Shown piece by piece: positions 1-64,000 of a stretch of DNA of 64,000 nucleotides (the first letter of the stretch is position 1; each line of letters begins with the position of its first letter). This DNA comes from Armatimonadota bacterium. Its GTDB lineage: Bacteria > Armatimonadota > Fimbriimonadia > Fimbriimonadales > Fimbriimonadaceae. The DNA lies in the NCBI GenBank assembly GCA_018268315.1, contig JAFDWU010000002.1, positions 1 through 64,000 of the forward strand, read 5' to 3'. Both the position numbers and the translations under genes were made by a program. The notes beneath the pieces were generated by a model, which was given only the letters and a program-made list of their open reading frames with translations, was not told where the DNA came from and did not search any database.

Positions 1-1
1 C

Positions 2-70
2 CCGATCACCAACGGCAACGTGAACACCATTCAGTATCTTTGCTACTTCCGCCCGGATCGCGTTAACTAA
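2..70 (+). CDS. 3' end of a gene cut by the window edge
   Basis: An open frame runs from base 2 and stops at the TAA at 68-70. Its last residues include the run QYLCYFRPDRVN. The frame continues beyond the left edge, so start and family are unknown. A good plus-strand intrinsic terminator about 120 bases downstream (191-222) supports a real plus-strand transcript ending here. No function can be assigned from about 22 residues. Confidence 0.5.
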   Translation, partial: PITNGNVNTIQYLCYFRPDRVN

Positions 71-190
71 GGGTGATGAAGAACAAGGAACGCTAGCTAT
101 TTGTTGATGGTAATGCTTGGCCCCATTCCCCTCCGAATGATTTGGGTGCCGGACAAAGCGATACACGACTAGCAGCGAACCGAATGAGTT

Positions 191-222
191 AAGAGGGCTC
201 CAGTCTGGGGCCCTCTTATTAT
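191..222 (+). terminator. Rho-independent terminator after the left-edge gene
   Basis: The arms AAGAGGGCTCC and GGGGCCCTCTT pair over 11 bases with one G-U wobble around a short AGTCT loop, followed by the T-rich tract ATTATTT. It faces the plus strand and lies between the partial plus-strand gene and the convergent minus-strand gene ending at 325. The rest of 71-324 shows no other feature I can support. Confidence 0.75.
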
Positions 223-324
223 TTGACTTTCGAGTCTATAGCAGATCGCAAGACGTAAGGCATGCGAAACCGATACTCAATCTCCCAGGCGCGATCCGCA
301 AATCCCCATTTGGTTCGCGCCCTT

Positions 325-1419
325 TTAGGCTCCAGCAGTCGTTTCGATACTTGGTGATGGCATAGGCCCAATGATCAGATCCATGAAGCTTGGCATGGCC
401 AACAGGATCAGGTAGGGGAAAGCCTCATAGTAGGCCCTCAATTCGTCGAGGAAACCGATAATCATCGCGCCGAATACAAGTGGCGCAAGCACGAAATACA
501 GGCCCAGCTTGAGCGTATACGGCGCAGTCGCCCAGTTTGGCCGAATCAGCTTGTAAAAGCCAAGGCCGATCACGAAGAGCATCAGGGGAACGGGCCACTG
601 CCGCCATGAGAAGAGCTTTAGGTTGTGATCCTTCATTATCGCGATCGGATCGCCAGTGTTAGAGGCATGAAGGCTCTGGATGCCGTATTGGATTCCCCCG
701 TAGCAGACCAACAGCAAAACCATGGTCAGCTCAAGTTGTTTCTCACTGCCCTGCCGCTTGAACGTTAGGTATATCACGGGCAAATAGAAGAGCGCATTCT
801 CTTTATTCACGGCGGCGACCAGAAAAATGAGCGCGGCTGCGTTTAGATTCTCCAAGAACAGAGCGTAAATAAGCGCTGCCGACAGAAAGATTGTCATCGG
901 GTCGTAGATGTAGTTGAAGTAGCGGAAGAACAAAGGGATCAGCAGCATTCCGCAAAGGCCCGCGAGAGTTGCCCGTAGCCCCTGAAAACCATAAACCTTA
1001 GCGGTTATTGCGCGCACGAGGACTGCAAAGAAGAAGAAACAAGAAATAGAAATGGCGTAAACAACTAGCCTCGTCTCAGGATAGAAATTTCGGTCGAAAT
1101 CCTCCCAAACACTTGCTTGTCGAATAGTGCTTGAAATGGGTTGGATGAGCCAAGACAAGAACGTCTGGCAAAATTGAACAATCCAGGGAACCAACATTCG
1201 GTTCACGTAGGGGCGTTGCCCATAGCCACCGATCACCGCGCTCATCGCGCCAGGCGGCCAACTATCCAAACCCACAAAATTTGCCCAGGAATGGTTCACC
1301 AACAGGGCCACGTACAAGTAGGAGAGCCTCCAAGCAAGGCTCAGGCGTTCCAATCCAGGAACAGCTTCAGCACCGACTTTGCTTCGAATAAATTCCCGCA
1401 GTCCCACCCAAAAGCGCAC
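325..1419 (-). CDS. Polytopic membrane protein of unknown function, 364 aa
   Basis: The protein has roughly eight to nine hydrophobic segments, with short loops rich in aromatic residues. A phrase near residue 70 (YGQRPYVNRMLVPW) and the alternating membrane and extramembrane pattern resemble integral-membrane glycosyltransferases or EpsG/DUF2029-type proteins, but I see no diagnostic catalytic motif. The start is GTG. It converges on the left-edge gene and is separated from ribD upstream by a terminator-like hairpin, so it may be its own transcription unit. The call is membrane protein only; any enzymatic role would be a guess. Confidence 0.7.
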   Translation of the reverse strand: MRFWVGLREFIRSKVGAEAVPGLERLSLAWRLSYLYVALLVNHSWANFVGLDSWPPGAMSAVIGGYGQRPYVNRMLVPWIVQFCQTFLSWLIQPISSTIRQASVWEDFDRNFYPETRLVVYAISISCFFFFAVLVRAITAKVYGFQGLRATLAGLCGMLLIPLFFRYFNYIYDPMTIFLSAALIYALFLENLNAAALIFLVAAVNKENALFYLPVIYLTFKRQGSEKQLELTMVLLLVCYGGIQYGIQSLHASNTGDPIAIMKDHNLKLFSWRQWPVPLMLFVIGLGFYKLIRPNWATAPYTLKLGLYFVLAPLVFGAMIIGFLDELRAYYEAFPYLILLAMPSFMDLIIGPMPSPSIETTAGA

Positions 1420-1435
1420 TGCAACTAATGTATCA

Positions 1436-1477
1436 CAAAGTAAGAAGCCCCGCTCTTGAGGGTGGGAGAGACGGGGC
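1436..1477 (-). terminator. Probable terminator downstream of ribD
   Basis: Arms GCCCCGCTCT (1447-1456) and AGAG-A-CGGGGC (1467-1477) form a GC-rich stem with a single bulge. Read on the minus strand the stem is followed by TTCTTACTTT. It lies just past the ribD stop and would end the aroK-to-ribD transcript. The bulge and interrupted T tract make it a moderate candidate. Confidence 0.5.
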
Positions 1478-1558
1478 CGTTCGGGGAGGGAGTTAAGACT
1501 CTATGGATTACTACGCTTGTGCCGCAAAAAGCGTGCCATGGTCCCAGGCCACAGGAAA

Positions 1559-2602
1559 TTACATCCGATGCCAGCAAGTAAGCAGGTCTGGTCCCACCCG
1601 CTTTACCGTCTCTAGACTCCACTCAGGCCGTTCGCTAATTCGCCCGGTCGGCATCACTCCCGTCCAAGTTGCCCCATCGCCAAGTATCTTCCCGGCTGAG
1701 AAAAGCGCGAGCTCGTCGCCCAGCCCTTGTTTCAGAAATCCGTTGATCGTTGGAGGACCGCCTTCAACCAAGACGCCACGAATTCCGCGCGCATACAGCT
1801 GGGTCAGCAGAGCGCGCAAGTCAAAAACGCCGCCAACCAAGGGCTGTTCGATCTCTCCACCGCGTCCCGGCTCAGTAACGCGAATCACTTCCCCCCCGCT
1901 CGGCCATGGATAACTCTGTGCCCTCCCTTGAGGGTCGAGAATGATCCTGGTGGGCTCATTCACAATGCCCCTTGATCTCGCGGTGAGGCTGGGATGATCC
2001 GCCAAAACAGTGCCACACCCAACCAGGACCGCCCCGCGTTCGCCACGCATCTTGCGGGCAAGCGCGCGCGCCTTTGGTGAGGTGATCCATTTGGAGTCCC
2101 CCGAACTCAATACGGAGCGCCCATCCAAACCCATCGCTGCTTTTAGCGTTACAAACGGTAGCTGCCTGCGAACGGCCGTCAAGAACTGAGAATTAACTGA
2201 TTCAGCCTCCTCCGCCAGCAATCCAGACTCAACTTGTAAACCCGCTTTACGCAGCCGCGCTGCCCCTCCGGCTGCCACCGGATTGGGATCGTCCACCGCA
2301 TAAATAACGCGTTTCACACCGGCTTCCATAAGCGCTTCCGTGCACGGACCGGTCCTGCCCCGATGGTTGCAGGGCTCCAGCGTGACATAGGCATCTGCGC
2401 CCCTCGCGTTAGCGCCAGCCTGTTGTAAGGCGACAACCTCGGCATGGGACCCGCCGGCGTGTTGGTGATACCCCTCCCCAACGATCTTCCCCCCACGCAC
2501 GAGAACACAGCCAACGCGCGGGTTTGGCGCAGGATAGCCACGGCGCGAAAGCTGAATCGCTCGGCGCATGAAGGCTTCAGGATTGGCTGGATTCGCCGCC
2601 AT
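1559..2602 (-). CDS. ribD: Bifunctional riboflavin biosynthesis deaminase/reductase RibD
   Basis: RibD carries out two steps of riboflavin synthesis: deamination of the diaminopyrimidinone ribosyl phosphate, then NADPH-dependent reduction of the ribose side chain. The N-terminal half (residues about 10-150) is a cytidine-deaminase-like domain with NPRVGCVLV, the zinc and catalytic motif HAEVVAL, and the second zinc motif PCNHRGRTGPC. The C-terminal half (about 150-347) is the DHFR-like reductase, with KAAMGLDGR and a glycine-rich LVEGGPTING-like segment. Length 347 is normal for the fused enzyme. The first ATG overlaps the preceding small gene by 26 bases; the next in-frame ATG (codon 12) would shorten the N-terminus below the family norm. 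No other rib genes lie in the window. Confidence 0.95.
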   Translation of the reverse strand: MAANPANPEAFMRRAIQLSRRGYPAPNPRVGCVLVRGGKIVGEGYHQHAGGSHAEVVALQQAGANARGADAYVTLEPCNHRGRTGPCTEALMEAGVKRVIYAVDDPNPVAAGGAARLRKAGLQVESGLLAEEAESVNSQFLTAVRRQLPFVTLKAAMGLDGRSVLSSGDSKWITSPKARALARKMRGERGAVLVGCGTVLADHPSLTARSRGIVNEPTRIILDPQGRAQSYPWPSGGEVIRVTEPGRGGEIEQPLVGGVFDLRALLTQLYARGIRGVLVEGGPPTINGFLKQGLGDELALFSAGKILGDGATWTGVMPTGRISERPEWSLETVKRVGPDLLTCWHRM

Positions 2603-2891
2603 GCTTCTTCTTGTGATCCGATAGAGTGCCTTCGATAAGCAGCCTCAGGTTTTCCTCTCTCTCTTCCTTGAGGATCAGCAATCCCTTGCGAACCAAGAAG
2701 GCAGATGAAACCACCGCGCCGCCAAAAAACAGAATCGCCGACCCGGCATAGAGGGTGAAGTGAACTGCATAGTCTGCGTAAGCCTTCTTATCCTGCAACG
2801 GCGGGCGCTTGGGAACCAGCCAGGGGAACGCGAACAGCAACGTAATACCGGCAAACAGGAAAAGGGAGGAGAGGATCGTAAGGAATCTCAT
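2577..2891 (-). CDS. Small two-helix membrane protein, 104 aa
   Basis: Residues about 3-25 and 47-68 are hydrophobic helices separated by a basic, proline-containing loop. A charged, Glu/Lys/Arg-rich tail follows, which would face the cytoplasm. The ATG overlaps the rpe stop (ATGA) and the 3' end overlaps ribD by 26 bases, so it is embedded in a tightly packed operon and is probably translationally coupled. I recognise no family. The overlaps on both sides and the clear TM pattern argue for a real gene. Confidence 0.65.
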   Translation of the reverse strand: MRFLTILSSLFLFAGITLLFAFPWLVPKRPPLQDKKAYADYAVHFTLYAGSAILFFGGAVVSSAFLVRKGLLILKEEREENLRLLIEGTLSDHKKKHGGESSQS

Positions 2892-3523
2892 TGCCTTAGT
2901 AATCGCATAGCTGCGCTGATATCGGCTGCCTTGGCCAGGTAATTGCCGACTACAAAGAAGTCTGCGCCAGCGTCCCGCGCATGGGGCAACGTTTCGGGAG
3001 TCACCCCGCCATCTACCTCAATGTGTATCTTGGGAGCAAGTTTGCGCACTTGTTCGACCTTCGATAATCCGCTTTCAATGAAGGCCTGTCCACCCCACCC
3101 TGGGTTCACTGTCATGATCAAAACCATTTCGAGAGAGCTTAGCAGCGGCTCGATTGCCCCAACGGGTGTGCCTGGATTGATAGCAATGCCCGCCTCGACC
3201 CCGAGGCTGTGCAGCTTCTGCACAAGGCGATGGCTGTGAGACGTGGCCTCTGCGTGAAAGATAATCCGCTTGCAGCCTGCTTCCGCAAAAGCCTCGAACT
3301 GATGGTCCGGCGTATTGACCATGAGGTGCGCCTCAAACGGAATAGGCGTGCTGGCAATCAAGTCCTTAGCCATCTCTGCCCCAAAGGTAATTGGTGGCAC
3401 AAACTGCCCATCCATCACGTCAAGATGAATCCAGTCCGCCCCCGCCGCAGCCAACTTACCCGCCGCAGCCGCCAAGCTGCCATGCGGAAAGGAAAGCACG
3501 GAGGGTGCTATCGAAATACTCAA
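2888..3523 (-). CDS. rpe: Ribulose-phosphate 3-epimerase
   Basis: This TIM-barrel epimerase interconverts ribulose 5-phosphate and xylulose 5-phosphate in the pentose phosphate pathway. Family signatures are intact: HLDVMDGQFVPPITFG (metal-binding His and catalytic Asp), AHLMV, the phosphate-loop motif VNPGWGGQ, and EVDGGV with the second catalytic Asp. Length 211 is typical. The start is a TTG that overlaps the stop of the upstream pseudokinase gene (TTGA), which suggests coupled translation in the aroK-to-ribD operon. Confidence 0.96.
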   Translation of the reverse strand: MSISIAPSVLSFPHGSLAAAAGKLAAAGADWIHLDVMDGQFVPPITFGAEMAKDLIASTPIPFEAHLMVNTPDHQFEAFAEAGCKRIIFHAEATSHSHRLVQKLHSLGVEAGIAINPGTPVGAIEPLLSSLEMVLIMTVNPGWGGQAFIESGLSKVEQVRKLAPKIHIEVDGGVTPETLPHARDAGADFFVVGNYLAKAADISAAMRLLRQ

Positions 3524-5298
3524 TTATTGTCCTCAGGGGTTCTTTCTTCGGTCTTAACCATTTCCTTCCCATAGTAAACCTTGAACGTGGCCTTTGCGCC
3601 ATAAGCTACGGCATCAAGCTCAATCGTATCATTCGGCTGCTGCCTCGCTGAATAGACCGTTCGGGTTCCTTGGTCGTCCGTAACCGTTATCTTAACGACC
3701 ATCGGCTCGGCAAGGTCAGAAAGGTCATAGCTGAGTTTGTACGTGTGGCGATTCTTCGGAATCACCTCTTCTGCCTTGGGCCTCTCATCATCGGCTGAAC
3801 CCTGGCCATTGCTGATGCCCACCCTCACCTTGCCGCCACGTTCGAGTTTTTCACCCTTTCCCGGCGCCTGCGTCGCGATGGTGCCTGGCGTAAGAGGCGA
3901 GCGGATATCGTCGGTTCGATTGTCAAGCTGCAGGTCAAGCGCGCCAAGCACTGATCGAGCACCATCCAAGGTTTGCCCTTTCAGATCCGGTACCTGAACA
4001 AACTTGCTGCCCGCGCTCAGCTTAAGGCTGATTAATCCCCCTTCCCTAACCTTCTCGCCACTTGGCGGATAAGCGTCGATTACGGTGCCGGCGGGTGCGG
4101 TTTCGCTTGGCACTCGACCCACAATGCGGGTTCGCAATTTGAGAGATTTCAGCAGATTGCTCGCTTCGTTCTCGGATAGGTTCTGCAAGCGCGGCACAAC
4201 CACGGTCTTCGGCCGGCTCACGCCGGCAAGGAACCAGTAGGGGATGCCAACGAATACCACGAGGGCGAGGAACGCAATAACCCCCAGCACCCATCTTGGA
4301 ACATCGCCCTGGTAGTCCGCCTTCTCCCGCTTTCTCCGCTTTTGCTCCTGGATGCGCGTAGCGGACATTGTTGGCGCAACCTGCCCCATATCATGGGGCG
4401 GCTCCGCCCAAGGCTTTAGCGGCCACGTGAGCTGCCTTCCGAACCTCATGGCGTCTTGCATCCGACGCAGGTCGGAGAGCATCTCCGCTGCATTCGCGTA
4501 GCGATAGCCGGGCTCTTTGGCCATCGCCTTCCTTATGATCTCGCTAAGCACGACCGGAACGCTCGGGTTCAGAGAGCGCAAGTTGGGAACGGGATCGGTT
4601 GCATGCATCAGCGCCATCGCCAAAGGCGTTTCCGCAAGATATGGCAAGCGGCCCGAGATCATTTGAAACAGCAGAACCCCAGCAGAATAGATATCGCTTT
4701 GCGCGGAGGGCATTTGCCCCTTGCTGATCTCCGGGGCAAGATAGGGGCAAATGGACGGCAGTACAACCGCTCCCGCGGTCCGGCTCATGGAGTACGCGGT
4801 CCAAATTCCACCCAGCTGCAGACTTGCCGTGCCATCCAGAGCCACCGAGACATTTGCCTCGGAGACATCACCATGGACGATTCCCGCTTGATGGAGCACG
4901 GACAGCCCCTGCAATAGGGAGATGAGGATGCCTATGGAAGTCTGGGGCGAAAAGCTGATGAGCTTCTTGAGTCGTTCAGGTAGCTGTTGCCCGGCAACGG
5001 CGGCGCCAATAATGAAGTGGCTCTTCTTTTGGTGGACTACCTCTTCAAGTTTCTCGAGGTACGGAGATTCTAAACTGGCTTGGTGTGCCACTGCATGGGC
5101 AATAGCCTCCACAAAATCAGGCTCTGACGCGAAAGGTTCCTTGATGAGCCGGATGGTTACGGGACGATTCTGTAGCCGATCTACGCCTGCATAAAGAATG
5201 AAGATGGGTCCTTCGGAAATGAAGGTCTCAATTTGATATCGCTGAAGGAGCAGTTCTCCAATCACGAGCTTTTCTTGGCCTGAAGTCCACGATAGCAT
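3520..5298 (-). CDS. Membrane PASTA protein with a degenerate Ser/Thr kinase domain (probable pseudokinase)
   Basis: The layout is that of PknB/Stk1-type PASTA kinases. A cytosolic kinase fold spans about residues 20-280, one TM helix about 336-358, then two PASTA repeats (about 366-430 and 433-500) and a C-terminal beta-rich domain to 592. Structural kinase motifs persist: APE (188-190) and SDIYSAGVLLFQMISGRLPY (201-220). Catalytic ones do not. The nucleotide loop is ISEGPIFILYAG rather than GxGxxG, the VAIK lysine is Arg50 (VTIR), the alpha-C Glu position appears to be Ala, HRDxKPxN is HGDVSEAN, and DFG is LGG (162-164). Known PASTA domains bind peptidoglycan or muropeptides. I infer a sensor or scaffold that does not phosphorylate. 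It sits in the aroK-aroB-rpe-ribD operon and its start lies inside the upstream small gene. Confidence 0.85.
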   Translation of the reverse strand: MLSWTSGQEKLVIGELLLQRYQIETFISEGPIFILYAGVDRLQNRPVTIRLIKEPFASEPDFVEAIAHAVAHQASLESPYLEKLEEVVHQKKSHFIIGAAVAGQQLPERLKKLISFSPQTSIGILISLLQGLSVLHQAGIVHGDVSEANVSVALDGTASLQLGGIWTAYSMSRTAGAVVLPSICPYLAPEISKGQMPSAQSDIYSAGVLLFQMISGRLPYLAETPLAMALMHATDPVPNLRSLNPSVPVVLSEIIRKAMAKEPGYRYANAAEMLSDLRRMQDAMRFGRQLTWPLKPWAEPPHDMGQVAPTMSATRIQEQKRRKREKADYQGDVPRWVLGVIAFLALVVFVGIPYWFLAGVSRPKTVVVPRLQNLSENEASNLLKSLKLRTRIVGRVPSETAPAGTVIDAYPPSGEKVREGGLISLKLSAGSKFVQVPDLKGQTLDGARSVLGALDLQLDNRTDDIRSPLTPGTIATQAPGKGEKLERGGKVRVGISNGQGSADDERPKAEEVIPKNRHTYKLSYDLSDLAEPMVVKITVTDDQGTRTVYSARQQPNDTIELDAVAYGAKATFKVYYGKEMVKTEERTPEDNN

Positions 5299-5480
5299 GC
5301 GTAGCCGACGCTGGCTATCAGCGTAAGGGTGGCAATCAGCGCGATCTGCGGAGTGTCGACCTGTTTGGCGTATTCTGCCGCCCGGTCATTCATGGAGGCA
5401 CTCAGCGACGCAAAATAGCCCGCCGCCAACAACATGACAACAAGAATCTGAAGGACGTCACTGATCTTTAGCGAATTCAT
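5262..5480 (-). CDS. Small two-helix membrane protein, 72 aa
   Basis: Two hydrophobic helices (about residues 8-28 and 44-64) flank a short polar, charged loop, and the tail is Lys-rich (QAKKSS). Its ATG lies 23 bases inside the end of aroB and its stop lies 37 bases inside the pseudokinase gene. It is therefore sandwiched by overlaps on both sides, immediately upstream of a membrane-anchored PASTA protein. I recognise no family. A role beside the PASTA protein is only positional inference. Confidence 0.6.
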   Translation of the reverse strand: MNSLKISDVLQILVVMLLAAGYFASLSASMNDRAAEYAKQVDTPQIALIATLTLIASVGYACYRGLQAKKSS

Positions 5481-6489
5481 TGAGCACTTCTCGAATCAAG
5501 GTTGCTTCTACGTTCGGCACTAGTTTACATTGGCCGATACCCGTTAGCAAGCTCATTGCAATGTGACCTCCCTCTGACTTCTTATCGCGGCGCATCAACG
5601 CAATTAGCTCGTCGGCGTTTGCAAGGACCGTATGATTTGATGGCAGTGCTTGAACATCGATGGACTGCCTCACAACATCCAAAACACTTGGAGGCGTGAT
5701 CCCCAACCGAACGCCGATCGCTGATTCGACCACCATCCCGATTGCCACTGCCTCGCCGTGAAGCAAATCCTTATAGCCGAGGTGAGCCTCAAGCGCATGC
5801 CCGATCGTGTGGCCGAAATTAAGCGTTGCGCGGAGGCCGGTTCGCTCTTCCTCATCCGCTTCAACCACCGCTGCTTTGATCTTAATGCTTGTCTCGATCA
5901 CCGATTGAAGGTCAGAGGAGTCGAGGGTCAACTTGCCGGTACTGAGCCTTGCTGTCAAGCGTTCGTCTGCAATAAGCCCCGCCTTCACGATCTCGGCAAC
6001 CCCCGCCGTAAATTCACGAGGCGGCAGCGTGGTGAGCGCATCGAGTGGCGTCTGGACCTCCGTTGGCGGATAGAAGCTGCCGACCAGGTTCTTGCCTTCG
6101 GGGATATCGATTGCAACTTTGCCCCCCACGCTGGAGTCAACCATGGCGAGCAGCGTGGTGGGAACCTGCACGTAGCGAATTCCCCGCATGTACGTGGCTG
6201 CCGCGAAACCAGCAAGATCGCCAACAACGCCGCCACCAATTGCGTAAAGGATGCTGCTTCGGTCCGCGCCAAGTTTGGCCAGCCAGCGATGGATCCCCTC
6301 AAGCTCCGCAAAGCACTTCGTTTGCTCTCCCGGTGGGGCGAAAAAGGTTCTCTCTTGGCCCAGTGGCCAGAGCTTTGCCACATTTCCATCCACGACCACA
6401 AGTGCGTCGGATGGTATTCCCCCGATCACTTCTGCAAAAGAGCAAAAGCGCACGTTGTAGGCGCCGCGCGAGTGCTTAACTGAAATCAT
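5458..6489 (-). CDS. aroB: 3-dehydroquinate synthase
   Basis: AroB converts DAHP to 3-dehydroquinate, the second step of the shikimate pathway, using NAD and a divalent metal. Visible family motifs are the glycine-rich AIGGGVVGDLAGFAAATYMRG, VPTTLLAMVDSSVGGKVAID, the metal-binding GEAVAIGM and NFGHTIGHALE histidines, and RRDKK near the C-terminus. Length 343 is typical. It overlaps aroK by ATGA, and aroK-aroB directly follow pilQ, an order also found downstream of pilMNOPQ in Proteobacteria. Confidence 0.96.
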   Translation of the reverse strand: MISVKHSRGAYNVRFCSFAEVIGGIPSDALVVVDGNVAKLWPLGQERTFFAPPGEQTKCFAELEGIHRWLAKLGADRSSILYAIGGGVVGDLAGFAAATYMRGIRYVQVPTTLLAMVDSSVGGKVAIDIPEGKNLVGSFYPPTEVQTPLDALTTLPPREFTAGVAEIVKAGLIADERLTARLSTGKLTLDSSDLQSVIETSIKIKAAVVEADEEERTGLRATLNFGHTIGHALEAHLGYKDLLHGEAVAIGMVVESAIGVRLGITPPSVLDVVRQSIDVQALPSNHTVLANADELIALMRRDKKSEGGHIAMSLLTGIGQCKLVPNVEATLIREVLNEFAKDQ

Positions 6490-7001
6490 TGGCCACCCAA
6501 CGTCTTAATAACGTCTTGAGCCATCTCCGCAATGGTCTGCGTCGTCACCAAAACCGTGTAGTCGGCTTTTGAATAGAACTCTTCTCGCTTTTCAGCAAGT
6601 TCGACAACCCTATCCTTCCAGTTTTCAACCTGCAGCAAAGGTCTTTTCTTGCTGCTACGCTCTAGCCTTTCGGTAAGCGTCTCGGCGGAAGCTTTAAGGT
6701 AAATCACGACCCCTATCCGGTGTAACTGAACCCAATTCTCCTCGCGTAGTATGATGCCGCCGCCGGTAGAGACAATGGTATTCCCCGGCTTGAGCTGCTC
6801 CAGAACCCGGGTCTCGTGTTCGCGAAAAGCAGCCTCACCGTAGTGCTGAAAGAAGCTTTGAATGCTTCGCCCCAGCCTACGTTGGATGAGGATATCGGTA
6901 TCTACAAACTGACGTCCGGTGATGCTTGCAATCTCCCTCCCGACCGCGGACTTGCCCACGCCCATCATTCCAACCAATATCCAACTGACCGAGTTCGTCA
7001 T
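6486..7001 (-). CDS. aroK: Shikimate kinase
   Basis: AroK phosphorylates shikimate at the 3-hydroxyl using ATP. The Walker A loop GMMGVGKSAVGREIA lies near the N-terminus. DTDILIQRRLG carries the shikimate-binding Asp pair region, and STGGGIIL is the glycine-rich substrate loop. An Arg/Lys-rich lid follows (ERSSKKRPLL). Length 171 is standard. The start codon lies only about 10 bases beyond a perfect 14-bp hairpin (7012-7042), and no convincing Shine-Dalgarno sequence precedes it, so expression may depend on processing or a promoter inside pilQ. Confidence 0.95.
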   Translation of the reverse strand: MTNSVSWILVGMMGVGKSAVGREIASITGRQFVDTDILIQRRLGRSIQSFFQHYGEAAFREHETRVLEQLKPGNTIVSTGGGIILREENWVQLHRIGVVIYLKASAETLTERLERSSKKRPLLQVENWKDRVVELAEKREEFYSKADYTVLVTTQTIAEMAQDVIKTLGGQ

Positions 7002-7011
7002 CTTAAAAGCA

Positions 7012-7042
7012 ATTGGGGGTAAGAATACTTCTTACCCCCAAT
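7012..7042 (-). terminator. Perfect 14-bp hairpin between pilQ and aroK
   Basis: ATTGGGGGTAAGAA and its exact reverse complement are separated by a 3-base TAC loop. On the minus strand the stem is followed by TTGCTTTTAAG, a short U-rich stretch running into the aroK start. It most simply acts as the terminator of the pilMNOPQ transcript. Its position 10 bases before the aroK ATG also allows attenuation or mRNA-end processing. Confidence 0.8.
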
Positions 7043-7064
7043 AATTTCGCTGGCGAACAACAGC

Positions 7065-8687
7065 CTACGGCCCTAGTCCGGTGTTGCCTTCATCTTCGAT
7101 AACGGTAGCGGTTACAAAGATCAAGAGCTCGTTATTCGTGCGGTCCGTATGGGAACCTCGGAAGAACTGGCCGATGATCGGCAAGTCGGAGAGAATCGGA
7201 TAACGATTCTGCGTGCCTGTATCCTGCTTGCGGGTGTATCCGCCCATGACCACCGTTTCTCCGCTTCTCACTCGGACGATGGTTGTGACAGCTTCGTTAG
7301 TCGTATCGGGATACTCATTTCCAAGCGAGTCCGTTCGGACCTGACCGAGGTCAGTCTGCTGGGGCGCCAGGTTCATCGAAACGGAGTTATCACCGTTGAT
7401 ACGCGGCGTCACCGTGAGCGTGCTTCCGAAAGGAATTTGCTGCGGAATGATGTTCGTGATCGCCAGGTTGTTATTAAATACCGTCTGGGATCGGAAGATC
7501 GTGGTGGTTCCACCGGCGGTTACCGTGGCCGGCGTATTGTTCATAGTTCGAACAATTGGCGCGTTAACCGTCTTTCCATAACCCTCGGCCAATAGCGCAC
7601 GGAATCGAGTTACGATATTGCCGGTGCTGTAGCTAAGGAAGATTGGATCCGTCGCACGAGTGTAGTTCGTGCCCCAGAAGACCGTACCGCGCTGATACTG
7701 GAGATCGTAACCGAGCGATCGGGTCAAGCTTGTACCAGTGGTGATGAACTCAACCTTGACAATAACCTGCTTCGGCACAACGTCGAATTCCGCGATGTAA
7801 CCGCGAAGCTTCTCAATGTCCTCAGGATCGCCGTGGACGATCAACCGATTCGTGTTCGGGTCGAACGTCATGTAGTCGATAGACTGGGGAATGAGAACCG
7901 GGTTCTGAGTATCGAGCGGAGCTCCCTGGGCGTTCTGTCCAAACGGATTAAAGTTGCCGCCTTGGTTGCCACCCTGGTTTCCACCTTGGCCGGGGTTGAA
8001 TCCGGTACCGGCTCCAAGTCCACCCGGCGGTGTAGTTCCCGGCGGCTGATCTTGCAGACTCGGGGTCGTTAGGCTGATATCGCTGCCGCTTTCGTAGTGA
8101 ACGACTCCCTGGGCATTCCCCTGCGGTCGTGACATCGTCTGGGATGTCTCACCCGGCTGGAAGGCAGTGGGGTCGTTTGTTAGCTTGCTGTAACGGCGAA
8201 GATCTTCCAGCGGACTCTTTGACTCAGCCAAAATCTTGCCACGAAGCTGAGTAACAACCTGCTGCACGTTTGCGTACTTGACGTCGATGTGAGCCAGAAC
8301 TTTCTCGGCCCTGGGGCGAACCGGCGCCGACTGAGTGACCATCGCACCTTCCTGAGGCGATTTGTGGCTGATGATGAAGACATCGCCATCCTTTCGGCAG
8401 AAGGCGCCTGCGGCTTGGCAAATGTGTCGGACAACTTCGTCGGGCGTCTGCTGAACGAGGTTCAGTGTTATTGGGCTGTACTTATCGCTGCTCGGTTCGA
8501 ACAGGAACTGAATCCCCGTCTTCAGCGTCACCAGCCTAATCGCGGTCTGGATGTCAGCCTCCTTGACGTAGAGGTCCAGACGCAAGTCATCAAGCGACTG
8601 GCCCGACTGAGCTCCGGCCTGCAAGCCGATGACCAGCGCCAAGGCGCTAACGCTCACGAACTTAGTTAAAACCCTCAAATTCTTCAT
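7065..8687 (-). CDS. pilQ: Type IV pilus secretin PilQ-like protein
   Basis: PilQ oligomerises in the outer membrane to form the gated channel for the pilus. I start it at the internal ATG at 8687, which opens a signal peptide (MKNLRVLTKF then a hydrophobic core ending near GAQS). The longer frame would add 39 residues and overlap the upstream gene. An STN/N0-like domain comes first, then a secretin_N-type domain with a Gly/Asn/Gln-rich linker (GGNQ repeats), then NRLIVHGDPEDIEKL. The secretin barrel ends in GETVVMGGYTRKQ and YPILSDLPIIGQFFRG, the classic secretin C-terminal signature. At 540 residues it is shorter than proteobacterial PilQ and lacks visible AMIN domains. Confidence 0.9.
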   Translation of the reverse strand: MKNLRVLTKFVSVSALALVIGLQAGAQSGQSLDDLRLDLYVKEADIQTAIRLVTLKTGIQFLFEPSSDKYSPITLNLVQQTPDEVVRHICQAAGAFCRKDGDVFIISHKSPQEGAMVTQSAPVRPRAEKVLAHIDVKYANVQQVVTQLRGKILAESKSPLEDLRRYSKLTNDPTAFQPGETSQTMSRPQGNAQGVVHYESGSDISLTTPSLQDQPPGTTPPGGLGAGTGFNPGQGGNQGGNQGGNFNPFGQNAQGAPLDTQNPVLIPQSIDYMTFDPNTNRLIVHGDPEDIEKLRGYIAEFDVVPKQVIVKVEFITTGTSLTRSLGYDLQYQRGTVFWGTNYTRATDPIFLSYSTGNIVTRFRALLAEGYGKTVNAPIVRTMNNTPATVTAGGTTTIFRSQTVFNNNLAITNIIPQQIPFGSTLTVTPRINGDNSVSMNLAPQQTDLGQVRTDSLGNEYPDTTNEAVTTIVRVRSGETVVMGGYTRKQDTGTQNRYPILSDLPIIGQFFRGSHTDRTNNELLIFVTATVIEDEGNTGLGP

Positions 8688-8718
8688 TCTTTCTTTTGCC
8701 CCTAAAGACTCCTTCAAA

Positions 8719-9309
8719 TTAGCCGGTCGTGCCGCCTCGTGAGCCGCCGCGTCCACCACCGCCGCCGCCACCAAATCCTCCGGTGGATCCTGCTCCGCCG
8801 CCACCGATCATCGGTTCCGGCTTCAACTGAATCTGGGCAAGCGGCAAGCCCCTACCCTGCGATCCGGTGAGAATTGTGAAGATGTAGAGCGGATCAGCAT
8901 GCTGAATCTTGATGGAGGCGTAAACCTTTGAGCTGCCTTGAATAGTGCCCGTGTTCGTCTCGTTCGTAATTTGTGTCTGCTGCGGGCGTCGAATGATCAC
9001 ATAAGTTGAACCTTCCACCCGGTAGGTTGCATCCGCCTGAGCCAAGATACTTTCAAGAACCGTCGTAAACGGCTTGTTCTTAATGCTCATCGTTATCTGA
9101 CCCTGAACATCGGGCGCAATGGTAAAGCTCAGATTGCCAACGTTCTTAAACAGGGCTCGAATAGCATCGCGAACGTCTGCTTGGTCAAGATCAAGCGACG
9201 GAACGGTCACTTGTGAGATATCCGTGTTCTGCCCGATAAGCGGCACCGCCGTCATGGCTACGACGCCAAGCGCAAATATCTTCCAAAGGGTTCCGATATT
9301 GTTTTTCAT
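8719..9309 (-). CDS. Secretin N0/STN-domain protein with a glycine-rich tail
   Basis: A signal peptide (residues 1-26) precedes one STN/N0-like domain (about 35-110) with DVRDAIRALFKNVG, GQITMSIKNKPF and YVIIRRPQQ. The last 30 residues are almost entirely Gly, Ser, Arg and Thr. The domain resembles the N-terminal module of the downstream pilQ product, as if one N-domain of the secretin were encoded as a separate exported protein. It lies 31 bases upstream of pilQ and 49 downstream of the PilP-like gene. Probable role: periplasmic partner of the secretin. Confidence 0.75.
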   Translation of the reverse strand: MKNNIGTLWKIFALGVVAMTAVPLIGQNTDISQVTVPSLDLDQADVRDAIRALFKNVGNLSFTIAPDVQGQITMSIKNKPFTTVLESILAQADATYRVEGSTYVIIRRPQQTQITNETNTGTIQGSSKVYASIKIQHADPLYIFTILTGSQGRGLPLAQIQLKPEPMIGGGGAGSTGGFGGGGGGGRGGSRGGTTG

Positions 9310-9358
9310 TGTTTTCTCTTTTTTACTGACGCAACGAGTGCGCTTAATTGATCGCCTC

Positions 9359-9955
9359 TTAACGTGGACGGCTCTCCAGCCTCACCGTTACGTCATGAGG
9401 AAGCTTATTGCCATCTCGGTGAATTACCGCCTTTTCTTGGTCGATTGAGATCACCGTCCATTCCGTATTTCCAATCTTCTGGCCCGGCCGCACAAGTTCG
9501 GCAGGCTTGCCATCACCCATCTCGATAATAGCATAGACTGAATCCGAAACCACGATTCCTGCAAGCCGCCGATGAGGTTGCGGCTCCACAACCTCGGTTG
9601 TGGCTTCAACGACTGGATTCTCTGTGATCTGAATTTCATCGTGGAACCCGCCGGACTCATTTACGAATCGTTCCGCCTGTTGCCGGTACTCGAAACCCTT
9701 TTCGATGTCGAGCAACTCGAATGGATCCTTTCTTGGAACGAAGTTGAAGGCGGCCACGCGGCCAACCCACACCGTCGGCAACATCTTTGGCACCAATGGT
9801 ACGCCCGCGTCTGCGTTCAAGTCCAGCGAAGATTCTTTCACATCAGGAATTCCACCTGGGGGCGCCTCCGCTGCATGGGGCGGCACCTTGATGCATCCCC
9901 CAAGAACTGCGCATGCGAGCACTCCAAGATAGCTCTTATTCCACACAAATGGCAT
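9359..9955 (-). CDS. pilP: PilP-like lipoprotein
   Basis: The N-terminal signal ends in a lipobox (LGGC), so the mature protein is predicted to be lipid-anchored. The segment RKDPFELL is followed by a small beta domain with RRLAGIVVSDSVYAIIEMGDG, VRPGQKIGNTEW and VISIDQEKAVIHR, which matches the pattern of PilP beta domains that connect PilNO to PilQ. Length 198 fits PilP. Its ATG overlaps the pilO stop (TAATG). Position between pilO and the secretin genes supports the assignment; sequence similarity is moderate by eye. Confidence 0.75.
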   Translation of the reverse strand: MPFVWNKSYLGVLACAVLGGCIKVPPHAAEAPPGGIPDVKESSLDLNADAGVPLVPKMLPTVWVGRVAAFNFVPRKDPFELLDIEKGFEYRQQAERFVNESGGFHDEIQITENPVVEATTEVVEPQPHRRLAGIVVSDSVYAIIEMGDGKPAELVRPGQKIGNTEWTVISIDQEKAVIHRDGNKLPHDVTVRLESRPR

Positions 9956-10905
9956 TACGGTTTGCCTCCCGGACCGCCCGGCGTCTTTCCTACTTTCCCG
10001 GCGGGACCTGCTGGGGGCTGCTTGCCTTTGGCAGGAGGCGCAACTGCGGGCTTTTGGTTAGGCGGCGTTGGTGCAGGCTTGCTCGTAGCGCCACCGGGGC
10101 CGCCAGGCTTCCCTTGGGTTACCGGCTTGCCTGGCACTGGTTTCGTTGGAGCAGGTTGAGTTGTAGGCGCGCCAGGCTTTCCTGGTGTCGTCGCCTTCGG
10201 AGCGGTTGCCGCAAACGATGCCAGAGAAACGTTCGGTGGGCCGGGGTAGATGTCCTTCGACCGGATGAATCCTACGATCTGCAAATTATAAGTTGCAACT
10301 AGATGCGGCGATGTTCCGTTAAGCGTCAACCGCGTTGCTTGGGCCATGTAGCCTTTGAAGTTCTTCCAACCACGAACATGCTTCATGATTTGCTCGTAGG
10401 TGCCGTTAACCGTGATGTTGCCAAGATCAAGGATCACCACTGGGAAGGCGATTGTTGGGAAGTTAAAGAACTGAGTCAGGACAGCTTGCTGCGACTCGCC
10501 AGGCACCGGAAGAGTCGGGCCGGTCAGTATCTTAATTCCTCCGTACTTCAACTGCTCGTTAATTCGCGACTGCAGGTGATTTCGATAGGTTCTTGCATCG
10601 AAGATGAGCTGCTCCGGCGGCACGCTCAGATCAATCCCTCCGTCCTTCAAACTGGTTGGCGGGGTATTCGTTGCAACAATGGCGCGCCACTCGGCAACCT
10701 TGTCGGCGACCATTTTCTCGGCATCCTTTACGCGCTGTTGAACGCGCGTCTTCTTTCCAAGCTCGGTTGCGAGATCATCGCCATAAGCAGCCTGATTCTT
10801 AGCTTGCTGCATATCTGGCGAGTACCTCATCACGTACGCGTAATCAAGAATGCCAATCGAGAGGGCAAACGCAATGATGATGATAAAGATAGGTCTAAAT
10901 TTCAT
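9955..10905 (-). CDS. pilO: PilO-like inner-membrane alignment protein with a Pro/Gly-rich tail
   Basis: One N-terminal TM helix (about residues 5-26) is followed by a coiled-coil-like charged stretch (about 33-75). A periplasmic ferredoxin-like region follows, with the typical GTYEQIMKHVRGW segment (about 180-215), as in PilO. Residues about 235-316 form a tail dominated by Pro, Gly, Lys, Thr and Ala with GKPG and PGGP repeats, not part of ordinary PilO (about 200 residues). PilO pairs with PilN and contacts PilP. The ATG is 3 bases after the pilN stop. Confidence 0.8.
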   Translation of the reverse strand: MKFRPIFIIIIAFALSIGILDYAYVMRYSPDMQQAKNQAAYGDDLATELGKKTRVQQRVKDAEKMVADKVAEWRAIVATNTPPTSLKDGGIDLSVPPEQLIFDARTYRNHLQSRINEQLKYGGIKILTGPTLPVPGESQQAVLTQFFNFPTIAFPVVILDLGNITVNGTYEQIMKHVRGWKNFKGYMAQATRLTLNGTSPHLVATYNLQIVGFIRSKDIYPGPPNVSLASFAATAPKATTPGKPGAPTTQPAPTKPVPGKPVTQGKPGGPGGATSKPAPTPPNQKPAVAPPAKGKQPPAGPAGKVGKTPGGPGGKP

Positions 10906-10908
10906 CTG

Positions 10909-11757
10909 CTAACCACCTGGATTGCCTCCACCAGTACTGGCGCCCTTCCCTCCGCTGCCGGCAGCCGGCGCTGCGACGGGCTGTAGAGTTCCTGGCCCCG
11001 CCTCAGCGATCGTAGCCCTCGGGTTTGGAATCGTCGCAATATTCCGTGGAACTGTGAACTGCACATTAATTAAGGTAGCCAGCGGCATTGCCCCGCGCGG
11101 ACCGTTACCGGCGGTACCAAAGCCGCCCGCATTCACAAAACCGGTTACGCCGCCTTGCGAAATCGCGCGATTCACCTGCCCCTCAGGATCGTCAGGGATA
11201 ACCCCTTCATCTGGAAACTTGGTGCGTCCCTCTTGGTCAATCACGCTAATGCCCGGCGTAATCTTTGTCCGAATACCCATGCCGCTGCGCGTAATACCGG
11301 TGGCGCCGGGAATCCTCAAAAGCGCGAGCAAGAGGTCGTTATATTGCTGATACCCCTTGATGACGCCTGACATATTCACAACCATGTTGCCACCCGAAGG
11401 AGCAACGTTGAGAGTGAAGATTCGATAGAACGGCGGGATGTACGGCAACACCGAATCATATGCCGCAGGATAAACATCGCTCGCCTTCTGCATCGCATTG
11501 AAGAGATTGATGTTGCGGACAATCGGCACCGCCCGCAAAGCGATCTCGTCCGCCTTGGCCGACACCGTTGCCAGCTTATCAACCTGAGGACGCAACCCGT
11601 TGGCACGATCCGTTTCGTCCTTTAGCGCCTGCGCAGAGGTGCGGATCATGATGATCGAAGCCACAGTCGAAGCAACGAGCATGACGATGCTCAAGAAGAT
11701 CGCAGGCAGAATGGATTTACCTGGGCCGAGACTTGAAGGCAGTAGGTTCAGTTTCAT
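10909..11757 (-). CDS. pilN: PilN-like inner-membrane alignment protein
   Basis: The short cytosolic start MKLNLLP is the PilN segment that binds PilM. A TM helix (about 16-38) and a coiled-coil-like region (about 40-75) lead into a small periplasmic domain with GNMVVNMSGVIKGYQQYNDLLLAL. The C-terminal approximately 60 residues become Gly/Ala-rich. Length 282 exceeds typical PilN (about 200). It lies 2 bases downstream of pilM and directly upstream of pilO, the canonical order. Confidence 0.85.
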   Translation of the reverse strand: MKLNLLPSSLGPGKSILPAIFLSIVMLVASTVASIIMIRTSAQALKDETDRANGLRPQVDKLATVSAKADEIALRAVPIVRNINLFNAMQKASDVYPAAYDSVLPYIPPFYRIFTLNVAPSGGNMVVNMSGVIKGYQQYNDLLLALLRIPGATGITRSGMGIRTKITPGISVIDQEGRTKFPDEGVIPDDPEGQVNRAISQGGVTGFVNAGGFGTAGNGPRGAMPLATLINVQFTVPRNIATIPNPRATIAEAGPGTLQPVAAPAAGSGGKGASTGGGNPGG

Positions 11758-11759
11758 GG

Positions 11760-13259
11760 TTAATAAACGATAAAGAGGCCGTTCCCCACCGCGACAGCAA
11801 ATTCCTGAGCATGCTCATGAACGTAGCCGCTTGCAACCTTCTTCCCCACTAGATTTAGATGACGGAAGGGGTCCATAGCGTCACACTCCAAACCCAAACT
11901 TGCGGCAATATACTCCTTCATTCCGTGAAGCTTCGTTCCTCCACCCGAAATCATAATACGGTTGATCTCGCCGCCTCGACTCCGGAAGTAATCAATCGAC
12001 CTCCGAATTTCAGCCAGGAATTCGTCGAGTACGGAGCTCATTGCGTTGTAAATCCGCAAGGTGTCCGGATCATCTGAGCCATGATCGGGTACCGCGAGAC
12101 CGTGATCCACGGGCGGCGCGTAGTCCGTCGCCGGAGGCGGAGCCATGGGCTGGTCGGCAGGAGGAGCCGCATGGACATCCCCGCCGCTGGGGGCTCCTGC
12201 ATAGGGGTCGTGGCCGCCGTACGTGTATGCAGGCGCGTCAGCTGGCTCGGGAGCCGCAGGGGGAACCTCTGCCTCGTATGCAGATGGAGGCACTTGCATA
12301 TCGCCTGCGTCGGAAGGTTCAGGGCCCGGCTCAGCGCCGGTATCAAGCGGCGCGATAAATGGGTTGTCCGGTACCGCCGGAATATCGGCGGCCGGCGGGG
12401 CAAGGAATGGGTTCGCAACCGGGGCGTTCGGATCGGCATAGCCCGAAGTAGCCGAAGGGTCAAAGCTGAACCCAAAGGCAGACAGGTTGTCCTGACCGGC
12501 CGAAGCGATGACTGAATCCGGAATGCGAGCCTTGTTTAGCTTGATTTCTTCAGCCTCTTCAAAGGTGATGCCGAAGCTATCCGCTATCGCTCGGGTGAAC
12601 ATTTCACCACCAATCGGAATTTGGCGCGGCTGCAAGAGCTTGCCTGACTTGTAAATATTGATCGAAGACGATTTGTGACCCATATCAACGACGCAGATCA
12701 TCTGATCTCGGTAGTCGTCCTCATAGCCTTGAGTGAGTGAGCGCGCAATGCCAAGGGGCTCAACGTCAATAGCGACTGCAGCCCGGCCGGCTTTCTTCAT
12801 CACCGAAACCACCGTCTCGATGGCGGACTGGGGGGCGATTGCCAACACCACGTCCATATTCGGCGAATTGGGGTCTTCGTCGGGAAGGGGCTTGTAATCC
12901 GAAAGCACATTGCTCTCGGCAAAAGGAATGTTTCGCTCAATCTCCCAGCGCATGTGGTCTTTGAGCTCTTCGTCGTTCATGCGCGGCACTTCGATCGTGC
13001 GTACAAGAACGGAGGCCTGACCGGCGATGGAGACTACCGCCTGCTTGGTGGTGCTGCCGCACTCGGATAGGAGCTTCTTTAAGGCAGCGCCGACTTCGTC
13101 GGGATTGTAGACGCCGGTGTGGTCAACGGAGCCCTCGGGAGTGGGCGTCATACCGACCGCAGTGATCTCAGGAGACCGGCCCTTGAGGCGTATTTCGGCT
13201 ACCTTAATCATTTGGCTGCCAATATCAACCCCAACAACGCTCGTTAGTCGCTTAGCCAT
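11760..13259 (-). CDS. pilM: PilM actin-like ATPase with a large proline-rich insertion
   Basis: PilM is the cytosolic actin-like protein that binds the PilN tail. Residues 1-250 show the fold: VGVDIGSQMIKVAEI (phosphate 1 loop), VVSIAG, EVPRMNDEEL, IDVEPLGIARS, VVDMGHKSSSINI (phosphate 2 loop) and PIGGEMFTRAI. Residues about 400-499 complete it with RRSIDYFRSR, IMISGGGTKLHGM and AVAVGNGL. Between them, about 252-398 is a low-complexity insertion of Pro, Ala, Asp, Gly and Tyr, making the protein 499 residues rather than about 350. A strong sigma-70-like promoter lies directly upstream. Confidence 0.92.
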   Translation of the reverse strand: MAKRLTSVVGVDIGSQMIKVAEIRLKGRSPEITAVGMTPTPEGSVDHTGVYNPDEVGAALKKLLSECGSTTKQAVVSIAGQASVLVRTIEVPRMNDEELKDHMRWEIERNIPFAESNVLSDYKPLPDEDPNSPNMDVVLAIAPQSAIETVVSVMKKAGRAAVAIDVEPLGIARSLTQGYEDDYRDQMICVVDMGHKSSSINIYKSGKLLQPRQIPIGGEMFTRAIADSFGITFEEAEEIKLNKARIPDSVIASAGQDNLSAFGFSFDPSATSGYADPNAPVANPFLAPPAADIPAVPDNPFIAPLDTGAEPGPEPSDAGDMQVPPSAYEAEVPPAAPEPADAPAYTYGGHDPYAGAPSGGDVHAAPPADQPMAPPPATDYAPPVDHGLAVPDHGSDDPDTLRIYNAMSSVLDEFLAEIRRSIDYFRSRGGEINRIMISGGGTKLHGMKEYIAASLGLECDAMDPFRHLNLVGKKVASGYVHEHAQEFAVAVGNGLFIVY

Positions 13260-13289
13260 ATGCTCCCGTTAGTTCCCCCAAGCCGCTCT

Positions 13290-13319
13290 ATCTTATCCGT
13301 ACTGCCCGTGGAGTGTCAA
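13290..13319 (-). promoter_or_regulatory. Sigma-70-type promoter for pilMNOPQ
   Basis: On the minus strand a perfect -35 box TTGACA (13314-13319) and a -10 box TAAGAT (13290-13295) are 18 bases apart. The predicted start of transcription lies about 20-25 bases before the pilM ATG. This suggests the alignment and secretin genes can be transcribed separately from the giant minor-pilin genes upstream. A short GGGAG sequence precedes the ATG. Confidence 0.7.
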
Positions 13320-13419
13320 CTTCAAATGAACCAAATGAAGACATTCCAGTCTTGAAGCAATGGACGTACGTTGAGTTCGTATTGGTTCAACCCCTCCCTG
13401 AGTTTGAAAGTGAATGGCA

Positions 13420-16400
13420 CTATCCGCCAGACACGACCGAGTCGAATTGCGGTGACAGCGTCTGGAAGAAGATGTCTCCACGCCCAAACCGAGTGGTGTG
13501 CCAGAACATCCAAACTAGGCCGCGCCGCATGTTATAAGGAGCGGTAACCGTCGTGCTGGTATCGATATCGCGAACCTGCTGCAACGGATCTACGAACAAA
13601 GTCAAACCTGCTTCGTTAACCGGGTGATCCATGATTACCGGCGCTTGAGACCTTTCCGAAATGAGCCTGACCGGCGCCGTAACCACGATCGGCGTGGTAA
13701 GGGCATTTCCGGTGATCGGATCGGCGCCCGTGTAAGTGATCGTCACCGTCTGGTCCTCGTCCGCGGCTTCGAAGTACACCTTCCCCGCCGAGGGATCGAT
13801 TTGGTAGAAGCTAGTGGCGCCGGATACTGCGAAGCTCGCAATCGAGCCTCCTGCATTCGTGTAGACCGGCGTAGGCAGCGCAATTCCCAGCCTCATAGTT
13901 GACATGAAGGGTCGGGCCGCGTCGCTCGATCCGCCAGCTCCGCGCGAGTATGTGAACCAATACCTGTCTGCCGTTGGCTGGTTCGGATCAGTCGTCAGCG
14001 CCGCCGTGTTATCCGGCTTTGCCCAATAGCTGAACTGAGTAGCGCCTTGAGGAGCGCCAACAAGTCGCCAGTCGAACGCCATGGATGGATCACTGAACCC
14101 GCTCTGGCCGGAGCTTACGCGAAGGAACGTAGGCTGGTAGGTCAGCGCCAACTGAATGCCTTGTGGCAGGCGAAGCGAGGACAACCTCACCACGCCGGAG
14201 TTGGGATCGATTATCGCCGTACCGCCAAGAGTTGTTGTAAAACTGATCACGCCGCTTGAGCGATCAGTCGTCCGGGTTCCCGCAACCTCAATGTTTGTGT
14301 ACACGCCGTTCACAACGGTTTCCAAAGTCACCGGAGTCGATGGATTCGGATTCCAAACAAGACCCTGGGTCTCGTACTGGTTATGAGCAGTGTCGTATTC
14401 CAGGAGATCTCGCGTTCTTAATGGCTGATAAGCGAGCCCAGTTGGGTTGCCGCTTGCATCGGCATTGAGGCGGCACATGTAGATTTCCTGCGCCTGACGG
14501 CCGTTCAGCTTGCCAGAGAACGCAACATCGATCACCTTCGACGTGCCTCGGTATAGCCTTCCGACCGCGGATGGGCTCGATACCGATTCCATCGCCGCCG
14601 GCATCGGGATAGCCGATTGCGTTCCAAACGAAGTGCCATCAAACGTTACGTACTGAATGCCCTTGTCGGTGCCGTAGAAGATCACCGCAGCGCCATTGGA
14701 AGCCGTCTGCACCACGCTCGTCTTGCGCTTTGGCAGCAGCGTTTCGGATTGCATGTCGGTCATCTTCGCGGTTGAGCCGTTGCACGTCAGGTCAGTCAGC
14801 GTAATTGCGCCGCCCGCTCCAATCGTTAGGATCGAAGCGAAAAGACGATTCTCTGTGATTCTGCCAACCGGAGTCTGCTTTTGGGCGTCGCCCACGAAAG
14901 CCATCGTAAGCGAGGAGAATGGGGCGCCGGTCGGATTGAACGGATCAACGGTGCCGGTTTCGGGGAACGAAGCGCTGTGGAACCTTGCCGTACCGGCTAC
15001 GATCGAGCCGCCAGTGGTAGCCGAGTCGAACAGAACATCCGGCGAAATGTAGGACGGATCAGAAGGATTGGTATCCGGGAACGGACCGACCGATTGGTTC
15101 ATCCATTGGCTTGACGAAGCCGGTGTCCAACCCAAGAGATCGTTTAGCGGGCTTAGAACGCCACCGCTGGGCAGACTGTGCCAATTGGGAAGTGCTCCCG
15201 CAATGCTCGTAAGATACAGCCTCAACTGAGGCAACGGATCAGGGTTCGCGGTGGTGGACGGCACAAACTGATCGCGATCCGAGACGAAAGCCATCACAAG
15301 GTGGCCGCTTGCAGCATCTCGCGCCGCCGCCGGCTGAAGATTCTCGTAATTGAAGTTGCCGGAGGTGAAGATCGATGAGTTATCAACCATCGGCGCTGCG
15401 TACGGCTGGACGGTCGTCGTCATACGAGACTCGCCCACCACGAACTTCAACGTAAGGAACGGATCGGCCTGGTTTTCGCCCGTCTGCAAGATTTCGTCAG
15501 ACGTGCCGGTGTCCTCGATGATGCCAACCCGCTGGGTATAGCTGCCAGCCGGGAAACCGACGGGGACAGAAACGCTGATCTTCGCATCACCTGAGGCCCC
15601 GCTTACTGCTTGGTGCCCATCAATGCGCGACTTGGGATTGACGTCAAGCCTTGTGCTGCCCAGATAGCTAACGCGAGATTTCATCGCCACTACCGGATTC
15701 GTCAGCGCGAAATTGGTAGGAATGGTCTGCGAATCCAGAGTTGAGTGGAGGCTCACTGAGCCGTCCAACCAGCTATTCGCCTCGTTCGTCTGGGAGTACA
15801 CCGGCCAAGGATAGATGTTCGACGCGACTTGGTAGCCTTTCGCAAGCCTCATGTTGATGAGATTCACGTTGCCGTCGTTCATCACGATGAATGGCTTGAA
15901 TATCGGCGCAAACGCCGTTGGATCGTACGTGGTTCCCGCCGTACCCGGGCTGATTGGCGTGTAACCTACGCCCGAACCAAGAGTTCCAAGGTCCACAATC
16001 GGCGAGGCAACCGAGAATCGTTCGTCAATCGGCACTCCAAGCGCGTAGTTGAACGTTCGATACGGAGATCGCTTACTGAGCGGGTCGAAGACGCCGTTTC
16101 CAAGCGTATCGATGTACACCACCATCTTGCCAACGTAGTTGGAGGTCGGCACGTTGGCTCCCGAGCTATCCGTCCAGCTGTTGAACGCGTTGGGCGGCTG
16201 GAACTTCGGCACCATCGCCTCGAAATCAAATTGGGTCAGCTCCATCGTTCGCGTTGCGATGTTTGCGGGATCGGGAATCGTTGGCGGAATTAGCGAGACG
16301 CCGGAGAACACAGGGTCGCCTGAGCCACCCGTTTGCTGGGTCACGGCAATTCTTTCGCGCTTGATATCTGGGTAGTCAAGGCTCGTGTTGGGGAAATTCG

Positions 16401-19400
16401 TTGGCAAGTCCTCAAAGCCCACGAAGGGCGCAGGCAGTGGCTTAACGACGGTTGGTCCGTTCATCCAAGCAAGGTCTTGTCGAAGGACGCGAACGTTGGT
16501 AAGGCCGCCCGCACCGTGCAGCAAACTGAGCACCGAGCGATCAACAAAGTAGACACTGGCAATGCCGTTCTGGCCGTGCACGATATTGCCCGGCGTTGTC
16601 GTTAGGCGGCTCTTGTCATTGCTCGGGTCGCTATATACGTTGGTCGAATCGTTGGTTGTTGTCTCCGCCTTGGTAAGGTCGGTGGTGTAGCCAATGCTTT
16701 GGTTATCGATTGGATCGCCCGATCCATCAACCTTCATCACCAAGCCGAGCGGATTGCCGATCTTGAAGTTAAAAATCGAGGATGTGGGGTCGGTCGAGTA
16801 GTTCGCACCCTTGTAATTCAACGAGAAGAACACCGTGGCGCTTCCCGGCGCAAGGGCAAACTGGCCGCTTCCATCAAGCGGGTACTGGACCAGCGCGAAG
16901 CCATCAAGAACGCCGGACGGATTGTAAGAGTTGCCCGAATCCGAAGGAGCATTAACCGAGAACTTGAACGAAGGAGTCGTAACCGGCGAAGTCATGCCGG
17001 CTACACTGAGAGTTGCGGTTACCAGGGCATTCACCCCTACCGTCTGTGGGTCTGCCGGGAAATCGTAGAACATCAGGTACAGGGTTTGCCCCCACTCAAA
17101 TGCGGTTGAAGGATCTGCTGCCGCCGAACCCGTGGCTTCCGCGTAATCGCTGGATAGGCCGGTGAGAAGCTTCTCAAACTCCGTCTTCGTGATCAGCTTA
17201 ACCTTGGCTTGGTTAAAGGTCACGTTGCTTGGGTCGTTAGGCGGCACGCCCGGGTTTCCAGGGGCCTCCGTCGGATCATAGCCGCCCGCCAAGCCACCGT
17301 TACCGTGGAAGGCCATGGTGTAGCCAACCTGATCGCCGGTCACCATGAAGGTCTGGCCAACTGCAAAACTGTTCTCAAATCCACCCGCGGCGGTATATTC
17401 CCACGCTTCGCGGGCTCCGCGACGATTGACATCGGCGGTCCGCGCAAAGAGACCTTCTATTCGCCCGTCAGTTGTCGGAACCATGATGAGCGGGAACGGA
17501 TTGCGGACTCCAGAATTGTCGAATGCGTTGAACCACGCAAAGGTAAGCGGTCCATGGACGCTTGCCTGCAATTCACTGGTCTTCCACAGGATCGTGCCAT
17601 CGGACGCCTTGAGCGCGTAGATGGTGAGATTCTCGTTCGACACAAAAACGGTATCGCCCTGACCGCTTGTACTCATGTTGGCGTCGCTGGCCGTCGTCGG
17701 TCCGCCAAGGAAGTCGTCGGCTGGCAAGGACGGTTCGCCGGTGAACGTCCAGTTCACGGTTCCATCGTCAACCTTCAAGGATAGGAACTTGCCAGGGTTG
17801 CCAAAGTTGTCTTTCAGCGTTCCAACGAACACCGAGCCGAAATCGACGGCAGGGGTGCTGACAATCGCCCCAAGTGTGGGCGATGTTGCGGAGGGGTACA
17901 TCCAAAGCGGGGTTGTCGTTAGGTTGGAACTGTTCCCTACCGCATCAAGCGCATAGACCCTTCCCTGCGGCGCAGGGACGATTACGAGCGCCTGGCCACC
18001 CGTCGTTGTCGCAAAAGCAACTGAGCCCCGGAAAGCGCCAAGCGCGCTCGACATCGGCGTGGCCGGGTAGTCATCCGGATAAGTCCAATAGCGCGTGGTC
18101 GTGCCCGGCTTGTTGTTGACCAAGTCCATGTCGCCGCGGCCTGTCATGTCGATGCAGTAAACACGCCCGTTCGACGCAGCAATATAGAGCCGATCTTGCC
18201 CACCCGAAACGGATAAGTGCTGGATCATCGCGCTGCTAATGTCAAAACCGTTCGGCATGACGGCGATTCCGCCGGGACCGTCAAGGCCCGCCACGTGGTT
18301 CGGGTCCGTCCAACTCGGATTTGCGGGGTCTGGAGTGCTTGGGTATGTCCAATAAACCTTGGTGCCGCCAAGCCCATCGCCAATCGCGTCGACGCAATAG
18401 ATCTTCCCGTCTTCGCCCGCAAATACGGCGACATCGGTAGGAACCGGCGAGCTTGAAGGCGACAGCTTGAGATCGACAGTTGCGAGAACCGGCGTGGACT
18501 TAACCGTGTGGTTAGCGGTTCCAACAAACCAAACGGCGTCGGCGTACGACTTTCTTGTGAGATCGCCGGAGTCCGCGCTGTAGTTGGTGATGACCACCGA
18601 CAGCGGATTTCCAATTGAGTTCGCGCTCGTAAACTTCCGCGTTCCTAGGCGGAACCAACCGCTGGCAACCGATTGATCGATAGTGACAGTGGTGACGGTC
18701 GCGCCTTCGTGAATCTCGTAGCGAACGCTGTGGCCAAAGGTTTCACCGTTGCTATCGCCGGGCAGCCACACGTACAAATCGTATTGGCCGTCTTGCAGCA
18801 CGGGCGCGTAGGTTACGTTGTCGGCAGTTCCTAGGTTGTTAACAATCGGGGCTGCCAAATAATCGGTGCCGTAGTAATTCGAAGCCGTGGTCGCCGAGGT
18901 AAAGCCAGCTGAAAAGGTAACGCCGGAGCTGAGGTCGTCAATGATTCCGCCCGTATCCTTGGTTTGTGGGCTGTAAGACCAAGCAAGCGAACCATCCCCC
19001 AAGTTGTAGCAATTTGCCAACGCGGTAACCACCGTCGCAGGCTTGCCATCCTTGATAACGCTGGTGTTCTTGTTGTAAACCGTAATTGCGCGCTTGTATG
19101 TAACCGATGAAGTCGTCCATCCGCGGATGATCGGGGTGGCTGTGATGCTTCCACCGTCGGGAATGGCTCGCACCGCGTCCGCGTAAACGTACAGGCCAGG
19201 CGTGCCAAGCAACGCTCCGCCCGCATCGCGAGGGATGGTGTTGTAAATCGTGATGATAAACGGGTGGGTGCCGTCGTAATCGTAGAGCCGATCGGTGGCT
19301 TTGCCGCCATTGCCAAGCCTTACCCAGCCGCCGCCGGATACGTTGGTGTCAACGACGTCGATCTCACTTGCGCCCGCGCCGTACTGAATCTTCACCACCA

Positions 19401-19935
19401 TGTACCGCTGCTGGTACACGCCATTGGTGGGGCCAACTGGCACGTTGATAGAAAGCGCATAACCTCGCGGCAAGATATCAGTGGGTTGCACAGTGAAGCT
19501 TGCGGTTTCCAGACTGTCGCTAGGATTCAGCTTCAGCGTGGGGTCGCTTCCAAGCGCAGAAGCTATCGTCGGAGCATAGAGGTACGGAGGCGTACCGGCC
19601 GCATAGCCCGATGGGAAGTAGTAGCCGCCTGCCAAACCGGTAGTTGGCACAGTCCAGCCCGCGGTAAAAGATGTTGCGGCGATGTTTGTGTTGTCGACGA
19701 GGTAGCTGTGGCCGCGATTTTCGGCAATGGTTGGGTGGAACCAGAAGAGATCGCCTTGGCCGGGGCCGTTGGTGCTTTGGATTGTGGGATCGTTCGAGAT
19801 CGGATCGACTGTCTTGCCGCTTCGCCCGTTTTCACCCTTATAGGTTGGGCTGTCTTGGGCAAACGCTAAGCAACTCACACCCGCCAATGCGGCGATAACA
19901 ATAAACGCACGCTTCACAGTCCAATAAACTCCCAT
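13420..19935 (-). CDS. Giant exported beta-propeller protein with golvesin-like repeats, in PilY1 position, 2171 aa
   Basis: A signal peptide ends near SCLAFAQ. Two golvesin-like beta domains can be seen at about residues 90-260 and 335-475, each with a GGWVRLG or SGWFRLG motif followed by YADAV. Repeats of the PQQ/quinoprotein-propeller type follow (about 490-880), such as GRVYCIDMTG, GRVYALDAVG and TIYALKASDGTILWKTSEL. The remaining approximately 1250 residues are Ser/Thr/Gly/Pro-rich beta sequence, consistent with an extracellular adhesin-like protein. It is the last gene before pilM and follows the PilX-like gene and another giant, the place PilY1 occupies elsewhere. I do not see a recognisable PilY1 C-terminal domain, so the functional parallel is inference. 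A GAGG sequence 8 bases upstream supports this ATG. Confidence 0.75.
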   Translation of the reverse strand: MGVYWTVKRAFIVIAALAGVSCLAFAQDSPTYKGENGRSGKTVDPISNDPTIQSTNGPGQGDLFWFHPTIAENRGHSYLVDNTNIAATSFTAGWTVPTTGLAGGYYFPSGYAAGTPPYLYAPTIASALGSDPTLKLNPSDSLETASFTVQPTDILPRGYALSINVPVGPTNGVYQQRYMVVKIQYGAGASEIDVVDTNVSGGGWVRLGNGGKATDRLYDYDGTHPFIITIYNTIPRDAGGALLGTPGLYVYADAVRAIPDGGSITATPIIRGWTTSSVTYKRAITVYNKNTSVIKDGKPATVVTALANCYNLGDGSLAWSYSPQTKDTGGIIDDLSSGVTFSAGFTSATTASNYYGTDYLAAPIVNNLGTADNVTYAPVLQDGQYDLYVWLPGDSNGETFGHSVRYEIHEGATVTTVTIDQSVASGWFRLGTRKFTSANSIGNPLSVVITNYSADSGDLTRKSYADAVWFVGTANHTVKSTPVLATVDLKLSPSSSPVPTDVAVFAGEDGKIYCVDAIGDGLGGTKVYWTYPSTPDPANPSWTDPNHVAGLDGPGGIAVMPNGFDISSAMIQHLSVSGGQDRLYIAASNGRVYCIDMTGRGDMDLVNNKPGTTTRYWTYPDDYPATPMSSALGAFRGSVAFATTTGGQALVIVPAPQGRVYALDAVGNSSNLTTTPLWMYPSATSPTLGAIVSTPAVDFGSVFVGTLKDNFGNPGKFLSLKVDDGTVNWTFTGEPSLPADDFLGGPTTASDANMSTSGQGDTVFVSNENLTIYALKASDGTILWKTSELQASVHGPLTFAWFNAFDNSGVRNPFPLIMVPTTDGRIEGLFARTADVNRRGAREAWEYTAAGGFENSFAVGQTFMVTGDQVGYTMAFHGNGGLAGGYDPTEAPGNPGVPPNDPSNVTFNQAKVKLITKTEFEKLLTGLSSDYAEATGSAAADPSTAFEWGQTLYLMFYDFPADPQTVGVNALVTATLSVAGMTSPVTTPSFKFSVNAPSDSGNSYNPSGVLDGFALVQYPLDGSGQFALAPGSATVFFSLNYKGANYSTDPTSSIFNFKIGNPLGLVMKVDGSGDPIDNQSIGYTTDLTKAETTTNDSTNVYSDPSNDKSRLTTTPGNIVHGQNGIASVYFVDRSVLSLLHGAGGLTNVRVLRQDLAWMNGPTVVKPLPAPFVGFEDLPTNFPNTSLDYPDIKRERIAVTQQTGGSGDPVFSGVSLIPPTIPDPANIATRTMELTQFDFEAMVPKFQPPNAFNSWTDSSGANVPTSNYVGKMVVYIDTLGNGVFDPLSKRSPYRTFNYALGVPIDERFSVASPIVDLGTLGSGVGYTPISPGTAGTTYDPTAFAPIFKPFIVMNDGNVNLINMRLAKGYQVASNIYPWPVYSQTNEANSWLDGSVSLHSTLDSQTIPTNFALTNPVVAMKSRVSYLGSTRLDVNPKSRIDGHQAVSGASGDAKISVSVPVGFPAGSYTQRVGIIEDTGTSDEILQTGENQADPFLTLKFVVGESRMTTTVQPYAAPMVDNSSIFTSGNFNYENLQPAAARDAASGHLVMAFVSDRDQFVPSTTANPDPLPQLRLYLTSIAGALPNWHSLPSGGVLSPLNDLLGWTPASSSQWMNQSVGPFPDTNPSDPSYISPDVLFDSATTGGSIVAGTARFHSASFPETGTVDPFNPTGAPFSSLTMAFVGDAQKQTPVGRITENRLFASILTIGAGGAITLTDLTCNGSTAKMTDMQSETLLPKRKTSVVQTASNGAAVIFYGTDKGIQYVTFDGTSFGTQSAIPMPAAMESVSSPSAVGRLYRGTSKVIDVAFSGKLNGRQAQEIYMCRLNADASGNPTGLAYQPLRTRDLLEYDTAHNQYETQGLVWNPNPSTPVTLETVVNGVYTNIEVAGTRTTDRSSGVISFTTTLGGTAIIDPNSGVVRLSSLRLPQGIQLALTYQPTFLRVSSGQSGFSDPSMAFDWRLVGAPQGATQFSYWAKPDNTAALTTDPNQPTADRYWFTYSRGAGGSSDAARPFMSTMRLGIALPTPVYTNAGGSIASFAVSGATSFYQIDPSAGKVYFEAADEDQTVTITYTGADPITGNALTTPIVVTAPVRLISERSQAPVIMDHPVNEAGLTLFVDPLQQVRDIDTSTTVTAPYNMRRGLVWMFWHTTRFGRGDIFFQTLSPQFDSVVSGG

Positions 19936-19951
19936 TTCTAATCCTCAAGAA

Positions 19952-22900
19952 TCATTTGCGAATGGCAAACAATGGTGTTTGCAGACCCCTCGCCCCTTGA
20001 ACCGAGGAAATTGAAACTCTAATGCTGCTTGTACCGAATCCCAAGTTCTTCTTAGTGAACCAGAAACCTGGAACAGTGGTGTCAACCGAACCTCCACCAA
20101 CCGGCGGATCCAGCAAGCCGCTCACTTCTAAGACTTCGCCGGAAAAGGCACTGTTCCCGTAAGTCGTCCCTTCGATCGAGTTCACGATGAGCACGGAGCC
20201 GTTGGCCATGCGCTTCGCGAACGTTGGATGGAAGGATCGAACGTTCGATGAGTTCGGTGAACCCGGATCGAGCGGATACGTTTCCGCGAGCCCGCGCATA
20301 TGAGAATACGCTTCTTTTGGAAGCATCCAGTTCACGCGCCAGGCGGTGGTAGCCATGTTGGTGTGGTCCTCCGGCTCAAGCTCAAATACGCCATTGGTAT
20401 CGGTGAACATGATCGTGTAATAGGCGTTGCCGCCCGTGTCCACCTTGGTTTGCATTGTCAGCGAGTTCAAGCCGCTAATCTTGCGGCTCAGGCGCTTCGA
20501 AATGGCATCGGATGCGAACGATCCCGAATCGTCGTTCCAGAACATATTCGCTGGAATCACAGGGTCGGTGTCAGCGGTCAAGATCGCGCTCGTCGACCAG
20601 TCCTTTGTCAGCGAGGTGATGTCGTACTGGTTGATGACGATGGTAGTCGGGCCGTCGAACAATACGATGCCGCTGTTTCCGGTTCCGGAGATATCAGGAG
20701 TCGTGCCGCTAATCGTCGAAATGCCCTGCTGCCCGCTACTCGGCATTTCCGGACCAATTCCCGCCGCGATCGCGTAGTGCGGCGACACGCCGGGAACGTA
20801 AACTCGGGCAAGGCTTCCGTATTCAAAGCCCTTGCCGCTTGCGCTGTTGGCGCTATGGCCGTAAAGCACGCCGAGCTGCGGAACGCCGCTAATCGCGACG
20901 GGTCCTAGAATCTGCCTAGTTGATGGATCAGCTACGTAGCGGTCAACCAACTCGAGCAACCGGCGGTTGCCGCGGTCCGCGACCAGGTAATGGGTCCAAT
21001 ACTCCAATGCGTTCGGGCTATTGAGCAGGTTTCCGGCGCCAAGCACATAGCCGCTCCATGTCACTACATCTGCCGGATCGGCAAGCTTATTAGCCTCGCT
21101 GGCCTGATAGCCATCCGGCCGGTAGACGGGATCGAGGATGAAAGAATCAATGCTACGGACCTCTCGTCCGAACCGGTCCACTCGAACAACCCGTTGCGCC
21201 CCAGAATCGACGATGAGGATATCCCCGCCGTCGAGGTAGTACGCCCGCGACGGCCGCAACAGTTTGTGTATTTGGCCCGCGTTCGTAAGATCGCCTTGAG
21301 GTCCCGTTTGGTAAGTGGATTCGAGCGACCAAATTGGATTGCCCGCGCTATCGACCTCGATCAAACGGCCTTGATCGCAAACGAGATAGACCGATGGCTG
21401 ATAGGCATAGGTGGCATCATTGCCCCAAGCGCCCATCACGCCCTCTCCGGCTACCGTTCCAACGATCCGGCGTTGAGCCCAGTTGCCCGCAGCGGCAATA
21501 GTGGGATCGTTCCCCGAATTACCGTCGACCAGACTGTAGTAAATCTTGTTGTCAGAACCGATCGCGAGATCGCCGGTATTGTAGGTGCTCGAATTCGACC
21601 AGGCTGCCGGCAAGGATGAATCCGGCAAGGTTTGAAGCAGATGAGTTGTGTAGTCAGCAACGGTTCCTGCCCCTTGCGGCCAAAGCACAACCGGGTTGGT
21701 CTCAATGCTCGACGGGCTTGTGTAAAGCATTTGGAGAACTTCGTTCTGCCAAGGACGAGCCGAATCCGGCGAAATAAACTGCCCAGCCGATTGAGCCGTG
21801 CTCATCGCAGCCACGAAACCGTTCTGAACGGGCACTGCATTGGCCAGTAGGCTGCCGAGCAGGGAAGTCCCCGAAAGGTAGACCGTCGACCCTGCAACCG
21901 CGGGTCGTCCCGTAAGGCTCGCGCCATCAAACACGGTAAACCAGTTAAGCGGGCTCCATCTGCCCCCGACCTGATCGGGCCATATCACCTGATCCGGCTT
22001 GCCGGGAACCTTGAGCACTACCGGCAGACTGGATGAGAATGCGTTCTGCATCGGCCCATTAATGCTGCTCATCAGGCTATCAACTCTGATCGCCCCATTA
22101 GCTGCTCCCTGCTCCAGTTCGTACGAATACTGGGTGGGCTGCATGGAAACCGTGGATGTTGGGTTCGACTTGATCGAGCTGGCGGTGTAATCGTATTGGA
22201 TCACCTGAACGCCGTTGGGAAGATCGCCAACCGGGATGATAGGCGTTTCCGGCGTTAGCTTAAAGCTCATCAGCACCGAGGAAGGCGTAGATGTGCCTAC
22301 CTTGAAGCCAGAAGCAGTAACGAACACCTGATCGGAGGCAATCGTCGGCCCTCCCATGAAGGTCATCTTCTCGATGTCGCCGGTCAAGGAAGGATCAATT
22401 TGCGAGACGCCGTCAATATCGCGGAATGAGCTTGGAATCGTGGTGTCGCCGCCTGAAACTTGGATGACGTGCGAATCCATCAAGTCAAACCGATACTTCA
22501 GCTTAAACTGCCCTCTTCCCTCTTCGCGAACCGCGTAGAACGCTCCGCCAGGATGGGCGTTAACGGAAGAATTATCCGCGCTGCTTGTCGCGACGAACAT
22601 GGTTCCGTCGGGGCCAAGCGCAACGTGGTCCATAACCCTTAGCAAGTGGCCGGTGTCATCCGGGAAGTTGATATTCCCGCGAATCATTGCCGCAAAGTTC
22701 CCGGATGCCGCCACCTTGCCGATGTCAACGTTGTAGTCGATATAGATCTTAGCGACATCCGCGGGAAGCGGAGAGGTCATGTTGATATCGACGACACCCT
22801 GATTCTGCGTCCAGACGCCGGTGAACAGGGTGTTCATGTCGGTCTGGTTGTATACGTCGCCATTTGCGCGCACAAGCGTCAGCTTGATAGAGAGCGGATC

Positions 22901-24748
22901 GGGTGACGCATAGCTTAGCGGCTGATAAATATCAAGCGAGTTGATGGACGCTCTGGTTGTAATCCGCAGAACATTGCCCGCTAGTTGCTGATAGCTCGCC
23001 GCCTCGCCCTTCGCACCTACAAAAAGGCTGGCCACGCCGCACGTCACGCCCGGCTTAGGAAGCGAAGGAACATAAAGAACCTTGTCGACACCACCGCTGC
23101 CATCGAAGATCGGAATGTAGCCGATTGTCGGCGCTGCGGAAGCCTCGGGGATAAACGCTGCCGCCGATCCGCCAATCACCCAGTTGTTGCCGCCGGCGGT
23201 AACAAGGGTCCCAAGGTTTGGATCAAGAACGGTAAGTCGGGCAGATGGGGTGGCTCCTTCGTTATCAACCAGATAGAGCAGATTGTCTTGGAACACCGCC
23301 TCCATGGCATGTGCGCCCGGATTAGCGGAAACCGAACCTGCGGTGGCTGGCGTGTAGGAATAGGCAGGACCCGAGGGCGGCGCCGTCGAGATCAGTCCGC
23401 CTGCGCCGATATTAAAGAGATCAAAAGCGTACAAGGCGCCGGTTTGGTCCACAACCACGACCTGGTTCCTGGGAATACCGGTGTTCGGGTTGTTGACGGT
23501 GAAGCAAGAGGGCGCAGAGAGCTGAGTGACCGTGTTCGGGAAGCTGTAATGCCACAGAAGGTCGTACGGTTTGCCAAGAGAGAAGTCCGGCTCACCATCA
23601 TCCGCATTGCCGTCGCCGTCAAGGTCCTTCGCAGGGTTCGCATCGTAGGCAGAAACAGTCCAGATGCCGTGCAGCGAGCTTACGACCACCATCACGCCCT
23701 TGTAAATGGTGGGGGCGTTGCTGAGATCGCCAGGCGAGGAAATCGATTTGAAGTTCTGCGAAAGCGGCGCAGGCAGGTTCACCGGCTGTCCGCCAAGCTT
23801 TCTCGACCCAGCCCCTAGTTCAGGATAGGAAGAATTAAGATAGAAGGCGTTAACGATAAGATTAGCCGCCGCCTGAGAGGCGCGATCAAGGAAAGGAGTA
23901 TCCGCCGTCGGGCCGTTATTGGCAAGATCCAGATTGCCCGAGCTATCAAGCCCGCGGTTAAGGGTCTGGGCAACGCCGCGAGACGTTACAAGGACGTGGC
24001 CGTGCCCAATTTTGGCAACGGAGACGATGGACCCGGTGTAAGCATTGCTGCCGTCGTATTCGCCGACTACCGATTCAAACTGGCCGGCAGCGCTGACGGG
24101 GAGCAGCAGGGGGTCCGCGGAACCACCGCTAAGCGGCGGCGTTGCGATGCTGCCGGATGCCGTCGTTAACGTCAGCGAAACGTCCGACGCCGTCAGCTGG
24201 TTTGGAAAACTCAGCAGGGGATGGAACAGATCCGACGCGGAATGAACCGAACCCATCGTGGCGTTCACCTGGAAAGGAATCGGGAATCCGTTGGTCTTAT
24301 CCTGGTTTACCGATAGGTTCGTTGAGGTGAGATCAATCCAAAGCAACCCGCCCTGATCAACAAATCGCCGCAGCCGTTCTCGCTCGAATGGGGAGAGGGA
24401 GATGTTCTGATAGATGGGAACGCAGAGAACGTCAAACTGCGCTAACTGGGTGTCGCTCGTCTGCGAAATCCTAATTTCCCAATACGTCTTATCCGACTTC
24501 TGAACGGATGGCGCTGCCGGATTCTGGAAGACCCAACCATTGGGTTTCCCTACCGGGAGCCGGTCGAGGTTGTACCAAACATAAGGGGTTAAGTTCTCGG
24601 GGCCAGGCTCCGCAAGCGTCTTGTTGGCGTCAAGCAAGCCAATGCCCGCTCGCACCGTCGTCGTAGTGTTGGCGTATTTAACCGCCTGGCCGCAGGCCAA
24701 AGAAACTAACCCAACCAAAGCAAATATCAAAGCAGATCGCGATTTCAT
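19952..24748 (-). CDS. Giant exported propeller protein with a calcium-type loop, 1598 aa
   Basis: The signal peptide is residues 1-20. At about 104-144 a GATase-like segment (FDVLCVPIYQ, then RRFVDQGGLLWIDL) resembles the flavodoxin-like fold of DUF4159-type proteins. Propeller-like strands occur at about 330-560 and about 1130-1290 (RLIEVDSAGNPIWSLES, GDILIVDSGAQRVVRVDRFGR, an NHL/PQQ-like pattern). Residues 375-386 are DLDGDGNADDGE, a calcium-binding loop of the dockerin/thrombospondin-3 type. The start overlaps the PilX-like stop by ATGA, and the second giant follows 16 bases later. Probably a surface component of the T4P tip or an exported partner; that role is inferred from position. 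Confidence 0.75.
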   Translation of the reverse strand: MKSRSALIFALVGLVSLACGQAVKYANTTTTVRAGIGLLDANKTLAEPGPENLTPYVWYNLDRLPVGKPNGWVFQNPAAPSVQKSDKTYWEIRISQTSDTQLAQFDVLCVPIYQNISLSPFERERLRRFVDQGGLLWIDLTSTNLSVNQDKTNGFPIPFQVNATMGSVHSASDLFHPLLSFPNQLTASDVSLTLTTASGSIATPPLSGGSADPLLLPVSAAGQFESVVGEYDGSNAYTGSIVSVAKIGHGHVLVTSRGVAQTLNRGLDSSGNLDLANNGPTADTPFLDRASQAAANLIVNAFYLNSSYPELGAGSRKLGGQPVNLPAPLSQNFKSISSPGDLSNAPTIYKGVMVVVSSLHGIWTVSAYDANPAKDLDGDGNADDGEPDFSLGKPYDLLWHYSFPNTVTQLSAPSCFTVNNPNTGIPRNQVVVVDQTGALYAFDLFNIGAGGLISTAPPSGPAYSYTPATAGSVSANPGAHAMEAVFQDNLLYLVDNEGATPSARLTVLDPNLGTLVTAGGNNWVIGGSAAAFIPEASAAPTIGYIPIFDGSGGVDKVLYVPSLPKPGVTCGVASLFVGAKGEAASYQQLAGNVLRITTRASINSLDIYQPLSYASPDPLSIKLTLVRANGDVYNQTDMNTLFTGVWTQNQGVVDINMTSPLPADVAKIYIDYNVDIGKVAASGNFAAMIRGNINFPDDTGHLLRVMDHVALGPDGTMFVATSSADNSSVNAHPGGAFYAVREEGRGQFKLKYRFDLMDSHVIQVSGGDTTIPSSFRDIDGVSQIDPSLTGDIEKMTFMGGPTIASDQVFVTASGFKVGTSTPSSVLMSFKLTPETPIIPVGDLPNGVQVIQYDYTASSIKSNPTSTVSMQPTQYSYELEQGAANGAIRVDSLMSSINGPMQNAFSSSLPVVLKVPGKPDQVIWPDQVGGRWSPLNWFTVFDGASLTGRPAVAGSTVYLSGTSLLGSLLANAVPVQNGFVAAMSTAQSAGQFISPDSARPWQNEVLQMLYTSPSSIETNPVVLWPQGAGTVADYTTHLLQTLPDSSLPAAWSNSSTYNTGDLAIGSDNKIYYSLVDGNSGNDPTIAAAGNWAQRRIVGTVAGEGVMGAWGNDATYAYQPSVYLVCDQGRLIEVDSAGNPIWSLESTYQTGPQGDLTNAGQIHKLLRPSRAYYLDGGDILIVDSGAQRVVRVDRFGREVRSIDSFILDPVYRPDGYQASEANKLADPADVVTWSGYVLGAGNLLNSPNALEYWTHYLVADRGNRRLLELVDRYVADPSTRQILGPVAISGVPQLGVLYGHSANSASGKGFEYGSLARVYVPGVSPHYAIAAGIGPEMPSSGQQGISTISGTTPDISGTGNSGIVLFDGPTTIVINQYDITSLTKDWSTSAILTADTDPVIPANMFWNDDSGSFASDAISKRLSRKISGLNSLTMQTKVDTGGNAYYTIMFTDTNGVFELEPEDHTNMATTAWRVNWMLPKEAYSHMRGLAETYPLDPGSPNSSNVRSFHPTFAKRMANGSVLIVNSIEGTTYGNSAFSGEVLEVSGLLDPPVGGGSVDTTVPGFWFTKKNLGFGTSSIRVSISSVQGARGLQTPLFAIRK

Positions 24749-27700
24749 TGCGCATTCGCCTCACCGAAGTAGGAGAGAACGGGGCACACTGGTAGACGTG
24801 GTAGCGGGGGCAACACGTTCCCTGCGGCATCCGTTCTAATAGGAAGGTTTGTAAGGTTGTCCAAGAATCCTCCCGGACGCCCGGTAGCCAGGACGGGATC
24901 AAACGTTACCGAAAGGTTCGGCACGTAAAGCTTCGTGGCAAAATCCCACCCTGCCGGTCGATGACTTGTCGGAATGTTATATCCGCTCTCCCCAAGTTGG
25001 CCCGGAATCCAGCCCCACTTCTTCAGCCACTCAGCCTGCTGGCCGATAGGAGGAGGCATGTTTTCCGAAATCGCTCCGATGATCTGAATTCGCTCATCAA
25101 TCGGTTCACCGTAGAACGGGGTGAACGGTGAAGTCCCGTAGTTGTCTCGGCGGGCCAAAACGCGATCCGCCTGACTGCCGCCAAGAGCTTGGTAATTGTC
25201 GTGGCGATCATTCGGGTTCGGGTTGAACCACGGGCCAGGAATGACGAAGAAGCTGCCTTCTTCGGCGTACATCACCGCTTCGATGCGAATGTCATGCGGG
25301 ACGATTGCCGCGCGAGCAAGCAGATAGTCATTGGTGGCAATGCTGCCGATGCTGGAGGCAACGATCTCAAGGACATTCATCGACTCGGCCAGCGCGGTGT
25401 AAGTGCCTCGGGTCAGTGCATCTGTCAAATTCGGGAAAGTGAAAGTCGCTGTCGGATCGCCGCTCAGTAGCGGATAGACCTCGGTCTCAAACTTCGGCGC
25501 TCGTTCCCACGCCTGAGCGCCAAGCCCCAAGAACGGAATCTGGGCGGCTGGCGAATCGACGTCTCGATATGGCGCGTAGAGCGCGGCAGAGTTTGAAAAC
25601 CGATAGTTGATGTTAGCGTTCGGCTGTCCCGGGCCCGGATAGTAGTAGTTGCTGCCGGGCGCGGTCACCTTGCGCTCGAACAAATACTGCGGCGTTGCAA
25701 GACCTGCGTTCACATTAAGGTTGATAAAGCTGTTGCTCGCCGGACCGTCATCCATCGTATGCGTCAGCATCAAAAGGAGATCGGTTGGTACGACGTCGGA
25801 CGAAGTACCGCCTGCGTTATAGCTCTTAACGTAGGGTTGATAAGTTGCAGGGTCGCCAGGGGTTCCCGTGGTGGGGTCCAGCAAGAACTCTGTCCTAAGT
25901 CCAATCTGCCCAGCCGCTGCCGGGATGCGAAGAGGATTGTAGGCAGGCGTTGAAAGCACTTCCTTTGCCTCGGCAGGAGTCGTTCCCTGCGCAGTGCCAA
26001 AGAACTGGGTGGTGTTGAGCACCACGTAGTCCTTTGCCAAGAGGGCCATAAGCGCAGTCGGCGGCGTAGTAATCAGCTTGCTTGGATCCGGGTTCTCGTC
26101 CGTGATCATATTCTGAACAAGGCCCTTTGTCAGGCTGCCCTCGACATAGATCGAGCCGCCAGAGACCACCGTAATCTGCGTGTTGGTCGGATATTGACCG
26201 CGCACCCGAACGTCGCCTGCAAAGTAGAGAACGCCATTGAAAGGCAGCCCATTCGTGAAGTTAACACTGGACCGCGTCGTGTTATTGATATCCACGCCGG
26301 GCGTCAAGGAGTTCACGATATAAACCTGGTTGCCAATCTTTCCAAGCTTGAATCTCAACTGAGCCTGGCCGCTGTCAGTGCCGTCCGGCTTCTTCCAAGT
26401 TCGGTTCGATCCGCGCTGATCGCGAGTGATAATGAAGCCGTCGGGCAAGAAAGTGAGATATGCGCCGCGTGGAACGTAGTAGGGGCCCTGCCAGCCAGAG
26501 TAAGCGCCACCGTTGTTCGGATTTAGCCAATCGTAAACCAAGGACTGCGAAGCGCCGACTTGTACGCGACCGGCTTCATCGCTGGGAACCTGGCGATCAT
26601 CCGCATTGTCCACGTACACGCCGCGTCCATGACCATACTTGCCGTTATTGGTACCACCAAGCTGCTTTCCGCTAAGAGCAGTCATTAGGACGTAACGGTT
26701 CTCTCCGCTGTCTGGATCGATTCGCTCAATGGAAGGAGGCGCCTTGTACGGAACCGCTCGCGTAAAACCCTTCGTGTCGGTCTTTTCCTGGGAATCGCGG
26801 AGCACGCCCAGGTAGGTACTGAACCCAGGGTCTTGGCTATCAAGGACTCCATCTGGATTCCCTGATTCCTTCTTAAGAACTGCCGTGCACTCGTTCCATT
26901 GGCCAGCGGTGCCGGAACCATCTGGACAGAGACCGAAGAAGGAAGTATTGAGCGTAAGCGAGGCGTGCTTAGTCGGATCTGAGATCACGCCATCCTCGTT
27001 AACGCCTTCAATAGTCCCGTTAACCCTGATACCATCGCCAACGTATGGCGTGATGGCCGCCACCACATTGCCGTAAATTTTCAAGTCGGCATTCACGTAC
27101 ATGGAGCCCATCGATGGAAAAGTTGAGCTTGTTTCCGTGGGCGATGAGGTCTTCGGATCGTACGGATTAATCAGCTTCACCCGGCCTCCGAGGTTAATCG
27201 GAGTGTTCACTGGCTCAGTCGTCCAGGTATCGACACCGCCTGGCGTCGTGTGGGGCGTGTAGGTTGTCCCGAGGTTGAACGGAAAGCCGATTTCAGCCGG
27301 ACGCGAAACGTTGTACTTGTTGCTTATATAGCGCGCCGATTCTATGATTCCAATTGAGGCGAAGGCAATCCGCTTCGTCTCCTCTCCGGAGAACGGCGTT
27401 CGCAGGGTCGTCGGATCGCTTGGGTTAACAACGCCCGTTCGACCAACTGATTCGATAATCAAGTAGTTGCGGAGCAGATTCGGCTGCCGAATCGTGCCCG
27501 GCGCGCTTGTTTGGAAAACCGTCGCGTCGCTTGGCGCATACCGTACGCGAATGAGAGCACGGCCGTTGTCGAACCGAACTCGTCTGTAAGGGCCAAGACC
27601 ATCGGGGCCGCCCTTATCAGGAAAGCCCAAACTTGCGCGAAGATATTTCGCATCGGGATCGTTTGGCAGAGGCGCTGTCGGAGTTCCCCGCCAGTCTGCG

Positions 27701-27930
27701 CCTTCTTGGCTGTTAAGGAGCTGGGAATGCGCGTATCGAATTCCTGCTTCGGCAAGGTCTCCCGCCAGCGTTCTGCGCACCGTCAGATTGCCGGATCGGA
27801 GGCCCCGGCTTACGATGCCAAGAAAACTAAGAGACAGGAGCAGTAGCACGCCGAGAATGATCAGCGCTATGAAAAGCGTCTGGCCGGCAACCTGGAGGCG
27901 ATTTCTGTAGGCGGTCGTTTGCATCGTCAT
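24745..27930 (-). CDS. Supersized PilX/GspK-like minor pilin, 1061 aa
   Basis: After a short basic leader, AGQTLFIALIILGVLLLLSLSFLG (about residues 15-38) is a pilin-type hydrophobic helix. RTLAGDLAEAGIRYAHSQL follows, the pattern of PilX_N/GspK proteins. There is no Glu at +5 of the mature helix, as known for GspK-type tip subunits. The remaining approximately 950 residues are beta-rich, with solenoid-like phrases such as YFAGDVRVRGQYP and GGSIYVEGSLTKG. Normal PilX is about 200 residues. It is coupled to its neighbours (7-base gap upstream, ATGA overlap downstream). Predicted role: pilus-tip subunit carrying a large extracellular domain. Confidence 0.8.
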   Translation of the reverse strand: MTMQTTAYRNRLQVAGQTLFIALIILGVLLLLSLSFLGIVSRGLRSGNLTVRRTLAGDLAEAGIRYAHSQLLNSQEGADWRGTPTAPLPNDPDAKYLRASLGFPDKGGPDGLGPYRRVRFDNGRALIRVRYAPSDATVFQTSAPGTIRQPNLLRNYLIIESVGRTGVVNPSDPTTLRTPFSGEETKRIAFASIGIIESARYISNKYNVSRPAEIGFPFNLGTTYTPHTTPGGVDTWTTEPVNTPINLGGRVKLINPYDPKTSSPTETSSTFPSMGSMYVNADLKIYGNVVAAITPYVGDGIRVNGTIEGVNEDGVISDPTKHASLTLNTSFFGLCPDGSGTAGQWNECTAVLKKESGNPDGVLDSQDPGFSTYLGVLRDSQEKTDTKGFTRAVPYKAPPSIERIDPDSGENRYVLMTALSGKQLGGTNNGKYGHGRGVYVDNADDRQVPSDEAGRVQVGASQSLVYDWLNPNNGGAYSGWQGPYYVPRGAYLTFLPDGFIITRDQRGSNRTWKKPDGTDSGQAQLRFKLGKIGNQVYIVNSLTPGVDINNTTRSSVNFTNGLPFNGVLYFAGDVRVRGQYPTNTQITVVSGGSIYVEGSLTKGLVQNMITDENPDPSKLITTPPTALMALLAKDYVVLNTTQFFGTAQGTTPAEAKEVLSTPAYNPLRIPAAAGQIGLRTEFLLDPTTGTPGDPATYQPYVKSYNAGGTSSDVVPTDLLLMLTHTMDDGPASNSFINLNVNAGLATPQYLFERKVTAPGSNYYYPGPGQPNANINYRFSNSAALYAPYRDVDSPAAQIPFLGLGAQAWERAPKFETEVYPLLSGDPTATFTFPNLTDALTRGTYTALAESMNVLEIVASSIGSIATNDYLLARAAIVPHDIRIEAVMYAEEGSFFVIPGPWFNPNPNDRHDNYQALGGSQADRVLARRDNYGTSPFTPFYGEPIDERIQIIGAISENMPPPIGQQAEWLKKWGWIPGQLGESGYNIPTSHRPAGWDFATKLYVPNLSVTFDPVLATGRPGGFLDNLTNLPIRTDAAGNVLPPLPRLPVCPVLSYFGEANAQ

Positions 27931-27937
27931 AAATCCT

Positions 27938-30145
27938 CTAGCGCAGGAAGTTCCTCACGGTTGCGTCCACCTTGACCGTCACTTGCTGAGCCGCCTGGCT
28001 CGCAAACATCGAGACGCCGCCCGGGTAGTTGCGAACGGTAATCATCACCGCAAGCTGCTGCTTGGTATCGTAATCCACCGCAATCAAGTCCTTGGCCTGG
28101 TTGAACTGGAATCGATAGGAAACCTGGAAGGCGCCTTGCGGCAGCGGCACGTTCGGGTCGCTGTTCAATTGGATATAACCTGCTTTGAACCGCGGCTGAT
28201 AAACAGCGCTCAAGAAGTCGCCCGGCGTATAAGTTGCCGGTGGTCCGGAGCTGAAGCCCAGCGCGGTGTAGTCCGCAGGCTCGGGCAGGTCCGTGTAGTT
28301 GATTTTGTATTGATTTACGCCTGGGCTCGTTGTCACCCTGGTGTAGCGCACGGGATTGCCATAATTCGGGCCGGGGTTCTGATCAGGACCGATCACCACT
28401 TCGCTGCCAGGAGCGATTGATCCAGGGAAGCCCACCAGCGGATCGAGGGGGCTTGGCGTTCCGTCGTACTTGTTTGCCGTGCCATCGGTGAGCAGCAGCG
28501 TTCCATCGTTTTGACAGACCGCGCGCAGATCGATAAAGCGATGGATGTCCGGCTTTAAGAACGCATAAGCGGGGTCGTTCCAGACTCGATTGAAGCAGTG
28601 GTTGATTTGGTAGTCCGGGTTGCCGGAATCCTTCGGGGAATACGTAGCGCCAGCCCCCGAGTCCACAAGTGGGCTTTGACTCAAACCGGTGAAGACGAAG
28701 GGCTGGTTGTCAGGAACCGGGCTAACCGACGACGTGTTGCCGACTTCCGAAATTTTGAAGCTGGTTGTCACCTTGCCGTTGCGGTAATCCGGAACCAGCG
28801 GTCGGAAGAGGGGACCCCACTTTGCCCGCTTGGTTGAATCCGCAAGCCAGTTCGATCGACCGCTTGCCGCTTGGAGTGCCTGCGAATAAGGGTAGTTCCT
28901 CGTTCCGGCGATTCCGTTTTGATAGGCATCAATGCTAAACAACTCTACGCCGCTATTGAACTCGCTCTGCCCTGCGCTATAGGTTCCCGGGTCAACTCCA
29001 ACAATGCTCCAGCCAGGGAAGGTACTGCTGGCGTCATTGCGCCCAACCAGGTAAGGCAGCCCATCCGTCCAGGTGCTGTTAAACACCCGAATGACGGGAT
29101 CGTTCCAAGATGCAAATTGGGTTCGGAAGACGTCGGCAGCAACTGCTTGAGCATTGTCGGTTTCTTCGCCCTGGCGAACGGCAACCTGCGCCTCCGCGGG
29201 TTCAGAAGCAACTCGCTCCGGCTTAAACTGAATCAGCGGGACGACACCGTCAAGGATGGTCTTCGTGGTACCGGGACCCGTCTTCACACTTCTCGTCCTT
29301 GCAATGACCTGGTCGTAGCGGTGAGCCTGGGTTTGGATTGTCGCCTTCTTGAGCCAGTTCGTAATTCGTGTTTGCTTCGCGGCTCCCGAGGGAGTCAACG
29401 CAAAAGTGGAAGGGTTGTAGTCCGTTCCCGGAATCATCGTAAAGAACGTCGGGTCATCAAGGTCCGTCACCTGCCCGCCCGATGCTTGGAACAGATCAGT
29501 ATTCGGCAAGTAGGTTTTCGCAACGCCGTTATAGAGGTAGGGAGCAACTTCAGCCCGGTAGAGGACAAAGAGGTTATCCTGGGTGGAATCCACTGCCATC
29601 AGGACCCCAGAATACGGTTCGCGATATCCTGTCTTGAGCTCAAGAGGATCGCGTAGGCCGATCCAGTATCGAATGATGGTCGATCCGGGAGCGACGGGAA
29701 GCACGATCTGTCCCTTCGGCGCCGTCAGCGTTGGGTCAACCTTGCCGGTGGTTGGGTCCGTAAGAACCGGGTTGCCGCTGCCATCAAGAACGGGAGATCC
29801 TTCAGCAGGCTTGACAATGTCCAGCTTCGCGTAGGAGAGGTCAAACGTGGCAGTTGGATGAGGGTTCGTCACCGGAACCTGGTCGCCAATGGCAGCCGGG
29901 TAAACGATGGTGATCGCGCCCTTCAATCCGCTGTTATCGCGAACGCCCACGCTCTGCTTGATCTCGCTGGAAATTCGCTCTCCTAACTGGCGCGCCTTTT
30001 CCTGCGAATCGGCGATGCCTTGAGCTTGCCGTGTGGCGTTAAAGCTCTGAATCAGCGGCACGATGAGCACGGTGAGCAAGACTGCCGTGATCGCCAAGAC
30101 CGTTAGAAGCTCAACAAGCGTGTATGCGCGTCGCATCATCTTCAC
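27938..30145 (-). CDS. Supersized PilW-like prepilin, 735 aa
   Basis: The leader MKMMRRA is followed by YTLVELLTVLAITAVLLTVLIV, a class III signal with Glu at +5 and Ala instead of Gly at -1. The helix runs into ATRQAQGIADSQEKARQLGERISSEIKQSVG, the polar half of a PilW-type helix. About 660 residues of Pro/Gly/Thr-rich, beta-type sequence follow; PilW itself is usually about 270. The GTG start overlaps the stop of the PilV-like gene (GTGA). Position after the PilV-like and before the PilX-like gene supports the assignment. Confidence 0.8.
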   Translation of the reverse strand: MKMMRRAYTLVELLTVLAITAVLLTVLIVPLIQSFNATRQAQGIADSQEKARQLGERISSEIKQSVGVRDNSGLKGAITIVYPAAIGDQVPVTNPHPTATFDLSYAKLDIVKPAEGSPVLDGSGNPVLTDPTTGKVDPTLTAPKGQIVLPVAPGSTIIRYWIGLRDPLELKTGYREPYSGVLMAVDSTQDNLFVLYRAEVAPYLYNGVAKTYLPNTDLFQASGGQVTDLDDPTFFTMIPGTDYNPSTFALTPSGAAKQTRITNWLKKATIQTQAHRYDQVIARTRSVKTGPGTTKTILDGVVPLIQFKPERVASEPAEAQVAVRQGEETDNAQAVAADVFRTQFASWNDPVIRVFNSTWTDGLPYLVGRNDASSTFPGWSIVGVDPGTYSAGQSEFNSGVELFSIDAYQNGIAGTRNYPYSQALQAASGRSNWLADSTKRAKWGPLFRPLVPDYRNGKVTTSFKISEVGNTSSVSPVPDNQPFVFTGLSQSPLVDSGAGATYSPKDSGNPDYQINHCFNRVWNDPAYAFLKPDIHRFIDLRAVCQNDGTLLLTDGTANKYDGTPSPLDPLVGFPGSIAPGSEVVIGPDQNPGPNYGNPVRYTRVTTSPGVNQYKINYTDLPEPADYTALGFSSGPPATYTPGDFLSAVYQPRFKAGYIQLNSDPNVPLPQGAFQVSYRFQFNQAKDLIAVDYDTKQQLAVMITVRNYPGGVSMFASQAAQQVTVKVDATVRNFLR

Positions 30146-32220
30146 TGCTGGCCCCCTTGGATAAACGTTTGGGTCGAGGCAACTCTAAAGTTGCGCGCGT
30201 AATCTTCGAAAGCGGCGAGATTCTTCACGAGATCGTTACCCAGGTTCAAGAAGCCGCTATTAGTGACGACTCTTGCTGTCAGAGATACGCCCTTCACACC
30301 CCGTACGGCATAGCCGTAGGGCGGCTGATAAGTCCCCGAGGGCAAATCGAAGCAGGCACTGGCATCGACCTCGGTTAGGTCAACAAATGGATACGGAATG
30401 TCCGTAGTATCTGGTCGCTGAACCACGAATGAATAATCGTTAAGCGACGTTGGCTGCGTTGTACTGGTTGGGCTCCCGCACTCGGCGCCTGTTCGATACC
30501 AGCCTTGCTGAAGCATCACACGTTGGCCAACGGTTACGCCTGGGAAATACATCCGGTTCGTGTGGCCGCCGGTTGTCCCGTCAGATCCGCCGACGTAATA
30601 CTGCCCCACGTTCGGGGCGCTATAAGTCTGCTGATAGATGTTTGAAGCCTTAAACGCCTGAGCGGCAACTTCCTGGTTCGCGCGGTAAAGCACTCGCAAC
30701 TTGCGACCCGTGAGATTCAAAGCGTTTGGGTTCTTCGTCATGTCCTGCTGCACGCTAACGCCAGTCTGTCCCGGATAGACCACCAACACCACAGTTGTGG
30801 CGTCCTCTGGAAGGCCCGTCTTCGCAACCTTCGATTTCGTGACACCGTTCCGAAATCCGATAATGCCGTGAACAGAGTCAAGCACTACTTCATCCGATAG
30901 CACCACTGCGCCTGTCTCCTGATCTTCAACGATGACAGTCGGATTAGTTGTAATCGTTGGGATTGGCGTATTCGCCGAAACAGACGTGTCAACCTGAGCC
31001 GGGTCAATATCCAGGGTAGGCACGTTCAAGCCCTTGAAGCGGGTGTAGTCCGGATTCTGGGATTCACGCGCCTTGATCCCGAACGAGGACACGCGCAGGG
31101 CGACATTAGCGGTGTCCGCCACAGAAAGGTTCTCGTGAAGGATTCGCCAGTCGTACACGTCATAGGAAACCTTCGCAATTAGTGGCTGGCGGCCCTTTGA
31201 CGTGTACTGGAACGTATTGAATCCTGCAGGGTTAAAGAGCAAGAGTCCATGCGCCCAATCGGTCAGCTTGTACTCATAGGGGTCGGTAGAGAATGCAGTG
31301 ACCTGACGGAACTGCTTCAGTACGTGAATCGTGAACTGATCCACGCTGAGCAGGGACTCGCCCGCTCCCAGCGTGATAATGCCGGGCAGGGATGTGTCGC
31401 CAGATGGTTGGACGATGTAGTAGGTGTAGTAACCGCCGCCGGGGCTGGAAGGCGGAACAATCTGGCCGGTAAACGTTCGGCGAACCTTATCTCCGCTGAA
31501 CGGTTGAACCCAATAATCGAAGGTCACCCGGAACGTATTCGCAGGGCCTGATGACGGACCATTGATAATGGGCAGTTGGATCTTCGCGTGATCGCCGTCA
31601 AGCCCGGTGGTGAAATACTGATAGTTGAGAGCATTTCCATCAGCAGAAGCGTTAGCAATCTGCTCCATCTCCGAGCCAAATATCTCGAACAGCGGCACGT
31701 AGGTCAGGCCGGAGGCATAGGTATCAGAGGAGGTCAAAACCGGACCGAAGCGCAAAGTCACCAGCGATCCAAAATCAACTCCGCCCAAAGACCGCGGTGA
31801 AGGGATGTGGTATTGATCATCAATTACCCGGCGGAACAGATTCGCGCCAGATACATAGGGCCACAGCCCAGCCGGATGCCCATTGATGAGCACCATTCCG
31901 CTCTGGTTAATCTGGTTTCCCGCAATACCTAAGTCTTGAGGCGACCGCGTGGGATCGGAATCGACGTAGACGACGCCAGCCTGATAGAGGTACTTCACCG
32001 GCAGAATCGCAGTTGGGAGATCTTCTGAGTTATGCAGAAGTTCATCTCGCACATCCGCAGCAAGAGATGCCGCAGCTAGACGAAACCGCGATTGGGCCAG
32101 AAGCCGAATACCCCCCGGGAATATCCTTGCGACGGCAAGGATGCCGGTCAAGAAGACCACTATGACGACAAGCAACTCAACGAGCGTTGTCGCAGCGGTG
32201 CGGCGCAGTTTCATCTTCAT
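30142..32220 (-). CDS. Supersized PilV-like prepilin, 692 aa
   Basis: The leader MKMKLRRTAA precedes TTLVELLVVIVVFLTGILAVARIFPGG, a prepilin helix with Glu at +5, Ala at -1 and an unusual Thr at +1. The FPGGIRLL and SRFRLAAASLAADVRDELL segments extend the helix. The rest is beta-rich with several Tyr/Gly/Pro-rich stretches. PilV is normally under 200 residues. It lies 14 bases downstream of the FimU-like prepilin and overlaps the PilW-like gene. Confidence 0.8.
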   Translation of the reverse strand: MKMKLRRTAATTLVELLVVIVVFLTGILAVARIFPGGIRLLAQSRFRLAAASLAADVRDELLHNSEDLPTAILPVKYLYQAGVVYVDSDPTRSPQDLGIAGNQINQSGMVLINGHPAGLWPYVSGANLFRRVIDDQYHIPSPRSLGGVDFGSLVTLRFGPVLTSSDTYASGLTYVPLFEIFGSEMEQIANASADGNALNYQYFTTGLDGDHAKIQLPIINGPSSGPANTFRVTFDYWVQPFSGDKVRRTFTGQIVPPSSPGGGYYTYYIVQPSGDTSLPGIITLGAGESLLSVDQFTIHVLKQFRQVTAFSTDPYEYKLTDWAHGLLLFNPAGFNTFQYTSKGRQPLIAKVSYDVYDWRILHENLSVADTANVALRVSSFGIKARESQNPDYTRFKGLNVPTLDIDPAQVDTSVSANTPIPTITTNPTVIVEDQETGAVVLSDEVVLDSVHGIIGFRNGVTKSKVAKTGLPEDATTVVLVVYPGQTGVSVQQDMTKNPNALNLTGRKLRVLYRANQEVAAQAFKASNIYQQTYSAPNVGQYYVGGSDGTTGGHTNRMYFPGVTVGQRVMLQQGWYRTGAECGSPTSTTQPTSLNDYSFVVQRPDTTDIPYPFVDLTEVDASACFDLPSGTYQPPYGYAVRGVKGVSLTARVVTNSGFLNLGNDLVKNLAAFEDYARNFRVASTQTFIQGGQQ

Positions 32221-32234
32221 ACTCTTTCTCGTAG

Positions 32235-33086
32235 TTATGGAATCGCTCTAAAGGATTTATTGCTTATTTCGAGAGAGTCGATGAGCTTCACCGATCCACT
32301 GAGTGTCAAAACGTAGTCGCGTCGTTCGCGGAGGGTGTCTCCATCTCCGGTGTATTCCCGGAAATAGCTGTCCCAAGTGATGATCGTATTATCCGGAGGG
32401 CTTGAATACCCTAGCTGGCGCGGATCGTCGTTGGCGTTTCCGCTCGTCAATCCCCAACCCGTCCAGAACGGCGCATAGTGAATTTCAATGCGCGTCCCGT
32501 TGCCTGGCAATCGGACCTTGCCGATGTCGTAGCCGTCAACGTTATAGAACCAGGAAGTGATCGTTCGATCGCCCGAGCCGGAGCCTTCGGAGTTGATGTT
32601 TTCGTTAATGCCAAGGGCACTGTCAATATCGATGTCCGTTCTGCGCAGGATGCGTGAAACGGTAACTCCCGGACCGTATTTCTGACGATGATTTGCATCC
32701 TCACCCGGGCCAAGCGGAGTCGGATCAATATTCGGCCAGACAGCCGAGGTGTAAGCGTTGCTTGCTGAGGAAACCATGGATGGCTTCATATCCCCGATGC
32801 CGCCGATGCGCTTCGGATAAAGGAATCCCCTAACCTTCTCTGCTGGCACAACTGACCCGTCTGAAGTGTAAAGGGATGCATATCCCAGGAGGGCCGGAGG
32901 ATAAGCCTCTTGATCGTAACGATAAAGCTGGAGCGCCTGATGAATCTGTGCCATCTGGGCGGCATCCGTTGCCCTTTTGGCCTGGTCCTTGGCGCGAGAG
33001 AAAACGGAGAAAGTTAGGCCCGCAAGTATGCCGATGATCGAAATGACCACCAGCAGTTCAACTAACGAAAAAGCCCTTAACTTCAT
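32235..33086 (-). CDS. FimU/GspG-like prepilin, 283 aa
   Basis: The leader MKLRA is followed by FSLVELLVVISIIGILAGL, the best class III prepilin signal of the set (Glu at +5, Ala at -1). The region DAAQMAQIHQALQLYRYDQEAYPP is the alpha-helix end typical of GspG/pseudopilins. The C-terminal domain has several Asp/Gly-rich loops (EYTGDGDTLRERRDYVLTLSG). It is the smallest and first of the four pilin-like genes, the FimU position, and could be the core initiating minor pilin or a major-type subunit. A GGGAGAGG sequence lies upstream of the ATG. Confidence 0.85.
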   Translation of the reverse strand: MKLRAFSLVELLVVISIIGILAGLTFSVFSRAKDQAKRATDAAQMAQIHQALQLYRYDQEAYPPALLGYASLYTSDGSVVPAEKVRGFLYPKRIGGIGDMKPSMVSSASNAYTSAVWPNIDPTPLGPGEDANHRQKYGPGVTVSRILRRTDIDIDSALGINENINSEGSGSGDRTITSWFYNVDGYDIGKVRLPGNGTRIEIHYAPFWTGWGLTSGNANDDPRQLGYSSPPDNTIITWDSYFREYTGDGDTLRERRDYVLTLSGSVKLIDSLEISNKSFRAIP

Positions 33087-33145
33087 TTAACTCGTCCTCT
33101 CCCTTGTCTTCGGACCGCCCCCGAACCCGAATTGTTCCCTCGTTT

Positions 33146-34213
33146 CTATCCCCTCGAGCCTGTCACCCAGGCTAGATATGCATTCCAAACGCCCATCAGC
33201 TGGTGCTGAAACACCACCGCCGCAATCGCCCCCATTGCCAGGTATGGTCCGAACGGAATCATCGTTCGTTCTACCTCATAGTCCTCCATTTCTTGAACCG
33301 GAAGATAGGGATCTTCACCGAAGTAAGAAATATAGAACTTGGGAATAAATAGCCCAATGATGTCTAGGCATAAGACGTAGCCAATACCGCATTTGATCAA
33401 GGAACCTATAGATTCAGGCTCATACACTTCATCGGCCTCACCCTTTGCATCATCGCCAGGCTCTGTTTTGGAACCTCCTGCGGCCTCTGCTGGGCTATAC
33501 GAATCGCCCTTAAGAAGAAGCGCTTGAACGCCGCCAAGGATTGCGCCGGCAAGCACGGCAAGGGCGATGCTCCACAAGGTCATCACTGGGAAAAGGACTG
33601 CGCCAAAGCCGCGAACCATCTTGATGTCCCCGTGCCCCATGGCGTCTTTGCCGAACATAAGCCGCCCGAACATGGCGATGAACCAGAGGATTCCCACGCC
33701 CAGTAGCGCGCCTGCGATCGAGTTAGGAAGCCCGTTGCTGGCGAAGGCTGTCGGCCGATGGCTCGCAAAGAGGTAGTAGTTATAGGCAAGGCCCACAAAG
33801 AATAGGAAAGCGTTGATCTGATCTGGGATGATGTAGAACTCCCAGTCGATGAAAATAATCGCGACGAGGGAGGAGGCCACCGCCGCATAGGCTACGGCCG
33901 TACCCACATCCCAGCGAACGACCATATACTGATACCAAATCGCCGCCCAAATGATGCCGTTGAGCAGTTCAACTAAGAAATAGCGTGGGGGCACCTTCAC
34001 CTTGCAGTAGCGGCACTTGCCACCGAGTATCAGCCAAGATAGGAGCGGGAAAAGGTCAGCCGGTCCGAGCTGATGCTTGCAGTTAGGGCAGAAGCTGTTC
34101 TTTGGGTTGGACAGGGAAATGCCGCGAGGCATCCGGTAAATGACGACGTTCAGGAAGCTTCCTATTGTTGCGCCAAGGAAGAGCCCGACCACCCACGTCC
34201 AAGGATAAAACAT
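33146..34213 (-). CDS. pilD: Prepilin peptidase/N-methyltransferase PilD
   Basis: PilD cleaves prepilin leaders at the inner membrane and methylates the new N-terminus. It starts with FLGATIGSFLNVVIYRMPRG, has the zinc pairs CPNC and CRYC (the cytosolic loop linked to the bifunctional form), and the two catalytic aspartates in FIDWEFYIIPD and GHGDIKM. An acidic, low-complexity insertion lies after the GHGD helix (about residues 228-265), followed by an extra membrane segment. This makes the protein 355 residues rather than about 250-290. It is located between pilC and the prepilin genes. Confidence 0.95.
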   Translation of the reverse strand: MFYPWTWVVGLFLGATIGSFLNVVIYRMPRGISLSNPKNSFCPNCKHQLGPADLFPLLSWLILGGKCRYCKVKVPPRYFLVELLNGIIWAAIWYQYMVVRWDVGTAVAYAAVASSLVAIIFIDWEFYIIPDQINAFLFFVGLAYNYYLFASHRPTAFASNGLPNSIAGALLGVGILWFIAMFGRLMFGKDAMGHGDIKMVRGFGAVLFPVMTLWSIALAVLAGAILGGVQALLLKGDSYSPAEAAGGSKTEPGDDAKGEADEVYEPESIGSLIKCGIGYVLCLDIIGLFIPKFYISYFGEDPYLPVQEMEDYEVERTMIPFGPYLAMGAIAAVVFQHQLMGVWNAYLAWVTGSRG

Positions 34214-34261
34214 CCTGCGTTAGCTTGACACACCCATGCGGCTGTTTGCCGAACTTAAAAT

Positions 34262-34292
34262 GAATTGGCCCGACAATGTGGATTGTCGGGCC
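34262..34292 (-). terminator. Terminator after pilC
   Basis: GGCCCGACAAT and its exact reverse complement flank a 4-base loop (34267-34292), an 11-bp perfect stem. On the minus strand AATTCATTTTAAG follows, a broken U-rich tail. It lies between the pilC stop and the pilD start, so it may separate a pilBTC unit from the pilD/minor-pilin unit, at least in part. Confidence 0.7.
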
Positions 34293-34317
34293 AAAACGTT
34301 TGGTGAGGAAGGCTCGG

Positions 34318-35595
34318 CTATGCGCCGCCCTTATCGGCGCCACCAGCCTTCTCGGGAGTCGCCTTATCATCCTCGCTACCACCCTCGGAAAGCTTCTTAA
34401 TAACATCGATGAGAGGCATAAACATTGCGATGACGATAAAGCCAACGACAAAGCCTAAGAAGACGATCATTAGCGGCTCAAGCGCGGCCGTTAAGCTTGC
34501 GAGGGACGCTTCAACTTCCGCCTCGTAGAAGTCGGCAATCTTCTGAAGCATGTAGTCCAGCGAACCGGATTCCTCGCCGACGCCAATCATGTGGACAACC
34601 ATCGGCGGGAACAACCTTGATTGCTCCAACGGGTCGCCAATTCGCTCACCTTCACGGATCTTTGCGCGGGCTTCGAGAACTGCGTCCGCCATGATCGTGT
34701 TACCGACAGTGCCAGCAACCGTTTCCATAGCCTGCAGGATCGGTACGCCCGAAGTAAGCAACGTGCCCATCGTTCGGCTAAAGCGAGCCAAGCAGATCTT
34801 GTGATGGAGCGCGCCAAAAATCGGCATTTTCAGCTTGATTCGGTCCGCTACACGACGGCCAAATCGCGTGCTGGTGAAAGCTCTCCAACTAAAGATGATG
34901 GTTACCACCGAGAGTACGACCATCCAACCGCGATGCACCAGAATATCGGAAAGATCAAGAAGGAACTGGGTAATTGCCGGAAGCTTTGCTCCCTTGCCGA
35001 GCAGATCCTCAAGAATCGAACCCCACTGCGGTACGAACCAAATGATGAGGAACGACACGATACCCATCGCCAAGATCAGAACCAGCGTCGGATAAGTAAG
35101 CGCTGCCTTCACTTCTCGGCGAAGCGCAACATCCTTTTCCAAGAAGTGGCTCAGCCTCTGAAGAGATTCCTCGAGAACACCACCCACTTCACCGGCACGT
35201 ACAAGGCCAAGGAACAGGCTGTTAAAGCACTTTGGGTGGCGCTGCATGGCGCGAGAAAGGCTTTCACCACCTTCAACACGCTCACCAATATCCTTGATGA
35301 TTCGCTTAAGCCTTGGGTTCTGGCTCTGCTCACCAAGAACGTCCAGACAGCGAACCAGAGAAACGCCCGCATCGACCATCGTCGAGAACTGGCGGCAAAA
35401 GATTGAAAGCTCCTGAAGTTTGACCTTACCGGTGCTTCGCGGCTTTTTGACCTTTGCCTTGAGCATCGTGAGTTCCGTGATCTGGAACCCTTGCTCTTCA
35501 AACCTGCGCCTAAGCAGCTCCTCGCTTTCAGCTTCGGCTGTTCCTTTTTGAACCGAGCCGGTTGCATCTCTAAACGTGTAGCTGTAGACAGGCAT
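34318..35595 (-). CDS. pilC: Type IV pilus platform protein PilC
   Basis: PilC is the inner-membrane platform on which the PilB and PilT motors act. Two GspF domains are visible: LSIFCRQFSTMVDAGVSLVRCLDVL (start about residue 63) and LARFSRTMGTLLTSGVPILQAMETV (start about 266). Each is followed by the conserved GEESG/AGEVGG-type turn and TM helices (about 168-190, 218-238, 373-393). The start MPVYSYTFRDATG is typical, as is length 425. The C-terminal tail is acidic and Gly-rich. AGGAGAAAG precedes the ATG. Confidence 0.96.
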   Translation of the reverse strand: MPVYSYTFRDATGSVQKGTAEAESEELLRRRFEEQGFQITELTMLKAKVKKPRSTGKVKLQELSIFCRQFSTMVDAGVSLVRCLDVLGEQSQNPRLKRIIKDIGERVEGGESLSRAMQRHPKCFNSLFLGLVRAGEVGGVLEESLQRLSHFLEKDVALRREVKAALTYPTLVLILAMGIVSFLIIWFVPQWGSILEDLLGKGAKLPAITQFLLDLSDILVHRGWMVVLSVVTIIFSWRAFTSTRFGRRVADRIKLKMPIFGALHHKICLARFSRTMGTLLTSGVPILQAMETVAGTVGNTIMADAVLEARAKIREGERIGDPLEQSRLFPPMVVHMIGVGEESGSLDYMLQKIADFYEAEVEASLASLTAALEPLMIVFLGFVVGFIVIAMFMPLIDVIKKLSEGGSEDDKATPEKAGGADKGGA

Positions 35596-35621
35596 GACTT
35601 TCTCCTACTGGATATCTTAGA

Positions 35622-36908
35622 CTATCGACGCACTTGCTGCTGCGGTTGTGCGGCGGTATTGATCATTTTCTTCAATTCTTCCTGGCTTGTACATCGAGAC
35701 ATGATTTCCTCAAGCGAAACGAGGCCCTTCAAATAGAGGTCCCTGAGACACTGGTCCATCGTGAACATTCCCGACTGCGCGCCGGTTTGGATTGTCGAGG
35801 TGATCTGGTGAGTCTTAGCTTCACGCACGAGGTTTCTGATGGCCGGAGTGGCGATCATAACTTCGTTGGCAGCAACACGACCCTTTGCATTCAGCTTTGG
35901 CAGCAGTTGCTGCGAAATGATGGCTTGAACGTTATTGGATAGCTGAACGCGAATCTGTTCCTGCTGTTCGGGAGCGAAAACGTCGATCATACGGTCAATC
36001 GACTCGGCGGCGTTGTTCGTGTGAAGCGTTGCGAACACAAGGTGTCCGGTTTCTGCGGCCGTGATCGCCAAGGCGATCGTTTCCACGTCTCGCATTTCAC
36101 CAACCAGCAGAACGTCCGGGTCTTCACGAAGCGAGGCTCTCAGAGCGTTTGCAAAGCTTCGGGTATCCGAGCCAAGTTCGCGCTGGTTAATGAGCGCCAT
36201 CTTATGCTGGTGGATGTACTCAATCGGGTCTTCAATCGTAATGATGTGAACCGGGCGAGTGAGATTGATGTGGTTGATCATCGCGGCAAGACTGGTTGAC
36301 TTACCGGAACCGGTTGGGCCCGTCACCAAGATCAGTCCGCGAGGCTTTTCGGTGAGTGTTTCAAGAATCGGCGGGAGACCGAGATCCTTGACCGTCGGAA
36401 TCTTCTGTGCAATAAGACGGAAAGCTGCCGCGCACGCGCCCTTGTCTCGGTACAGGTTCACACGGAAGCGAGCGCGCCGTGGAAGCTGATAGGAGAAGTC
36501 GAGTTCCAGACTCGTTTCAAAGCGATTGATGTTCTCATCCGAAAGGATGTCGTACATCATTCGCTGGGTGTCTTGAGCCGTCAGCTTCTCATAGTTCATT
36601 CGCTTGAGGGTTCCATCCTCGCGAATAACCGGCTCTGAATTCGAGCATATGTGAAGGTCCGATGCATTGCGATCGACAACGATATGAAGGAGTTCGTCGA
36701 TGTGCAGATCTTCGAGACTCTTCGGCGCGGAACCGTCCTCGTTTAATCGCGGCGCAATGATTTCAGCGGGCTGCGCGGGAGGCGGCGCTTGCATGGGCAT
36801 GCTGCCAGGAGGCGGCATTTGTCCATTCGGCCTAGGAGCCTGCCCTTGCATTGGCGGCAGTGCGTTCCCGGGACCTAATGGGTTCTGGGGTGGTGGCTGT
36901 TGTTGCAT
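35622..36908 (-). CDS. pilT: Retraction ATPase PilT
   Basis: PilT is the hexameric motor that depolymerises pili. Its motifs are complete: Walker A GPTGSGKSTSL, the Asp box ITIEDPIEYIH, Walker B DPDVLLVGEMRD, the His box GHLVFATLHT, and the PilT-specific AIRNLVRE near the C-terminus. An extra N-terminal segment of about 55 residues rich in Pro, Gln and Met precedes the usual PilT start. Only one PilT is encoded in the window, with no PilU paralogue. It lies 26 bases upstream of pilC. Confidence 0.96.
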   Translation of the reverse strand: MQQQPPPQNPLGPGNALPPMQGQAPRPNGQMPPPGSMPMQAPPPAQPAEIIAPRLNEDGSAPKSLEDLHIDELLHIVVDRNASDLHICSNSEPVIREDGTLKRMNYEKLTAQDTQRMMYDILSDENINRFETSLELDFSYQLPRRARFRVNLYRDKGACAAAFRLIAQKIPTVKDLGLPPILETLTEKPRGLILVTGPTGSGKSTSLAAMINHINLTRPVHIITIEDPIEYIHQHKMALINQRELGSDTRSFANALRASLREDPDVLLVGEMRDVETIALAITAAETGHLVFATLHTNNAAESIDRMIDVFAPEQQEQIRVQLSNNVQAIISQQLLPKLNAKGRVAANEVMIATPAIRNLVREAKTHQITSTIQTGAQSGMFTMDQCLRDLYLKGLVSLEEIMSRCTSQEELKKMINTAAQPQQQVRR

Positions 36909-36965
36909 GTGTTTATGATGGCTATGTGGATATCGATACTATAGGTTACGTATGGCAAGGCCTTA

Positions 36966-38771
36966 TTAGTAGCCCGCAGTGAAGACGACGCGCATGACTT
37001 CTTCGGGGTCGGTATCGCCTCGCAATACCTTGATCAGCCCGTCTTCGCGTAATTCTTTCATACCGTTGGCCTTCGCTGCCGCCTTGATGTCGTTTAGAGG
37101 CGCGCGTCGCACAACAAGTTCCGCGATTTCCGCGTTCATTGTCAGAAGCTCATGGATACCGGTTCGTCCACGGTAACCCGTATCGCGGTTCTCCGGCCTC
37201 GGGATACCTCGATATAGCGTGACATCTTCCTCCGGATTCTCCATCGTCATTCCGAATTTTCGGAGTTCGATGGCCTTAACGGTATACGGCTCACGACTGT
37301 CTGGGTCGATGCGGCGTGCAAGCCGCTGTGCAAGAACACCCATAAGGGTAGCGGCGATCAGGTACGGCTCAACACCCATATCGATAAGTCGTAGGGTGGC
37401 AGAGGGTGCGTCGTTGGTGTGCAGGGTGGAAAGGACAAGGTGTCCCGTAAGCGAAGATTCAATAGCGATTTCAGCCGTTTCAAGGTCTCGGATTTCTCCG
37501 ACCATGATGATGTCCGGGTCTTGGCGAAGGAAGGCGCGAAGTGCGGTCGCAAACGTTAGACCCGCCTTTCGGTTCATACCAACCTGATTGATGCCTTGTA
37601 GCTGATACTCAACCGGGTCTTCAGCGGTGACGATGTTCACGCCAACTTGGTTAAGCTTATTGAGTACGGAATAAAGCGTGGTGGTCTTTCCAGAACCGGT
37701 AGGACCCGTACAGAGGAAGAGACCGTTCGGCTGCGAACTCATTTCCTCGATCTTCACCTGGTTCTCAGGCAAGAATCCAAGTTTCTCAAGGCCAATCTGC
37801 GTTCCCGATTTATCGAGAATACGCATAACGATCTTCTCTCCGTTTGGAGTTGGGATCGAGTTCACACGAAGGTCGAGTTCCTTGTTGTTGTGGCGAACCT
37901 CGATACGGCCATCCTGAGGAATTCGGCGCTCGGCAATGTTCATGTCCGCCATGATCTTCAAGCGGCTAACTAGCGGAGCGAGCAGGTTCCTAGGAACCGT
38001 CATCGCCTCTTCCAAAACGCCGTCAACGCGATATCGCACGCGAACGGATTTCGGCTGGGGCTCAACGTGGATATCCGAAGCTCGGTCGGTAATCGCTTGC
38101 TGGATCAGAGCATTGGCAAGCTTGATGATCGGCGCTTGATCGGCAAGCTCCGCGCCCGCCTTCTCGTCTTCTTCGTCAGTCTGCGAGCCGCGCGAAACGC
38201 CAAACTCGGCGATCGCCGCGCGCATATCCTTGTTGAAGTTCTGGACCGACGAGCCTGTTTCAGCTGGAACAGGCGCCTTTGTGGCGGCGGCAGCGGCGCC
38301 CTTAGCCGCTCCGTTTGATCCGGCGGACCCGTTGGAACCGCCGTAGTTCTGTCGGATTGCGTTGTCGATCGCTTCAGGAACCGCGAGAACCGGAATCACC
38401 CGCAGACCGGAAGCTGCCTGAACGGCGTCGATGGCTTGGATGTTGCGGTAGTCGGTAAGTGCAACGTACAGGGTGTTGTTATCTTTCTTGACTGGAATGA
38501 GGCGGTGAGACTTTGCGACCTTTTCAGGTACGACGTTGAGCGCGCTTGACTCTGGAGTTGTGTTGTCGAGGTCGACAAATCCGATGCCGGCCTCCTGGGC
38601 TTTGCCCTGGAGGACCTCACGTTCCCCGACGAAGCCGAGGTCTATCAGTACCTGGCCAAAATCCGGGTTTTTGGTTTGATCCTGAACCTTCCGGGCCTCC
38701 TCAAACTGATCTTGCTTGAGGTAGCCCTTTTGCACCAGGAACTGAACCATGGATACGCGTGGCAACGCCAT
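36966..38771 (-). CDS. pilB: Extension ATPase PilB without the tetracysteine zinc site
   Basis: PilB powers pilus assembly. The N-terminal MshEN-type domain (about 1-150) is followed by a Gly/Ala-rich linker. The ATPase core has Walker A GPTGSGKTTTL, the Asp box VTAEDPVEYQL, Walker B DPDIIMVGEIRD and the His box GHLVLSTLHT. Most PilB/GspE proteins carry two CxxC pairs after the core. Here the positions hold Asp489/Ser492 and Arg525/Asn528, while the surrounding frame (REPY, TGYRGRTGIHELL) is intact. Length 601 is slightly above normal. It is the first gene of the T4P block. Confidence 0.95.
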   Translation of the reverse strand: MALPRVSMVQFLVQKGYLKQDQFEEARKVQDQTKNPDFGQVLIDLGFVGEREVLQGKAQEAGIGFVDLDNTTPESSALNVVPEKVAKSHRLIPVKKDNNTLYVALTDYRNIQAIDAVQAASGLRVIPVLAVPEAIDNAIRQNYGGSNGSAGSNGAAKGAAAAATKAPVPAETGSSVQNFNKDMRAAIAEFGVSRGSQTDEEDEKAGAELADQAPIIKLANALIQQAITDRASDIHVEPQPKSVRVRYRVDGVLEEAMTVPRNLLAPLVSRLKIMADMNIAERRIPQDGRIEVRHNNKELDLRVNSIPTPNGEKIVMRILDKSGTQIGLEKLGFLPENQVKIEEMSSQPNGLFLCTGPTGSGKTTTLYSVLNKLNQVGVNIVTAEDPVEYQLQGINQVGMNRKAGLTFATALRAFLRQDPDIIMVGEIRDLETAEIAIESSLTGHLVLSTLHTNDAPSATLRLIDMGVEPYLIAATLMGVLAQRLARRIDPDSREPYTVKAIELRKFGMTMENPEEDVTLYRGIPRPENRDTGYRGRTGIHELLTMNAEIAELVVRRAPLNDIKAAAKANGMKELREDGLIKVLRGDTDPEEVMRVVFTAGY

Positions 38772-39160
38772 TCTTTAAATCAACACCCAGTCAATCACTC
38801 GCGAATAAGCGAGCCTGCACGAACCCGCCAAACGCCTATTGTAGACCATCGATACACCCAATAACATCTCAGCACCCTACTGGGAATGCATGAAATTGGA
38901 CGGCAAAAGGGGTGCTTTCCGTTCGCCCCGCAGGTAACCATCGGCTACCTGGCGAATTCAAAAAATCAGAGAAATATAGCGTTCCCACCGTCTGCTTCCC
39001 ATTTTGACGCAAATTACTTACCAAGTTATTCAGAAGACGTCCCACCCCACTTTGTTCGGGAAATATTCCAAACGATTTTGTCCACTTCTTGGCTTTCCCA
39101 GCTGTAGTTTCGGCTGATTTACCTCGGCAGGTCAGGTTCAAAGCCAGGTACTTTTACTAA
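38772..39160 (-). other. Intergenic region upstream of pilB, 389 bases
   Basis: This gap separates pilB (minus) from the isomerase-like gene (plus) and must hold both promoters. On the minus strand a TACAAT box (38838-38843) is the best -10 candidate for pilB, but no good -35 lies at the right distance. The open frames crossing the region have no recognisable content and poor start context. I see no RNA gene. Confidence 0.5.
39004..39032 (+). promoter_or_regulatory. Candidate promoter for the isomerase-like gene
   Basis: TTGACG (39004-39009) and TATTCA (39027-39032) are 17 bases apart on the plus strand. This would give a leader of about 120 bases before the ATG at 39161. It is a reasonable sigma-70-like match, but the long leader and weak -10 limit confidence. 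Confidence 0.4.
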
Positions 39161-40018
39161 ATGCGTCTCGCCATCAGCATGTGGAGCTATTTTCGCGCCT
39201 GGAAACAGGACCGCATCGACCTGACTGGATTTGTGATCGAAGCAAAGCAAGTCGGAGCCGAAGGGGTTGAATTGCTGGACTTCTTCTACAAAGATCGCGC
39301 AGAAGATCGGCAACTGCTGAAGTCCATTTTGAACAACGAGGGTTTTCCTTGCCCAATTTTCTCCGTTTCGCCGAATTTCGCGAAGGCGGACGCCGCCGAA
39401 CGCATTGCGGAGATGGACACGATCCTGCGAGGACTCGAGGATGCCGTCGAGTTGGGCGCGTCCACTCTGCGCGTCTTCGCCGGCAACCCGGCAGACGGAG
39501 TTTCGTACGATAGCGCTCTTGGATGGATTGTGGACAACCTGAGCGAAGCGAGCCGCCGAGCGGACAGCGCTGGCGTGACTCTGTCGCTGGAAAACCACGG
39601 GAAGCTAGCTGGCCGGAGTTCGCAAGTTTCCGAAATTATTGAGGCGGTGCGCAAGAATTCGGGCAACAACGCCCTTGGGGCCAACCCGGACACTGCTAAC
39701 TTTATGCTCGTGGGCGAAGACAGCGCCTCGGCCGTAGCCGCCGTTGCCAAATACGCTTATATGTGCCATCTAAAGGACTTCAAACTTGCCGAGCCCGGCT
39801 GGGAAGGCTTTGCCTACGAAGGAGCCGAAGGCAAGAAGTATGTGGGCACCGCGCTTGGTGAAGGCGATGTTGACCTTCCAGCCTGCTTGCAAGCTTTGCA
39901 AGCCCAAGGCTATCAGGGTTGGCTTAGCCTGGAATATGAAGGCGAAGAAGACCCGATGACCGCGGTTCCCCGCTCAATTCAGTTCGCGCGAAGCTTGCTG
40001 GGATCGACGGTTTCGTAG
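39161..40018 (+). CDS. Sugar phosphate isomerase/epimerase-like TIM barrel
   Basis: This belongs to the xylose isomerase-like/AP endonuclease 2 superfamily. Candidate metal ligands sit at the ends of barrel strands: LSLENHG (Glu, His), NPDTANF (Asp), CHLKDF (His) and LSLEYEG (Glu). The opening MRLAISMWSY and the early GAEGVELLDFF are usual for these enzymes. Length 285 is typical. The substrate cannot be read from sequence. The 3' end overlaps the convergent pyroglutamyl-peptidase gene by 40 bases. Confidence 0.85.
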   Translation: MRLAISMWSYFRAWKQDRIDLTGFVIEAKQVGAEGVELLDFFYKDRAEDRQLLKSILNNEGFPCPIFSVSPNFAKADAAERIAEMDTILRGLEDAVELGASTLRVFAGNPADGVSYDSALGWIVDNLSEASRRADSAGVTLSLENHGKLAGRSSQVSEIIEAVRKNSGNNALGANPDTANFMLVGEDSASAVAAVAKYAYMCHLKDFKLAEPGWEGFAYEGAEGKKYVGTALGEGDVDLPACLQALQAQGYQGWLSLEYEGEEDPMTAVPRSIQFARSLLGSTVS

Positions 40019-40536
40019 CCCTCGGGCAGCAAGGCATCTATGATGCCCATGAATATTGGTTTCTGATCGCTGATCGACAAACGCTCGGCGGGAGGAATGT
40101 GGATGAACGCCACTTTCTTTTCTGGAAAACGCTGCAGCGCGGAGTAGAGGCTGAAATTGCAGAGGTAATCGCCTGCGTTGCGGGTGCGAATCGCCCCTTG
40201 CGGTAACGCCCGGGCCGGTTTCAATGTGGAGTGCAATTTCGGGGAGCCGTTCTGAGAAATCTTGCCCTCGGGCACTACCCCGCCTAGGTCTTCTTTAGCC
40301 CCGATGACGTTGTGCCCCGTGGATTCCCACCTCAACTTCCTGGCCCGGCCATGCACACCGACAAGAACAAGGGCGTCGAATGATCTGCCATCGAGCGAGC
40401 CAAGAAATTCGCCCACAAATTGATACGAAACCGTGAGCTCTTTGTGAGGCAACCCGCAAGCGCGCAGGAGTTCCTGCGAAGGATTAACCTTAAACGGCCC
40501 GAACGGGCCAAAGGCGGTAAGCAACAAGCGCGTCAT
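39979..40536 (-). CDS. Pyroglutamyl peptidase I-like cysteine peptidase (family C15)
   Basis: Family C15 enzymes remove N-terminal pyroglutamate. The start LLLTAFGPFGPFKVNPSQE matches the family opening (TGFEPF...NPS). The catalytic triad seems preserved: Glu in LRWESTGHN, Cys in NAGDYLCNFSLY and His in FIHIPP. At 185 residues it is somewhat shorter than the usual 200-220, with compression around residues 85-105. It ends inside the convergent isomerase-like gene. The tRNA-Leu gene lies directly upstream on the same strand. Confidence 0.8.
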   Translation of the reverse strand: MTRLLLTAFGPFGPFKVNPSQELLRACGLPHKELTVSYQFVGEFLGSLDGRSFDALVLVGVHGRARKLRWESTGHNVIGAKEDLGGVVPEGKISQNGSPKLHSTLKPARALPQGAIRTRNAGDYLCNFSLYSALQRFPEKKVAFIHIPPAERLSISDQKPIFMGIIDALLPEGYETVDPSKLRAN

Positions 40537-40553
40537 AAACGGAACCTAATGGC

Positions 40554-40640
40554 TGGTGCCCGGGGCGAGAGTCGAACTCGCACGGCTTTTAAGGCCTGCG
40601 GAGTTTAAGTCCGCTGTGTCTACCATTCCACCACCCGGGC
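40554..40640 (-). tRNA. tRNA-Leu (anticodon UAA)
   Basis: On the minus strand the gene starts GCCCGGG and ends CCCGGGCA-CCA, so the acceptor stem is perfect and CCA is encoded. The anticodon stem GCGGA/TCCGC encloses the loop CTTAAAC, giving UAA. A long variable arm follows (class II), and the T arm contains GTTCGACTC. These features together identify a leucine tRNA. Confidence 0.97.
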
Positions 40641-40714
40641 CCGCTGGGCACCGATTATACAACCAGCCCGGTTTGCACTTGCGCGGGCGCGCTAGAAAGG
40701 TGCAAAGTGTTTGC

Positions 40715-41311
40715 ATGTCACGAATTGATCAATTGAACGCGGCAATTGCCAAGTGGGAACTTAACAACCATCCGTTCTATCAGGAGTGGAAGATGGGCAC
40801 GCTTCCAAAGGAAGCCCTCGTCGACTACTCCGGCGAGTACGGCATGTTCGTCGCCACGGTCGCCCAGGCTTGGGACACTCTCGGCTTCCCCGACTATGCC
40901 AACGAAGAGCGATACCACGAGGAGCTTTGGAAGGGCTTCCAGAAAGACCTCGGTTTCACCACGCGGTCCAACCGGATTGAGACGGAAGAGCTTTACGCGC
41001 TCGCTACAAAGCTATTTGAAGCGAAGGACACTGCCGCCGGCGCGCTCTACTCTTTCGAGGCCCAGCAGCCCAACACTTCAGCCGTCAAGCTGAAAGGACT
41101 GCTGGAGCACTACAATCTCACCGAGGCTGGCCGCGAATATTTCGCCGTCCACGCCGAGGACTTCCACGAGGTGCAGGACCTTTCCGCCGTTATCGAGAAG
41201 ATGGATGACGCATCGTTTGCCAAGACCCTAGATGCTTGCGAGCAGATGGCTCACGCTATGTGGAAGGCCCTCGACGGCGTTTATTACGCAGTCCGACCCG
41301 TAACCGCCTAA
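40715..41311 (+). CDS. CADD/TenA-like heme-oxygenase-fold diiron protein
   Basis: The protein resembles chlamydial CADD and the broader TenA-like iron-containing redox family. The start resembles CADD around FYxxW (Tyr22), then NEERYHEELW (Glu64/65, His68), LYSFEAQ (Glu115), VKLKGL (Lys125) and FAVHAEDFH (His146, Asp149, His151). These are good candidates for a dimetal site and the surrounding tyrosine and lysine. CADD is known to form p-aminobenzoate from its own tyrosine, but that activity here is inference. The longer frame begins inside tRNA-Leu, so I use the ATG at 40715; 198 residues fits the family. A hairpin follows the stop. Confidence 0.75.
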   Translation: MSRIDQLNAAIAKWELNNHPFYQEWKMGTLPKEALVDYSGEYGMFVATVAQAWDTLGFPDYANEERYHEELWKGFQKDLGFTTRSNRIETEELYALATKLFEAKDTAAGALYSFEAQQPNTSAVKLKGLLEHYNLTEAGREYFAVHAEDFHEVQDLSAVIEKMDDASFAKTLDACEQMAHAMWKALDGVYYAVRPVTA

Positions 41312-41323
41312 CGAAAATTGAAG

Positions 41324-41350
41324 CTGTCCGCCGCAAGTCGGCGGGCAGCG
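41324..41350 (+). terminator. Terminator-like hairpin after the CADD-like gene
   Basis: GCTGTCCGCCG and CGGCGGGCAGC pair over 11 bases with one wobble around a CAAGT loop. The following GCTTGATTCTC is only weakly T-rich, and the L33 promoter -35 starts two bases later. It probably insulates the two transcription units. Confidence 0.6.
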
Positions 41351-41352
41351 CT

Positions 41353-41382
41353 TGATTCTCATATGACCGAGCGTTCATAATG
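41353..41382 (+). promoter_or_regulatory. Sigma-70-type promoter for L33-L32
   Basis: TTGATT (41353-41358) and CATAAT (41377-41382) are 18 bases apart, ending 40 bases before the L33 ATG. It lies directly after a hairpin and immediately ahead of two ribosomal protein genes, a sensible place for a strong promoter. Confidence 0.6.
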
Positions 41383-41422
41383 GGAAGGTTCCGCGGACCT
41401 CGTCCGAAACAGGATATATGCC

Positions 41423-41590
41423 ATGGCCAAGAAAGGCGAAGTAAGAGAAATCATTCGAGTTGTGTGCACCGAGGACGGGAAGAATTACTACACGACCACG
41501 AAAAATAAGCGCAACACTACGGAGCGGTTGGAAGTGATGAAGTACAACCCCAACCTCCGCAAGCACACGCTGCACCGCGAGAAGAAGTAA
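41423..41590 (+). CDS. rpmG: 50S ribosomal protein L33, zinc-free type
   Basis: The 55-residue frame begins [19 protein letters not shown] and continues with [21 protein letters not shown], the bL33 core. It ends with basic residues (HTLHREKK). The two CxxC zinc pairs of the C+ form are absent; a single Cys remains. AGGA lies 8 bases before the ATG. The stop shares one base with the L32 start (TAATG). Confidence 0.95.
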
Positions 41591-41778
41591 TGCCGAATCC
41601 AAAACGACGATTTTCCCATCAGCGCACCGCTCTTCGCCGAACGAATTACAAGGCGGAAATGCCGGAGATCACCCCCAACAAGCAGGTTGGCGGCGAACCG
41701 TTCCGCTTGCGCCACAACGCTTCCCCAGATGGCTACTACAAAGGTCGCCGTTTGCCGGGATTCAAAGACGACAAGTAA
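41590..41778 (+). CDS. rpmF: 50S ribosomal protein L32, zinc-free type
   Basis: The protein starts [21 protein letters not shown] and ends with GYYKGRRLPGF, both matching bL32. The four cysteines that normally bind zinc between these blocks are missing; the middle reads EITPNKQVGGEPFRLRHNASPD. At 62 residues it is normal in size. It overlaps L33 by one base and precedes recN by 39 bases. Confidence 0.93.
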   Translation: MPNPKRRFSHQRTALRRTNYKAEMPEITPNKQVGGEPFRLRHNASPDGYYKGRRLPGFKDDK

Positions 41779-41817
41779 GAGCGCCACGCCCGCTGGCAAC
41801 GTCTCTCATAAGAGTAG

Positions 41818-43482
41818 ATGATTGTTCAGCTCGCGGTTAAGAACCTCGCGATTATTGAACAAGCTGAGGCCGAATTCGGCCCCGGCTTTATCGTTTTGAC
41901 TGGCGAGACGGGCGCGGGCAAGTCCCTACTGATCGACGCCATCGAACTCGCTTTGGGCGAAAGGGCCGATTCTTCCCTTGTTCGCACCGGTTCCGCCCGG
42001 GCCGTGATTGATCTTTCGGCCGATCTCTCTTCGCGCAAAGACCTGCAAGCCGCTTGCGAGGAACTTGGCTTCGGCTGCGAAGACGATCTCTTGATTATCC
42101 AGCGGGAAATCTTCGCGGAGGGGCGCTCTCAGGCACGCATCAATGGGCGACTCGCCCCCATTTCTGTGCTTAAGCAAGTTGGCAGCCTTCTCGTTGACCT
42201 CCACGGCCAGCACCAGCATCAATCTCTGTTCAACCCAGATAAGCATGTCGAGTTCTTGGATAGCTGGATCGGGGCGCCTGCCTTGTCGCTGCTCGAACAG
42301 ATTAGGGACCAGCACCAGAAGCTGGCGGAGGCGGAGCAACAGCTAAAGCAAATCCGCGCCTCGATGAGAGAGCGGGAGCAGAGGCTCGACCTGTTACGGT
42401 TCCAGGTCGAAGAAATTGAGGGAGTCAGCGTCCAGCCCGGCGAATTCGAAAGGCTCGAGACTGAGTTATCACGGCTGAAGAACGCCGAGCGGATTCAGCT
42501 CGCCTTGCAGGAAGGGGTCTCATCCATGAGTCTGCAAGAAGGCAGCGCGGAAGAACTGCTGGGAGTCGCGCTAAAGCGACTGGAAGAAGCCGCCCGCTAT
42601 GATCCGGAGCTATCGACGGCTATCGAGGCCCTTAACTCAAGCCTCATCTATCTTGAGGACGCAAAGCGGGTGGTGGACCAGCGGATGCAGGCGCTTGAAT
42701 TCAGCCCTGAGCGCATCGACGAAATTGGCGATCGCCTTGATGCCCTTCGCAAGCTTCGCCGCAAATACGGAGAAACCGAAGAGGAGATTCTCAGTTTCTA
42801 TGCCAAAGCCGGCGCCGAGTTGGCGCTACTTGAAGACGCGGAAACCAGCGAGCAATCGCTTGCTGAGAAGGTTGAACACGCCTCCCAGGCTCTGAATGAT
42901 CAGTGCCAAAAGCTAAGCGAGCTCAGAAAGGAGAAAGCCACCGAGTTTGCAAGGCTCATCGCTGATGAGCTGCACGACTTGGCGATGCCGAACGCGCGCT
43001 TCCTGGTTGATTTCAAATCCAAACCGGCCGCTGCAGATGGCGCGGATGTTGTTGAGTTTCTGTTCAGCTCCAACTCGGGCGAGGACCCTCGCCCGCTTGC
43101 GCGCATCGCCAGCGGCGGCGAAATCAGCCGCGTCATGCTGGCAATAAAAGTCGTGGGCGCGGGAACGGCGGGTGTCCCTACCCTGATTTTCGACGAAGTC
43201 GATGCTGGCCTTGGCGGCAAAGCCGCTGCAGTGGTCGCCAAGAAGCTGGAACAGCTTGCCGACCGCTATCAAGTCATCGTCATCAGCCACCTACCGCAAA
43301 TCGCGGCGAAAGGCCGAAGCCACTTCCATATTGAAAAGCGAGAGGTAAACGGGCGGACGGTCACCGAAGTGCGCTACCTGAGCGCGCAGGAGCGGGTTAC
43401 GGAAATCGCGCGAATGCTGGCCGGTGAGCAAATCACCGAAGGCGCAATCACGAACGCCCGCGAGATGCTTTCGCTGCTTTAG
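41818..43482 (+). CDS. recN: DNA repair protein RecN
   Basis: RecN is an SMC-like ATPase acting early in double-strand break repair. The N-terminal head carries Walker A GETGAGKSLLIDAIEL and the motif LVDLHGQHQHQSL. A coiled coil fills about residues 160-370. The C-terminal head has the signature IASGGEISRVMLAI and Walker B LIFDEVDAGLGGKAA, then a His-loop (VISHLPQIAA). Length 554 is normal. It follows the ribosomal genes on the same strand and ends 3 bases from a convergent gene. No LexA-like box was obvious upstream. Confidence 0.96.
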   Translation: MIVQLAVKNLAIIEQAEAEFGPGFIVLTGETGAGKSLLIDAIELALGERADSSLVRTGSARAVIDLSADLSSRKDLQAACEELGFGCEDDLLIIQREIFAEGRSQARINGRLAPISVLKQVGSLLVDLHGQHQHQSLFNPDKHVEFLDSWIGAPALSLLEQIRDQHQKLAEAEQQLKQIRASMREREQRLDLLRFQVEEIEGVSVQPGEFERLETELSRLKNAERIQLALQEGVSSMSLQEGSAEELLGVALKRLEEAARYDPELSTAIEALNSSLIYLEDAKRVVDQRMQALEFSPERIDEIGDRLDALRKLRRKYGETEEEILSFYAKAGAELALLEDAETSEQSLAEKVEHASQALNDQCQKLSELRKEKATEFARLIADELHDLAMPNARFLVDFKSKPAAADGADVVEFLFSSNSGEDPRPLARIASGGEISRVMLAIKVVGAGTAGVPTLIFDEVDAGLGGKAAAVVAKKLEQLADRYQVIVISHLPQIAAKGRSHFHIEKREVNGRTVTEVRYLSAQERVTEIARMLAGEQITEGAITNAREMLSLL

Positions 43483-43485
43483 GCG

Positions 43486-44787
43486 CTATTTCTTGCGGCC
43501 GCTGCGCTTCGACTTATGGCGATCGCCAAGCGAAGCTGGGCGATCAACCGGCGCGGGTTGCGTAAGCCAACTGTCCTTCGTGAAGTCGTGCCGATAGGTC
43601 AGGCTCTGCAAGACCAAACTTTCTTTAGCAGCCAAATCGTCAACCGTTGAAACTCCAGTCGAGTCCGCAACCATCTGCAACAAGCTGGGCAGGGCCCGCA
43701 AATTGCCGACATTCACCTTGCGATCCATCGCGGTAGCCATGCCGGCCTCTGAGCGCAGCACATCTTTAATCTTGCAGGTTAGCGTTCCCTGACGAGTGGT
43801 AATCGTCAACGCATCCTCGGCAGGATAGAAACGCTTCTTGGCGAACAGGATCTGGGCAATGCGGTAGGCGTCTGACTTCTGACCCGCGTGGATAAACACC
43901 GCGCTCAGCCGTTTATCGTTTATAATCGCGGCAGCGGCATCCTGGCCATGCAGTTCCCCGCCGTTCGCCAAGTCCATCACCGCAAGCGCCTTATTGTCGT
44001 CAACATCAACGCCGAAATCATGGAAATAGGCCTTGAACTCGCCGGGATTCGCTGACTTCATTTCGTACAGCATCTCACCCAAGGAGCCTGAACCTTCCTG
44101 AAGTGAGGCGAACTGGACAAAGCCCGCTGAGACGTAGCCCGTATCGTAGGTATTCAGCGAGTCAAAACCGCCTTCGAGCGTCGAAACCGCCATCATTACT
44201 TTCTGCTCGCTTGGGATAAGGCCCGCACGCTGGAACTGCGCCTTAAGGTCATCAGGCTTCCACTTGCTTAGCGGCGTACCGTCATATTCCACGCCCTGAG
44301 GGAATCGGAAGTAAGGATAGCGGTCTGGAACCGGATGATGGTCGCGCATCTGCACCGCCACTCCGTCGTCAAAGCGAACAAGGTAGGTCGTCTGTTCATA
44401 TTTGCGATAGAAGGGAGGCGGCTCGCAACCCACAAGCTTCACCAAATCATCGGGGCACGGCCCCGGATCTGAGGCCTGAGTTGAGTCTCCGGCCAGATAC
44501 TTATCCCACTGGGCTTTCGCCTTAATCCAATCGTCGAATTGGCCTGCCGGAGCGCCCGTCACTGGGTTCGCTTTGGCAATTCCGCGAGCCTTGTTGTAAT
44601 TCCAAAGCCAAACGGAGCCTTCCGGGGTCATGCCGACAACCAAATCGTCGGAGGTCTCTTCCATGTAGGCCGCGTGTTGCTCCCAACGCTGGCGAACCTG
44701 CCCTGATTCATCCGCCCACATGTGCGGTGAGGCCGTGGCGCCTAACAAACAGGCAGGCGCAAGCAACAACAGAGCAATCCCCTTCAC
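43486..44787 (-). CDS. Secreted protein with a lysozyme-like core, function unproven
   Basis: A signal peptide (about 1-19) starts at a GTG. Around residues 205-235 the sequence AVSTLEGGFDSLNTYDTGYVSAGFVQFA has the layout of lysozyme-superfamily active sites: a Glu at the end of a helix, then a Gly-rich turn and GFxQF. GSGSLGEMLYEMK follows, with a later region of alternating helices. The C-terminus is basic (KSKRSGRKK). Two Cys pairs may form disulfides. A peptidoglycan-acting enzyme is the best guess. It lies 47 bases downstream of hslU and converges with recN. Confidence 0.5.
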   Translation of the reverse strand: MKGIALLLLAPACLLGATASPHMWADESGQVRQRWEQHAAYMEETSDDLVVGMTPEGSVWLWNYNKARGIAKANPVTGAPAGQFDDWIKAKAQWDKYLAGDSTQASDPGPCPDDLVKLVGCEPPPFYRKYEQTTYLVRFDDGVAVQMRDHHPVPDRYPYFRFPQGVEYDGTPLSKWKPDDLKAQFQRAGLIPSEQKVMMAVSTLEGGFDSLNTYDTGYVSAGFVQFASLQEGSGSLGEMLYEMKSANPGEFKAYFHDFGVDVDDNKALAVMDLANGGELHGQDAAAAIINDKRLSAVFIHAGQKSDAYRIAQILFAKKRFYPAEDALTITTRQGTLTCKIKDVLRSEAGMATAMDRKVNVGNLRALPSLLQMVADSTGVSTVDDLAAKESLVLQSLTYRHDFTKDSWLTQPAPVDRPASLGDRHKSKRSGRKK

Positions 44788-44834
44788 AAAGTTATAGGTT
44801 CCTGTGCAGGTTTCACGGTCGACACGTAATATTG

Positions 44835-46241
44835 CTATAAAATGGCGTGGCCCGAAGCTGATTGAGTCAAAAGCGATTCCAAACGATCTTTCACAAAGAT
44901 GACGTCCACCACCAAGTGCTTCGTGCCCTTGTCGGGCGCGTCGAAGAGAATATCTTCAAGCAATCGCTCCATCACAGTGTGCAATCGCCTTGCGCCGATG
45001 TTCTGCCCCTTTTCGTTCATCGCGGCCGCGATGTCGGCGATCTCAGTCACGGCGTCGTCGCTGAACTCCAGCTTCACGCCATCCGCGCCCAGCAGCAACT
45101 GATATTGCCGCACCAGCGAGTTGCGCGGCTCCTTCAGGATGCGCGCGAAATCGCCCTGCGATAGCGGCTCAAGCTCAACGCGAATCGGAAGGCGTCCCTG
45201 AAGCTCTGGGATGAGATCGCTTGGCTTGGAAATGTGGAACGCGCCCGCCGCGATAAACAGGATATGGTCGGTTTCCAGGGGGCCAAACTTCGTTTGCACG
45301 GTCGAGCCTTCAATCACCGGCAGCAAATCGCGCTGAACGCCTTCCCGGCTAACGTCGGGGCCGCTGCCACCACTCTTGCCAGCTACCTTGTCGATTTCAT
45401 CGATGAAGATGATGCCGGTCTGTGCCGCGCGGATAAGCGCTTCGCGCCGAAGCGCGTTCTGATCGATCATGCGCTTGGCTTCTTCTTCGACTAGGTAGGT
45501 CTTGGCTTCCTTCACCGTGATGCGGCGCGAAATCGTGCGGGTGCCCATCCCCATGCCGCTGCTTTCTAGGCCCATCTCTTCCATCCCCTGGGGGGTGAAG
45601 ACCTGTAGGAACGGGCTGACGTTCTCTTCCGTGTAGACCTCGATCAGCTCGTGATCGTGCTGCCCGGCGGAAATCTCCTCAGCCAGCTTGGCGCGGCGAG
45701 CTTTACGCTCTTCGCGGGTCTCGCTTGATTCTTCTTCAAACGAGCCGAATGCGCTGCTGAACTCGCCGGTATCAGCAACGGGGGCATGGCTCGATTTCTT
45801 CGGCGGCGCCGGGTGAAGCTCTTCGACGAAGTCCACCAATCGCTCGCCTGCTCGCTTTTCCGCCTCCGGACGGTTCTCGTCCATCCACTCCCGTTCGACA
45901 AGGCGCAAAGCGGCGGCGGCAAGGTCGCGTACCATCGATTCAACATCTCGGCCTACATACCCGACTTCGGTGAACTTGGTCGCCTCCACCTTCACAAACG
46001 GCGCTCTCGCAAGTTGAGCAAGTCGGCGGGCGATTTCGGTTTTGCCTACACCGGTCGGTCCCATCATCAGGATGTTCTTTGGCAGAACGTCATCCCGCTG
46101 GTGGATAGGAAGCTGCTGGCGACGGAAACGATTGCGCAACGCTACGGCGACCGCGCGCTTTGCCGCTGCCTGGCCGATGATGTACTGATCAAGGGCCGCT
46201 ACGATCTGGCGCGGAGTTAAATCTTCAATGGGCTGAGGCAT
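44835..46241 (-). CDS. hslU: ATP-dependent protease ATPase subunit HslU
   Basis: HslU (ClpY) is the AAA+ unfoldase that feeds HslV. It opens with LTPRQIVAALDQYIIGQ, has Walker A GPTGVGKTEIARRLA, the pore motif GYVGRD, an I-domain (about 110-240), Walker B IIFIDEIDKVA, and sensor motifs in IGARRLHTVMERLLEDI. The C-terminus ends in an aliphatic residue pair (AIL), as needed to dock on HslV. Length 468 is normal. hslV, usually adjacent, is not in this window. Confidence 0.95.
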   Translation of the reverse strand: MPQPIEDLTPRQIVAALDQYIIGQAAAKRAVAVALRNRFRRQQLPIHQRDDVLPKNILMMGPTGVGKTEIARRLAQLARAPFVKVEATKFTEVGYVGRDVESMVRDLAAAALRLVEREWMDENRPEAEKRAGERLVDFVEELHPAPPKKSSHAPVADTGEFSSAFGSFEEESSETREERKARRAKLAEEISAGQHDHELIEVYTEENVSPFLQVFTPQGMEEMGLESSGMGMGTRTISRRITVKEAKTYLVEEEAKRMIDQNALRREALIRAAQTGIIFIDEIDKVAGKSGGSGPDVSREGVQRDLLPVIEGSTVQTKFGPLETDHILFIAAGAFHISKPSDLIPELQGRLPIRVELEPLSQGDFARILKEPRNSLVRQYQLLLGADGVKLEFSDDAVTEIADIAAAMNEKGQNIGARRLHTVMERLLEDILFDAPDKGTKHLVVDVIFVKDRLESLLTQSASGHAIL

Positions 46242-46268
46242 CTGTAATCTCTAAGGTACCAGCGATCC

Positions 46269-47138
46269 TCAGTATCGAACCCGAAGTTCTAGGCATGCAT
46301 CGAAGAACTTGCCTTGTCGGTACCGCAACACCCCGACCCCAGACGCCCCGAAATTGCCCGGAATCTCGCCCTCAAGGGCGAGCATGTTCACGTTGTCTGA
46401 AAAACGCTGGGCGAAAGCCGCCTTAACCAGAAACCGGTTCTTGGGCACGTAGGAAATCGCTACCTGCGCAACATCCTCGGCTTGCTGCTCCGACGATTGA
46501 GGTTGCCTTAAGCCCACGTATTCTAAATCAAGCCGCGTCCGTCCCTTCACCCATCCGGCATCGGCGCCAACCAGGCGATGGTAGCCAATCGGCGTCGCTG
46601 TCAGTTCTGGCTTGCGAAAGATCGCTAGCGTTTCAGCCGCTACCCCGAAGTTATCGCCCTCAGCAAAGTTGACTCCCACTTGCCGACTGCCAATTCGCCC
46701 GATGATGCCGCGCGGACGTCCGGTAGCGTCGTCGCAAGCGGCCACTTTTAGCGGCAGCTGCTGAAGGAACAAGAAGGTATCGCTGCGGGCGGCAAAGCAG
46801 GACTCTCGAATCAGGCCGCGCCCGAAGGGCAGAACCTGTTTGCCCAGCCGCCAATCGCCGGTGTCCTCCACGAAGGCTTCGTCGATGCCGTCGGGATCGC
46901 CGTCGTGAGGGATCTTCTGAACCCTTTCCGACACGAAGGCATGCAGTCCTGGCTCTAAGTTCAAATCGAAGCCAATTAGGCTGTGGCGAGAAAGCGAGTC
47001 GTACCAAGCCTGCCCCGTACTGCGGTCGGCATCAAAGCGGAAGGAATAGCGAATGTCGGTTTTGATGCGGATATCGGGAATCTGGGCCGTGCCAAGGGCA
47101 GACGTTGCAAGGAGAACCAGAATGGCAAGCGGCTTCAT
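46269..47138 (-). CDS. Probable outer-membrane beta-barrel protein
   Basis: A signal peptide (about 1-18) precedes alternating hydrophobic/polar strands ending in aromatics, for example DIRYSFRFDAD, SLIGFDLNLEPG, TRLDLEYVGLRQP, RFLVKAAFAQRF and ACLELRVRY. The chain ends in Tyr, as outer-membrane barrels often do. At 289 residues it would be a barrel of about 12-14 strands. I recognise no specific family. It is coupled by ATGA to hisS upstream and lies 27 bases before hslU. Confidence 0.55.
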   Translation of the reverse strand: MKPLAILVLLATSALGTAQIPDIRIKTDIRYSFRFDADRSTGQAWYDSLSRHSLIGFDLNLEPGLHAFVSERVQKIPHDGDPDGIDEAFVEDTGDWRLGKQVLPFGRGLIRESCFAARSDTFLFLQQLPLKVAACDDATGRPRGIIGRIGSRQVGVNFAEGDNFGVAAETLAIFRKPELTATPIGYHRLVGADAGWVKGRTRLDLEYVGLRQPQSSEQQAEDVAQVAISYVPKNRFLVKAAFAQRFSDNVNMLALEGEIPGNFGASGVGVLRYRQGKFFDACLELRVRY

Positions 47139-48412
47139 TTCAGCGACTGACGAACGGCGTCGCCCACAGCTTCGCGCGCCACGTCCTTCTCATCCCCACT
47201 GGCAAGATCTCTCAGCTTAACAACTCCCTTTGCCGCCTCATCCTCGCCGAGGATCAAAGCCAGCCTCGCGCCCGACTTATCCGCGAGTCGGAACTGGGCC
47301 CTTAGACTTCGTGAATCAAGGTCGGTTTGGCAGGCAAAGCCCTCCGCCCTCATCGCCCGCGTTAGCAGGAAAGCGGCGGCTTTGGTGGCTTCGGTGTAAA
47401 CCACAAACAAGTCCAATTTTGGCGCTTCCGATAGCAACTCCTGCTCCTGAAGGACCCCAAGCGCGCGCTCAACGCCAAGCGCCATGCCCACTGCGGGGGT
47501 CTGCTGCCCGCCCATGCGCTTGAAGAGGTCGTCATATCTCCCACCTCCGCACAGCGAAGCCTGCGCGCCAAGCTGGTTGCTTTGAACCTCGAAAACCGTA
47601 TCGGTGTAGTAATCCAGCCCGCGAACGATCTGCGGGGCCAAGGTGAAAGCCACTCCCGCCGCCGATAGCAGTGCTTGGACCTCCTCGAATTGCTGCTTAC
47701 CGGTTTCTTCAAGGTAATTCGTGATGGGAGGAATATCGCTCAGGAGCTGCTGCAACGCGGGATCTTTTGAGTCCAAAAGCCGCAGCGGATTGCGCTCCAT
47801 GCGGGCACGGTCCTCTGCTTCCTGATCCTTCAGATAGCTCTCTGCCTTTTTCAAAATCACGTCCCTATAGGCCGCCCGACACTCATCGCGCCCGATGCTG
47901 TTCAGCAGCACAGTGATGCCCTTCAGTCCGAGGCGCTCGTAGAACCTCACCGTCAGCTCGATCACTTCGGCGTCGGCCGCCGGAGACGTGCTACCCAGCA
48001 GCTCAACTCCAAGCTGGTGCGCCTGGCGATAGCGGAACTTTTGCGGGCGCTCATAACGGAAAATCGGCGTGAAGTAGGCCAGGCGCACGGTCGAGCCAGG
48101 TGGGCAAAGATTGTGATCGATCACCGCCCGCACATATCCGGCGGTGCCTTCCGGACGCAGGGTCATCTCGCGATCGCCCTTGTCCTTGAAGGTGTACATC
48201 TGCTTCGTCACGACCTCGCTGGTGTCCCCAGCCGAGCGCGTGAAGACCTCAGTCTCCTCGAAGATGGGCGTACGAATATCGCCGTAACCGTACAAGGCCA
48301 CATGCTTGCGGAATTCGGCTTCGATCTCGACCCACGAGTGAGAGCGCTGCCACGGTTCGGCAGCGTTGGGGTACACGTCAAAGGTTCCGCGAGGGGCCTG
48401 AAACTTTTCCAA
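47135..48412 (-). CDS. hisS: Histidyl-tRNA synthetase
   Basis: This class II synthetase charges tRNA-His. Motif 1 and 2 regions are present (APRGTFDVYP; TLRPEGTAGYVRA; FRYERPQKFRYRQAHQLGVE), as are the histidine-specific motifs VRGLDYYTDTVFEV and CGGGRYDDL, and motif 3 (GMALGVERAL). The anticodon-binding domain occupies about residues 330-425. Length 425 is normal. The start is TTG. It is divergent from the GGDEF gene with about 90 bases between. Confidence 0.96.
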   Translation of the reverse strand: MEKFQAPRGTFDVYPNAAEPWQRSHSWVEIEAEFRKHVALYGYGDIRTPIFEETEVFTRSAGDTSEVVTKQMYTFKDKGDREMTLRPEGTAGYVRAVIDHNLCPPGSTVRLAYFTPIFRYERPQKFRYRQAHQLGVELLGSTSPAADAEVIELTVRFYERLGLKGITVLLNSIGRDECRAAYRDVILKKAESYLKDQEAEDRARMERNPLRLLDSKDPALQQLLSDIPPITNYLEETGKQQFEEVQALLSAAGVAFTLAPQIVRGLDYYTDTVFEVQSNQLGAQASLCGGGRYDDLFKRMGGQQTPAVGMALGVERALGVLQEQELLSEAPKLDLFVVYTEATKAAAFLLTRAMRAEGFACQTDLDSRSLRAQFRLADKSGARLALILGEDEAAKGVVKLRDLASGDEKDVAREAVGDAVRQSLK

Positions 48413-48502
48413 GGTCTTATTTTGCCCTAACCGCTCAATAAGTTCCCGTGTACCTGGCAGAACTGCCTAAAAATCGCGCTCGAAGAACCCGAAAATTGAA
48501 GT

Positions 48503-49591
48503 GTGCTGCGCGATTTTCTTAAGAAGCTTCACTCGCCAGAAACCGTTTCCGAACGGCGGGCTTTCGGGGAGCAGATCGAAGAGATCGCCACCGAGTTGTA
48601 TGAGCTGAGTTTGGTTGGCCTGAGGTTGCCCCGGCATCTCGTAATCAGCCCGGATAGCAAGACCAGCAAAGACTTTTGGGCGAAGCTTGCGCGTCTCGAA
48701 GCCGAGCTTGAGCGGTCCGGCGAGCAGCCGCAAAAGATTCGCGCGGTCAGAAAGGACATCCGCGATGTCGTAGAGCGCTTCTCGCGCTGGCAGAACGCGG
48801 AAGTCGACCGGCTTCTAACCTCCCTTACCGACACGATTCAGAACCTTGTCGTCGGACTAAAGGAAACTGCCGGAACCCACGAAACCACGATAGAAGAGTT
48901 CGCCGGTTTAGAAGAGAATTTACGAAGGGCAGCGCAGGCTCCAACGCTTGAGCAAGTGCGAACCGTGCTTACCGAACAAAGCGGCCTCCTTCAGAAAATG
49001 GTGATGACCCAGAAGGAGGTTCAAAAGAACCTCCATCGAGAATACGAGGCTTCTGTCGCCGCTCTTCAGGAGCAGTTGCAGTCAATTGAAGCCGCAAGCA
49101 AGACCGACGCCCTCACCGGAGTCGCCAACCGCGCAGCGGTTGAAGCTCACTTCCTGTTTATTCTGGATCGCGTAGCGAGCGGCGAAGAGCCCTATTCCAT
49201 GGCGATCTTCGATCTTGATCGCTTCAAACCCATTAACGACCGCTATGGCCATGTTGCCGGTGATCGGGCGTTGCAGGAGTTCGCGCGATTGCTCAAGCGA
49301 AGCTTCGCAAAGACTGGATTCGTTGCCCGCTTAGGCGGCGATGAGTTTGTCGTGATAGCCAAGGAAAGCGAGGCTGCCCTTCAAAGGCAGGCGCAGAAAT
49401 TGCAGATTGAGCTGAGTAAGACCGACTTCCCGATCCCAGGCCAACTTGATGCCGTGATGACGCTTGCCGCCAGCGTGGGCGTGACTTCGATCAGCCCTAA
49501 GGATACATTTGAACAAGCGACCAACCGGGCAGACGAACTGATGTTCATTCAGAAGAAGCGGATGAACGGCGAGAATCAGCGCGCCGCCTAG
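48503..49591 (+). CDS. GGDEF diguanylate cyclase with an alpha-helical N-terminus
   Basis: The enzyme would make cyclic di-GMP. Residues 1-200 are helical and charged with long coiled-coil stretches and no TM segment. The GGDEF domain (about 205-350) begins SKTDALTGVANR, has FDLDRFKPINDRYGH and the intact active-site motif RLGGDEF. The RxxD inhibitory site expected just before it is replaced by AKTG, so product inhibition is unlikely. No EAL or HD-GYP domain is fused. The start is GTG. The 3' end overlaps the convergent gene by 4 bases. Confidence 0.9.
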   Translation: MLRDFLKKLHSPETVSERRAFGEQIEEIATELYELSLVGLRLPRHLVISPDSKTSKDFWAKLARLEAELERSGEQPQKIRAVRKDIRDVVERFSRWQNAEVDRLLTSLTDTIQNLVVGLKETAGTHETTIEEFAGLEENLRRAAQAPTLEQVRTVLTEQSGLLQKMVMTQKEVQKNLHREYEASVAALQEQLQSIEAASKTDALTGVANRAAVEAHFLFILDRVASGEEPYSMAIFDLDRFKPINDRYGHVAGDRALQEFARLLKRSFAKTGFVARLGGDEFVVIAKESEAALQRQAQKLQIELSKTDFPIPGQLDAVMTLAASVGVTSISPKDTFEQATNRADELMFIQKKRMNGENQRAA

Positions 49592-51096
49592 CCGCTAAAG
49601 AGCGCCTTTCGCAGCTCTGAATAGTGGCTACCTGTCTTACGCAGCGCGCAGGGCATCACTGAACGCAGGTGGATTACTTCGTAATCTTCAAACCCCGGGC
49701 TGTGAGTCAGTTTTGAGTTGAGCTGCTCATATTCCGGATGCATGTAGATGATATCGGGCTTGTTCTTTGCAAGCATTTCAGGTTGGTAGCCGCGCTTTGC
49801 AATTTCGCTATCGTTCAGTCCCGAGAGATCCCAGATCCGCCAAGTTGGCATCATTATGGAGGGCATCCCGACTTCGGTAGAAGCCAATGTAAGCCCAGGC
49901 GCAACCTGCGCCACCCGATCAAGTCCCTCCCAGTAGTAGCGGTAGGACTCCTGGAAGTGCTGAAGGTCGGTCCGCGTGTAGGTGAAGGAAGGAGGAATCG
50001 CATCAGGAATGCCAAGGCCGACGAATCCGAAAGCGGCAATGCCACCAACGGCGAGTCCCCAAGCAGGCAGCGAAAACTTAAATGCAGGCAGCGAGAGCAT
50101 GGTTCGTGCTGCCAAATAACTCAATGGCGCGACCAGCGGGATGTAGTAGCGGGCGTTTTCGCCCATGATCTGCAGCGCGCCGAAGCTGAAGTAAGCGGCG
50201 AATCCGAAACAGCCTAGCAAGACTGCACCATCAAGCACCGACCGCCTTAAAAAAGGAGCTGGTAACGCCACAAGGGCTAACGGCCAAAACGCAGCAAGGA
50301 ATAGCCTAGGAGCTGTGATGCCCAGCGGGTGGTATCGCAGGTAGACCGTCGACTGCTGATATATGCCAGTCGATTTTGCGTAAAACGGCAGCGGCACCGG
50401 GCTGCCGAAGTACATCCAGTTGGCCCCGAGCACCAGGCCCAGGGCTAAAAACGTTCCGACCAGCGTCCTTCTGCCATACGAGGGCTCCTCAAGGGCGAGG
50501 CCGAGGCAAGCAGCAACCGGAAACAGGGCAAGATCGGGCCTGACCCAAAACATCATCCCGCCGCTGGCAGCAAGCCACCGCCAATCGATTCGCCTTGCAA
50601 CGGCAGCGAAGTAGCCCGCCAAACACGCCGTGCTAAAGCAAGTGTCCATCCCCGATCCAAAATGCGGCGCTAGCAAGGTCGATCCGTAGGCAACGGCGCC
50701 TGCGGCAAATAGGACGGCCAAACGACGACGGCAAACAGCAAACGCGAGCATTGGGAGCGCGAGCAACATGACGACTCCGCTTGCAACGCTGCTGAGAAGG
50801 GCCGCGGTCGCCGCGTTTCCTGCGCACAGCAAGCGGCAAGGAATGCCAACAACCAGGAACAGCGGTGCGCTTAGGCCGTAGGCAGGGGGCTCGCCGGGGT
50901 TCCAAGCGAGGCGACCGGTGGAAAACAGGTTCGCGGCGTACCGCTGCCACATCATCGCGTCGTCAGCGAGCCTCGCGGTGCGGATGAATAGGGCCGCGTT
51001 GATGAGCGCAACGAAAAGCAGGGCCGCCCACAAAAGCAGGAAGCCAAGCGTGCCGTCATTGAGCCACGATCTCTTGCCTTGCGAAACACTACTCAA
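49588..51096 (-). CDS. Multi-pass membrane glycosyltransferase-like protein
   Basis: About ten TM helices follow a periplasmic-type first loop containing RLADDAMMWQRYAANL and NPGEPPAYGLSAPLF. That resembles the acidic DD/DE motif loop of GT-C glycosyltransferases that use lipid-linked sugars. A soluble C-terminal region (about 390-500) contains STEVGMPSIMMPTWRIWDLSGLND, also seen in such proteins. The start is uncertain: the open frame allows TTG at 51180 (overlapping the upstream gene by 74 bases) or TTG at 51096, which I prefer because it starts just past that gene's stop. Donor and acceptor are unknown. Confidence 0.65.
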   Translation of the reverse strand: MSSVSQGKRSWLNDGTLGFLLLWAALLFVALINAALFIRTARLADDAMMWQRYAANLFSTGRLAWNPGEPPAYGLSAPLFLVVGIPCRLLCAGNAATAALLSSVASGVVMLLALPMLAFAVCRRRLAVLFAAGAVAYGSTLLAPHFGSGMDTCFSTACLAGYFAAVARRIDWRWLAASGGMMFWVRPDLALFPVAACLGLALEEPSYGRRTLVGTFLALGLVLGANWMYFGSPVPLPFYAKSTGIYQQSTVYLRYHPLGITAPRLFLAAFWPLALVALPAPFLRRSVLDGAVLLGCFGFAAYFSFGALQIMGENARYYIPLVAPLSYLAARTMLSLPAFKFSLPAWGLAVGGIAAFGFVGLGIPDAIPPSFTYTRTDLQHFQESYRYYWEGLDRVAQVAPGLTLASTEVGMPSIMMPTWRIWDLSGLNDSEIAKRGYQPEMLAKNKPDIIYMHPEYEQLNSKLTHSPGFEDYEVIHLRSVMPCALRKTGSHYSELRKALFSG

Positions 51097-51106
51097 CTTC
51101 GTGAGT

Positions 51107-52447
51107 CTATCGCGAGATGCTTGCGCCAAGCAAAGATTCTCTATCAATGCTCTGCAGCTGTGTCGAAGGCGATTCGCCAAGGACCGCCGCGGCCCAAGTC
51201 GTGTAACCGCTCACCGCTTCTTCAAACGAAATGTTTTCAGCCGGGTCAAAACCTTCGGGCCTCTGAATTGCCGCTCGCAAACCGTCCCGAGGATCGCCGG
51301 GAACAATCGGGCGGTCCGAGCTGAGCGAAAGCCGTACCCCCGCATCCACAAGGCTGCGAAGTCGCTTCAGCTTGGAGGCTCTTTCTGGCCCTAGCTGCCG
51401 GACATAGGCGTGACCAAAGCGAAGCAGAAACTCCGGCTGCACCACGCACTGCACATCTAGGTTCGCCATCCGCTCGATCTGAGCGTCCGAAAGCAGCATC
51501 GCATGCTCGATCCGGTGCCGCGAAGCGGCCCCGCTTAGTTCGAAGGCGTCCAGCACCAGGTCCACCGCGTGATCGCCAATCGCATGAATCGAAACCGGCA
51601 AGCCCGCATCGGTGGCGGTCTTCACCATCTGGTTCAGCTTCTCTGGGGCATAGATAATCGAGCCGCTTGTCTTGGCATTGGGATCGCCGCCCACGTAGCT
51701 GCCGTAGATGCCTGCGGTGCCAGAAGCGATCGCTCCATCAGCGAAAAGCTTCACGCCGCAAATCTTGATCCGCGAAGGATCAAGCTCTGCCTTCATTTCC
51801 GCAAGACGCTCAGGGCCGACGCCGCGCGGGCCGAAGACGCTCGCCCAGAGCGGATACAGGGCCAACTTGATCTCGCAACCTTGCTCGGCCGCTTGCCTGT
51901 ACGCCTTTATTTCGTTTTCGAGACCCCGCTGGCCAGTCATCATGTCCGCCGCCGAGCAGATGCCAAGCGCCGCCATGCGCCTACCCGCCTCCATAATCGC
52001 CTCGACCATCGTGTCGAAAGGCGCTGAGGGGATCGCCATGCTTACCGCTTCGGAAGCATTTTCAAACAGCACCCCATCCGGCTCGCCGGTTTCATCCCGG
52101 CGATATTCCCCGCCGCTGGGGTCAGGCGTTTCCGCTGAGACTCCTGCGGCTCGAAGCGCGGCCGTGTTTGCAATGCCCGCGTGCCCGTTGGAATGGCGAA
52201 GAAGAATTGGACGCGAGGCGGAAATCTTGTCAAGGTCGTGGCGGGTCAGATGGACGCCGTCATCAAACTTGTTCTGGTCGTAATGAACGGCCAGCAGCCA
52301 CTCACCTTCGCTGAGCATTCCGAGCCGTTGCTGAACAAGCTCAAGCACATCTTCGCGAGAGCGAGCCGAACCCAGATGCAGCTTCAGGAAATCCAGGCCG
52401 GTTGGCAGGATATGGCAATGCGGATCGACAAATAGGGGAACGTTCAT
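51107..52447 (-). CDS. Amidohydrolase superfamily metal-dependent hydrolase
   Basis: This resembles YtcJ-type amidohydrolases (Amidohydro_3). The metal-binding start VDPHCHILPTGL (HxH) appears only seven residues from the N-terminus. LLRHSNGHAGIANTAAL, GVKLFADGAIASGTAGIYG, SIHAIGDHAVDLVLDAF and LSLSSDRPIVPGDP follow, with metal- and substrate-site His and Asp residues. The usual N-terminal composite beta-domain part is missing, so at 446 residues it is shorter than most relatives. Substrate unknown. It overlaps the amine oxidase gene by ATGA. Confidence 0.85.
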   Translation of the reverse strand: MNVPLFVDPHCHILPTGLDFLKLHLGSARSREDVLELVQQRLGMLSEGEWLLAVHYDQNKFDDGVHLTRHDLDKISASRPILLRHSNGHAGIANTAALRAAGVSAETPDPSGGEYRRDETGEPDGVLFENASEAVSMAIPSAPFDTMVEAIMEAGRRMAALGICSAADMMTGQRGLENEIKAYRQAAEQGCEIKLALYPLWASVFGPRGVGPERLAEMKAELDPSRIKICGVKLFADGAIASGTAGIYGSYVGGDPNAKTSGSIIYAPEKLNQMVKTATDAGLPVSIHAIGDHAVDLVLDAFELSGAASRHRIEHAMLLSDAQIERMANLDVQCVVQPEFLLRFGHAYVRQLGPERASKLKRLRSLVDAGVRLSLSSDRPIVPGDPRDGLRAAIQRPEGFDPAENISFEEAVSGYTTWAAAVLGESPSTQLQSIDRESLLGASISR

Positions 52448-53736
52448 GCTTGAGGCTCAATCAATTCTGCGTGTACGCGCTCAGCGCTTTCCAGCGCGCC
52501 TTCAATAAATCCGGCCCAGTTCGCAGTGTGCTCGCCCGCAAAGTGAACGTTGCCCTCATGCACGCCGATATGCTGCATAAACTCCAGCACGTATCCTGGC
52601 GCCAGCGAGGAGAATGCGCCGTGCGCGAACGAGTCGCCAATCCAGTTGTGAACCCACCCGCGCTCGAAGGTCTTAGCGGCCTCTGGATAGATCTTGGCAA
52701 GCTCGAAAACGCCTGCGCGAACCGGATCGCCGAGCCGCACCCATTCCGCCGCTTCCCTTCCGCAAACATATGCGGTAAGAATCGGGGCTTCGCCGAGGCC
52801 ACCGTCCCAGGTTTGCTGCAGCGGGCCGTCGCAATGCATTCCGCCGCCCCAGCCCTGGTCGCGCCACCAAGCCTCTTTAAACTGCCAAACAATCTTGATC
52901 GCCCTGCTCATCCGGCACGCCTCGACCGCGCACCGCTTCTGCACGCTGAGAGCAGGTTCAAATACGACCCGCTCAAGCGCGGGCGGTGGCAGGGTTAGGA
53001 TGGCCTTGTCGACCTTGGTAGTCACCCCGCCGTCGAATGTCAACGTAACTCCCAGAGGATCCTGATGGACCTTCCGCAAAACCTTTCCAAAATGCGCCTG
53101 TCCTTGGATCTTTCCAAGCATGGATTCACACAGCGATCTCGCTCCGCCCGGGAATCGGAACGCGCTCATCACGTCGCCATCGCGGTCCACATACAGCTTG
53201 TACATGCTCAGCCAGCCGAGCAGCGAAATATTCTCGGGATCGTCGCCCTCGTCCGAGCGGTAGCGGGAGGTAACCCACCAAAGGCCGCGCTCGCTTTGCG
53301 TATGCTCACGCAGAAAGTGCTCAAGCGTGCGCTCATCAAGCTCTTTATGCTGCGGATTGTCCCAAGCAGGCAGCTTCAACTCGCGGCACATCTCCTTCGC
53401 TGCCGCCTCGACCCGCAGGTCGTCTTCCATGGCGTCGCTCCACAAGGAGTCTTCGGAAATCGACTTGCCTCGGTACACCACCCGGCCGGGCCAGTGGTTG
53501 CTCTTAGGGTCCGGCTCTAAGTTGAATTCGCTAAGCAGGCTAAGTACGCGGTTATGATCGCTGTCGATCCACTCGCCGCCCGCCTCGTAGATTGCGCCGC
53601 CGCCTTCATCGATCGTGTGCAGCCGTCCGCCGGGACGCCCGCGAGCTTCGTAGAGCTCAACGGTCGCGCCGGAGGCTTCAAGAAGCATCGCCGCGCGGAG
53701 GCCGGCAATTCCAAGGCCGACTATGGCAACCTTCAA
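52444..53736 (-). CDS. Flavin-containing amine oxidase
   Basis: The N-terminal Rossmann motif VAIVGLGIAGLRAA and YEARGRPGGRLHTID bind FAD. EAGGEWID continues the family pattern, and the C-terminal FAGEHTANWAGFIEGALESAERVHAEL is the second FAD signature of monoamine oxidase/phytoene desaturase-like enzymes. Length 430 is typical. The start is TTG with GGGAG upstream, overlapping the previous stop. It may act with the downstream amidohydrolase in amine or amide breakdown, but the substrate cannot be read. Confidence 0.87.
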   Translation of the reverse strand: MKVAIVGLGIAGLRAAMLLEASGATVELYEARGRPGGRLHTIDEGGGAIYEAGGEWIDSDHNRVLSLLSEFNLEPDPKSNHWPGRVVYRGKSISEDSLWSDAMEDDLRVEAAAKEMCRELKLPAWDNPQHKELDERTLEHFLREHTQSERGLWWVTSRYRSDEGDDPENISLLGWLSMYKLYVDRDGDVMSAFRFPGGARSLCESMLGKIQGQAHFGKVLRKVHQDPLGVTLTFDGGVTTKVDKAILTLPPPALERVVFEPALSVQKRCAVEACRMSRAIKIVWQFKEAWWRDQGWGGGMHCDGPLQQTWDGGLGEAPILTAYVCGREAAEWVRLGDPVRAGVFELAKIYPEAAKTFERGWVHNWIGDSFAHGAFSSLAPGYVLEFMQHIGVHEGNVHFAGEHTANWAGFIEGALESAERVHAELIEPQA

Positions 53737-53972
53737 CGGCGCTTCTCCCTAGGCTGGCGAAGGGCTAAATCCACCCCAAGTAAGGCAACGATTAGACCCC
53801 CAACTCCCACGAGCGCTAGCATACTCGCCCCGTTGCTGTAAAGGATCATGAATCCCGCAAGGCCCAGAGCCGCCGCCGACATCGCGAACGCTCTTGGACC
53901 CCGTGTCTTGTAGGCCAAGGCGTTGAAGATCGCCAGCAAGAGCGCGACTCCTGCGCCGTAGCGCAAATACAT
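53733..53972 (-). CDS. Small three-helix membrane protein, 79 aa
   Basis: Three hydrophobic segments span nearly the whole protein, with a basic tail (RQPREKRR). I start at the ATG at 53972 because AGGA lies 7 bases upstream; a TTG 21 bases earlier is possible. The stop overlaps the amine oxidase start (TTGA). No family recognised. Confidence 0.6.
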   Translation of the reverse strand: MYLRYGAGVALLLAIFNALAYKTRGPRAFAMSAAALGLAGFMILYSNGASMLALVGVGGLIVALLGVDLALRQPREKRR

Positions 53973-54042
53973 CTGGAATTCCTGCGCGCTCAAACTCGTG
54001 TCACCGGTTGCATAGAAGGGGCTGGCACGGCAAGGACTGTAC

Positions 54043-54918
54043 CTATTTCGAGATCAGGCGGTCGAGTAGCGCGAAGGCAAAAACGCCGATAGAGACAAAT
54101 CCGTTCAGGGTGAAGAAGGCAAGGTTAACCTTCGAGAGGTCGTCAGGCTTCACTAGGCTTTGCTCATAACCCAATAGGGCAGCCGCGAACGCCGTGCCCG
54201 CGAAATAGGCCGGCCCCGCCCCAAATGACAGTCCCGCGAGAACCAGGAAAACGGCGGCAAGCAGGTGGCAAAGGCGACTAACGCCCAAGGCTTTGATCCG
54301 GCCGATCGTTTGCGGCAAGGATCGCAGGCGCTGCCCTTCGTCGAAGTCCACATCCTGCAAGGCGTAAATGATGTCGAAACCCGCCGTCCAGAACATCACG
54401 GCAAACACAAGATATAGTGCAGGCAAGCCAAGCGACCCCGTTGAGGCAATCCAGGCAGCGGCTGGCGCGATGCCAAGGGAGAGGCCCAAAACGAAGTGGC
54501 AAAGGGGCGTGAACCGCTTCGTTACGGAATAGAAGAGGGTGACGAACAGCGCAATCGGCGACAGCACTAACGTGAGGTGGTTGAGCAGGGCCGACGCCAG
54601 CAGGAAGATTCCGCACGAGGCGTAAAAGAACAAATTCACTTGGCGCAGACTCAGAAGCCCCGCAGGAATCGCGCGCCTCTTCGTGCGAGGATTCAAAGCG
54701 TCAATTTCACGGTCGGCGATTCGGTTGTAAGCCATTGCCGCGCTACGGCAGGAGACCATCGCGACGATGATCAACAGGAACACCCGCCAGCCGGGCCATC
54801 CATGCACGCCCCACATCATCCCGATCATCGCAAACGGCAGCGCGAAGATCGAATGCTCGAACTTGATCATCTCCAAATAGATGCGGAGGGGGCTGCGCTT
54901 TTCCGTTATCGTCGCCAT
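54043..54918 (-). CDS. ubiA: UbiA-family prenyltransferase
   Basis: UbiA enzymes attach a prenyl chain to an aromatic acid in quinone synthesis. Both Asp-rich motifs are visible: NRIADREID (about residues 66-74) and DVDFDEGQRLRSLP (about 193-206). Eight to nine TM helices fill the rest. Close UbiA-like proteins in futalosine-pathway bacteria are MqnP, and that is equally possible here. I start at the ATG at 54918 (291 residues, typical). The longer open frame would run 240 bases back into the photolyase gene. Confidence 0.88.
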   Translation of the reverse strand: MATITEKRSPLRIYLEMIKFEHSIFALPFAMIGMMWGVHGWPGWRVFLLIIVAMVSCRSAAMAYNRIADREIDALNPRTKRRAIPAGLLSLRQVNLFFYASCGIFLLASALLNHLTLVLSPIALFVTLFYSVTKRFTPLCHFVLGLSLGIAPAAAWIASTGSLGLPALYLVFAVMFWTAGFDIIYALQDVDFDEGQRLRSLPQTIGRIKALGVSRLCHLLAAVFLVLAGLSFGAGPAYFAGTAFAAALLGYEQSLVKPDDLSKVNLAFFTLNGFVSIGVFAFALLDRLISK

Positions 54919-54993
54919 CGTCTTACGATCCTGACGTAGTATCCCACGTTCACCGCCGCAACTTCTGAAGCGCAGGCGTAGAATCCAGAAGTC

Positions 54994-56445
54994 ATGGAGG
55001 CGCCGCTTCGCGAAGACATCAATCAACGCTACAAACGCGCGCTCTTTTGGTTCCGGCGCGATCTTCGCCTTGGCGACAACCTTGGACTCTTTTTCGCTAC
55101 GCAAGCGGCTGAGGAAGTTGTGCCGGTCTTTGTGTTCGATCGCAAGATTCTCGACCAATTAGAAGATCGCGACGACCGACGGCTTACCTTCATCCATCGA
55201 AGCCTGGCTGAACTCGATTCAAAGCTGCAAACGATTGACTCCCGGCTGGTGGTTTTGGATGGCGATCCCGCCATCGAGATAGCAAAGCTTGCACGCGCCC
55301 TGAGGGCAGAAGCGATATTCACGAACGAAGATTGGGAACCCTATGCCCTCGAGCGCGATGCCAAAGTCCGGCAAGCCGGACTCCCTTTTCACGCCTATCT
55401 TGACCACGTCGTCTTTCGTGGAGACGAGATTTTGACCGGAGAGGGCCAGCCCTTTCGCGTCTACACGCCGTTCATGAAAGCCTGGCGGGCTCGCCTCGAT
55501 TCTCATCCCCTGGGCACGTCAGCAGAACCGGATAGCAGCCGCTTTGCCAAAGCTTCTTCGATGGAGGGGCTGCCCGCCTTGCCTACCTTGGCTGAGCTAG
55601 GGTTTCAAGAAGCCAGCCTTTGGACCGCACCCGGCGAAGCCGCTGCTTACAAGGCGCTAGCCAAGTTCGCGGATAAGGCAAGCGACTATGGAGCAAAGCG
55701 TGACTTCCCTCACGGCGACCACACGAGCGGGCTGAGCGTCCATTTGCGCTTCGGCACGATCTCGATTCGGGATTGCTTCCGCTTCGCGCGAGCAGCCAAC
55801 GCCGAAAAGTGGGAGAACGAGTTGATTTGGCGCGAGTTCTACCAAGCCATCCTGTTGCATTGCCCCAATATCGCCACCGAAGCTTTCAACCCCAAATATC
55901 GGGGACTAGAATGGCCGGGTTCCCGCGAAGACTTTGAAAAATGGGCCCAAGGTCAAACAGGCTACCCCATCGTCGATGCCGCAATGCGGTGCCTAAACCA
56001 AACCGGTTGGATGCACAATCGGCTCCGGATGGTGGTCGCCAGCTTCTTAACCAAGGATCTGGTGTGCGATTACCGGTGGGGCGAGGCGTACTTTGCCCGC
56101 AAGCTGCTCGATTTCGATCTCGCCAGCAACAACGGCGGCTGGCAATGGTCCGCATCAACCGGCGCCGACGCTCAGCCTTATTTCCGGATCTTTAACCCGA
56201 TTCTCCAATCAAAACGCTTTGATCCCGAGGGGGCGTTCATTCGCGAATGGCTGCCGGAACTGCGCGAGCTAAGCAACGAGGACATCCACTTCCCTGCGGA
56301 AGCTGGGCCTTTGGCCCTTGCGGCGGCAGGAATTAGCCTGGGAGACAACTATCCGAACCCTCTGGTACGTCATACAGATGGAAAGCAACGCGCGCTTGCC
56401 TTTCTTGAATCGTGTACCCATGAAGGCGCGCAGGGTCGTTCCTAG
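54994..56445 (+). CDS. phr: Deoxyribodipyrimidine photolyase
   Basis: The enzyme repairs cyclobutane pyrimidine dimers with light. The N-terminal antenna domain starts LFWFRRDLRLGDNLGL, and FTNEDWEPYALERD follows. The FAD domain contains TSGLSVHLRFGTIS, ELIWREFYQAIL, GYPIVDAAMRCLNQTGWMHN and RMVVASFLTKDL, followed by WGEAYF, LDFDLASNNGGWQW and YFRIFNPILQSKRFDP. All FAD-binding and tryptophan-chain positions I can judge are present. Length 483 is normal for class I enzymes. It is divergent from ubiA with a 75-base gap. Confidence 0.95.
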   Translation: MEAPLREDINQRYKRALFWFRRDLRLGDNLGLFFATQAAEEVVPVFVFDRKILDQLEDRDDRRLTFIHRSLAELDSKLQTIDSRLVVLDGDPAIEIAKLARALRAEAIFTNEDWEPYALERDAKVRQAGLPFHAYLDHVVFRGDEILTGEGQPFRVYTPFMKAWRARLDSHPLGTSAEPDSSRFAKASSMEGLPALPTLAELGFQEASLWTAPGEAAAYKALAKFADKASDYGAKRDFPHGDHTSGLSVHLRFGTISIRDCFRFARAANAEKWENELIWREFYQAILLHCPNIATEAFNPKYRGLEWPGSREDFEKWAQGQTGYPIVDAAMRCLNQTGWMHNRLRMVVASFLTKDLVCDYRWGEAYFARKLLDFDLASNNGGWQWSASTGADAQPYFRIFNPILQSKRFDPEGAFIREWLPELRELSNEDIHFPAEAGPLALAAAGISLGDNYPNPLVRHTDGKQRALAFLESCTHEGAQGRS

Positions 56446-56474
56446 GACAATTCGTCCAAAACACTTGAAAAACG

Positions 56475-56501
56475 GGAACTGAAGACCTATCGATGGTGTT
56501 C
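56475..56501 (+). promoter_or_regulatory. ECF-type promoter candidate upstream of the sigma factor
   Basis: GGAAC (56475-56479) is followed after 17 bases by TGTTC (56497-56501), the spacing and -35 core seen at many ECF sigma promoters. It lies about 45 bases before the ECF gene start. Autoregulation is inferred. Confidence 0.45.
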
Positions 56502-56546
56502 AATATATGTGAACCTCAAGGATGAGGTCACGGCTGGAGAAAGACA

Positions 56547-57173
56547 ATGGTTGCAAATAAACTGACAAACGCTCCGATAACAGGACTTGAGGGTGGTGGC
56601 CCTTTTGATGAGCAGCGGTTCAAGGAACTGATGGATGCTACTTATCGGAAGGTTTTCAACATGGCCTACCGTCTTTCCGGCAACCGGCCCGACGCGGAGG
56701 ATTTGACGCAGGAAGCGTTCTTCCGTGCCTACCGAAGTTTTAACGACTACGAGGGCGACAAGCCGTTCGAAAACTGGATTTTCCGAATCGTAACGCGCCT
56801 GTACCTCGACTTGCTTCGATACCGACGCCGCCGCGTCAACACAGTTTCTTACGATGCGCCCCTACAGCATGACGGCGCCGATGATCACCTCTTCTTCGAG
56901 AAGGCAGACGTGGGTGGCACCCCAGAGGACGCCCTGTTCGAAGGCGAATTGAGCGAAGAAATGGAGCGCGCCATGAGCACTCTCTCCGACGAGCAGAAGC
57001 TGCTGGTCAAGCTAGCGGATGTTGAAGAGATGCCCTACCGCGACATCGCCGAGCTTCTTGATAAGCCAGTTGGAACGGTTCGCTCGCGGTTGCACCGAAC
57101 GCACAAGCAGATTCGACGACGCCTGGAACAGGCTCAGTTGGAATCGCGCGTTCAAAACGCCAAGAAGCGCTAA
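56547..57173 (+). CDS. ECF-family RNA polymerase sigma factor
   Basis: Region 2 (about residues 25-100) has FNMAYRLSGNRPDAEDLTQEAFFRAYRSF and the helix ENWIFRIVTRLYLDLLRYRRR, which contact core polymerase and the -10 element. Region 4 (about 145-195) has MSTLSDEQKLLVKLADVEEMPYRDIAELL and the recognition helix PVGTVRSRLHRTHKQIRRRL. Length 208 is usual. GGAGAAAG precedes the ATG. No anti-sigma gene lies beside it; instead the 3' end overlaps a convergent PilZ gene by 4 bases. Confidence 0.93.
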   Translation: MVANKLTNAPITGLEGGGPFDEQRFKELMDATYRKVFNMAYRLSGNRPDAEDLTQEAFFRAYRSFNDYEGDKPFENWIFRIVTRLYLDLLRYRRRRVNTVSYDAPLQHDGADDHLFFEKADVGGTPEDALFEGELSEEMERAMSTLSDEQKLLVKLADVEEMPYRDIAELLDKPVGTVRSRLHRTHKQIRRRLEQAQLESRVQNAKKR

Positions 57174-57796
57174 GCCGCCCGGTCGGTTGCGCCGTTTCTG
57201 GTTTGCACTACTTGTCTCCACAAGCTGACGTCCGTTCGCTCAGCGCCTTGCACTTGAACGCCTGCACGGAAGCGACCGGTCTTCGGGACCTTGCGAACAT
57301 AGCGCACTGATCCCTTCATGATGATTTCGCCGAAAGCTGACAGCAGCTTGATGGCGATTTCATCTTTTGGAAACAGCTCGAAGTCCGTGACCAAGCCCAG
57401 TCCATTCTTTGAGACATCAAGAACGGTGAATGGGATATGTCCGGCCAAGTCATCGACAAAGCCTTCAAGATTTCGGACAAGGTATCGGGGAGCTTCCTGA
57501 GCCGGCAGCCTTCGCGGTTGCGAGGTTAACCGGAACAGAATCCCATCCTTTCCCTTCGCCATATCCGCAACGGTCTTGATGACGATGCCTTGCACCATCG
57601 CTGAGGAGTCTTCCGAGAACAGTTGAAAGTTGCACTGGTCCTGTTCCACCAGCGGATGAGGCTCATCAATCAGAAGGATAAGCTCAAGATTAGAGGCCTT
57701 TTCAACCCAGCCAGAAAACAGCTTGAGGTCGCGCAGGCGCTGGAAGCGCGCTCGCGTACCTTCAAATTCGGCCATTTTCGGCGTGAAAACCGTCAT
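57170..57796 (-). CDS. YcgR-like PilZ-domain c-di-GMP-binding protein
   Basis: The C-terminal half contains the two PilZ motifs: RYLVR (Arg104 and Arg108) and DVSKNG (Asp127, Ser129, Gly132). A beta-barrel pattern follows (GEIIMKGSVRYVRKV, GRFRAGVQV). The N-terminal half (about 1-100) has a YcgR-like arrangement with ILFRLTSQPRRLPAQEAPR leading into RxxxR. Such proteins bind c-di-GMP and act on motility or secretion machines by contact. No TM segment is present. Downstream overlap is convergent with the ECF gene. Confidence 0.85.
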   Translation of the reverse strand: MTVFTPKMAEFEGTRARFQRLRDLKLFSGWVEKASNLELILLIDEPHPLVEQDQCNFQLFSEDSSAMVQGIVIKTVADMAKGKDGILFRLTSQPRRLPAQEAPRYLVRNLEGFVDDLAGHIPFTVLDVSKNGLGLVTDFELFPKDEIAIKLLSAFGEIIMKGSVRYVRKVPKTGRFRAGVQVQGAERTDVSLWRQVVQTRNGATDRAA

Positions 57797-57885
57797 CTCC
57801 AGTTTAGTTATCCGGCGAATAACTAAAACTCTTTAGTAGATAATGTAGCAAAGTTGCTATTTTTGTTGAAAGTGCGCTCGGCAAA

Positions 57886-57913
57886 GAAAAAGCCCCGAGG
57901 ATAACCCCGGGGC
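57886..57913 (-). terminator. Terminator after the WD40-like gene
   Basis: GCCCCG (57892-57897) and CGGGGC (57908-57913) form the base of a strong hairpin, followed on the minus strand by TTTTTCTTT. It lies 17 bases beyond the WD40-like stop and is a textbook intrinsic terminator. The adjacent gap up to 57797 is T- and A-rich and likely also holds the PilZ gene promoter. Confidence 0.85.
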
Positions 57914-57930
57914 CAACGTTATGGAGAGGC

Positions 57931-58833
57931 CTAAGCCACGTACGGAAGTAAGATTTGATGGATCGAGCCGTCTGCGCACCCAATCGCCATTCGTGAACCA
58001 TCCCCCGTGAAAGCAATGGATGTGGCGCGAGTATCGCGGATCGGGAAATTGAGGACGTTCATCCCCGAGAGCGTTGTAAGGTTCACACCGTCAACACCTG
58101 GAGATGCAAGAAAGTCCGATCGAGGCCGAAATGCAACCAGCGGCAGTCCAGGGCCGGCGGGGGCGGATCCAAGATGCGCTCCATTCATTAGATCGATGAG
58201 ATCCAATTGATGCAGCGTCCGGATGGCCGCTAGCCTGCGCTCTGGCTCGACGGAAAGGCCGAGGATGCGCTCTTGCAGATGCCAAGTTCGCACTCGCTGT
58301 CCGGTTGTTGCTTCGGTTACCTGAACCTCAAATCCATCGGCAGACACAACGTAGTCGTTTCCAAGCCAAGCGAGGAAATGGCCCTTCGCATTTGCGCGCG
58401 CCCTCCGTGGCACGTCTTCATCGAAGCTCCAAATCGCCATCTCGCCGCTTTCAAAACAGACTGCGAGCTTGCCGTTAGCCGAGGTTGCGATTCGCATAGG
58501 AGCGTCGTGAAAAACTCCTAGCGAGGTCAGCGGCGCGTAGCACCACTGGGTGGCCCCGGTTTCGGTATCGACCTTCTGGATGTGAGTTGGCGTCGCTGAG
58601 AACCAAGACCGTCCATCGTGGCTAAATGCGAGTGACCGCATCGGGCCAATGGGCGATTGAGGATTCTTGCAAACGACCTTCTGGATCGGCCTAAGGTGGC
58701 CGTCGTGGACAATGTCGTGGGCAGCATCTCCTGACACGAGCTTGTCGCCGTCAGGGGAAAACGCGAGAGCCGTTACTGCCTCTCGGTGCCCTTTGGTCTC
58801 CAACATGGGAGACAACGTCTGCGTTGAGGTCAT
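57931..58833 (-). CDS. WD40-type beta-propeller protein
   Basis: Repeats such as VTALAFSPDGDKLVSGDA, MRSLAFSHDGRSWFSA, MRIATSANGKLAVCFESGEMAIW and TSIAFTGDGSRMAIGCADGSIHQI mark six or seven propeller blades. No signal peptide, TM segment or other domain is present, so it is probably a cytosolic scaffold. I start at the second in-frame ATG (58833) because AAGGAGG lies 5 bases before it; the first ATG is 18 bases upstream. The leader contains a small GCCCG/CGGGC hairpin (58881-58896). Confidence 0.8.
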   Translation of the reverse strand: MTSTQTLSPMLETKGHREAVTALAFSPDGDKLVSGDAAHDIVHDGHLRPIQKVVCKNPQSPIGPMRSLAFSHDGRSWFSATPTHIQKVDTETGATQWCYAPLTSLGVFHDAPMRIATSANGKLAVCFESGEMAIWSFDEDVPRRARANAKGHFLAWLGNDYVVSADGFEVQVTEATTGQRVRTWHLQERILGLSVEPERRLAAIRTLHQLDLIDLMNGAHLGSAPAGPGLPLVAFRPRSDFLASPGVDGVNLTTLSGMNVLNFPIRDTRATSIAFTGDGSRMAIGCADGSIHQILLPYVA

Positions 58834-59050
58834 CGTTCCTCCTTGAACCATTGATATGGTCTTTCGTAACTGGCAAACTTGCCCGTTCCCTCGGGCAATG
58901 CGGAGAATATAGCGCGGAAAGACGAATGAAACTTATAAATATTGTCGAACGCTATGAATTTGCGCTGATTATCGCAATTCTGAACTAATTAACTGTGGTT
59001 CTCGGCTGTAATCTGCCTCGCTGAGAACGCTTCGGCATAATGGTTATGGC

Positions 59051-60172
59051 ATGACATCGCAGGATGATGGAGCAAGGCACGCCGAGCATGGTGGCGCGTT
59101 TTTCGAGGCGATTGGCGTTGACTTTTCAACCCTCGAAAGGCGCAAGGACATCGTCAATGCCGACGTGCTTGACGCCTGGTACGACCCCGCTCCTGGAGTG
59201 ATTAGCACCATTCAGGCGCACCTACCCTGGCTCATCCGAACCAGCCCGCCAACCCATGGCGAGGGGCTCCGGGCCGCCATCGCTAAGGCGCGGGGTGTGC
59301 AGGAGAACCAACTTGTTATCGGCTCAGGTTCCTCTTCGCTGATGTTCCTCGCTTTCCCTCGGCTCATCGGTCGAGCTTCGCGCGCCGTCGTCCTCGACCC
59401 CTCTTACGGCGAATACGCCCATCTTGCGGAAAAAGTGGTTGGAGCAAGAACACGCCGATTCAAACTTGACCCTCTGGCGGATTTCCGAATCGATATTGAC
59501 GCCCTTGCCAATGAGTGTAAGGATGCCAACTTGGTGATCCTTGTGAACCCCAACAGCCCGAACGGGGCCTACGTGGGCCGAGACGCCATTGTTGAGCTGC
59601 TGGGCAAGCTCAACCCTTCCACGAAGCTTTGGGTTGACGAGACCTATATCGACTACGCCCCTGACGGCTCAAGCGCTGAGCCGCTGGTGGCTGAGCATGA
59701 CAACCTCATCGTTTGCAAGTCGATGTCCAAATACTACGGGCTAAGCGGCTTGCGCATCGGCTATTTGGTTTGCAAGCCAACCCTTGCCGCGCAATGGGAG
59801 AGCCTCAGTCCGCCGTGGTCGGTCAGCCTCATCGGCCAGGTTGCGGCGGTAGCCGCATTGGATGACAACGCCTATTACAAGCAGATGACCGCGAAAACCG
59901 CCGAACTGCGCGTCGGCCTGGAAGCCGAGCTAAAGAAGCTGCCGGGCGTGAAAGTCTTCCCTTCCATCACGAACTTCCTTCTGATGCGCCTCGACAAACC
60001 GGTTGCGGCAAGCGTTTGCCAGCACGCCGAGAAACAAGGAGTCTTCCTGCGAAATTGCGATTCGCTAAGCGATCGCTTTCAGGGGCACTACATCCGCACG
60101 GCGGTCAAAGACGTGGAGGATAACCAGAAGATTATCGCCGCCCTTCGATCCGCGCTGGAACATACTTCCTGA
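59051..60172 (+). CDS. PLP-dependent class I/II aminotransferase (HisC/CobD-like)
   Basis: The fold-type I aminotransferase pattern is clear: VIGSGSSSLMFLAF, LDPSYGEY, VNPNSPNGAYV (PLP Asn), VDETYIDY (Asp and Tyr), the Schiff-base lysine in KSMSKYYGLSGLRIGY, and a C-terminal Arg in HYIRTAV. The start NADVLDAWYDPAPGV and RTSPPTHGEGL place it in a HisC-like subgroup. Histidinol-phosphate aminotransferase or threonine-phosphate decarboxylase are possible; no his or cob genes are nearby. It is followed by the VOC gene with a 1-base gap. Confidence 0.85.
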   Translation: MTSQDDGARHAEHGGAFFEAIGVDFSTLERRKDIVNADVLDAWYDPAPGVISTIQAHLPWLIRTSPPTHGEGLRAAIAKARGVQENQLVIGSGSSSLMFLAFPRLIGRASRAVVLDPSYGEYAHLAEKVVGARTRRFKLDPLADFRIDIDALANECKDANLVILVNPNSPNGAYVGRDAIVELLGKLNPSTKLWVDETYIDYAPDGSSAEPLVAEHDNLIVCKSMSKYYGLSGLRIGYLVCKPTLAAQWESLSPPWSVSLIGQVAAVAALDDNAYYKQMTAKTAELRVGLEAELKKLPGVKVFPSITNFLLMRLDKPVAASVCQHAEKQGVFLRNCDSLSDRFQGHYIRTAVKDVEDNQKIIAALRSALEHTS

Positions 60173-60173
60173 C

Positions 60174-60554
60174 ATGGCGAAACTAGACATGATCGGCATT
60201 GTCTGCAAGGACATGGCGAAGGCGGCCGCCTTCTATCGCGAGCTTGGACTTCCATTCGAAGAACCCGGCGACGAGCCCTATATCGAAGTTGAAGGGCCGG
60301 GCGGCTTGCGAATTAGCCTGAATGCCCTCACGATGGTCAAGGAGATCGACCCACATTACGAGGAGCCGAAAGGATTCCGAATGGGGCTGGCGTTCAAAAC
60401 CGATTCACCCGCCGAGGTCGACAGCCTCTACAACAGCCTCACGAGCAAGGGATACGCCAGCCACAAGGCGCCGTTCGACGCATTTTGGGGACAGCGATAC
60501 GCCCAGGTGCTCGATCCCGACGGCAACGTTGTCGATCTTTTCGCTCCGCTCTAA
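60174..60554 (+). CDS. VOC-superfamily (glyoxalase/bleomycin resistance) protein
   Basis: The 126-residue protein has the paired beta-alpha-beta-beta-beta modules of VOC proteins: IGIVCKDMAKAAAFYRELGLPFEE at the start, RMGLAFKTDSPAEVDSLYNSL in the middle, and YAQVLDPDGNVVDLFAPL at the end (Glu/His metal-site positions partly degenerate). Its function is unknown; it may form a unit with the aminotransferase gene immediately upstream. Confidence 0.85.
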   Translation: MAKLDMIGIVCKDMAKAAAFYRELGLPFEEPGDEPYIEVEGPGGLRISLNALTMVKEIDPHYEEPKGFRMGLAFKTDSPAEVDSLYNSLTSKGYASHKAPFDAFWGQRYAQVLDPDGNVVDLFAPL

Positions 60555-60562
60555 AAGGGCCG

Positions 60563-60571
60563 TGGTATACT
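60563..60571 (+). promoter_or_regulatory. Extended -10 promoter candidate for rpmH
   Basis: TG-G-TATACT (60563-60571) is an extended -10 element lying 35 bases before the rpmH ATG, with no good -35. It would start transcription just after the VOC gene stop. Read-through from the VOC gene is also possible. Confidence 0.45.
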
Positions 60572-60605
60572 TGCCCCTCTTATTTCCTGGAGTGAAGTTT
60601 AGAAA

Positions 60606-60740
60606 ATGAAGCGAACGTTCCAACCGAATAACCGCAAGCGACATAAGACCCACGGCTTTCGGGTCCGCATGCGAACTACCGACGGCCAAAACGTCTTGAA
60701 GCGCCGACGTACCCGGGGCCGCAAGCGAATTGCGGCTTAA
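60606..60740 (+). CDS. rpmH: 50S ribosomal protein L34
   Basis: The 44-residue protein starts [19 protein letters not shown] and continues with highly basic sequence ending [11 protein letters not shown], the bL34 pattern. Its last bases overlap the rnpA start, as is common for this pair. Confidence 0.97.
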
Positions 60741-61056
60741 CGGCCCATCCAAGCGCCGGTTCGACGAAATTTTTCGATTAGGTCGAAGAGTATCGGGAAC
60801 CGGCCTTCGTGTGTATTCAGCTCCTGGCTCCGGCCTAATGGGCTTTACCACGTCGAAATCCCTAGGCTGTCGCGCGCGTAGAAATCATTTGCAACGCAAA
60901 GTTAGAGAGGCCGTAGGTCTTACTAGCGACCTGCCCTCGGGCTATGATTGGATTGTCCTTCTGCGAGCAGAGGGCCAGAAGCTCAGCTTCAAAGATCTGG
61001 CGCAGGAGTGGGCGCAGCTTTCGTCGAAGATCACTCAACAATGGGAAGGCGCATAG
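60730..61056 (+). CDS. rnpA: Ribonuclease P protein component
   Basis: RnpA binds the RNase P RNA and helps process pre-tRNA. The sequence starts with [19 protein letters not shown] and contains the basic helix [14 protein letters not shown], matching the family's RNR motif region loosely. Length 108 is normal. The TTG start lies inside rpmH. Position between rpmH and yidD makes the call secure despite a divergent sequence. Confidence 0.88.
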
Positions 61057-61058
61057 GA

Positions 61059-61250
61059 ATGTTCCTGATACGATGCTATCAAATAGGCTTTGCCTGGATG
61101 CCTCCCACCTGCCGATACACCCCCAGCTGCTCTGAATACACCATGGAAGCCATTAACCGATACGGCCTCCTGAAGGGCAGTGCGATGGGCCTGAAGCGAA
61201 TCTGCCGCTGCCACCCTTGGGGCTCCAGCGGACATGACCCCGTTCCTTAG
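61059..61250 (+). CDS. yidD: Membrane protein insertion efficiency factor YidD
   Basis: The protein has the short YidD form: an N-terminal amphipathic stretch ([13 protein letters not shown]), then the family core [15 protein letters not shown], and CRCHPWG. I start at ATG 61059, just after the rnpA stop, with GGAAGG about 9 bases upstream; an ATG at 61041 inside rnpA is the alternative. It aids YidC-dependent insertion. Confidence 0.92.
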
Positions 61251-61261
61251 TTTTACATTCA

Positions 61262-62635
61262 ATGAGTAAGCCAGCCCAATCGCCCAAGCAACAGCTGATT
61301 TCCAATCTGCTGCTGATCACTACGCTTTTCCTGCTGTTCCAGCTGATCTTCAACTCGAACAAGGGCCCGCAGGACACCCGCACCGCTGACGTCGTTCTGC
61401 AATCGATTCGCTCGATGAATAAGGAGAACAAGGATTTCAGCATCGTTGCCGAATCAAGGATATACGAATCGAAAATTGATGCGGAAGTAAAGGCGGGCAC
61501 GCTTTCGCAAGACCAAGCGACGGCGCTGAAGTTCGAATCCAGCATGCTGGTGGCCGATACTCAACTCCGCGGCGGCCTTCAAACCGGCGAAATCAACCGC
61601 CTGGATGCCGCTTACCAAACCCTCCACCGTCTGCGAAAGCAAAGCTCAGACAAGCCGATGTGGAAGGAGCAGCAGGTCACCGTCGCGCCGATGGATAAGC
61701 TGCCGCAGACCACCTGGACCGGCGAAGCCCTTTACCAAACCGCGGTTGCAACCCTTAGCGAGGCAAATCGAAACGATCTCGTCGCGGGATTCATCCCAGG
61801 CTTTGCCCTCATCGACTTCCTGGTCCACCTAACCGGCGCAAATCCCAGCTTCAGCTACGCGCTGGCCGCCTTGATTCTTGCCACCTTCGTAAGAGGCGTG
61901 ATCTGGCCGATGAGCCAGAAGCAGATGATGTGGAGCCGCCAGATGCAGCAACTCTCGCCGCTCATCAACGAAATCAAGGACAAGTTCAAAGATCAGCCAA
62001 CGGTGATGCAGGCCAAGACGATGGAGCTTTACAAGGAGTACGGCATCAACCCGATGGCGGGATGCGTGCCGGCGATGATCCAGCTTCCCTTCTTCCTTAC
62101 CGTTTACCGGTGCATGCTGCATTACCGCTTTGAGTTCCAGAAAGGCTTCTTCTTCTGGATCAGCCCCGGAACCTCGCAGGCAACCCACGGTTTCTTCGCT
62201 CCTAACCTTGGCGAGCAAGACAACCTGCTGATTGGGCTTTATCTGATTTCGATGGTCATCTCGACCTACCTACAGCCGATTACTAACCCCGACCAGGCAA
62301 AGCAGCAACGCATGATGGGCATTATTTTCGCCCTGATGTTCGGCGGAAGCATGTTCCTTGGCTTCTTCCCGGTTCCGGCCGCTTTCGTCCTTTACTGGAC
62401 CTTCACCAACATCTTCGCCACCATTCAATCGCTTAGGGCGTACCGCCTGCCGATGCCGCCGCTTGAAAAGAAGTCTGCGCCCGGCGGAGGGTTCTTCCCC
62501 AAGCAATTTGAGGCGTTGATGCAGCAGCAAAACGGCGTTTCGAACGGAAGCTCAAACGGCGTCGTTACACCAAAGCTGGTAGATAACAACCGCACCGGGA
62601 AGCCAATAAAGCACAAACCGAAAAAGCGGAAGTAA
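61262..62635 (+). CDS. yidC: Membrane protein insertase YidC
   Basis: YidC inserts and folds inner-membrane proteins. The first TM helix is about residues 14-30. The conserved core (about 190-390) has FVRGVIWPMSQKQMMWSRQMQQLSP with the groove Arg, KDQPTVMQAKTMELYKEYGINPMAGCVPAMIQLPFF, and three further TM helices. A basic tail (KHKPKKRK) would bind the ribosome. Between TM1 and the core there are only about 150 polar, helix-like residues, with no visible P1 beta-domain as in proteobacterial YidC. Total length 457 is intermediate between Gram-positive and Gram-negative forms. Confidence 0.93.
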   Translation: MSKPAQSPKQQLISNLLLITTLFLLFQLIFNSNKGPQDTRTADVVLQSIRSMNKENKDFSIVAESRIYESKIDAEVKAGTLSQDQATALKFESSMLVADTQLRGGLQTGEINRLDAAYQTLHRLRKQSSDKPMWKEQQVTVAPMDKLPQTTWTGEALYQTAVATLSEANRNDLVAGFIPGFALIDFLVHLTGANPSFSYALAALILATFVRGVIWPMSQKQMMWSRQMQQLSPLINEIKDKFKDQPTVMQAKTMELYKEYGINPMAGCVPAMIQLPFFLTVYRCMLHYRFEFQKGFFFWISPGTSQATHGFFAPNLGEQDNLLIGLYLISMVISTYLQPITNPDQAKQQRMMGIIFALMFGGSMFLGFFPVPAAFVLYWTFTNIFATIQSLRAYRLPMPPLEKKSAPGGGFFPKQFEALMQQQNGVSNGSSNGVVTPKLVDNNRTGKPIKHKPKKRK

Positions 62636-62650
62636 GATGGGGATAGGGAT

Positions 62651-63511
62651 TTGGAGACACTTCAAGAACGAATGAAAGCAATCGAAGCAACTGGCAAGAC
62701 ATTAGAGGAAGCGAAGGAGAACGCTGCGAAGCAGCTGGGGGCCGACGTTTCCAAGATCAAATGGAGCGTAGTCGAGGAGAGCAAAGGCCTCTTCGGTAAA
62801 TCGGTGGTCCGCGTTCGCGGCGAACTGGCCGAGGCTCCGGCTAAGGTTGCGGTTGAGACCAAGCCTGAGCCGGTCGTGGCAGTTGCCGAGCCGGTCGCAG
62901 CGGCTGAAGAGCCTGCGGCTGCGGCTGTTGAGCCGGAACCGACGGTTGCCGCAGCGCCTAAGGGCCGTGGCCGCTCTGCCGCGCCCAAGAAGGAAGCTCC
63001 GACCGCCGTTGTGCAGACCGAAGAAGGCGGTGAGCCGCAGTCCGAAGTCGTCGCAACCCAGGAGGACGCCGACAAACTGCTTGCCGTGGTCAAAAAGATC
63101 ATCGATTCCGCGGAATTGACGGTCGACATGAAGGTTTCTGAGCTAAGCGGACGCTACGTCAGCATCGAGCTTGATGGCCGAGACGTAGCCCACCTGGTTG
63201 GCAAGCATGGCGAAGTCATCAACGCGCTCCAGTATCTGGTCAACATCATTTCCAGCCGCAAGGTGACCCCCGGCGTGCGCGCGACGATCGACGGCAACAA
63301 CTATCGCCGCCGCCGTGAAGAGCAGCTAAGCCGATTGGCCAACCGAATTGCCACCGAAGTGAAGAACCGCCAGGAAGAGGCCGTTTTGAATGCGCTTCCG
63401 GCTTTCGAGCGAAGGATCGTCCACAAGGCGCTCTCGACCTTCGAAGGCGTGGTGACCTACAGCGAGGGCGAAGAGCCTAACCGCTGCGTGGTCGTCGCCC
63501 CGGTTGAGTAA
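62651..63511 (+). CDS. jag: RNA-binding protein Jag/KhpB
   Basis: The order is a Jag_N domain (about 10-55, with TGKTLEEAKENAAKQLG and a GLFGK phrase), an Ala/Pro/Glu/Val-rich linker (about 60-135), a KH domain with the GKHG loop (about 185-190), and an R3H domain (RRREEQLSRLANRIA, then FERRIVHKAL). Jag proteins bind RNA and are linked to cell elongation control. The start is a TTG preceded by AGGGA; the next ATG would remove seven residues and lacks a ribosome site. Confidence 0.92.
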   Translation: METLQERMKAIEATGKTLEEAKENAAKQLGADVSKIKWSVVEESKGLFGKSVVRVRGELAEAPAKVAVETKPEPVVAVAEPVAAAEEPAAAAVEPEPTVAAAPKGRGRSAAPKKEAPTAVVQTEEGGEPQSEVVATQEDADKLLAVVKKIIDSAELTVDMKVSELSGRYVSIELDGRDVAHLVGKHGEVINALQYLVNIISSRKVTPGVRATIDGNNYRRRREEQLSRLANRIATEVKNRQEEAVLNALPAFERRIVHKALSTFEGVVTYSEGEEPNRCVVVAPVE

Positions 63512-63533
63512 AATCGCTATCTCCCGATCTTGT

Positions 63534-63608
63534 GGGCTGGTAGCTCAGCGGTAGAGCAGCGGCCTTTTAAGCCGTTGGTCATGGGTTCGAATCCCATCCG
63601 GCCCACCA
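63534..63608 (+). tRNA. tRNA-Lys (anticodon UUU)
   Basis: The acceptor stem GGGCTGG pairs with CCGGCCC, followed by A-CCA. The D arm reads GCTCAGCGGTAGAGC and the anticodon loop CTTTTAA gives UUU. The T arm GGGTTCGAATCCC is perfect. It lies 22 bases after jag. Confidence 0.97.
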
Positions 63609-63628
63609 TTTTCCTTTGCGCGTCCGTG

Positions 63629-63659
63629 TGTGTCCGTTCTGGACACATGGGTAACACCC
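63629..63659 (+). other. Tandem small hairpins downstream of tRNA-Lys
   Basis: TGTGTCC/GGACACA around a GTTCT loop (63629-63647) is followed directly by GGGT-AAC-ACCC (63649-63658). No T tract follows, so a Rho-independent terminator is doubtful. The sequence looks somewhat like the end of an insertion element; no transposase is present. Confidence 0.35.
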
Positions 63660-63679
63660 TGATCGCTTGGCCGGCCCGC

Positions 63680-63889
63680 TCATTTCTTGCCGGCTCTTCG
63701 AACCTGTAGGGCCAACGACAACACCAGACCCGCCACTAGCCCAACCGGACCGCCCAAGAAGAATCCAGGAATGATAGGAGGCGCACCGCTATTTCGGTAG
63801 TAGTCCTTGACTCCAAACTGAAAGAACAGCGTAACAGCGGCAACTCCCAGCCCGATGCTGAGGAATACGATCAGGCAGCCACGCAACAT
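63680..63889 (-). CDS. Small two-helix membrane protein, 69 aa
   Basis: Two hydrophobic segments (about residues 4-24 and 39-60) are joined by a loop containing YYRNSGAPPIIPG, and the tail is basic. I start at the ATG at 63889; a GTG at 63913 is possible. No family recognised. Confidence 0.5.
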   Translation of the reverse strand: MLRGCLIVFLSIGLGVAAVTLFFQFGVKDYYRNSGAPPIIPGFFLGGPVGLVAGLVLSLALQVRRAGKK

Positions 63890-63991
63890 TGGGCTTATGC
63901 TACACAGCGCCACTTGGGTCAGGGCCGCGTAAGCGACAACGCGATGGAACTGTAATGGCCACGTTAAGTTGTATCATGCGGGAGAAATCTT

Positions 63992-64000
63992 GTGAAGGTC
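63992..64000 (+). CDS. Possible gene start at the right edge
   Basis: GGGAG followed after seven bases by GTG AAG GTC looks like a ribosome site and start codon on the plus strand. Only three codons are visible, so this is a pointer for whoever holds the adjoining sequence. Confidence 0.25.

Follow-up and report, generated by a model that had tools for sequence, protein, structure and literature searches.

Type IV pili are the grappling hooks of the bacterial surface, and most of what is known of their PilY1 and minor pilin components comes from Proteobacteria and Myxococcota. In a Fimbriimonadaceae genome (phylum Armatimonadota), the window, that is, the whole stretch of 64,000 nt analyzed here, carries six co-directional ORFs on the minus strand, labeled P6 to P1 in the order of transcription. 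The genes, their order, the pattern of Glu5, the folds of P3 and P2 and a calcium motif were computed from this sequence and its relatives.

The six-gene block and its conservation in Armatimonadota

All six ORFs listed, with their sizes, in a preliminary description of this DNA were recovered at the expected positions and lengths (Table 1). The junctions given there (14 bases, GTGA, 7 bases, ATGA, 16 bases) agreed with the coordinates, which place P6 to P1 at spacings of 14, −4, 7, −4 and 16 bases, the negative values being 4-nt overlaps. The block lies within a complete type IV pilus locus, with PilB-PilT-PilC-PilD upstream and PilM to the secretin downstream. A terminator-like hairpin between pilC and pilD is a possible border of transcription units, in a consensus scan whose total count of such sites was not above that of shuffled sequences.

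Table 1. Features of the type IV pilus locus (positions in the 64,000-nt window).
Feature	Position	Strand	Basis
PilB-type extension ATPase, 601 aa	36966..38771	-	Pfam T2SSE 3e-129 + MshEN
PilT-type retraction ATPase, 428 aa	35622..36908	-	Pfam T2SSE 6e-52
PilC platform protein, 425 aa	34318..35595	-	Pfam T2SSF 5e-69, two stretches
Terminator-like hairpin, 13 pairs, between pilC and pilD	34265..34294	-	consensus scan only
PilD prepilin peptidase, 355 aa	33146..34213	-	Pfam A24_N_bact + Peptidase_A24
P6, small pilin, FimU/H (or G-like) position, 283 aa	32235..33086	-	N_methyl, GspG-like 1.7e-12, Glu5
P5, PilV/GspI-type minor pilin, supersized, 692 aa	30142..32220	-	PilV TIGR02523 in relatives, Glu5
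P4, PilW/GspJ-position minor pilin, supersized, 735 aa, GTG start	27938..30145	-	prepilin model in relatives, Glu5
P3, PilX/GspK-type putative tip pilin with giant insert, 1061 aa	24745..27930	-	AF2 model, ComZ match, no Glu5
P3 residues 18-192, long helix + first strands, predicted pilin-type core	27355..27879	-	model secondary structure
P3 residues 1052-1057, predicted C-terminal strand	24760..24777	-	model strand, conserved tail
P2, predicted exported PilY1-like protein, 1598 aa	19952..24748	-	AF2 model, propeller match, domain matches in relatives
Calcium motif DLDGDGNAD, P2 residues 375-383	23600..23626	-	fits PilY1 motif 1 Dx[DN]xDGxxD
P1, predicted exported giant, 2171 aa	13420..19935	-	Pfam Golvesin_C 1e-10, PQQ_2 1e-8
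Conserved C-terminal tail of P1, LVWMFWHTTRFGRGDIFFQTLSPQF	13444..13521	-	most of 19 relatives from across the phylum end in a similar tail
Promoter-like site before pilM, TTGACA-18-TAAGAT	13290..13319	-	consensus scan only, 10/12
PilM, 499 aa	11760..13259	-	Pfam PilM_2 2e-50
PilN-position protein, 282 aa	10909..11757	-	no Pfam match; post-PilM order kept in relatives
PilO-position protein, 316 aa	9955..10905	-	no Pfam match; order kept in relatives
PilP-position protein, 198 aa	9359..9955	-	no Pfam match; order kept in relatives
Separate STN-domain protein, N-terminal part of split secretin	8719..9309	-	Pfam STN 3e-10
PilQ-type secretin, 579 aa	7065..8804	-	Pfam Secretin 2e-37 + Secretin_N

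The order P6-P5-P4-P3-P2-P1 was kept, inside pil genes, in 20 of 20 genomes sampled across the phylum, a count that includes one genome in which P1 was not seen near a contig end. Every junction visible in 80 further named loci was kept as well (P6-P5, 66/66; P5-P4, 68/68; P4-P3, 74/74; P3-P2, 74/74; P2-P1, 59/59), the median spacings being 36, −1, 1, −4 and 4 nt, respectively. Scattered genes unlinked to the pilus had been named as the observation that would speak against a tip operon; instead, both the order and the linkage to PilB-T-C-D and PilM-secretin recur phylum-wide. Relatives of P3 were detected by single-sequence search in 112 of 121 phylum genomes, and the ORF is therefore not a chance one. 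A profile search found matches in seven of the nine genomes that had been missed, four of them a short fragment or the N-terminus only and three (G069, G019, and G025) apparently full-length; the two genomes with no match by profile are both about 60% complete. The six-gene block is thus a core trait of the phylum and not a local oddity. The set had been called unusual, which holds outside the phylum, whereas within Armatimonadota the block is the rule.

A search of GTDB genomes with one motif yielded 101 confirmed loci, and the 80 listed among them all belonged to Armatimonadota or to unnamed or probably misnamed MAGs. More distant relatives may exist, since this single conserved motif was all that was used outside the phylum. 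No sequence relatives of P3 were found in plasmids, literature searches returned no description of this six-gene tip set, and the Fimbriimonas genome paper lists pil genes among which the set is absent (PMC4072686).

Minor pilins P6 to P3

The N_methyl/prepilin signature was detected in P6 (Pfam, 3e-5) and P4 (4e-4) and was weak in P5 (0.09), which was matched by the PilV model at 1.2e-4. Glu5 was present in all aligned sequences of P6 (67/67), P5 (67/67) and P4 (70/70; three by eye), and the corresponding position of P3 was never Glu in the 69 sequences scored. PilX homologues and GspK also lack Glu5 (PMC7541494). The PilV model TIGR02523 matched 20 of 21 P5 relatives, with a best value of 1e-8 that lies below the curated cut-off, and P4 relatives were matched by the prepilin model (20/21), Verru_Chthon C (18/21) and HpsC (17/21). 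Scores with the PilV, PilW and GspK models were weak, and below the curated cut-offs where these are given. The reading of the order as FimU-PilV-PilW-PilX, advanced in the preliminary description, rests on the resemblance of P5 to PilV and on the loss of Glu5 in P3; it is qualified at its first member, P6 scoring higher as GspG-like than as FimU-like.

The GspG-like P6, together with the one P3 relative of 21 matched by the GspK model, would also suit a pseudopilus of a type II secretion system with P1 and P2 as its secreted substrates and not tip parts, and PilY1 itself has been termed an analogue of such substrates (PMC7541494). This reading is improbable: the block is bordered by PilT and by the PilM/N/O-position genes, a candidate type II secretion cluster elsewhere in the genome has small pseudopilins, an ATPase and a secretin of its own, and in all loci P2 and P1 are paired one to one with the pilins.

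P3 itself had no match in the profile library, and its N-terminus reads as a PilX/GspK-type helix. The AlphaFold (AF2) model of P3 (pLDDT 87, pTM 0.89) has a pilin-type helix of 56 residues and strands, and its residues 17-192 match a pseudopilin chain of 9a1f (Z 6.5, rmsd 2.7). The best solved match of the whole model was ComZ (Z 12.8, rmsd 3.8, 262 residues; the next rows reached 8.5), with P3 189..1052 aligned to ComZ 128..512 at 13% identity in an overall pilin-plus-solenoid layout. The solenoid of ComZ follows the penultimate pilin strand and precedes the last one (PMC6561018). The alignment ranges, as distinct from coordinates, place the beta module of P3 likewise before the last pilin strand, and the predicted C-terminal strand, in a C-terminus conserved among relatives, is probably that last strand of the sheet. 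The best reading of the model is therefore that P3 is a ComZ-type modular pilin in which most of the 1061 residues would form an inserted beta-rich module. Thus, the pilin core anticipated for the minor pilins was borne out for P3, the one large pilin modeled here, and P3 resembles ComZ, the example cited in the preliminary description. No sequence-level relatives of P3 were found in the PDB, ComZ included, and Foldseek gave no match of the model below E 0.001.

Three other assignments of P3 were discarded. A CBM35/CBM6-like region at residues 644-880 is not claimed, since its Z of 8.5 is close to the 7-8 that models of this kind give as background. For a DUF4900-type beta-helix, Pfam gave only weak FapA and MinC_C solenoid matches. 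As regards Verru_Chthon membership, TIGR02600 matched neither P3 nor its relatives, its matches in the phylum being other, shorter proteins.

ComZ, a rare solved case of a giant tip pilin, is a DNA-binding one, and the block could accordingly be the tip of a DNA-uptake pilus with P3 as the DNA receptor and P2 and P1 as accessories. The Thermus gene order PilA1-A2-A3-ComZ is the same H-I-J-K order, and a ComEC-like gene is present in the genome studied. Thermus PilA2 is GspI-like (PMC6561018). A common fold need not mean a common ligand, however, and two propeller proteins, one of them with a PilY1-type calcium motif, favor adhesion. We know of no propeller proteins that follow ComZ in Thermus. 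DNA uptake as the role of the block is thus considered unlikely, although type IV pili are able to serve both adhesion and DNA uptake.

Propeller proteins P2 and P1

The N-termini of P1 and P2 are hydrophobic and end, by eye, in A-x-A-like sites, which predicts export. P2 combines a DUF4159-like N-terminal domain (DUF4159 in 15 of 19 relatives), a quinoprotein-type propeller and an NHL-like C-terminal part (NHL in 6 of 19). In the AF2 model of its residues 22-1105 (pLDDT 85, pTM 0.88), the propeller gave a structural match of Z 21.9. The calcium motif was strict in 47 and relaxed in 58 of 62 aligned relatives, and it arose anywhere in P2 shuffles in 8 of 2000. In the model it lies in a surface loop between two propeller strands, the kind of loop in which the PilY1 motif has been described (PMC8833165). 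Calcium motif 1 is also not universal among PilY1 proteins.

P1 consists of a Golvesin_C-like domain, a quinoprotein/BamB-type propeller, which by profile against the PDB matched BamB and quinoproteins, and a long C-terminal part. P1 and P2 are not simple paralogues, as just one propeller stretch aligns between them. PF05567 (PilY1) had no Pfam match in P1, P2 or the scanned relatives, and both proteins are therefore named PilY1-like and not PilY1. The pilY1 identity proposed for the two giants thus holds for fold class, position and, in P2, the calcium motif, but not for the PilY1 Pfam domain. The 50 structural matches listed for P2 did not include PilY1 (3HX6), an absence that is no evidence in itself. 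To our knowledge, two exported propeller proteins in one type IV pilus tip operon have no precedent.

BamB is among the propeller matches and the genes stand just before pilM, so that P2 and P1 might instead be envelope proteins (scaffolds like BamB, or chaperones of the secretin) whose only tie to the pilins is a shared transcript. We regard this as very improbable, since a PilY1-like role better accounts for their size, their DUF4159/Golvesin modules, the conserved calcium loop and a location immediately behind the PilX-like gene.

A proposed tip complex and its relation to known systems

Most probably, the P6-P1 block specifies the complex that primes and tips the type IV pilus made by the flanking machine genes; the tip complex proposed earlier is supported by the pil-linked gene order, the Glu5 pattern and the P3 fold. 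The best reading is a complex of about 6,500 residues in which two propeller adhesins cap a set of four minor pilins, of which three are supersized. From these data we infer how the complex forms, its place at the tip, the route of export, its ligand and its function, as follows. P6, P5 and P4 (H/G-, I- and J-like) and the K-type P3 would be cleaved by the neighboring PilD and would assemble through their N-terminal helices with P3 topmost, as in the minor-pilin tip complex capped by a GspK/PilX-type subunit without Glu5 (PMC10191384). P2, separately exported, would dock on P3 as PilY1 does on PilX, its propeller probably stabilized by Ca2+ in the DxDxDGxxD loop and its DUF4159-like N-terminal domain pointing outward. 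PilY1 adds a C-terminal strand to PilX. P1, with domains that resemble carbohydrate-binding ones, would add a second propeller protein to this cap. Such a complex would prime polymerization, pass the secretin first and serve as an adhesive head, and PilT-driven retraction would pull on the bound target, most plausibly a polysaccharide or a solid surface.

The closest arrangement is the fimU-pilV-pilW-pilX-pilY1 operon (T4aP; Pseudomonas, Myxococcus), with which the block has in common the order of its genes, N-termini of class III prepilins, a Glu5 that H/I/J have and K lacks, near-coupled genes linked to the pilus machinery, and an exported propeller protein with the Dx[DN]xDGxxD motif directly after pilX. 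By contrast, P5, P4 and P3 have 692-1061 aa where the counterparts have about 180-280, and the Armatimonadota block has two propeller proteins, no PF05567, a GspG-like P6 and a place between pilD and pilM. Like P3, ComZ (Thermus thermophilus, PDB 6QVI) is a GspK-like pilin with a large inserted beta module at the K position, but P3 is about twice as long, has no sequence-level similarity to it and is followed by propeller proteins. The PilY1/PilC adhesins share export (by eye), the quinoprotein-type propeller with calcium motif 1 in a surface loop, the place after pilX and a variable N-terminal domain; this domain is vWA or DUF4114 there and DUF4159 in P2, which is larger, carries its calcium loop early and not late, has a second, NHL-like stretch and leaves the PilY1 Pfam domain unmatched. 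The Verru_Chthon cassette A-D (TIGR02600, 02598, 02599, and 02596) is likewise a cassette of prepilin-like proteins, and its A model, 1296 positions long, is a precedent for a giant member, whereas its B, C and D models resemble P5 and P4 only weakly, for the most part over the N-terminal helix. Streptococcus sanguinis PilB and PilC also graft a functional module on a pilin module for tip display, and the most extreme case in the survey of modular pilins has 860 residues (PMC8179133), compared with a whole H-I-J-K set with three giants here.

More tentatively, and with considerable doubt on our part, the block may specify an undescribed tip of about 700 kDa, in which three minor pilins would each bear a large inserted module and two separate propeller proteins would replace PilY1, having been recruited independently from quinoprotein/BamB-like ones and converged on the PilY1 calcium switch.

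These results suggest that, throughout an entire diderm phylum, large modular tips are standard. A single-locus set there unites two designs, with PilY1-like propeller proteins placed after a K pilin that resembles ComZ. For each subunit, dozens of diverse sequences are now on hand for co-folding, and two questions become directly testable: by what means a PilY1-like cap is held on a K pilin, and in what way such a head gets through the secretin.

Gene block anatomy and spread in Armatimonadota

Six ORFs of the window encode, in transcription order, the pilin-like proteins P6, P5, P4 and P3 and the apparently exported giants P2 and P1 (table). PilB, PilT, PilC and PilD lie upstream. Downstream, PilM is followed by three proteins without matches at the PilN/O/P positions, then by an STN-domain protein and a secretin; the block was therefore placed within a type IV pilus locus that is complete in other respects. 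The intergenic distances from P6 to P1, recomputed from coordinates (14, -4, 7, -4 and 16 nt), bear out those of the preliminary description. Promoter and terminator sites in the window were consensus matches only, with counts no higher than in shuffles. The pilus secretin is split into the STN-domain protein and a separate, slightly overlapping secretin ORF, and two ORFs occupy this position in relatives too.

Features of the block and of other filament genes in the window genome (G000; contigs C1 and C5)
Feature	Position	Strand	Length (aa)	Median in relatives (aa)	Remark
Six-gene block	33086 -> 13420	minus			window coordinates
P6		minus	283	303	block ORF
P5		minus	692	661	block ORF
P4		minus	735	726	block ORF, GTG start
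P3		minus	1061	1031	block ORF
P2		minus	1598	1586	block ORF
P1		minus	2171	~2300	block ORF
Split secretin	7065-9309	minus			window coordinates
Prepilin-like protein (L163)	G000:C1:332312		115		C-terminal Cys pair
Prepilin-like protein (L165)	G000:C1:383809		112		C-terminal Cys pair
T2SS-like cluster (L164)	G000:C5:168250-178667				GspE/F/G-like proteins, secretin

The gene order, previously read as a fimU-pilV-pilW-pilX-pilY1 block with supersized members, recurs in related genomes. Order and orientation were the same in 20 genomes from many families (P1 was unseen in G020), and all visible junctions were kept in 80 further named loci, partly from the same genomes (P6-P5 66/66, P5-P4 68/68, P4-P3 74/74, P3-P2 74/74 and P2-P1 59/59; the gaps at these junctions have medians of 36, -1, 1, -4 and 4 nt, respectively). 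Among the 20 genomes, PilB-T-C-D precede the block wherever the contig permits, and the PilM-to-secretin part follows it in every genome of the same family and in several more distant genomes; it was not found adjoining the block in some distant families (G082, G062, G022). The E-values for these 20 genomes are circular, since the profiles were trained on them, and the independent evidence is unconditioned BLASTP and gene order.

A single-sequence search detected P3 relatives in 112 of 121 genomes across the phylum, and a P3 profile matched in seven of the nine missed (three full-length-like, four short fragments). Neither search gave a match in the other two, both about 60% complete. The window genome (2.8 Mb), which named relatives assign to the Fimbriimonadaceae, has one copy of P3. 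The median sizes make large size the rule in the phylum, and the six-gene block is a phylum trait of Armatimonadota. The scan outside the phylum relied on one conserved motif.

Two tandem P6-like pilins precede P5 in several lineages (loci L108, L116, L118, L122, L128, L129 and L133; G082, G062 and G022). Block genes split into two or three ORFs each in MAG loci (P2 in L093, L108 and L125; P3 and P4 in L131; P1 in L112) are probably assembly frameshifts.

Minor pilins and the P3 model

Every sequence of P6 (67/67), P5 (67/67) and P4 (70/70) bears a class III prepilin signature that includes Glu5, three of them as judged by eye. A similar helix is present in P3, but none of its 69 scored sequences has Glu at position 5, the residue there being I, V, L, A or M. 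Absence of Glu5 is the mark of PilX and GspK (PMC7541494), and a subunit of this type caps the tip complex (PMC10191384). Similarity to PilV was detected for P5 in 20 of 21 relatives (1e-8 at best, under the curated cut-off), and the N-terminal part of P4 is similar to Verru_Chthon C and HpsC pseudopilins. The best match of P6 was GspG, followed by several others; P6 may accordingly be FimU-like or G-like.

The AlphaFold2 model of P3, built from 68 sequences (pLDDT 87, pTM 0.89), has a helix (18-73) and strands 116-131, 156-165 and 184-192, followed by an extended stretch rich in beta structure and by a last strand (1052-1057). Its best solved match was ComZ (6QVI; Z 12.8, rmsd 3.8, 262 residues; ranges 189..1052 vs 128..512) by VIA-align, the next-ranked structures reaching only Z 8.5. 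Plain Foldseek gave no significant match with this model, so the likeness to ComZ rests on VIA-align. Residues 17-192 match one of the pseudopilin chains in the XcpGHIJK model (Z 6.5, rmsd 2.7). In ComZ the solenoid is placed between the penultimate and the last strand of the pilin fold (PMC6561018). The predicted P3 appears to be built on the ComZ plan, a beta module within a pilin fold, with a similar layout at about twice the size. Residues 644-880 gave a weak CBM35-like match (Z 8.5, near background). Conservation in P3 and P4 is higher at both ends than over much of the central part, as expected of a pilin fold interrupted by a variable insert, and P5 shows this pattern less clearly; P4 and P5 may accordingly be pilin folds of this kind.

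Two small prepilin-like proteins of 115 and 112 aa, encoded in the window genome away from the block, are candidate major pilins. The genome also has a second type IV filament cluster, which is T2SS-like and has pseudopilins of ordinary small size. In total, the genome contains four secretins and 11 PilB/PilT-type ATPase matches over the cut-off.

PilY1-like proteins P2 and P1

The model of P2 residues 22-1105 (pLDDT 85, pTM 0.88) matches quinoprotein/BamB-type propellers from about model residue 286-305 onward (Z up to 21.9). DUF4159 was matched by the N-terminal domain in 15 of 19 relatives, and NHL repeats occur farther along in six of the 19. The motif DLDGDGNAD (P2 residues 375-383) conforms to calcium motif 1 of PilY1, Dx[DN]xDGxxD (PMC8833165; PMC13190605), which was absent from the other pil proteins in the window and occurred anywhere in only 8 of 2000 P2 shuffles. 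Among 62 aligned relatives it was kept strictly in 47 and in relaxed form in 58. It sits in a loop between model strands 341-348 and 376-381 (model residue 1 being P2 residue 22), in agreement with how the PilY1 loop has been described.

P1 also gave a quinoprotein/BamB-type propeller in the PDB profile search; it carries a Golvesin_C domain (Pfam, residues 332-468; 12 of 16 relatives) and a conserved C-terminal tail. Golvesin_C in P1 and the CBM35-like match in P3 hint at polysaccharide binding. Neither P1 nor P2 matched PF05567, and they are therefore not classed as PilY1; they are said to act like PilY1 because of their fold class, their position behind a PilX-like gene, their apparent export and, in P2, the calcium motif.

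A putative tip complex

The gene anatomy, the Glu5 pattern, the P3 and P2 folds and the calcium motif were computed in this analysis. That the block proteins form a complex, that it lies at the surface, what it binds and what it does are inferred, with the Myxococcus tip-complex model as template (PMC7541494). PilD would cleave P6-P3, which would assemble as an H-I-J-K-like complex with P3 topmost, and the exported P2 and P1 would cap P3; for PilX and PilY1, strand addition has been described (PMC11046646). The capped complex would start pilus growth, pass first through the secretin and bind its target, followed by PilT retraction.

Precedents exist for every part, namely T4aP tip complexes, ComZ, PilY1 and modular pilins. 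Judging by the literature searched, the combination of these parts, their phylum-wide fixation and their scale are new; with respect to scale, the most extreme case in a modular-pilin survey has 860 residues (PMC8179133).

Follow-up and report, generated by a model that had tools for sequence, protein, structure and literature searches.

A short CADD-like protein of the Fimbriimonadales as a candidate self-sacrificing p-aminobenzoate synthase with a changed metal site

Few enzymes are self-sacrificing; among p-aminobenzoate (pABA) synthases of this kind, only two characterised examples are described in the literature consulted. The closest described systems to the protein considered here are CADD (CT610) of Chlamydia trachomatis, for which structures 1rcw, 8va9 and 8vag are available, and NePabS of Nitrosomonas europaea. 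In NePabS, Tyr25 and Lys159 are sacrificed, Tyr41 is essential, and Tyr45 and Trp99 are helpful; an F177Y variant has its preference shifted to Mn/Fe (PMC11965152). Members of the heme-oxygenase-like dimetal oxidase (HDO) superfamily usually bind metal through the ligand motif E-H-E-H-(D/E)-H, with a spacing that varies among HDOs (PMC11363339), and the ligand set has been described as three His and three carboxylates, 3H/3C (PMC13108848). Departures from this motif are known: in FlcD of Pseudomonas aeruginosa, a mononuclear-iron HDO, the last two alpha3 ligands are replaced, giving E-H-E-H-V-R (PMC11363339). A search of titles and the opening lines of abstracts in open-licence PMC returned no paper on a CADD-like protein in the Armatimonadota.

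The window, a 64,000-nucleotide stretch of DNA from a member of this phylum, encodes on translation a protein of 198 residues ending at a TAA stop (Table 1); its reading frame is open upstream to 40556, and conservation begins at the ATG at 40715. This protein is probably a single-turnover, self-sacrificing pABA synthase; it belongs to a clade of its own, in which the metal site is altered. Genome content speaks for the product and conserved residues for the mechanism, while the metal site is assigned from sequence only.

Table 1. Features of the CADD-like gene and the residues aligned with those of CADD and NePabS (counts are out of 38 sequences of the order)
Feature	Position	Strand	Basis
Candidate CADD-like pABA synthase of the short type, 198 aa and TAA stop	40715..41311	+	profile, PDB and fold matches
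Y22, equivalent to sacrificial Tyr27 (CADD) and Tyr25 (NePabS); 38/38	40778..40780	+	alignments; roles from PMC11965152
Y38, equivalent to essential Tyr41 of NePabS; 38/38	40826..40828	+	alignments; PMC11965152
E64 (37/38) and E65 (38/38), candidate first carboxylate ligands	40904..40909	+	alignment
H68, aligned to the alpha1 His of CADD, candidate ligand; invariant	40916..40918	+	alignments
W72, equivalent to Trp99 of NePabS; invariant	40928..40930	+	alignments; PMC11965152
F114 (F148 in NePabS, Y141 in CADD) and E115 (candidate alpha2 carboxylate ligand); invariant	41054..41059	+	alignments
K125, equivalent to amino-donor Lys152 (CADD) and Lys159 (NePabS); invariant	41087..41089	+	alignments
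Y142, equivalent to Y170 of CADD (F177 in NePabS); invariant	41138..41140	+	alignments
H146, aligned to the first alpha3 His of CADD, candidate ligand; invariant	41150..41152	+	alignments
D149 (D/N/K), H151 (16/38) and invariant E152, where CADD has its alpha3 Asp and final His	41159..41170	+	alignments

Against the NCBIfam model for the CADD family, TIGR04305, the protein scores 93.1 bits where the cut-off is 200, and it is therefore not filed as a member. It does exceed the gathering cut-off of the Pfam model for the HDO superfamily, PF14518 (35.9 bits against 28.9). Among the 113 genomes of the order, TIGR04305 has no match at or above its cut-off and sub-cut-off matches in 38; the curated annotation model misses every short-type member of the order at its cut-off. 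A phmmer search of the PDB returned 9pj4 (E 1.3e-14), 1rcw (1.1e-11) and 8va9 (1.4e-11), all titled 4-aminobenzoate synthase or CT610, with the next match at E 0.26, and a profile of the 38 homologues found the same three entries at 4e-26 or better and no others up to 0.01. The phmmer E-values of 1e-14 to 1e-11, together with 27 invariant columns over 38 sequences, place this homology far beyond chance. Entry 9pj4 appears to be NePabS, judging by peptides that match those in PMC11965152. The CADD-like protein belongs to a distinct clade of a known kind, lying far under the curated CADD-family cut-off.

An AlphaFold2 model (seven sequences) has a mean pLDDT of 95.7 and a heme-oxygenase-like helical fold, with CADD, HrmI and UndA among its top structural matches. 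CADD heads the Foldseek matches (E 7e-8, TM 0.83) as well as the VIA-align comparison (Z 24.7, rmsd 1.9 Å, 190 aligned residues), where HrmI, PqqC, UndA and TenA rank after it at Z 18–22. Since the fold is shared and chains of TenA, PqqC and UndA reach Z 18–21, a TenA-type thiaminase or PqqC-like protein has to be weighed, the more so as the TenA model PF03070 gives a weak and local match of 18.1 bits, below its gathering cut-off of 22. Thiaminase II (TenA) has a catalytic cysteine. CADD is nevertheless better in both sequence and structure, a PF03070 search of the whole genome found nothing at E 0.001, and the distribution of the gene, described below, tracks dihydropteroate synthase (DHPS) and the absence of PabB and PabC, so that this reading is very improbable; a TenA or thiaminase identity was rejected on profile scores and fold. 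The original prediction of a CADD-like protein outside Chlamydia holds: the nearest solved relatives are pABA synthases by sequence and predicted fold, and CADD outranks TenA in sequence comparison as well as with Foldseek and VIA-align.

Conservation was assessed over 38 sequences, one per genome of the order and 36–58% identical to the window protein. The invariant columns include Y22, Y38, W72 and K125. Both the sacrificial Tyr and the amino-donor Lys of CADD and NePabS are aligned with a conserved residue (38/38); they had been singled out beforehand as the tyrosine of an FYxxW motif (F21-Y22-x-x-W25) and the lysine of VKLKGL, and each is present. The counterparts of the essential Tyr41 and the helpful Trp99 of NePabS are likewise found in 38 of 38, and the position of Tyr45 holds Y in 30 and W in 8. 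NePabS, through 9pj4 the best PDB sequence match, also has Phe where the short-type protein has F114; it differs in its HxxxDxxH (present in 9pj4), in the greater length of the segment ahead of its first His, and in Phe in place of Y142. CADD shares the fold, the sacrificial residues and the equivalent of Y142, but is only 25–26% identical in the structural alignment, has 3H/3C ligands, and carries Tyr where the short clade has F114; over the aligned range the short-type protein is about 23 residues shorter. The invariant F114/Y142 pair of the short clade, Phe as in NePabS and Tyr as in CADD, equals the Mn/Fe-preferring F177Y variant of NePabS. This gives a testable metal prediction, uncertain since the ligands differ, and raises the question of Fe/Fe or Mn/Fe. 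Two further residues, W53 (40871–40873; 38/38) and C175 (37/38), are conserved in the short clade and found at those columns in none of eight canonical relatives; W53 might be part of the radical path.

The candidate metal ligands had been listed in the original prediction as EE/H, E and H/D/H, with the suspicion that the metal site might differ. The first two groups are present (E64/E65/H68 and E115), and the suspicion is borne out: in the short clade ExxH replaces Ex6H (38 of 38 against none) and Hx5E occurs in all 38 and HxxxDxxH in none, which leaves the strict set of three His and three carboxylates unattained. The third group stood in part. H146 is invariant, but residue 149 is Asp in only 30 sequences, with Asn in six and Lys in two, no more than 16 of the 38 have His at 151, and the final His of HxxxDxxH is replaced by an invariant Glu, E152 (38/38), that had not been listed. 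By contrast, each of the eight complete copies of the canonical type from other genomes of the phylum has both Ex6H and HxxxDxxH, and ExxH is found in none of them. On these alignments, the apparent loss of the last His is a stronger departure than an altered ligand spacing. All eight sequences that lack D149 have His at 151, so that D149 or H151 is present in every member; as these eight sit in few clades of the tree, the trade-off is a hint rather than a test.

In HMMER alignments the segment from H146 to E152 is one residue shorter than in CADD, and the helix of the AlphaFold2 model is broken at 148–150. A MAFFT alignment offers an alternative in which five residues are missing between H146 and E152, E152 then matching a Glu four residues past the canonical last His; if that alignment is right, the site would have fewer ligands. 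The HMMER alignments and the end-to-end offset of the VIA-align comparison favour the one-residue gap. The metal-binding roles of these residues are putative, being assigned from sequence. FlcD is a further HDO with replaced terminal alpha3 ligands, although its reaction is different. As FlcD works with one iron after losing its last two ligands, the short clade may hold one metal or two; because its last position is Glu, unlike that of FlcD, a second metal could be bound. The protein is not filed as a 3H/3C HDO, and the best reading of its sequence is as a relative of CADD that would work like CADD.

Rather more tentatively, and with slightly less than even confidence, we suggest that the self-sacrificing pABA synthase of the order has a two-His, carboxylate-rich site (E64/E65, H68, E115, H146 and E152) from which the third His has been lost. 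A ligand make-up of this two-His, carboxylate-rich type resembles that of ribonucleotide reductase R2 and other ferritin-like enzymes. As part of the same tentative proposal, the site would lie nearer to these than to any HDO treated in the portions of PMC11363339 and PMC13108848 consulted, and a 3H/3C site would not be a requirement of the self-sacrifice chemistry. With the sacrificed residues retained and the ligands altered, the clade amounts to a natural experiment on what the reaction requires of its metal site.

The reaction chemistry of the short-type protein is proposed by analogy with NePabS and CADD. O2 would be activated at an HDO-superfamily metal site that is likely to be dimetal, either Fe/Fe or Mn/Fe. 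Its ligands would be E65 (with E64), H68, E115, H146 and E152, to which D149 or H151 would add a further, variable one. The oxidising equivalent would pass via Y38/W72 and nearby aromatics to Y22, whose side chain would be cleaved and oxidised to the benzoate, the nitrogen coming from K125. Each pABA would cost one protein molecule, and the product would feed DHPS, the protein substituting for PabB and PabC. Alternatively, pABA could be made catalytically from a small molecule; Y22 and K125 would then act in binding or as radical sites and would not be consumed. The active site has indeed diverged, in its metal site and in the shorter segment before H68, and gene content bears on the product and says nothing of the mechanism; however, Y22, K125, Y38 and W72 are all invariant (38/38), and another chemistry would not need all of them, which makes catalytic turnover improbable.

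The genome from which the window comes (2.8 Mb, completeness 100) contains DHPS (C2:167523-168296, also scanned as a full ORF), FolK, and one TrpG/PabA above cut-off. Its sole PabB-model match is TrpE (535.1 bits with trpE_most, cut-off 517.7; 289.2 bits with pabB, cut-off 328.4), and its sole PF01063 protein, when the match region was scanned alone, scored best as a branched-chain aminotransferase, under the cut-offs. As only these two proteins were found, PabB and PabC are counted as undetected by the PabB-model and PF01063 searches. The genome thus shows the pattern sought for a self-sacrificing pABA synthase, DHPS present with pabB and pabC absent. The original prediction was to be doubted if a complete pabABC set were found together with a protein closer to TenA, and neither part of that combination was found. 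Searches for FolE (TIGR00063) and FolE2 (PF02649) detected neither in this genome, leaving the GTP cyclohydrolase step unaccounted for and the folate route incomplete on paper.

The 113 genomes of the order were scored for the CADD-like gene, a PabB–PabC fusion (PF01063 and TIGR00553 matches in one open frame) and DHPS. Two of the fusions tested with NCBIfam scored best as aminodeoxychorismate synthase, both under the model cut-offs. The CADD-like gene occurs in about one third of the genomes (38/113). Among the 85 that bear DHPS, the CADD-like gene stands alone in 36 and the fusion in 41, one genome has both and seven have neither; the 28 without DHPS comprise one with the CADD-like gene (G004, 86% complete), two with the fusion (G034, 77%; G097, 65%), none with both and 25 with neither. 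When the 88 good-quality genomes (at least 90% completeness, at most 5% contamination) are taken, the corresponding numbers for the 68 with DHPS are 33, 29, one and five, and neither route is present, singly or together, in any of the 20 without DHPS. Within DHPS-bearing genomes the CADD-like gene and the fusion exclude one another with a Fisher p of about 1e-15 (all genomes) or 1e-12 (good quality), values that are uncorrected for kinship. Because genomes with DHPS carry the CADD-like gene or the fusion, and good-quality genomes without DHPS carry neither, this co-occurrence is strong genomic evidence for the CADD-like protein as a pABA source. It gives the alternative pABA route that had been suggested computational support, from DHPS without detected PabB or PabC and from exclusion against the fusion, and the short-type protein would explain why many genomes of the order have DHPS without pabB or pabC.

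There are exceptions. Four good-quality genomes with DHPS (G014, G021, G047 and G090) have neither the fusion nor the CADD-like gene, and may be pABA scavengers or users of a third route; a fifth and less clear case, G112, has a separate PabC-like match. The profile of 38 homologues found no match in G014 or G021, and G047, G090 and G112 are absent among the matches listed. The presence of DHPS is therefore no proof of an internal pABA source. G028 is the sole genome of the 113 with both routes (L043 and L172); its neighbours in the tree, G026, G029 and G031, have one.

A tree of DHPS alone, covering 83 of the 85 genomes with DHPS (G010 and G011 were omitted for partial matches), implied 19 changes and was poorly supported, with five pairs and a median p of 0.125, and a DHPS+TrpE tree was therefore built. 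This comprised 60 of the 83 genomes, hand-picked: those of good quality that have an unambiguous route and a TrpE match fit for use, plus G028, G014 and G021. The good-quality genomes G041, G052, G077, G048 and G111 were omitted for want of a usable TrpE match; G047, G090, G112 and the lower-quality genomes were also omitted. On this tree of 60 genomes there are at least 13 route switches, exemplified by G006, which has the fusion, and its sister genome G007, which has the CADD-like gene, and a sign test on six supported independent pairs, none with the two traits in the same direction, gave a median p of 0.0625. An HDO of another function, tied to folate or one-carbon metabolism and merely tending to occur in genomes with DHPS, is consistent with a score under the CADD cut-off, a pass on the broad PF14518 only, and surroundings that are unconserved, with no folate genes among the named neighbours. 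Such a protein predicts neither the near-complete exclusion against the fusion, with its kinship-uncorrected Fisher p of about 1e-15, nor the 13 or more switches, and we regard it as unlikely. Repeated switching between a putative self-sacrificing synthase and the PabB–PabC fusion makes the order well suited to studying the replacement of vitamin routes.

The profile of the 38 homologues, searched against 291 genomes of the phylum, matched 47; besides those 38 there are nine from outside the order (L077–L085). These nine belong to the canonical type, which is longer, and a contig end truncates one of them; PabB/TrpE-type matches in their genomes are single in eight and absent in one. They share the phylum, the sacrificial residues and the expected role with the short type, but are about 30% identical to it and lie apart at 100/100 support. 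The tree has four changes across taxonomic families, the minimum being three. This separation, with a short clade that follows taxonomic families, suggests that the gene is old and mostly vertical in descent, and may have been replaced or lost time and again. The truncated copy L044, the contig-cut L085 (from motif counts and the family tree) and duplicate rows were dropped before counting. A scan of one genome per species, which reaches close relatives only, found six loci, in Armatimonadetes, Fimbriimonas, Fimbriimonadaceae or Chthonomonas. L044 is the second of two near-identical CADD-like copies about 4 kb apart in G107. Beside the canonical gene L077 (G143, contig C23), at a distance of about 2.6 kb, lies a TrpE/PabB-type match above the pabB cut-off.

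Near the CADD-like gene of the window are genes that we take, by eye from their translations, to be of PilB/PilT type; other neighbours are an isomerase-like gene, a weak pyroglutamyl-peptidase match, tRNA-Leu, L33 and RecN. A folate operon was considered and rejected, there being no folate genes among the named neighbours and no conserved neighbourhood in the relatives compared. A mobile or phage origin was also set aside: tblastn gave no plasmid match, and none was confirmed in viral contigs. A hypothetical protein at 43489–44787 on the minus strand has no NCBIfam match at 1e-5; relatives with 38–40% identity to it also lie near the CADD-like gene in L008 and L022/L035.
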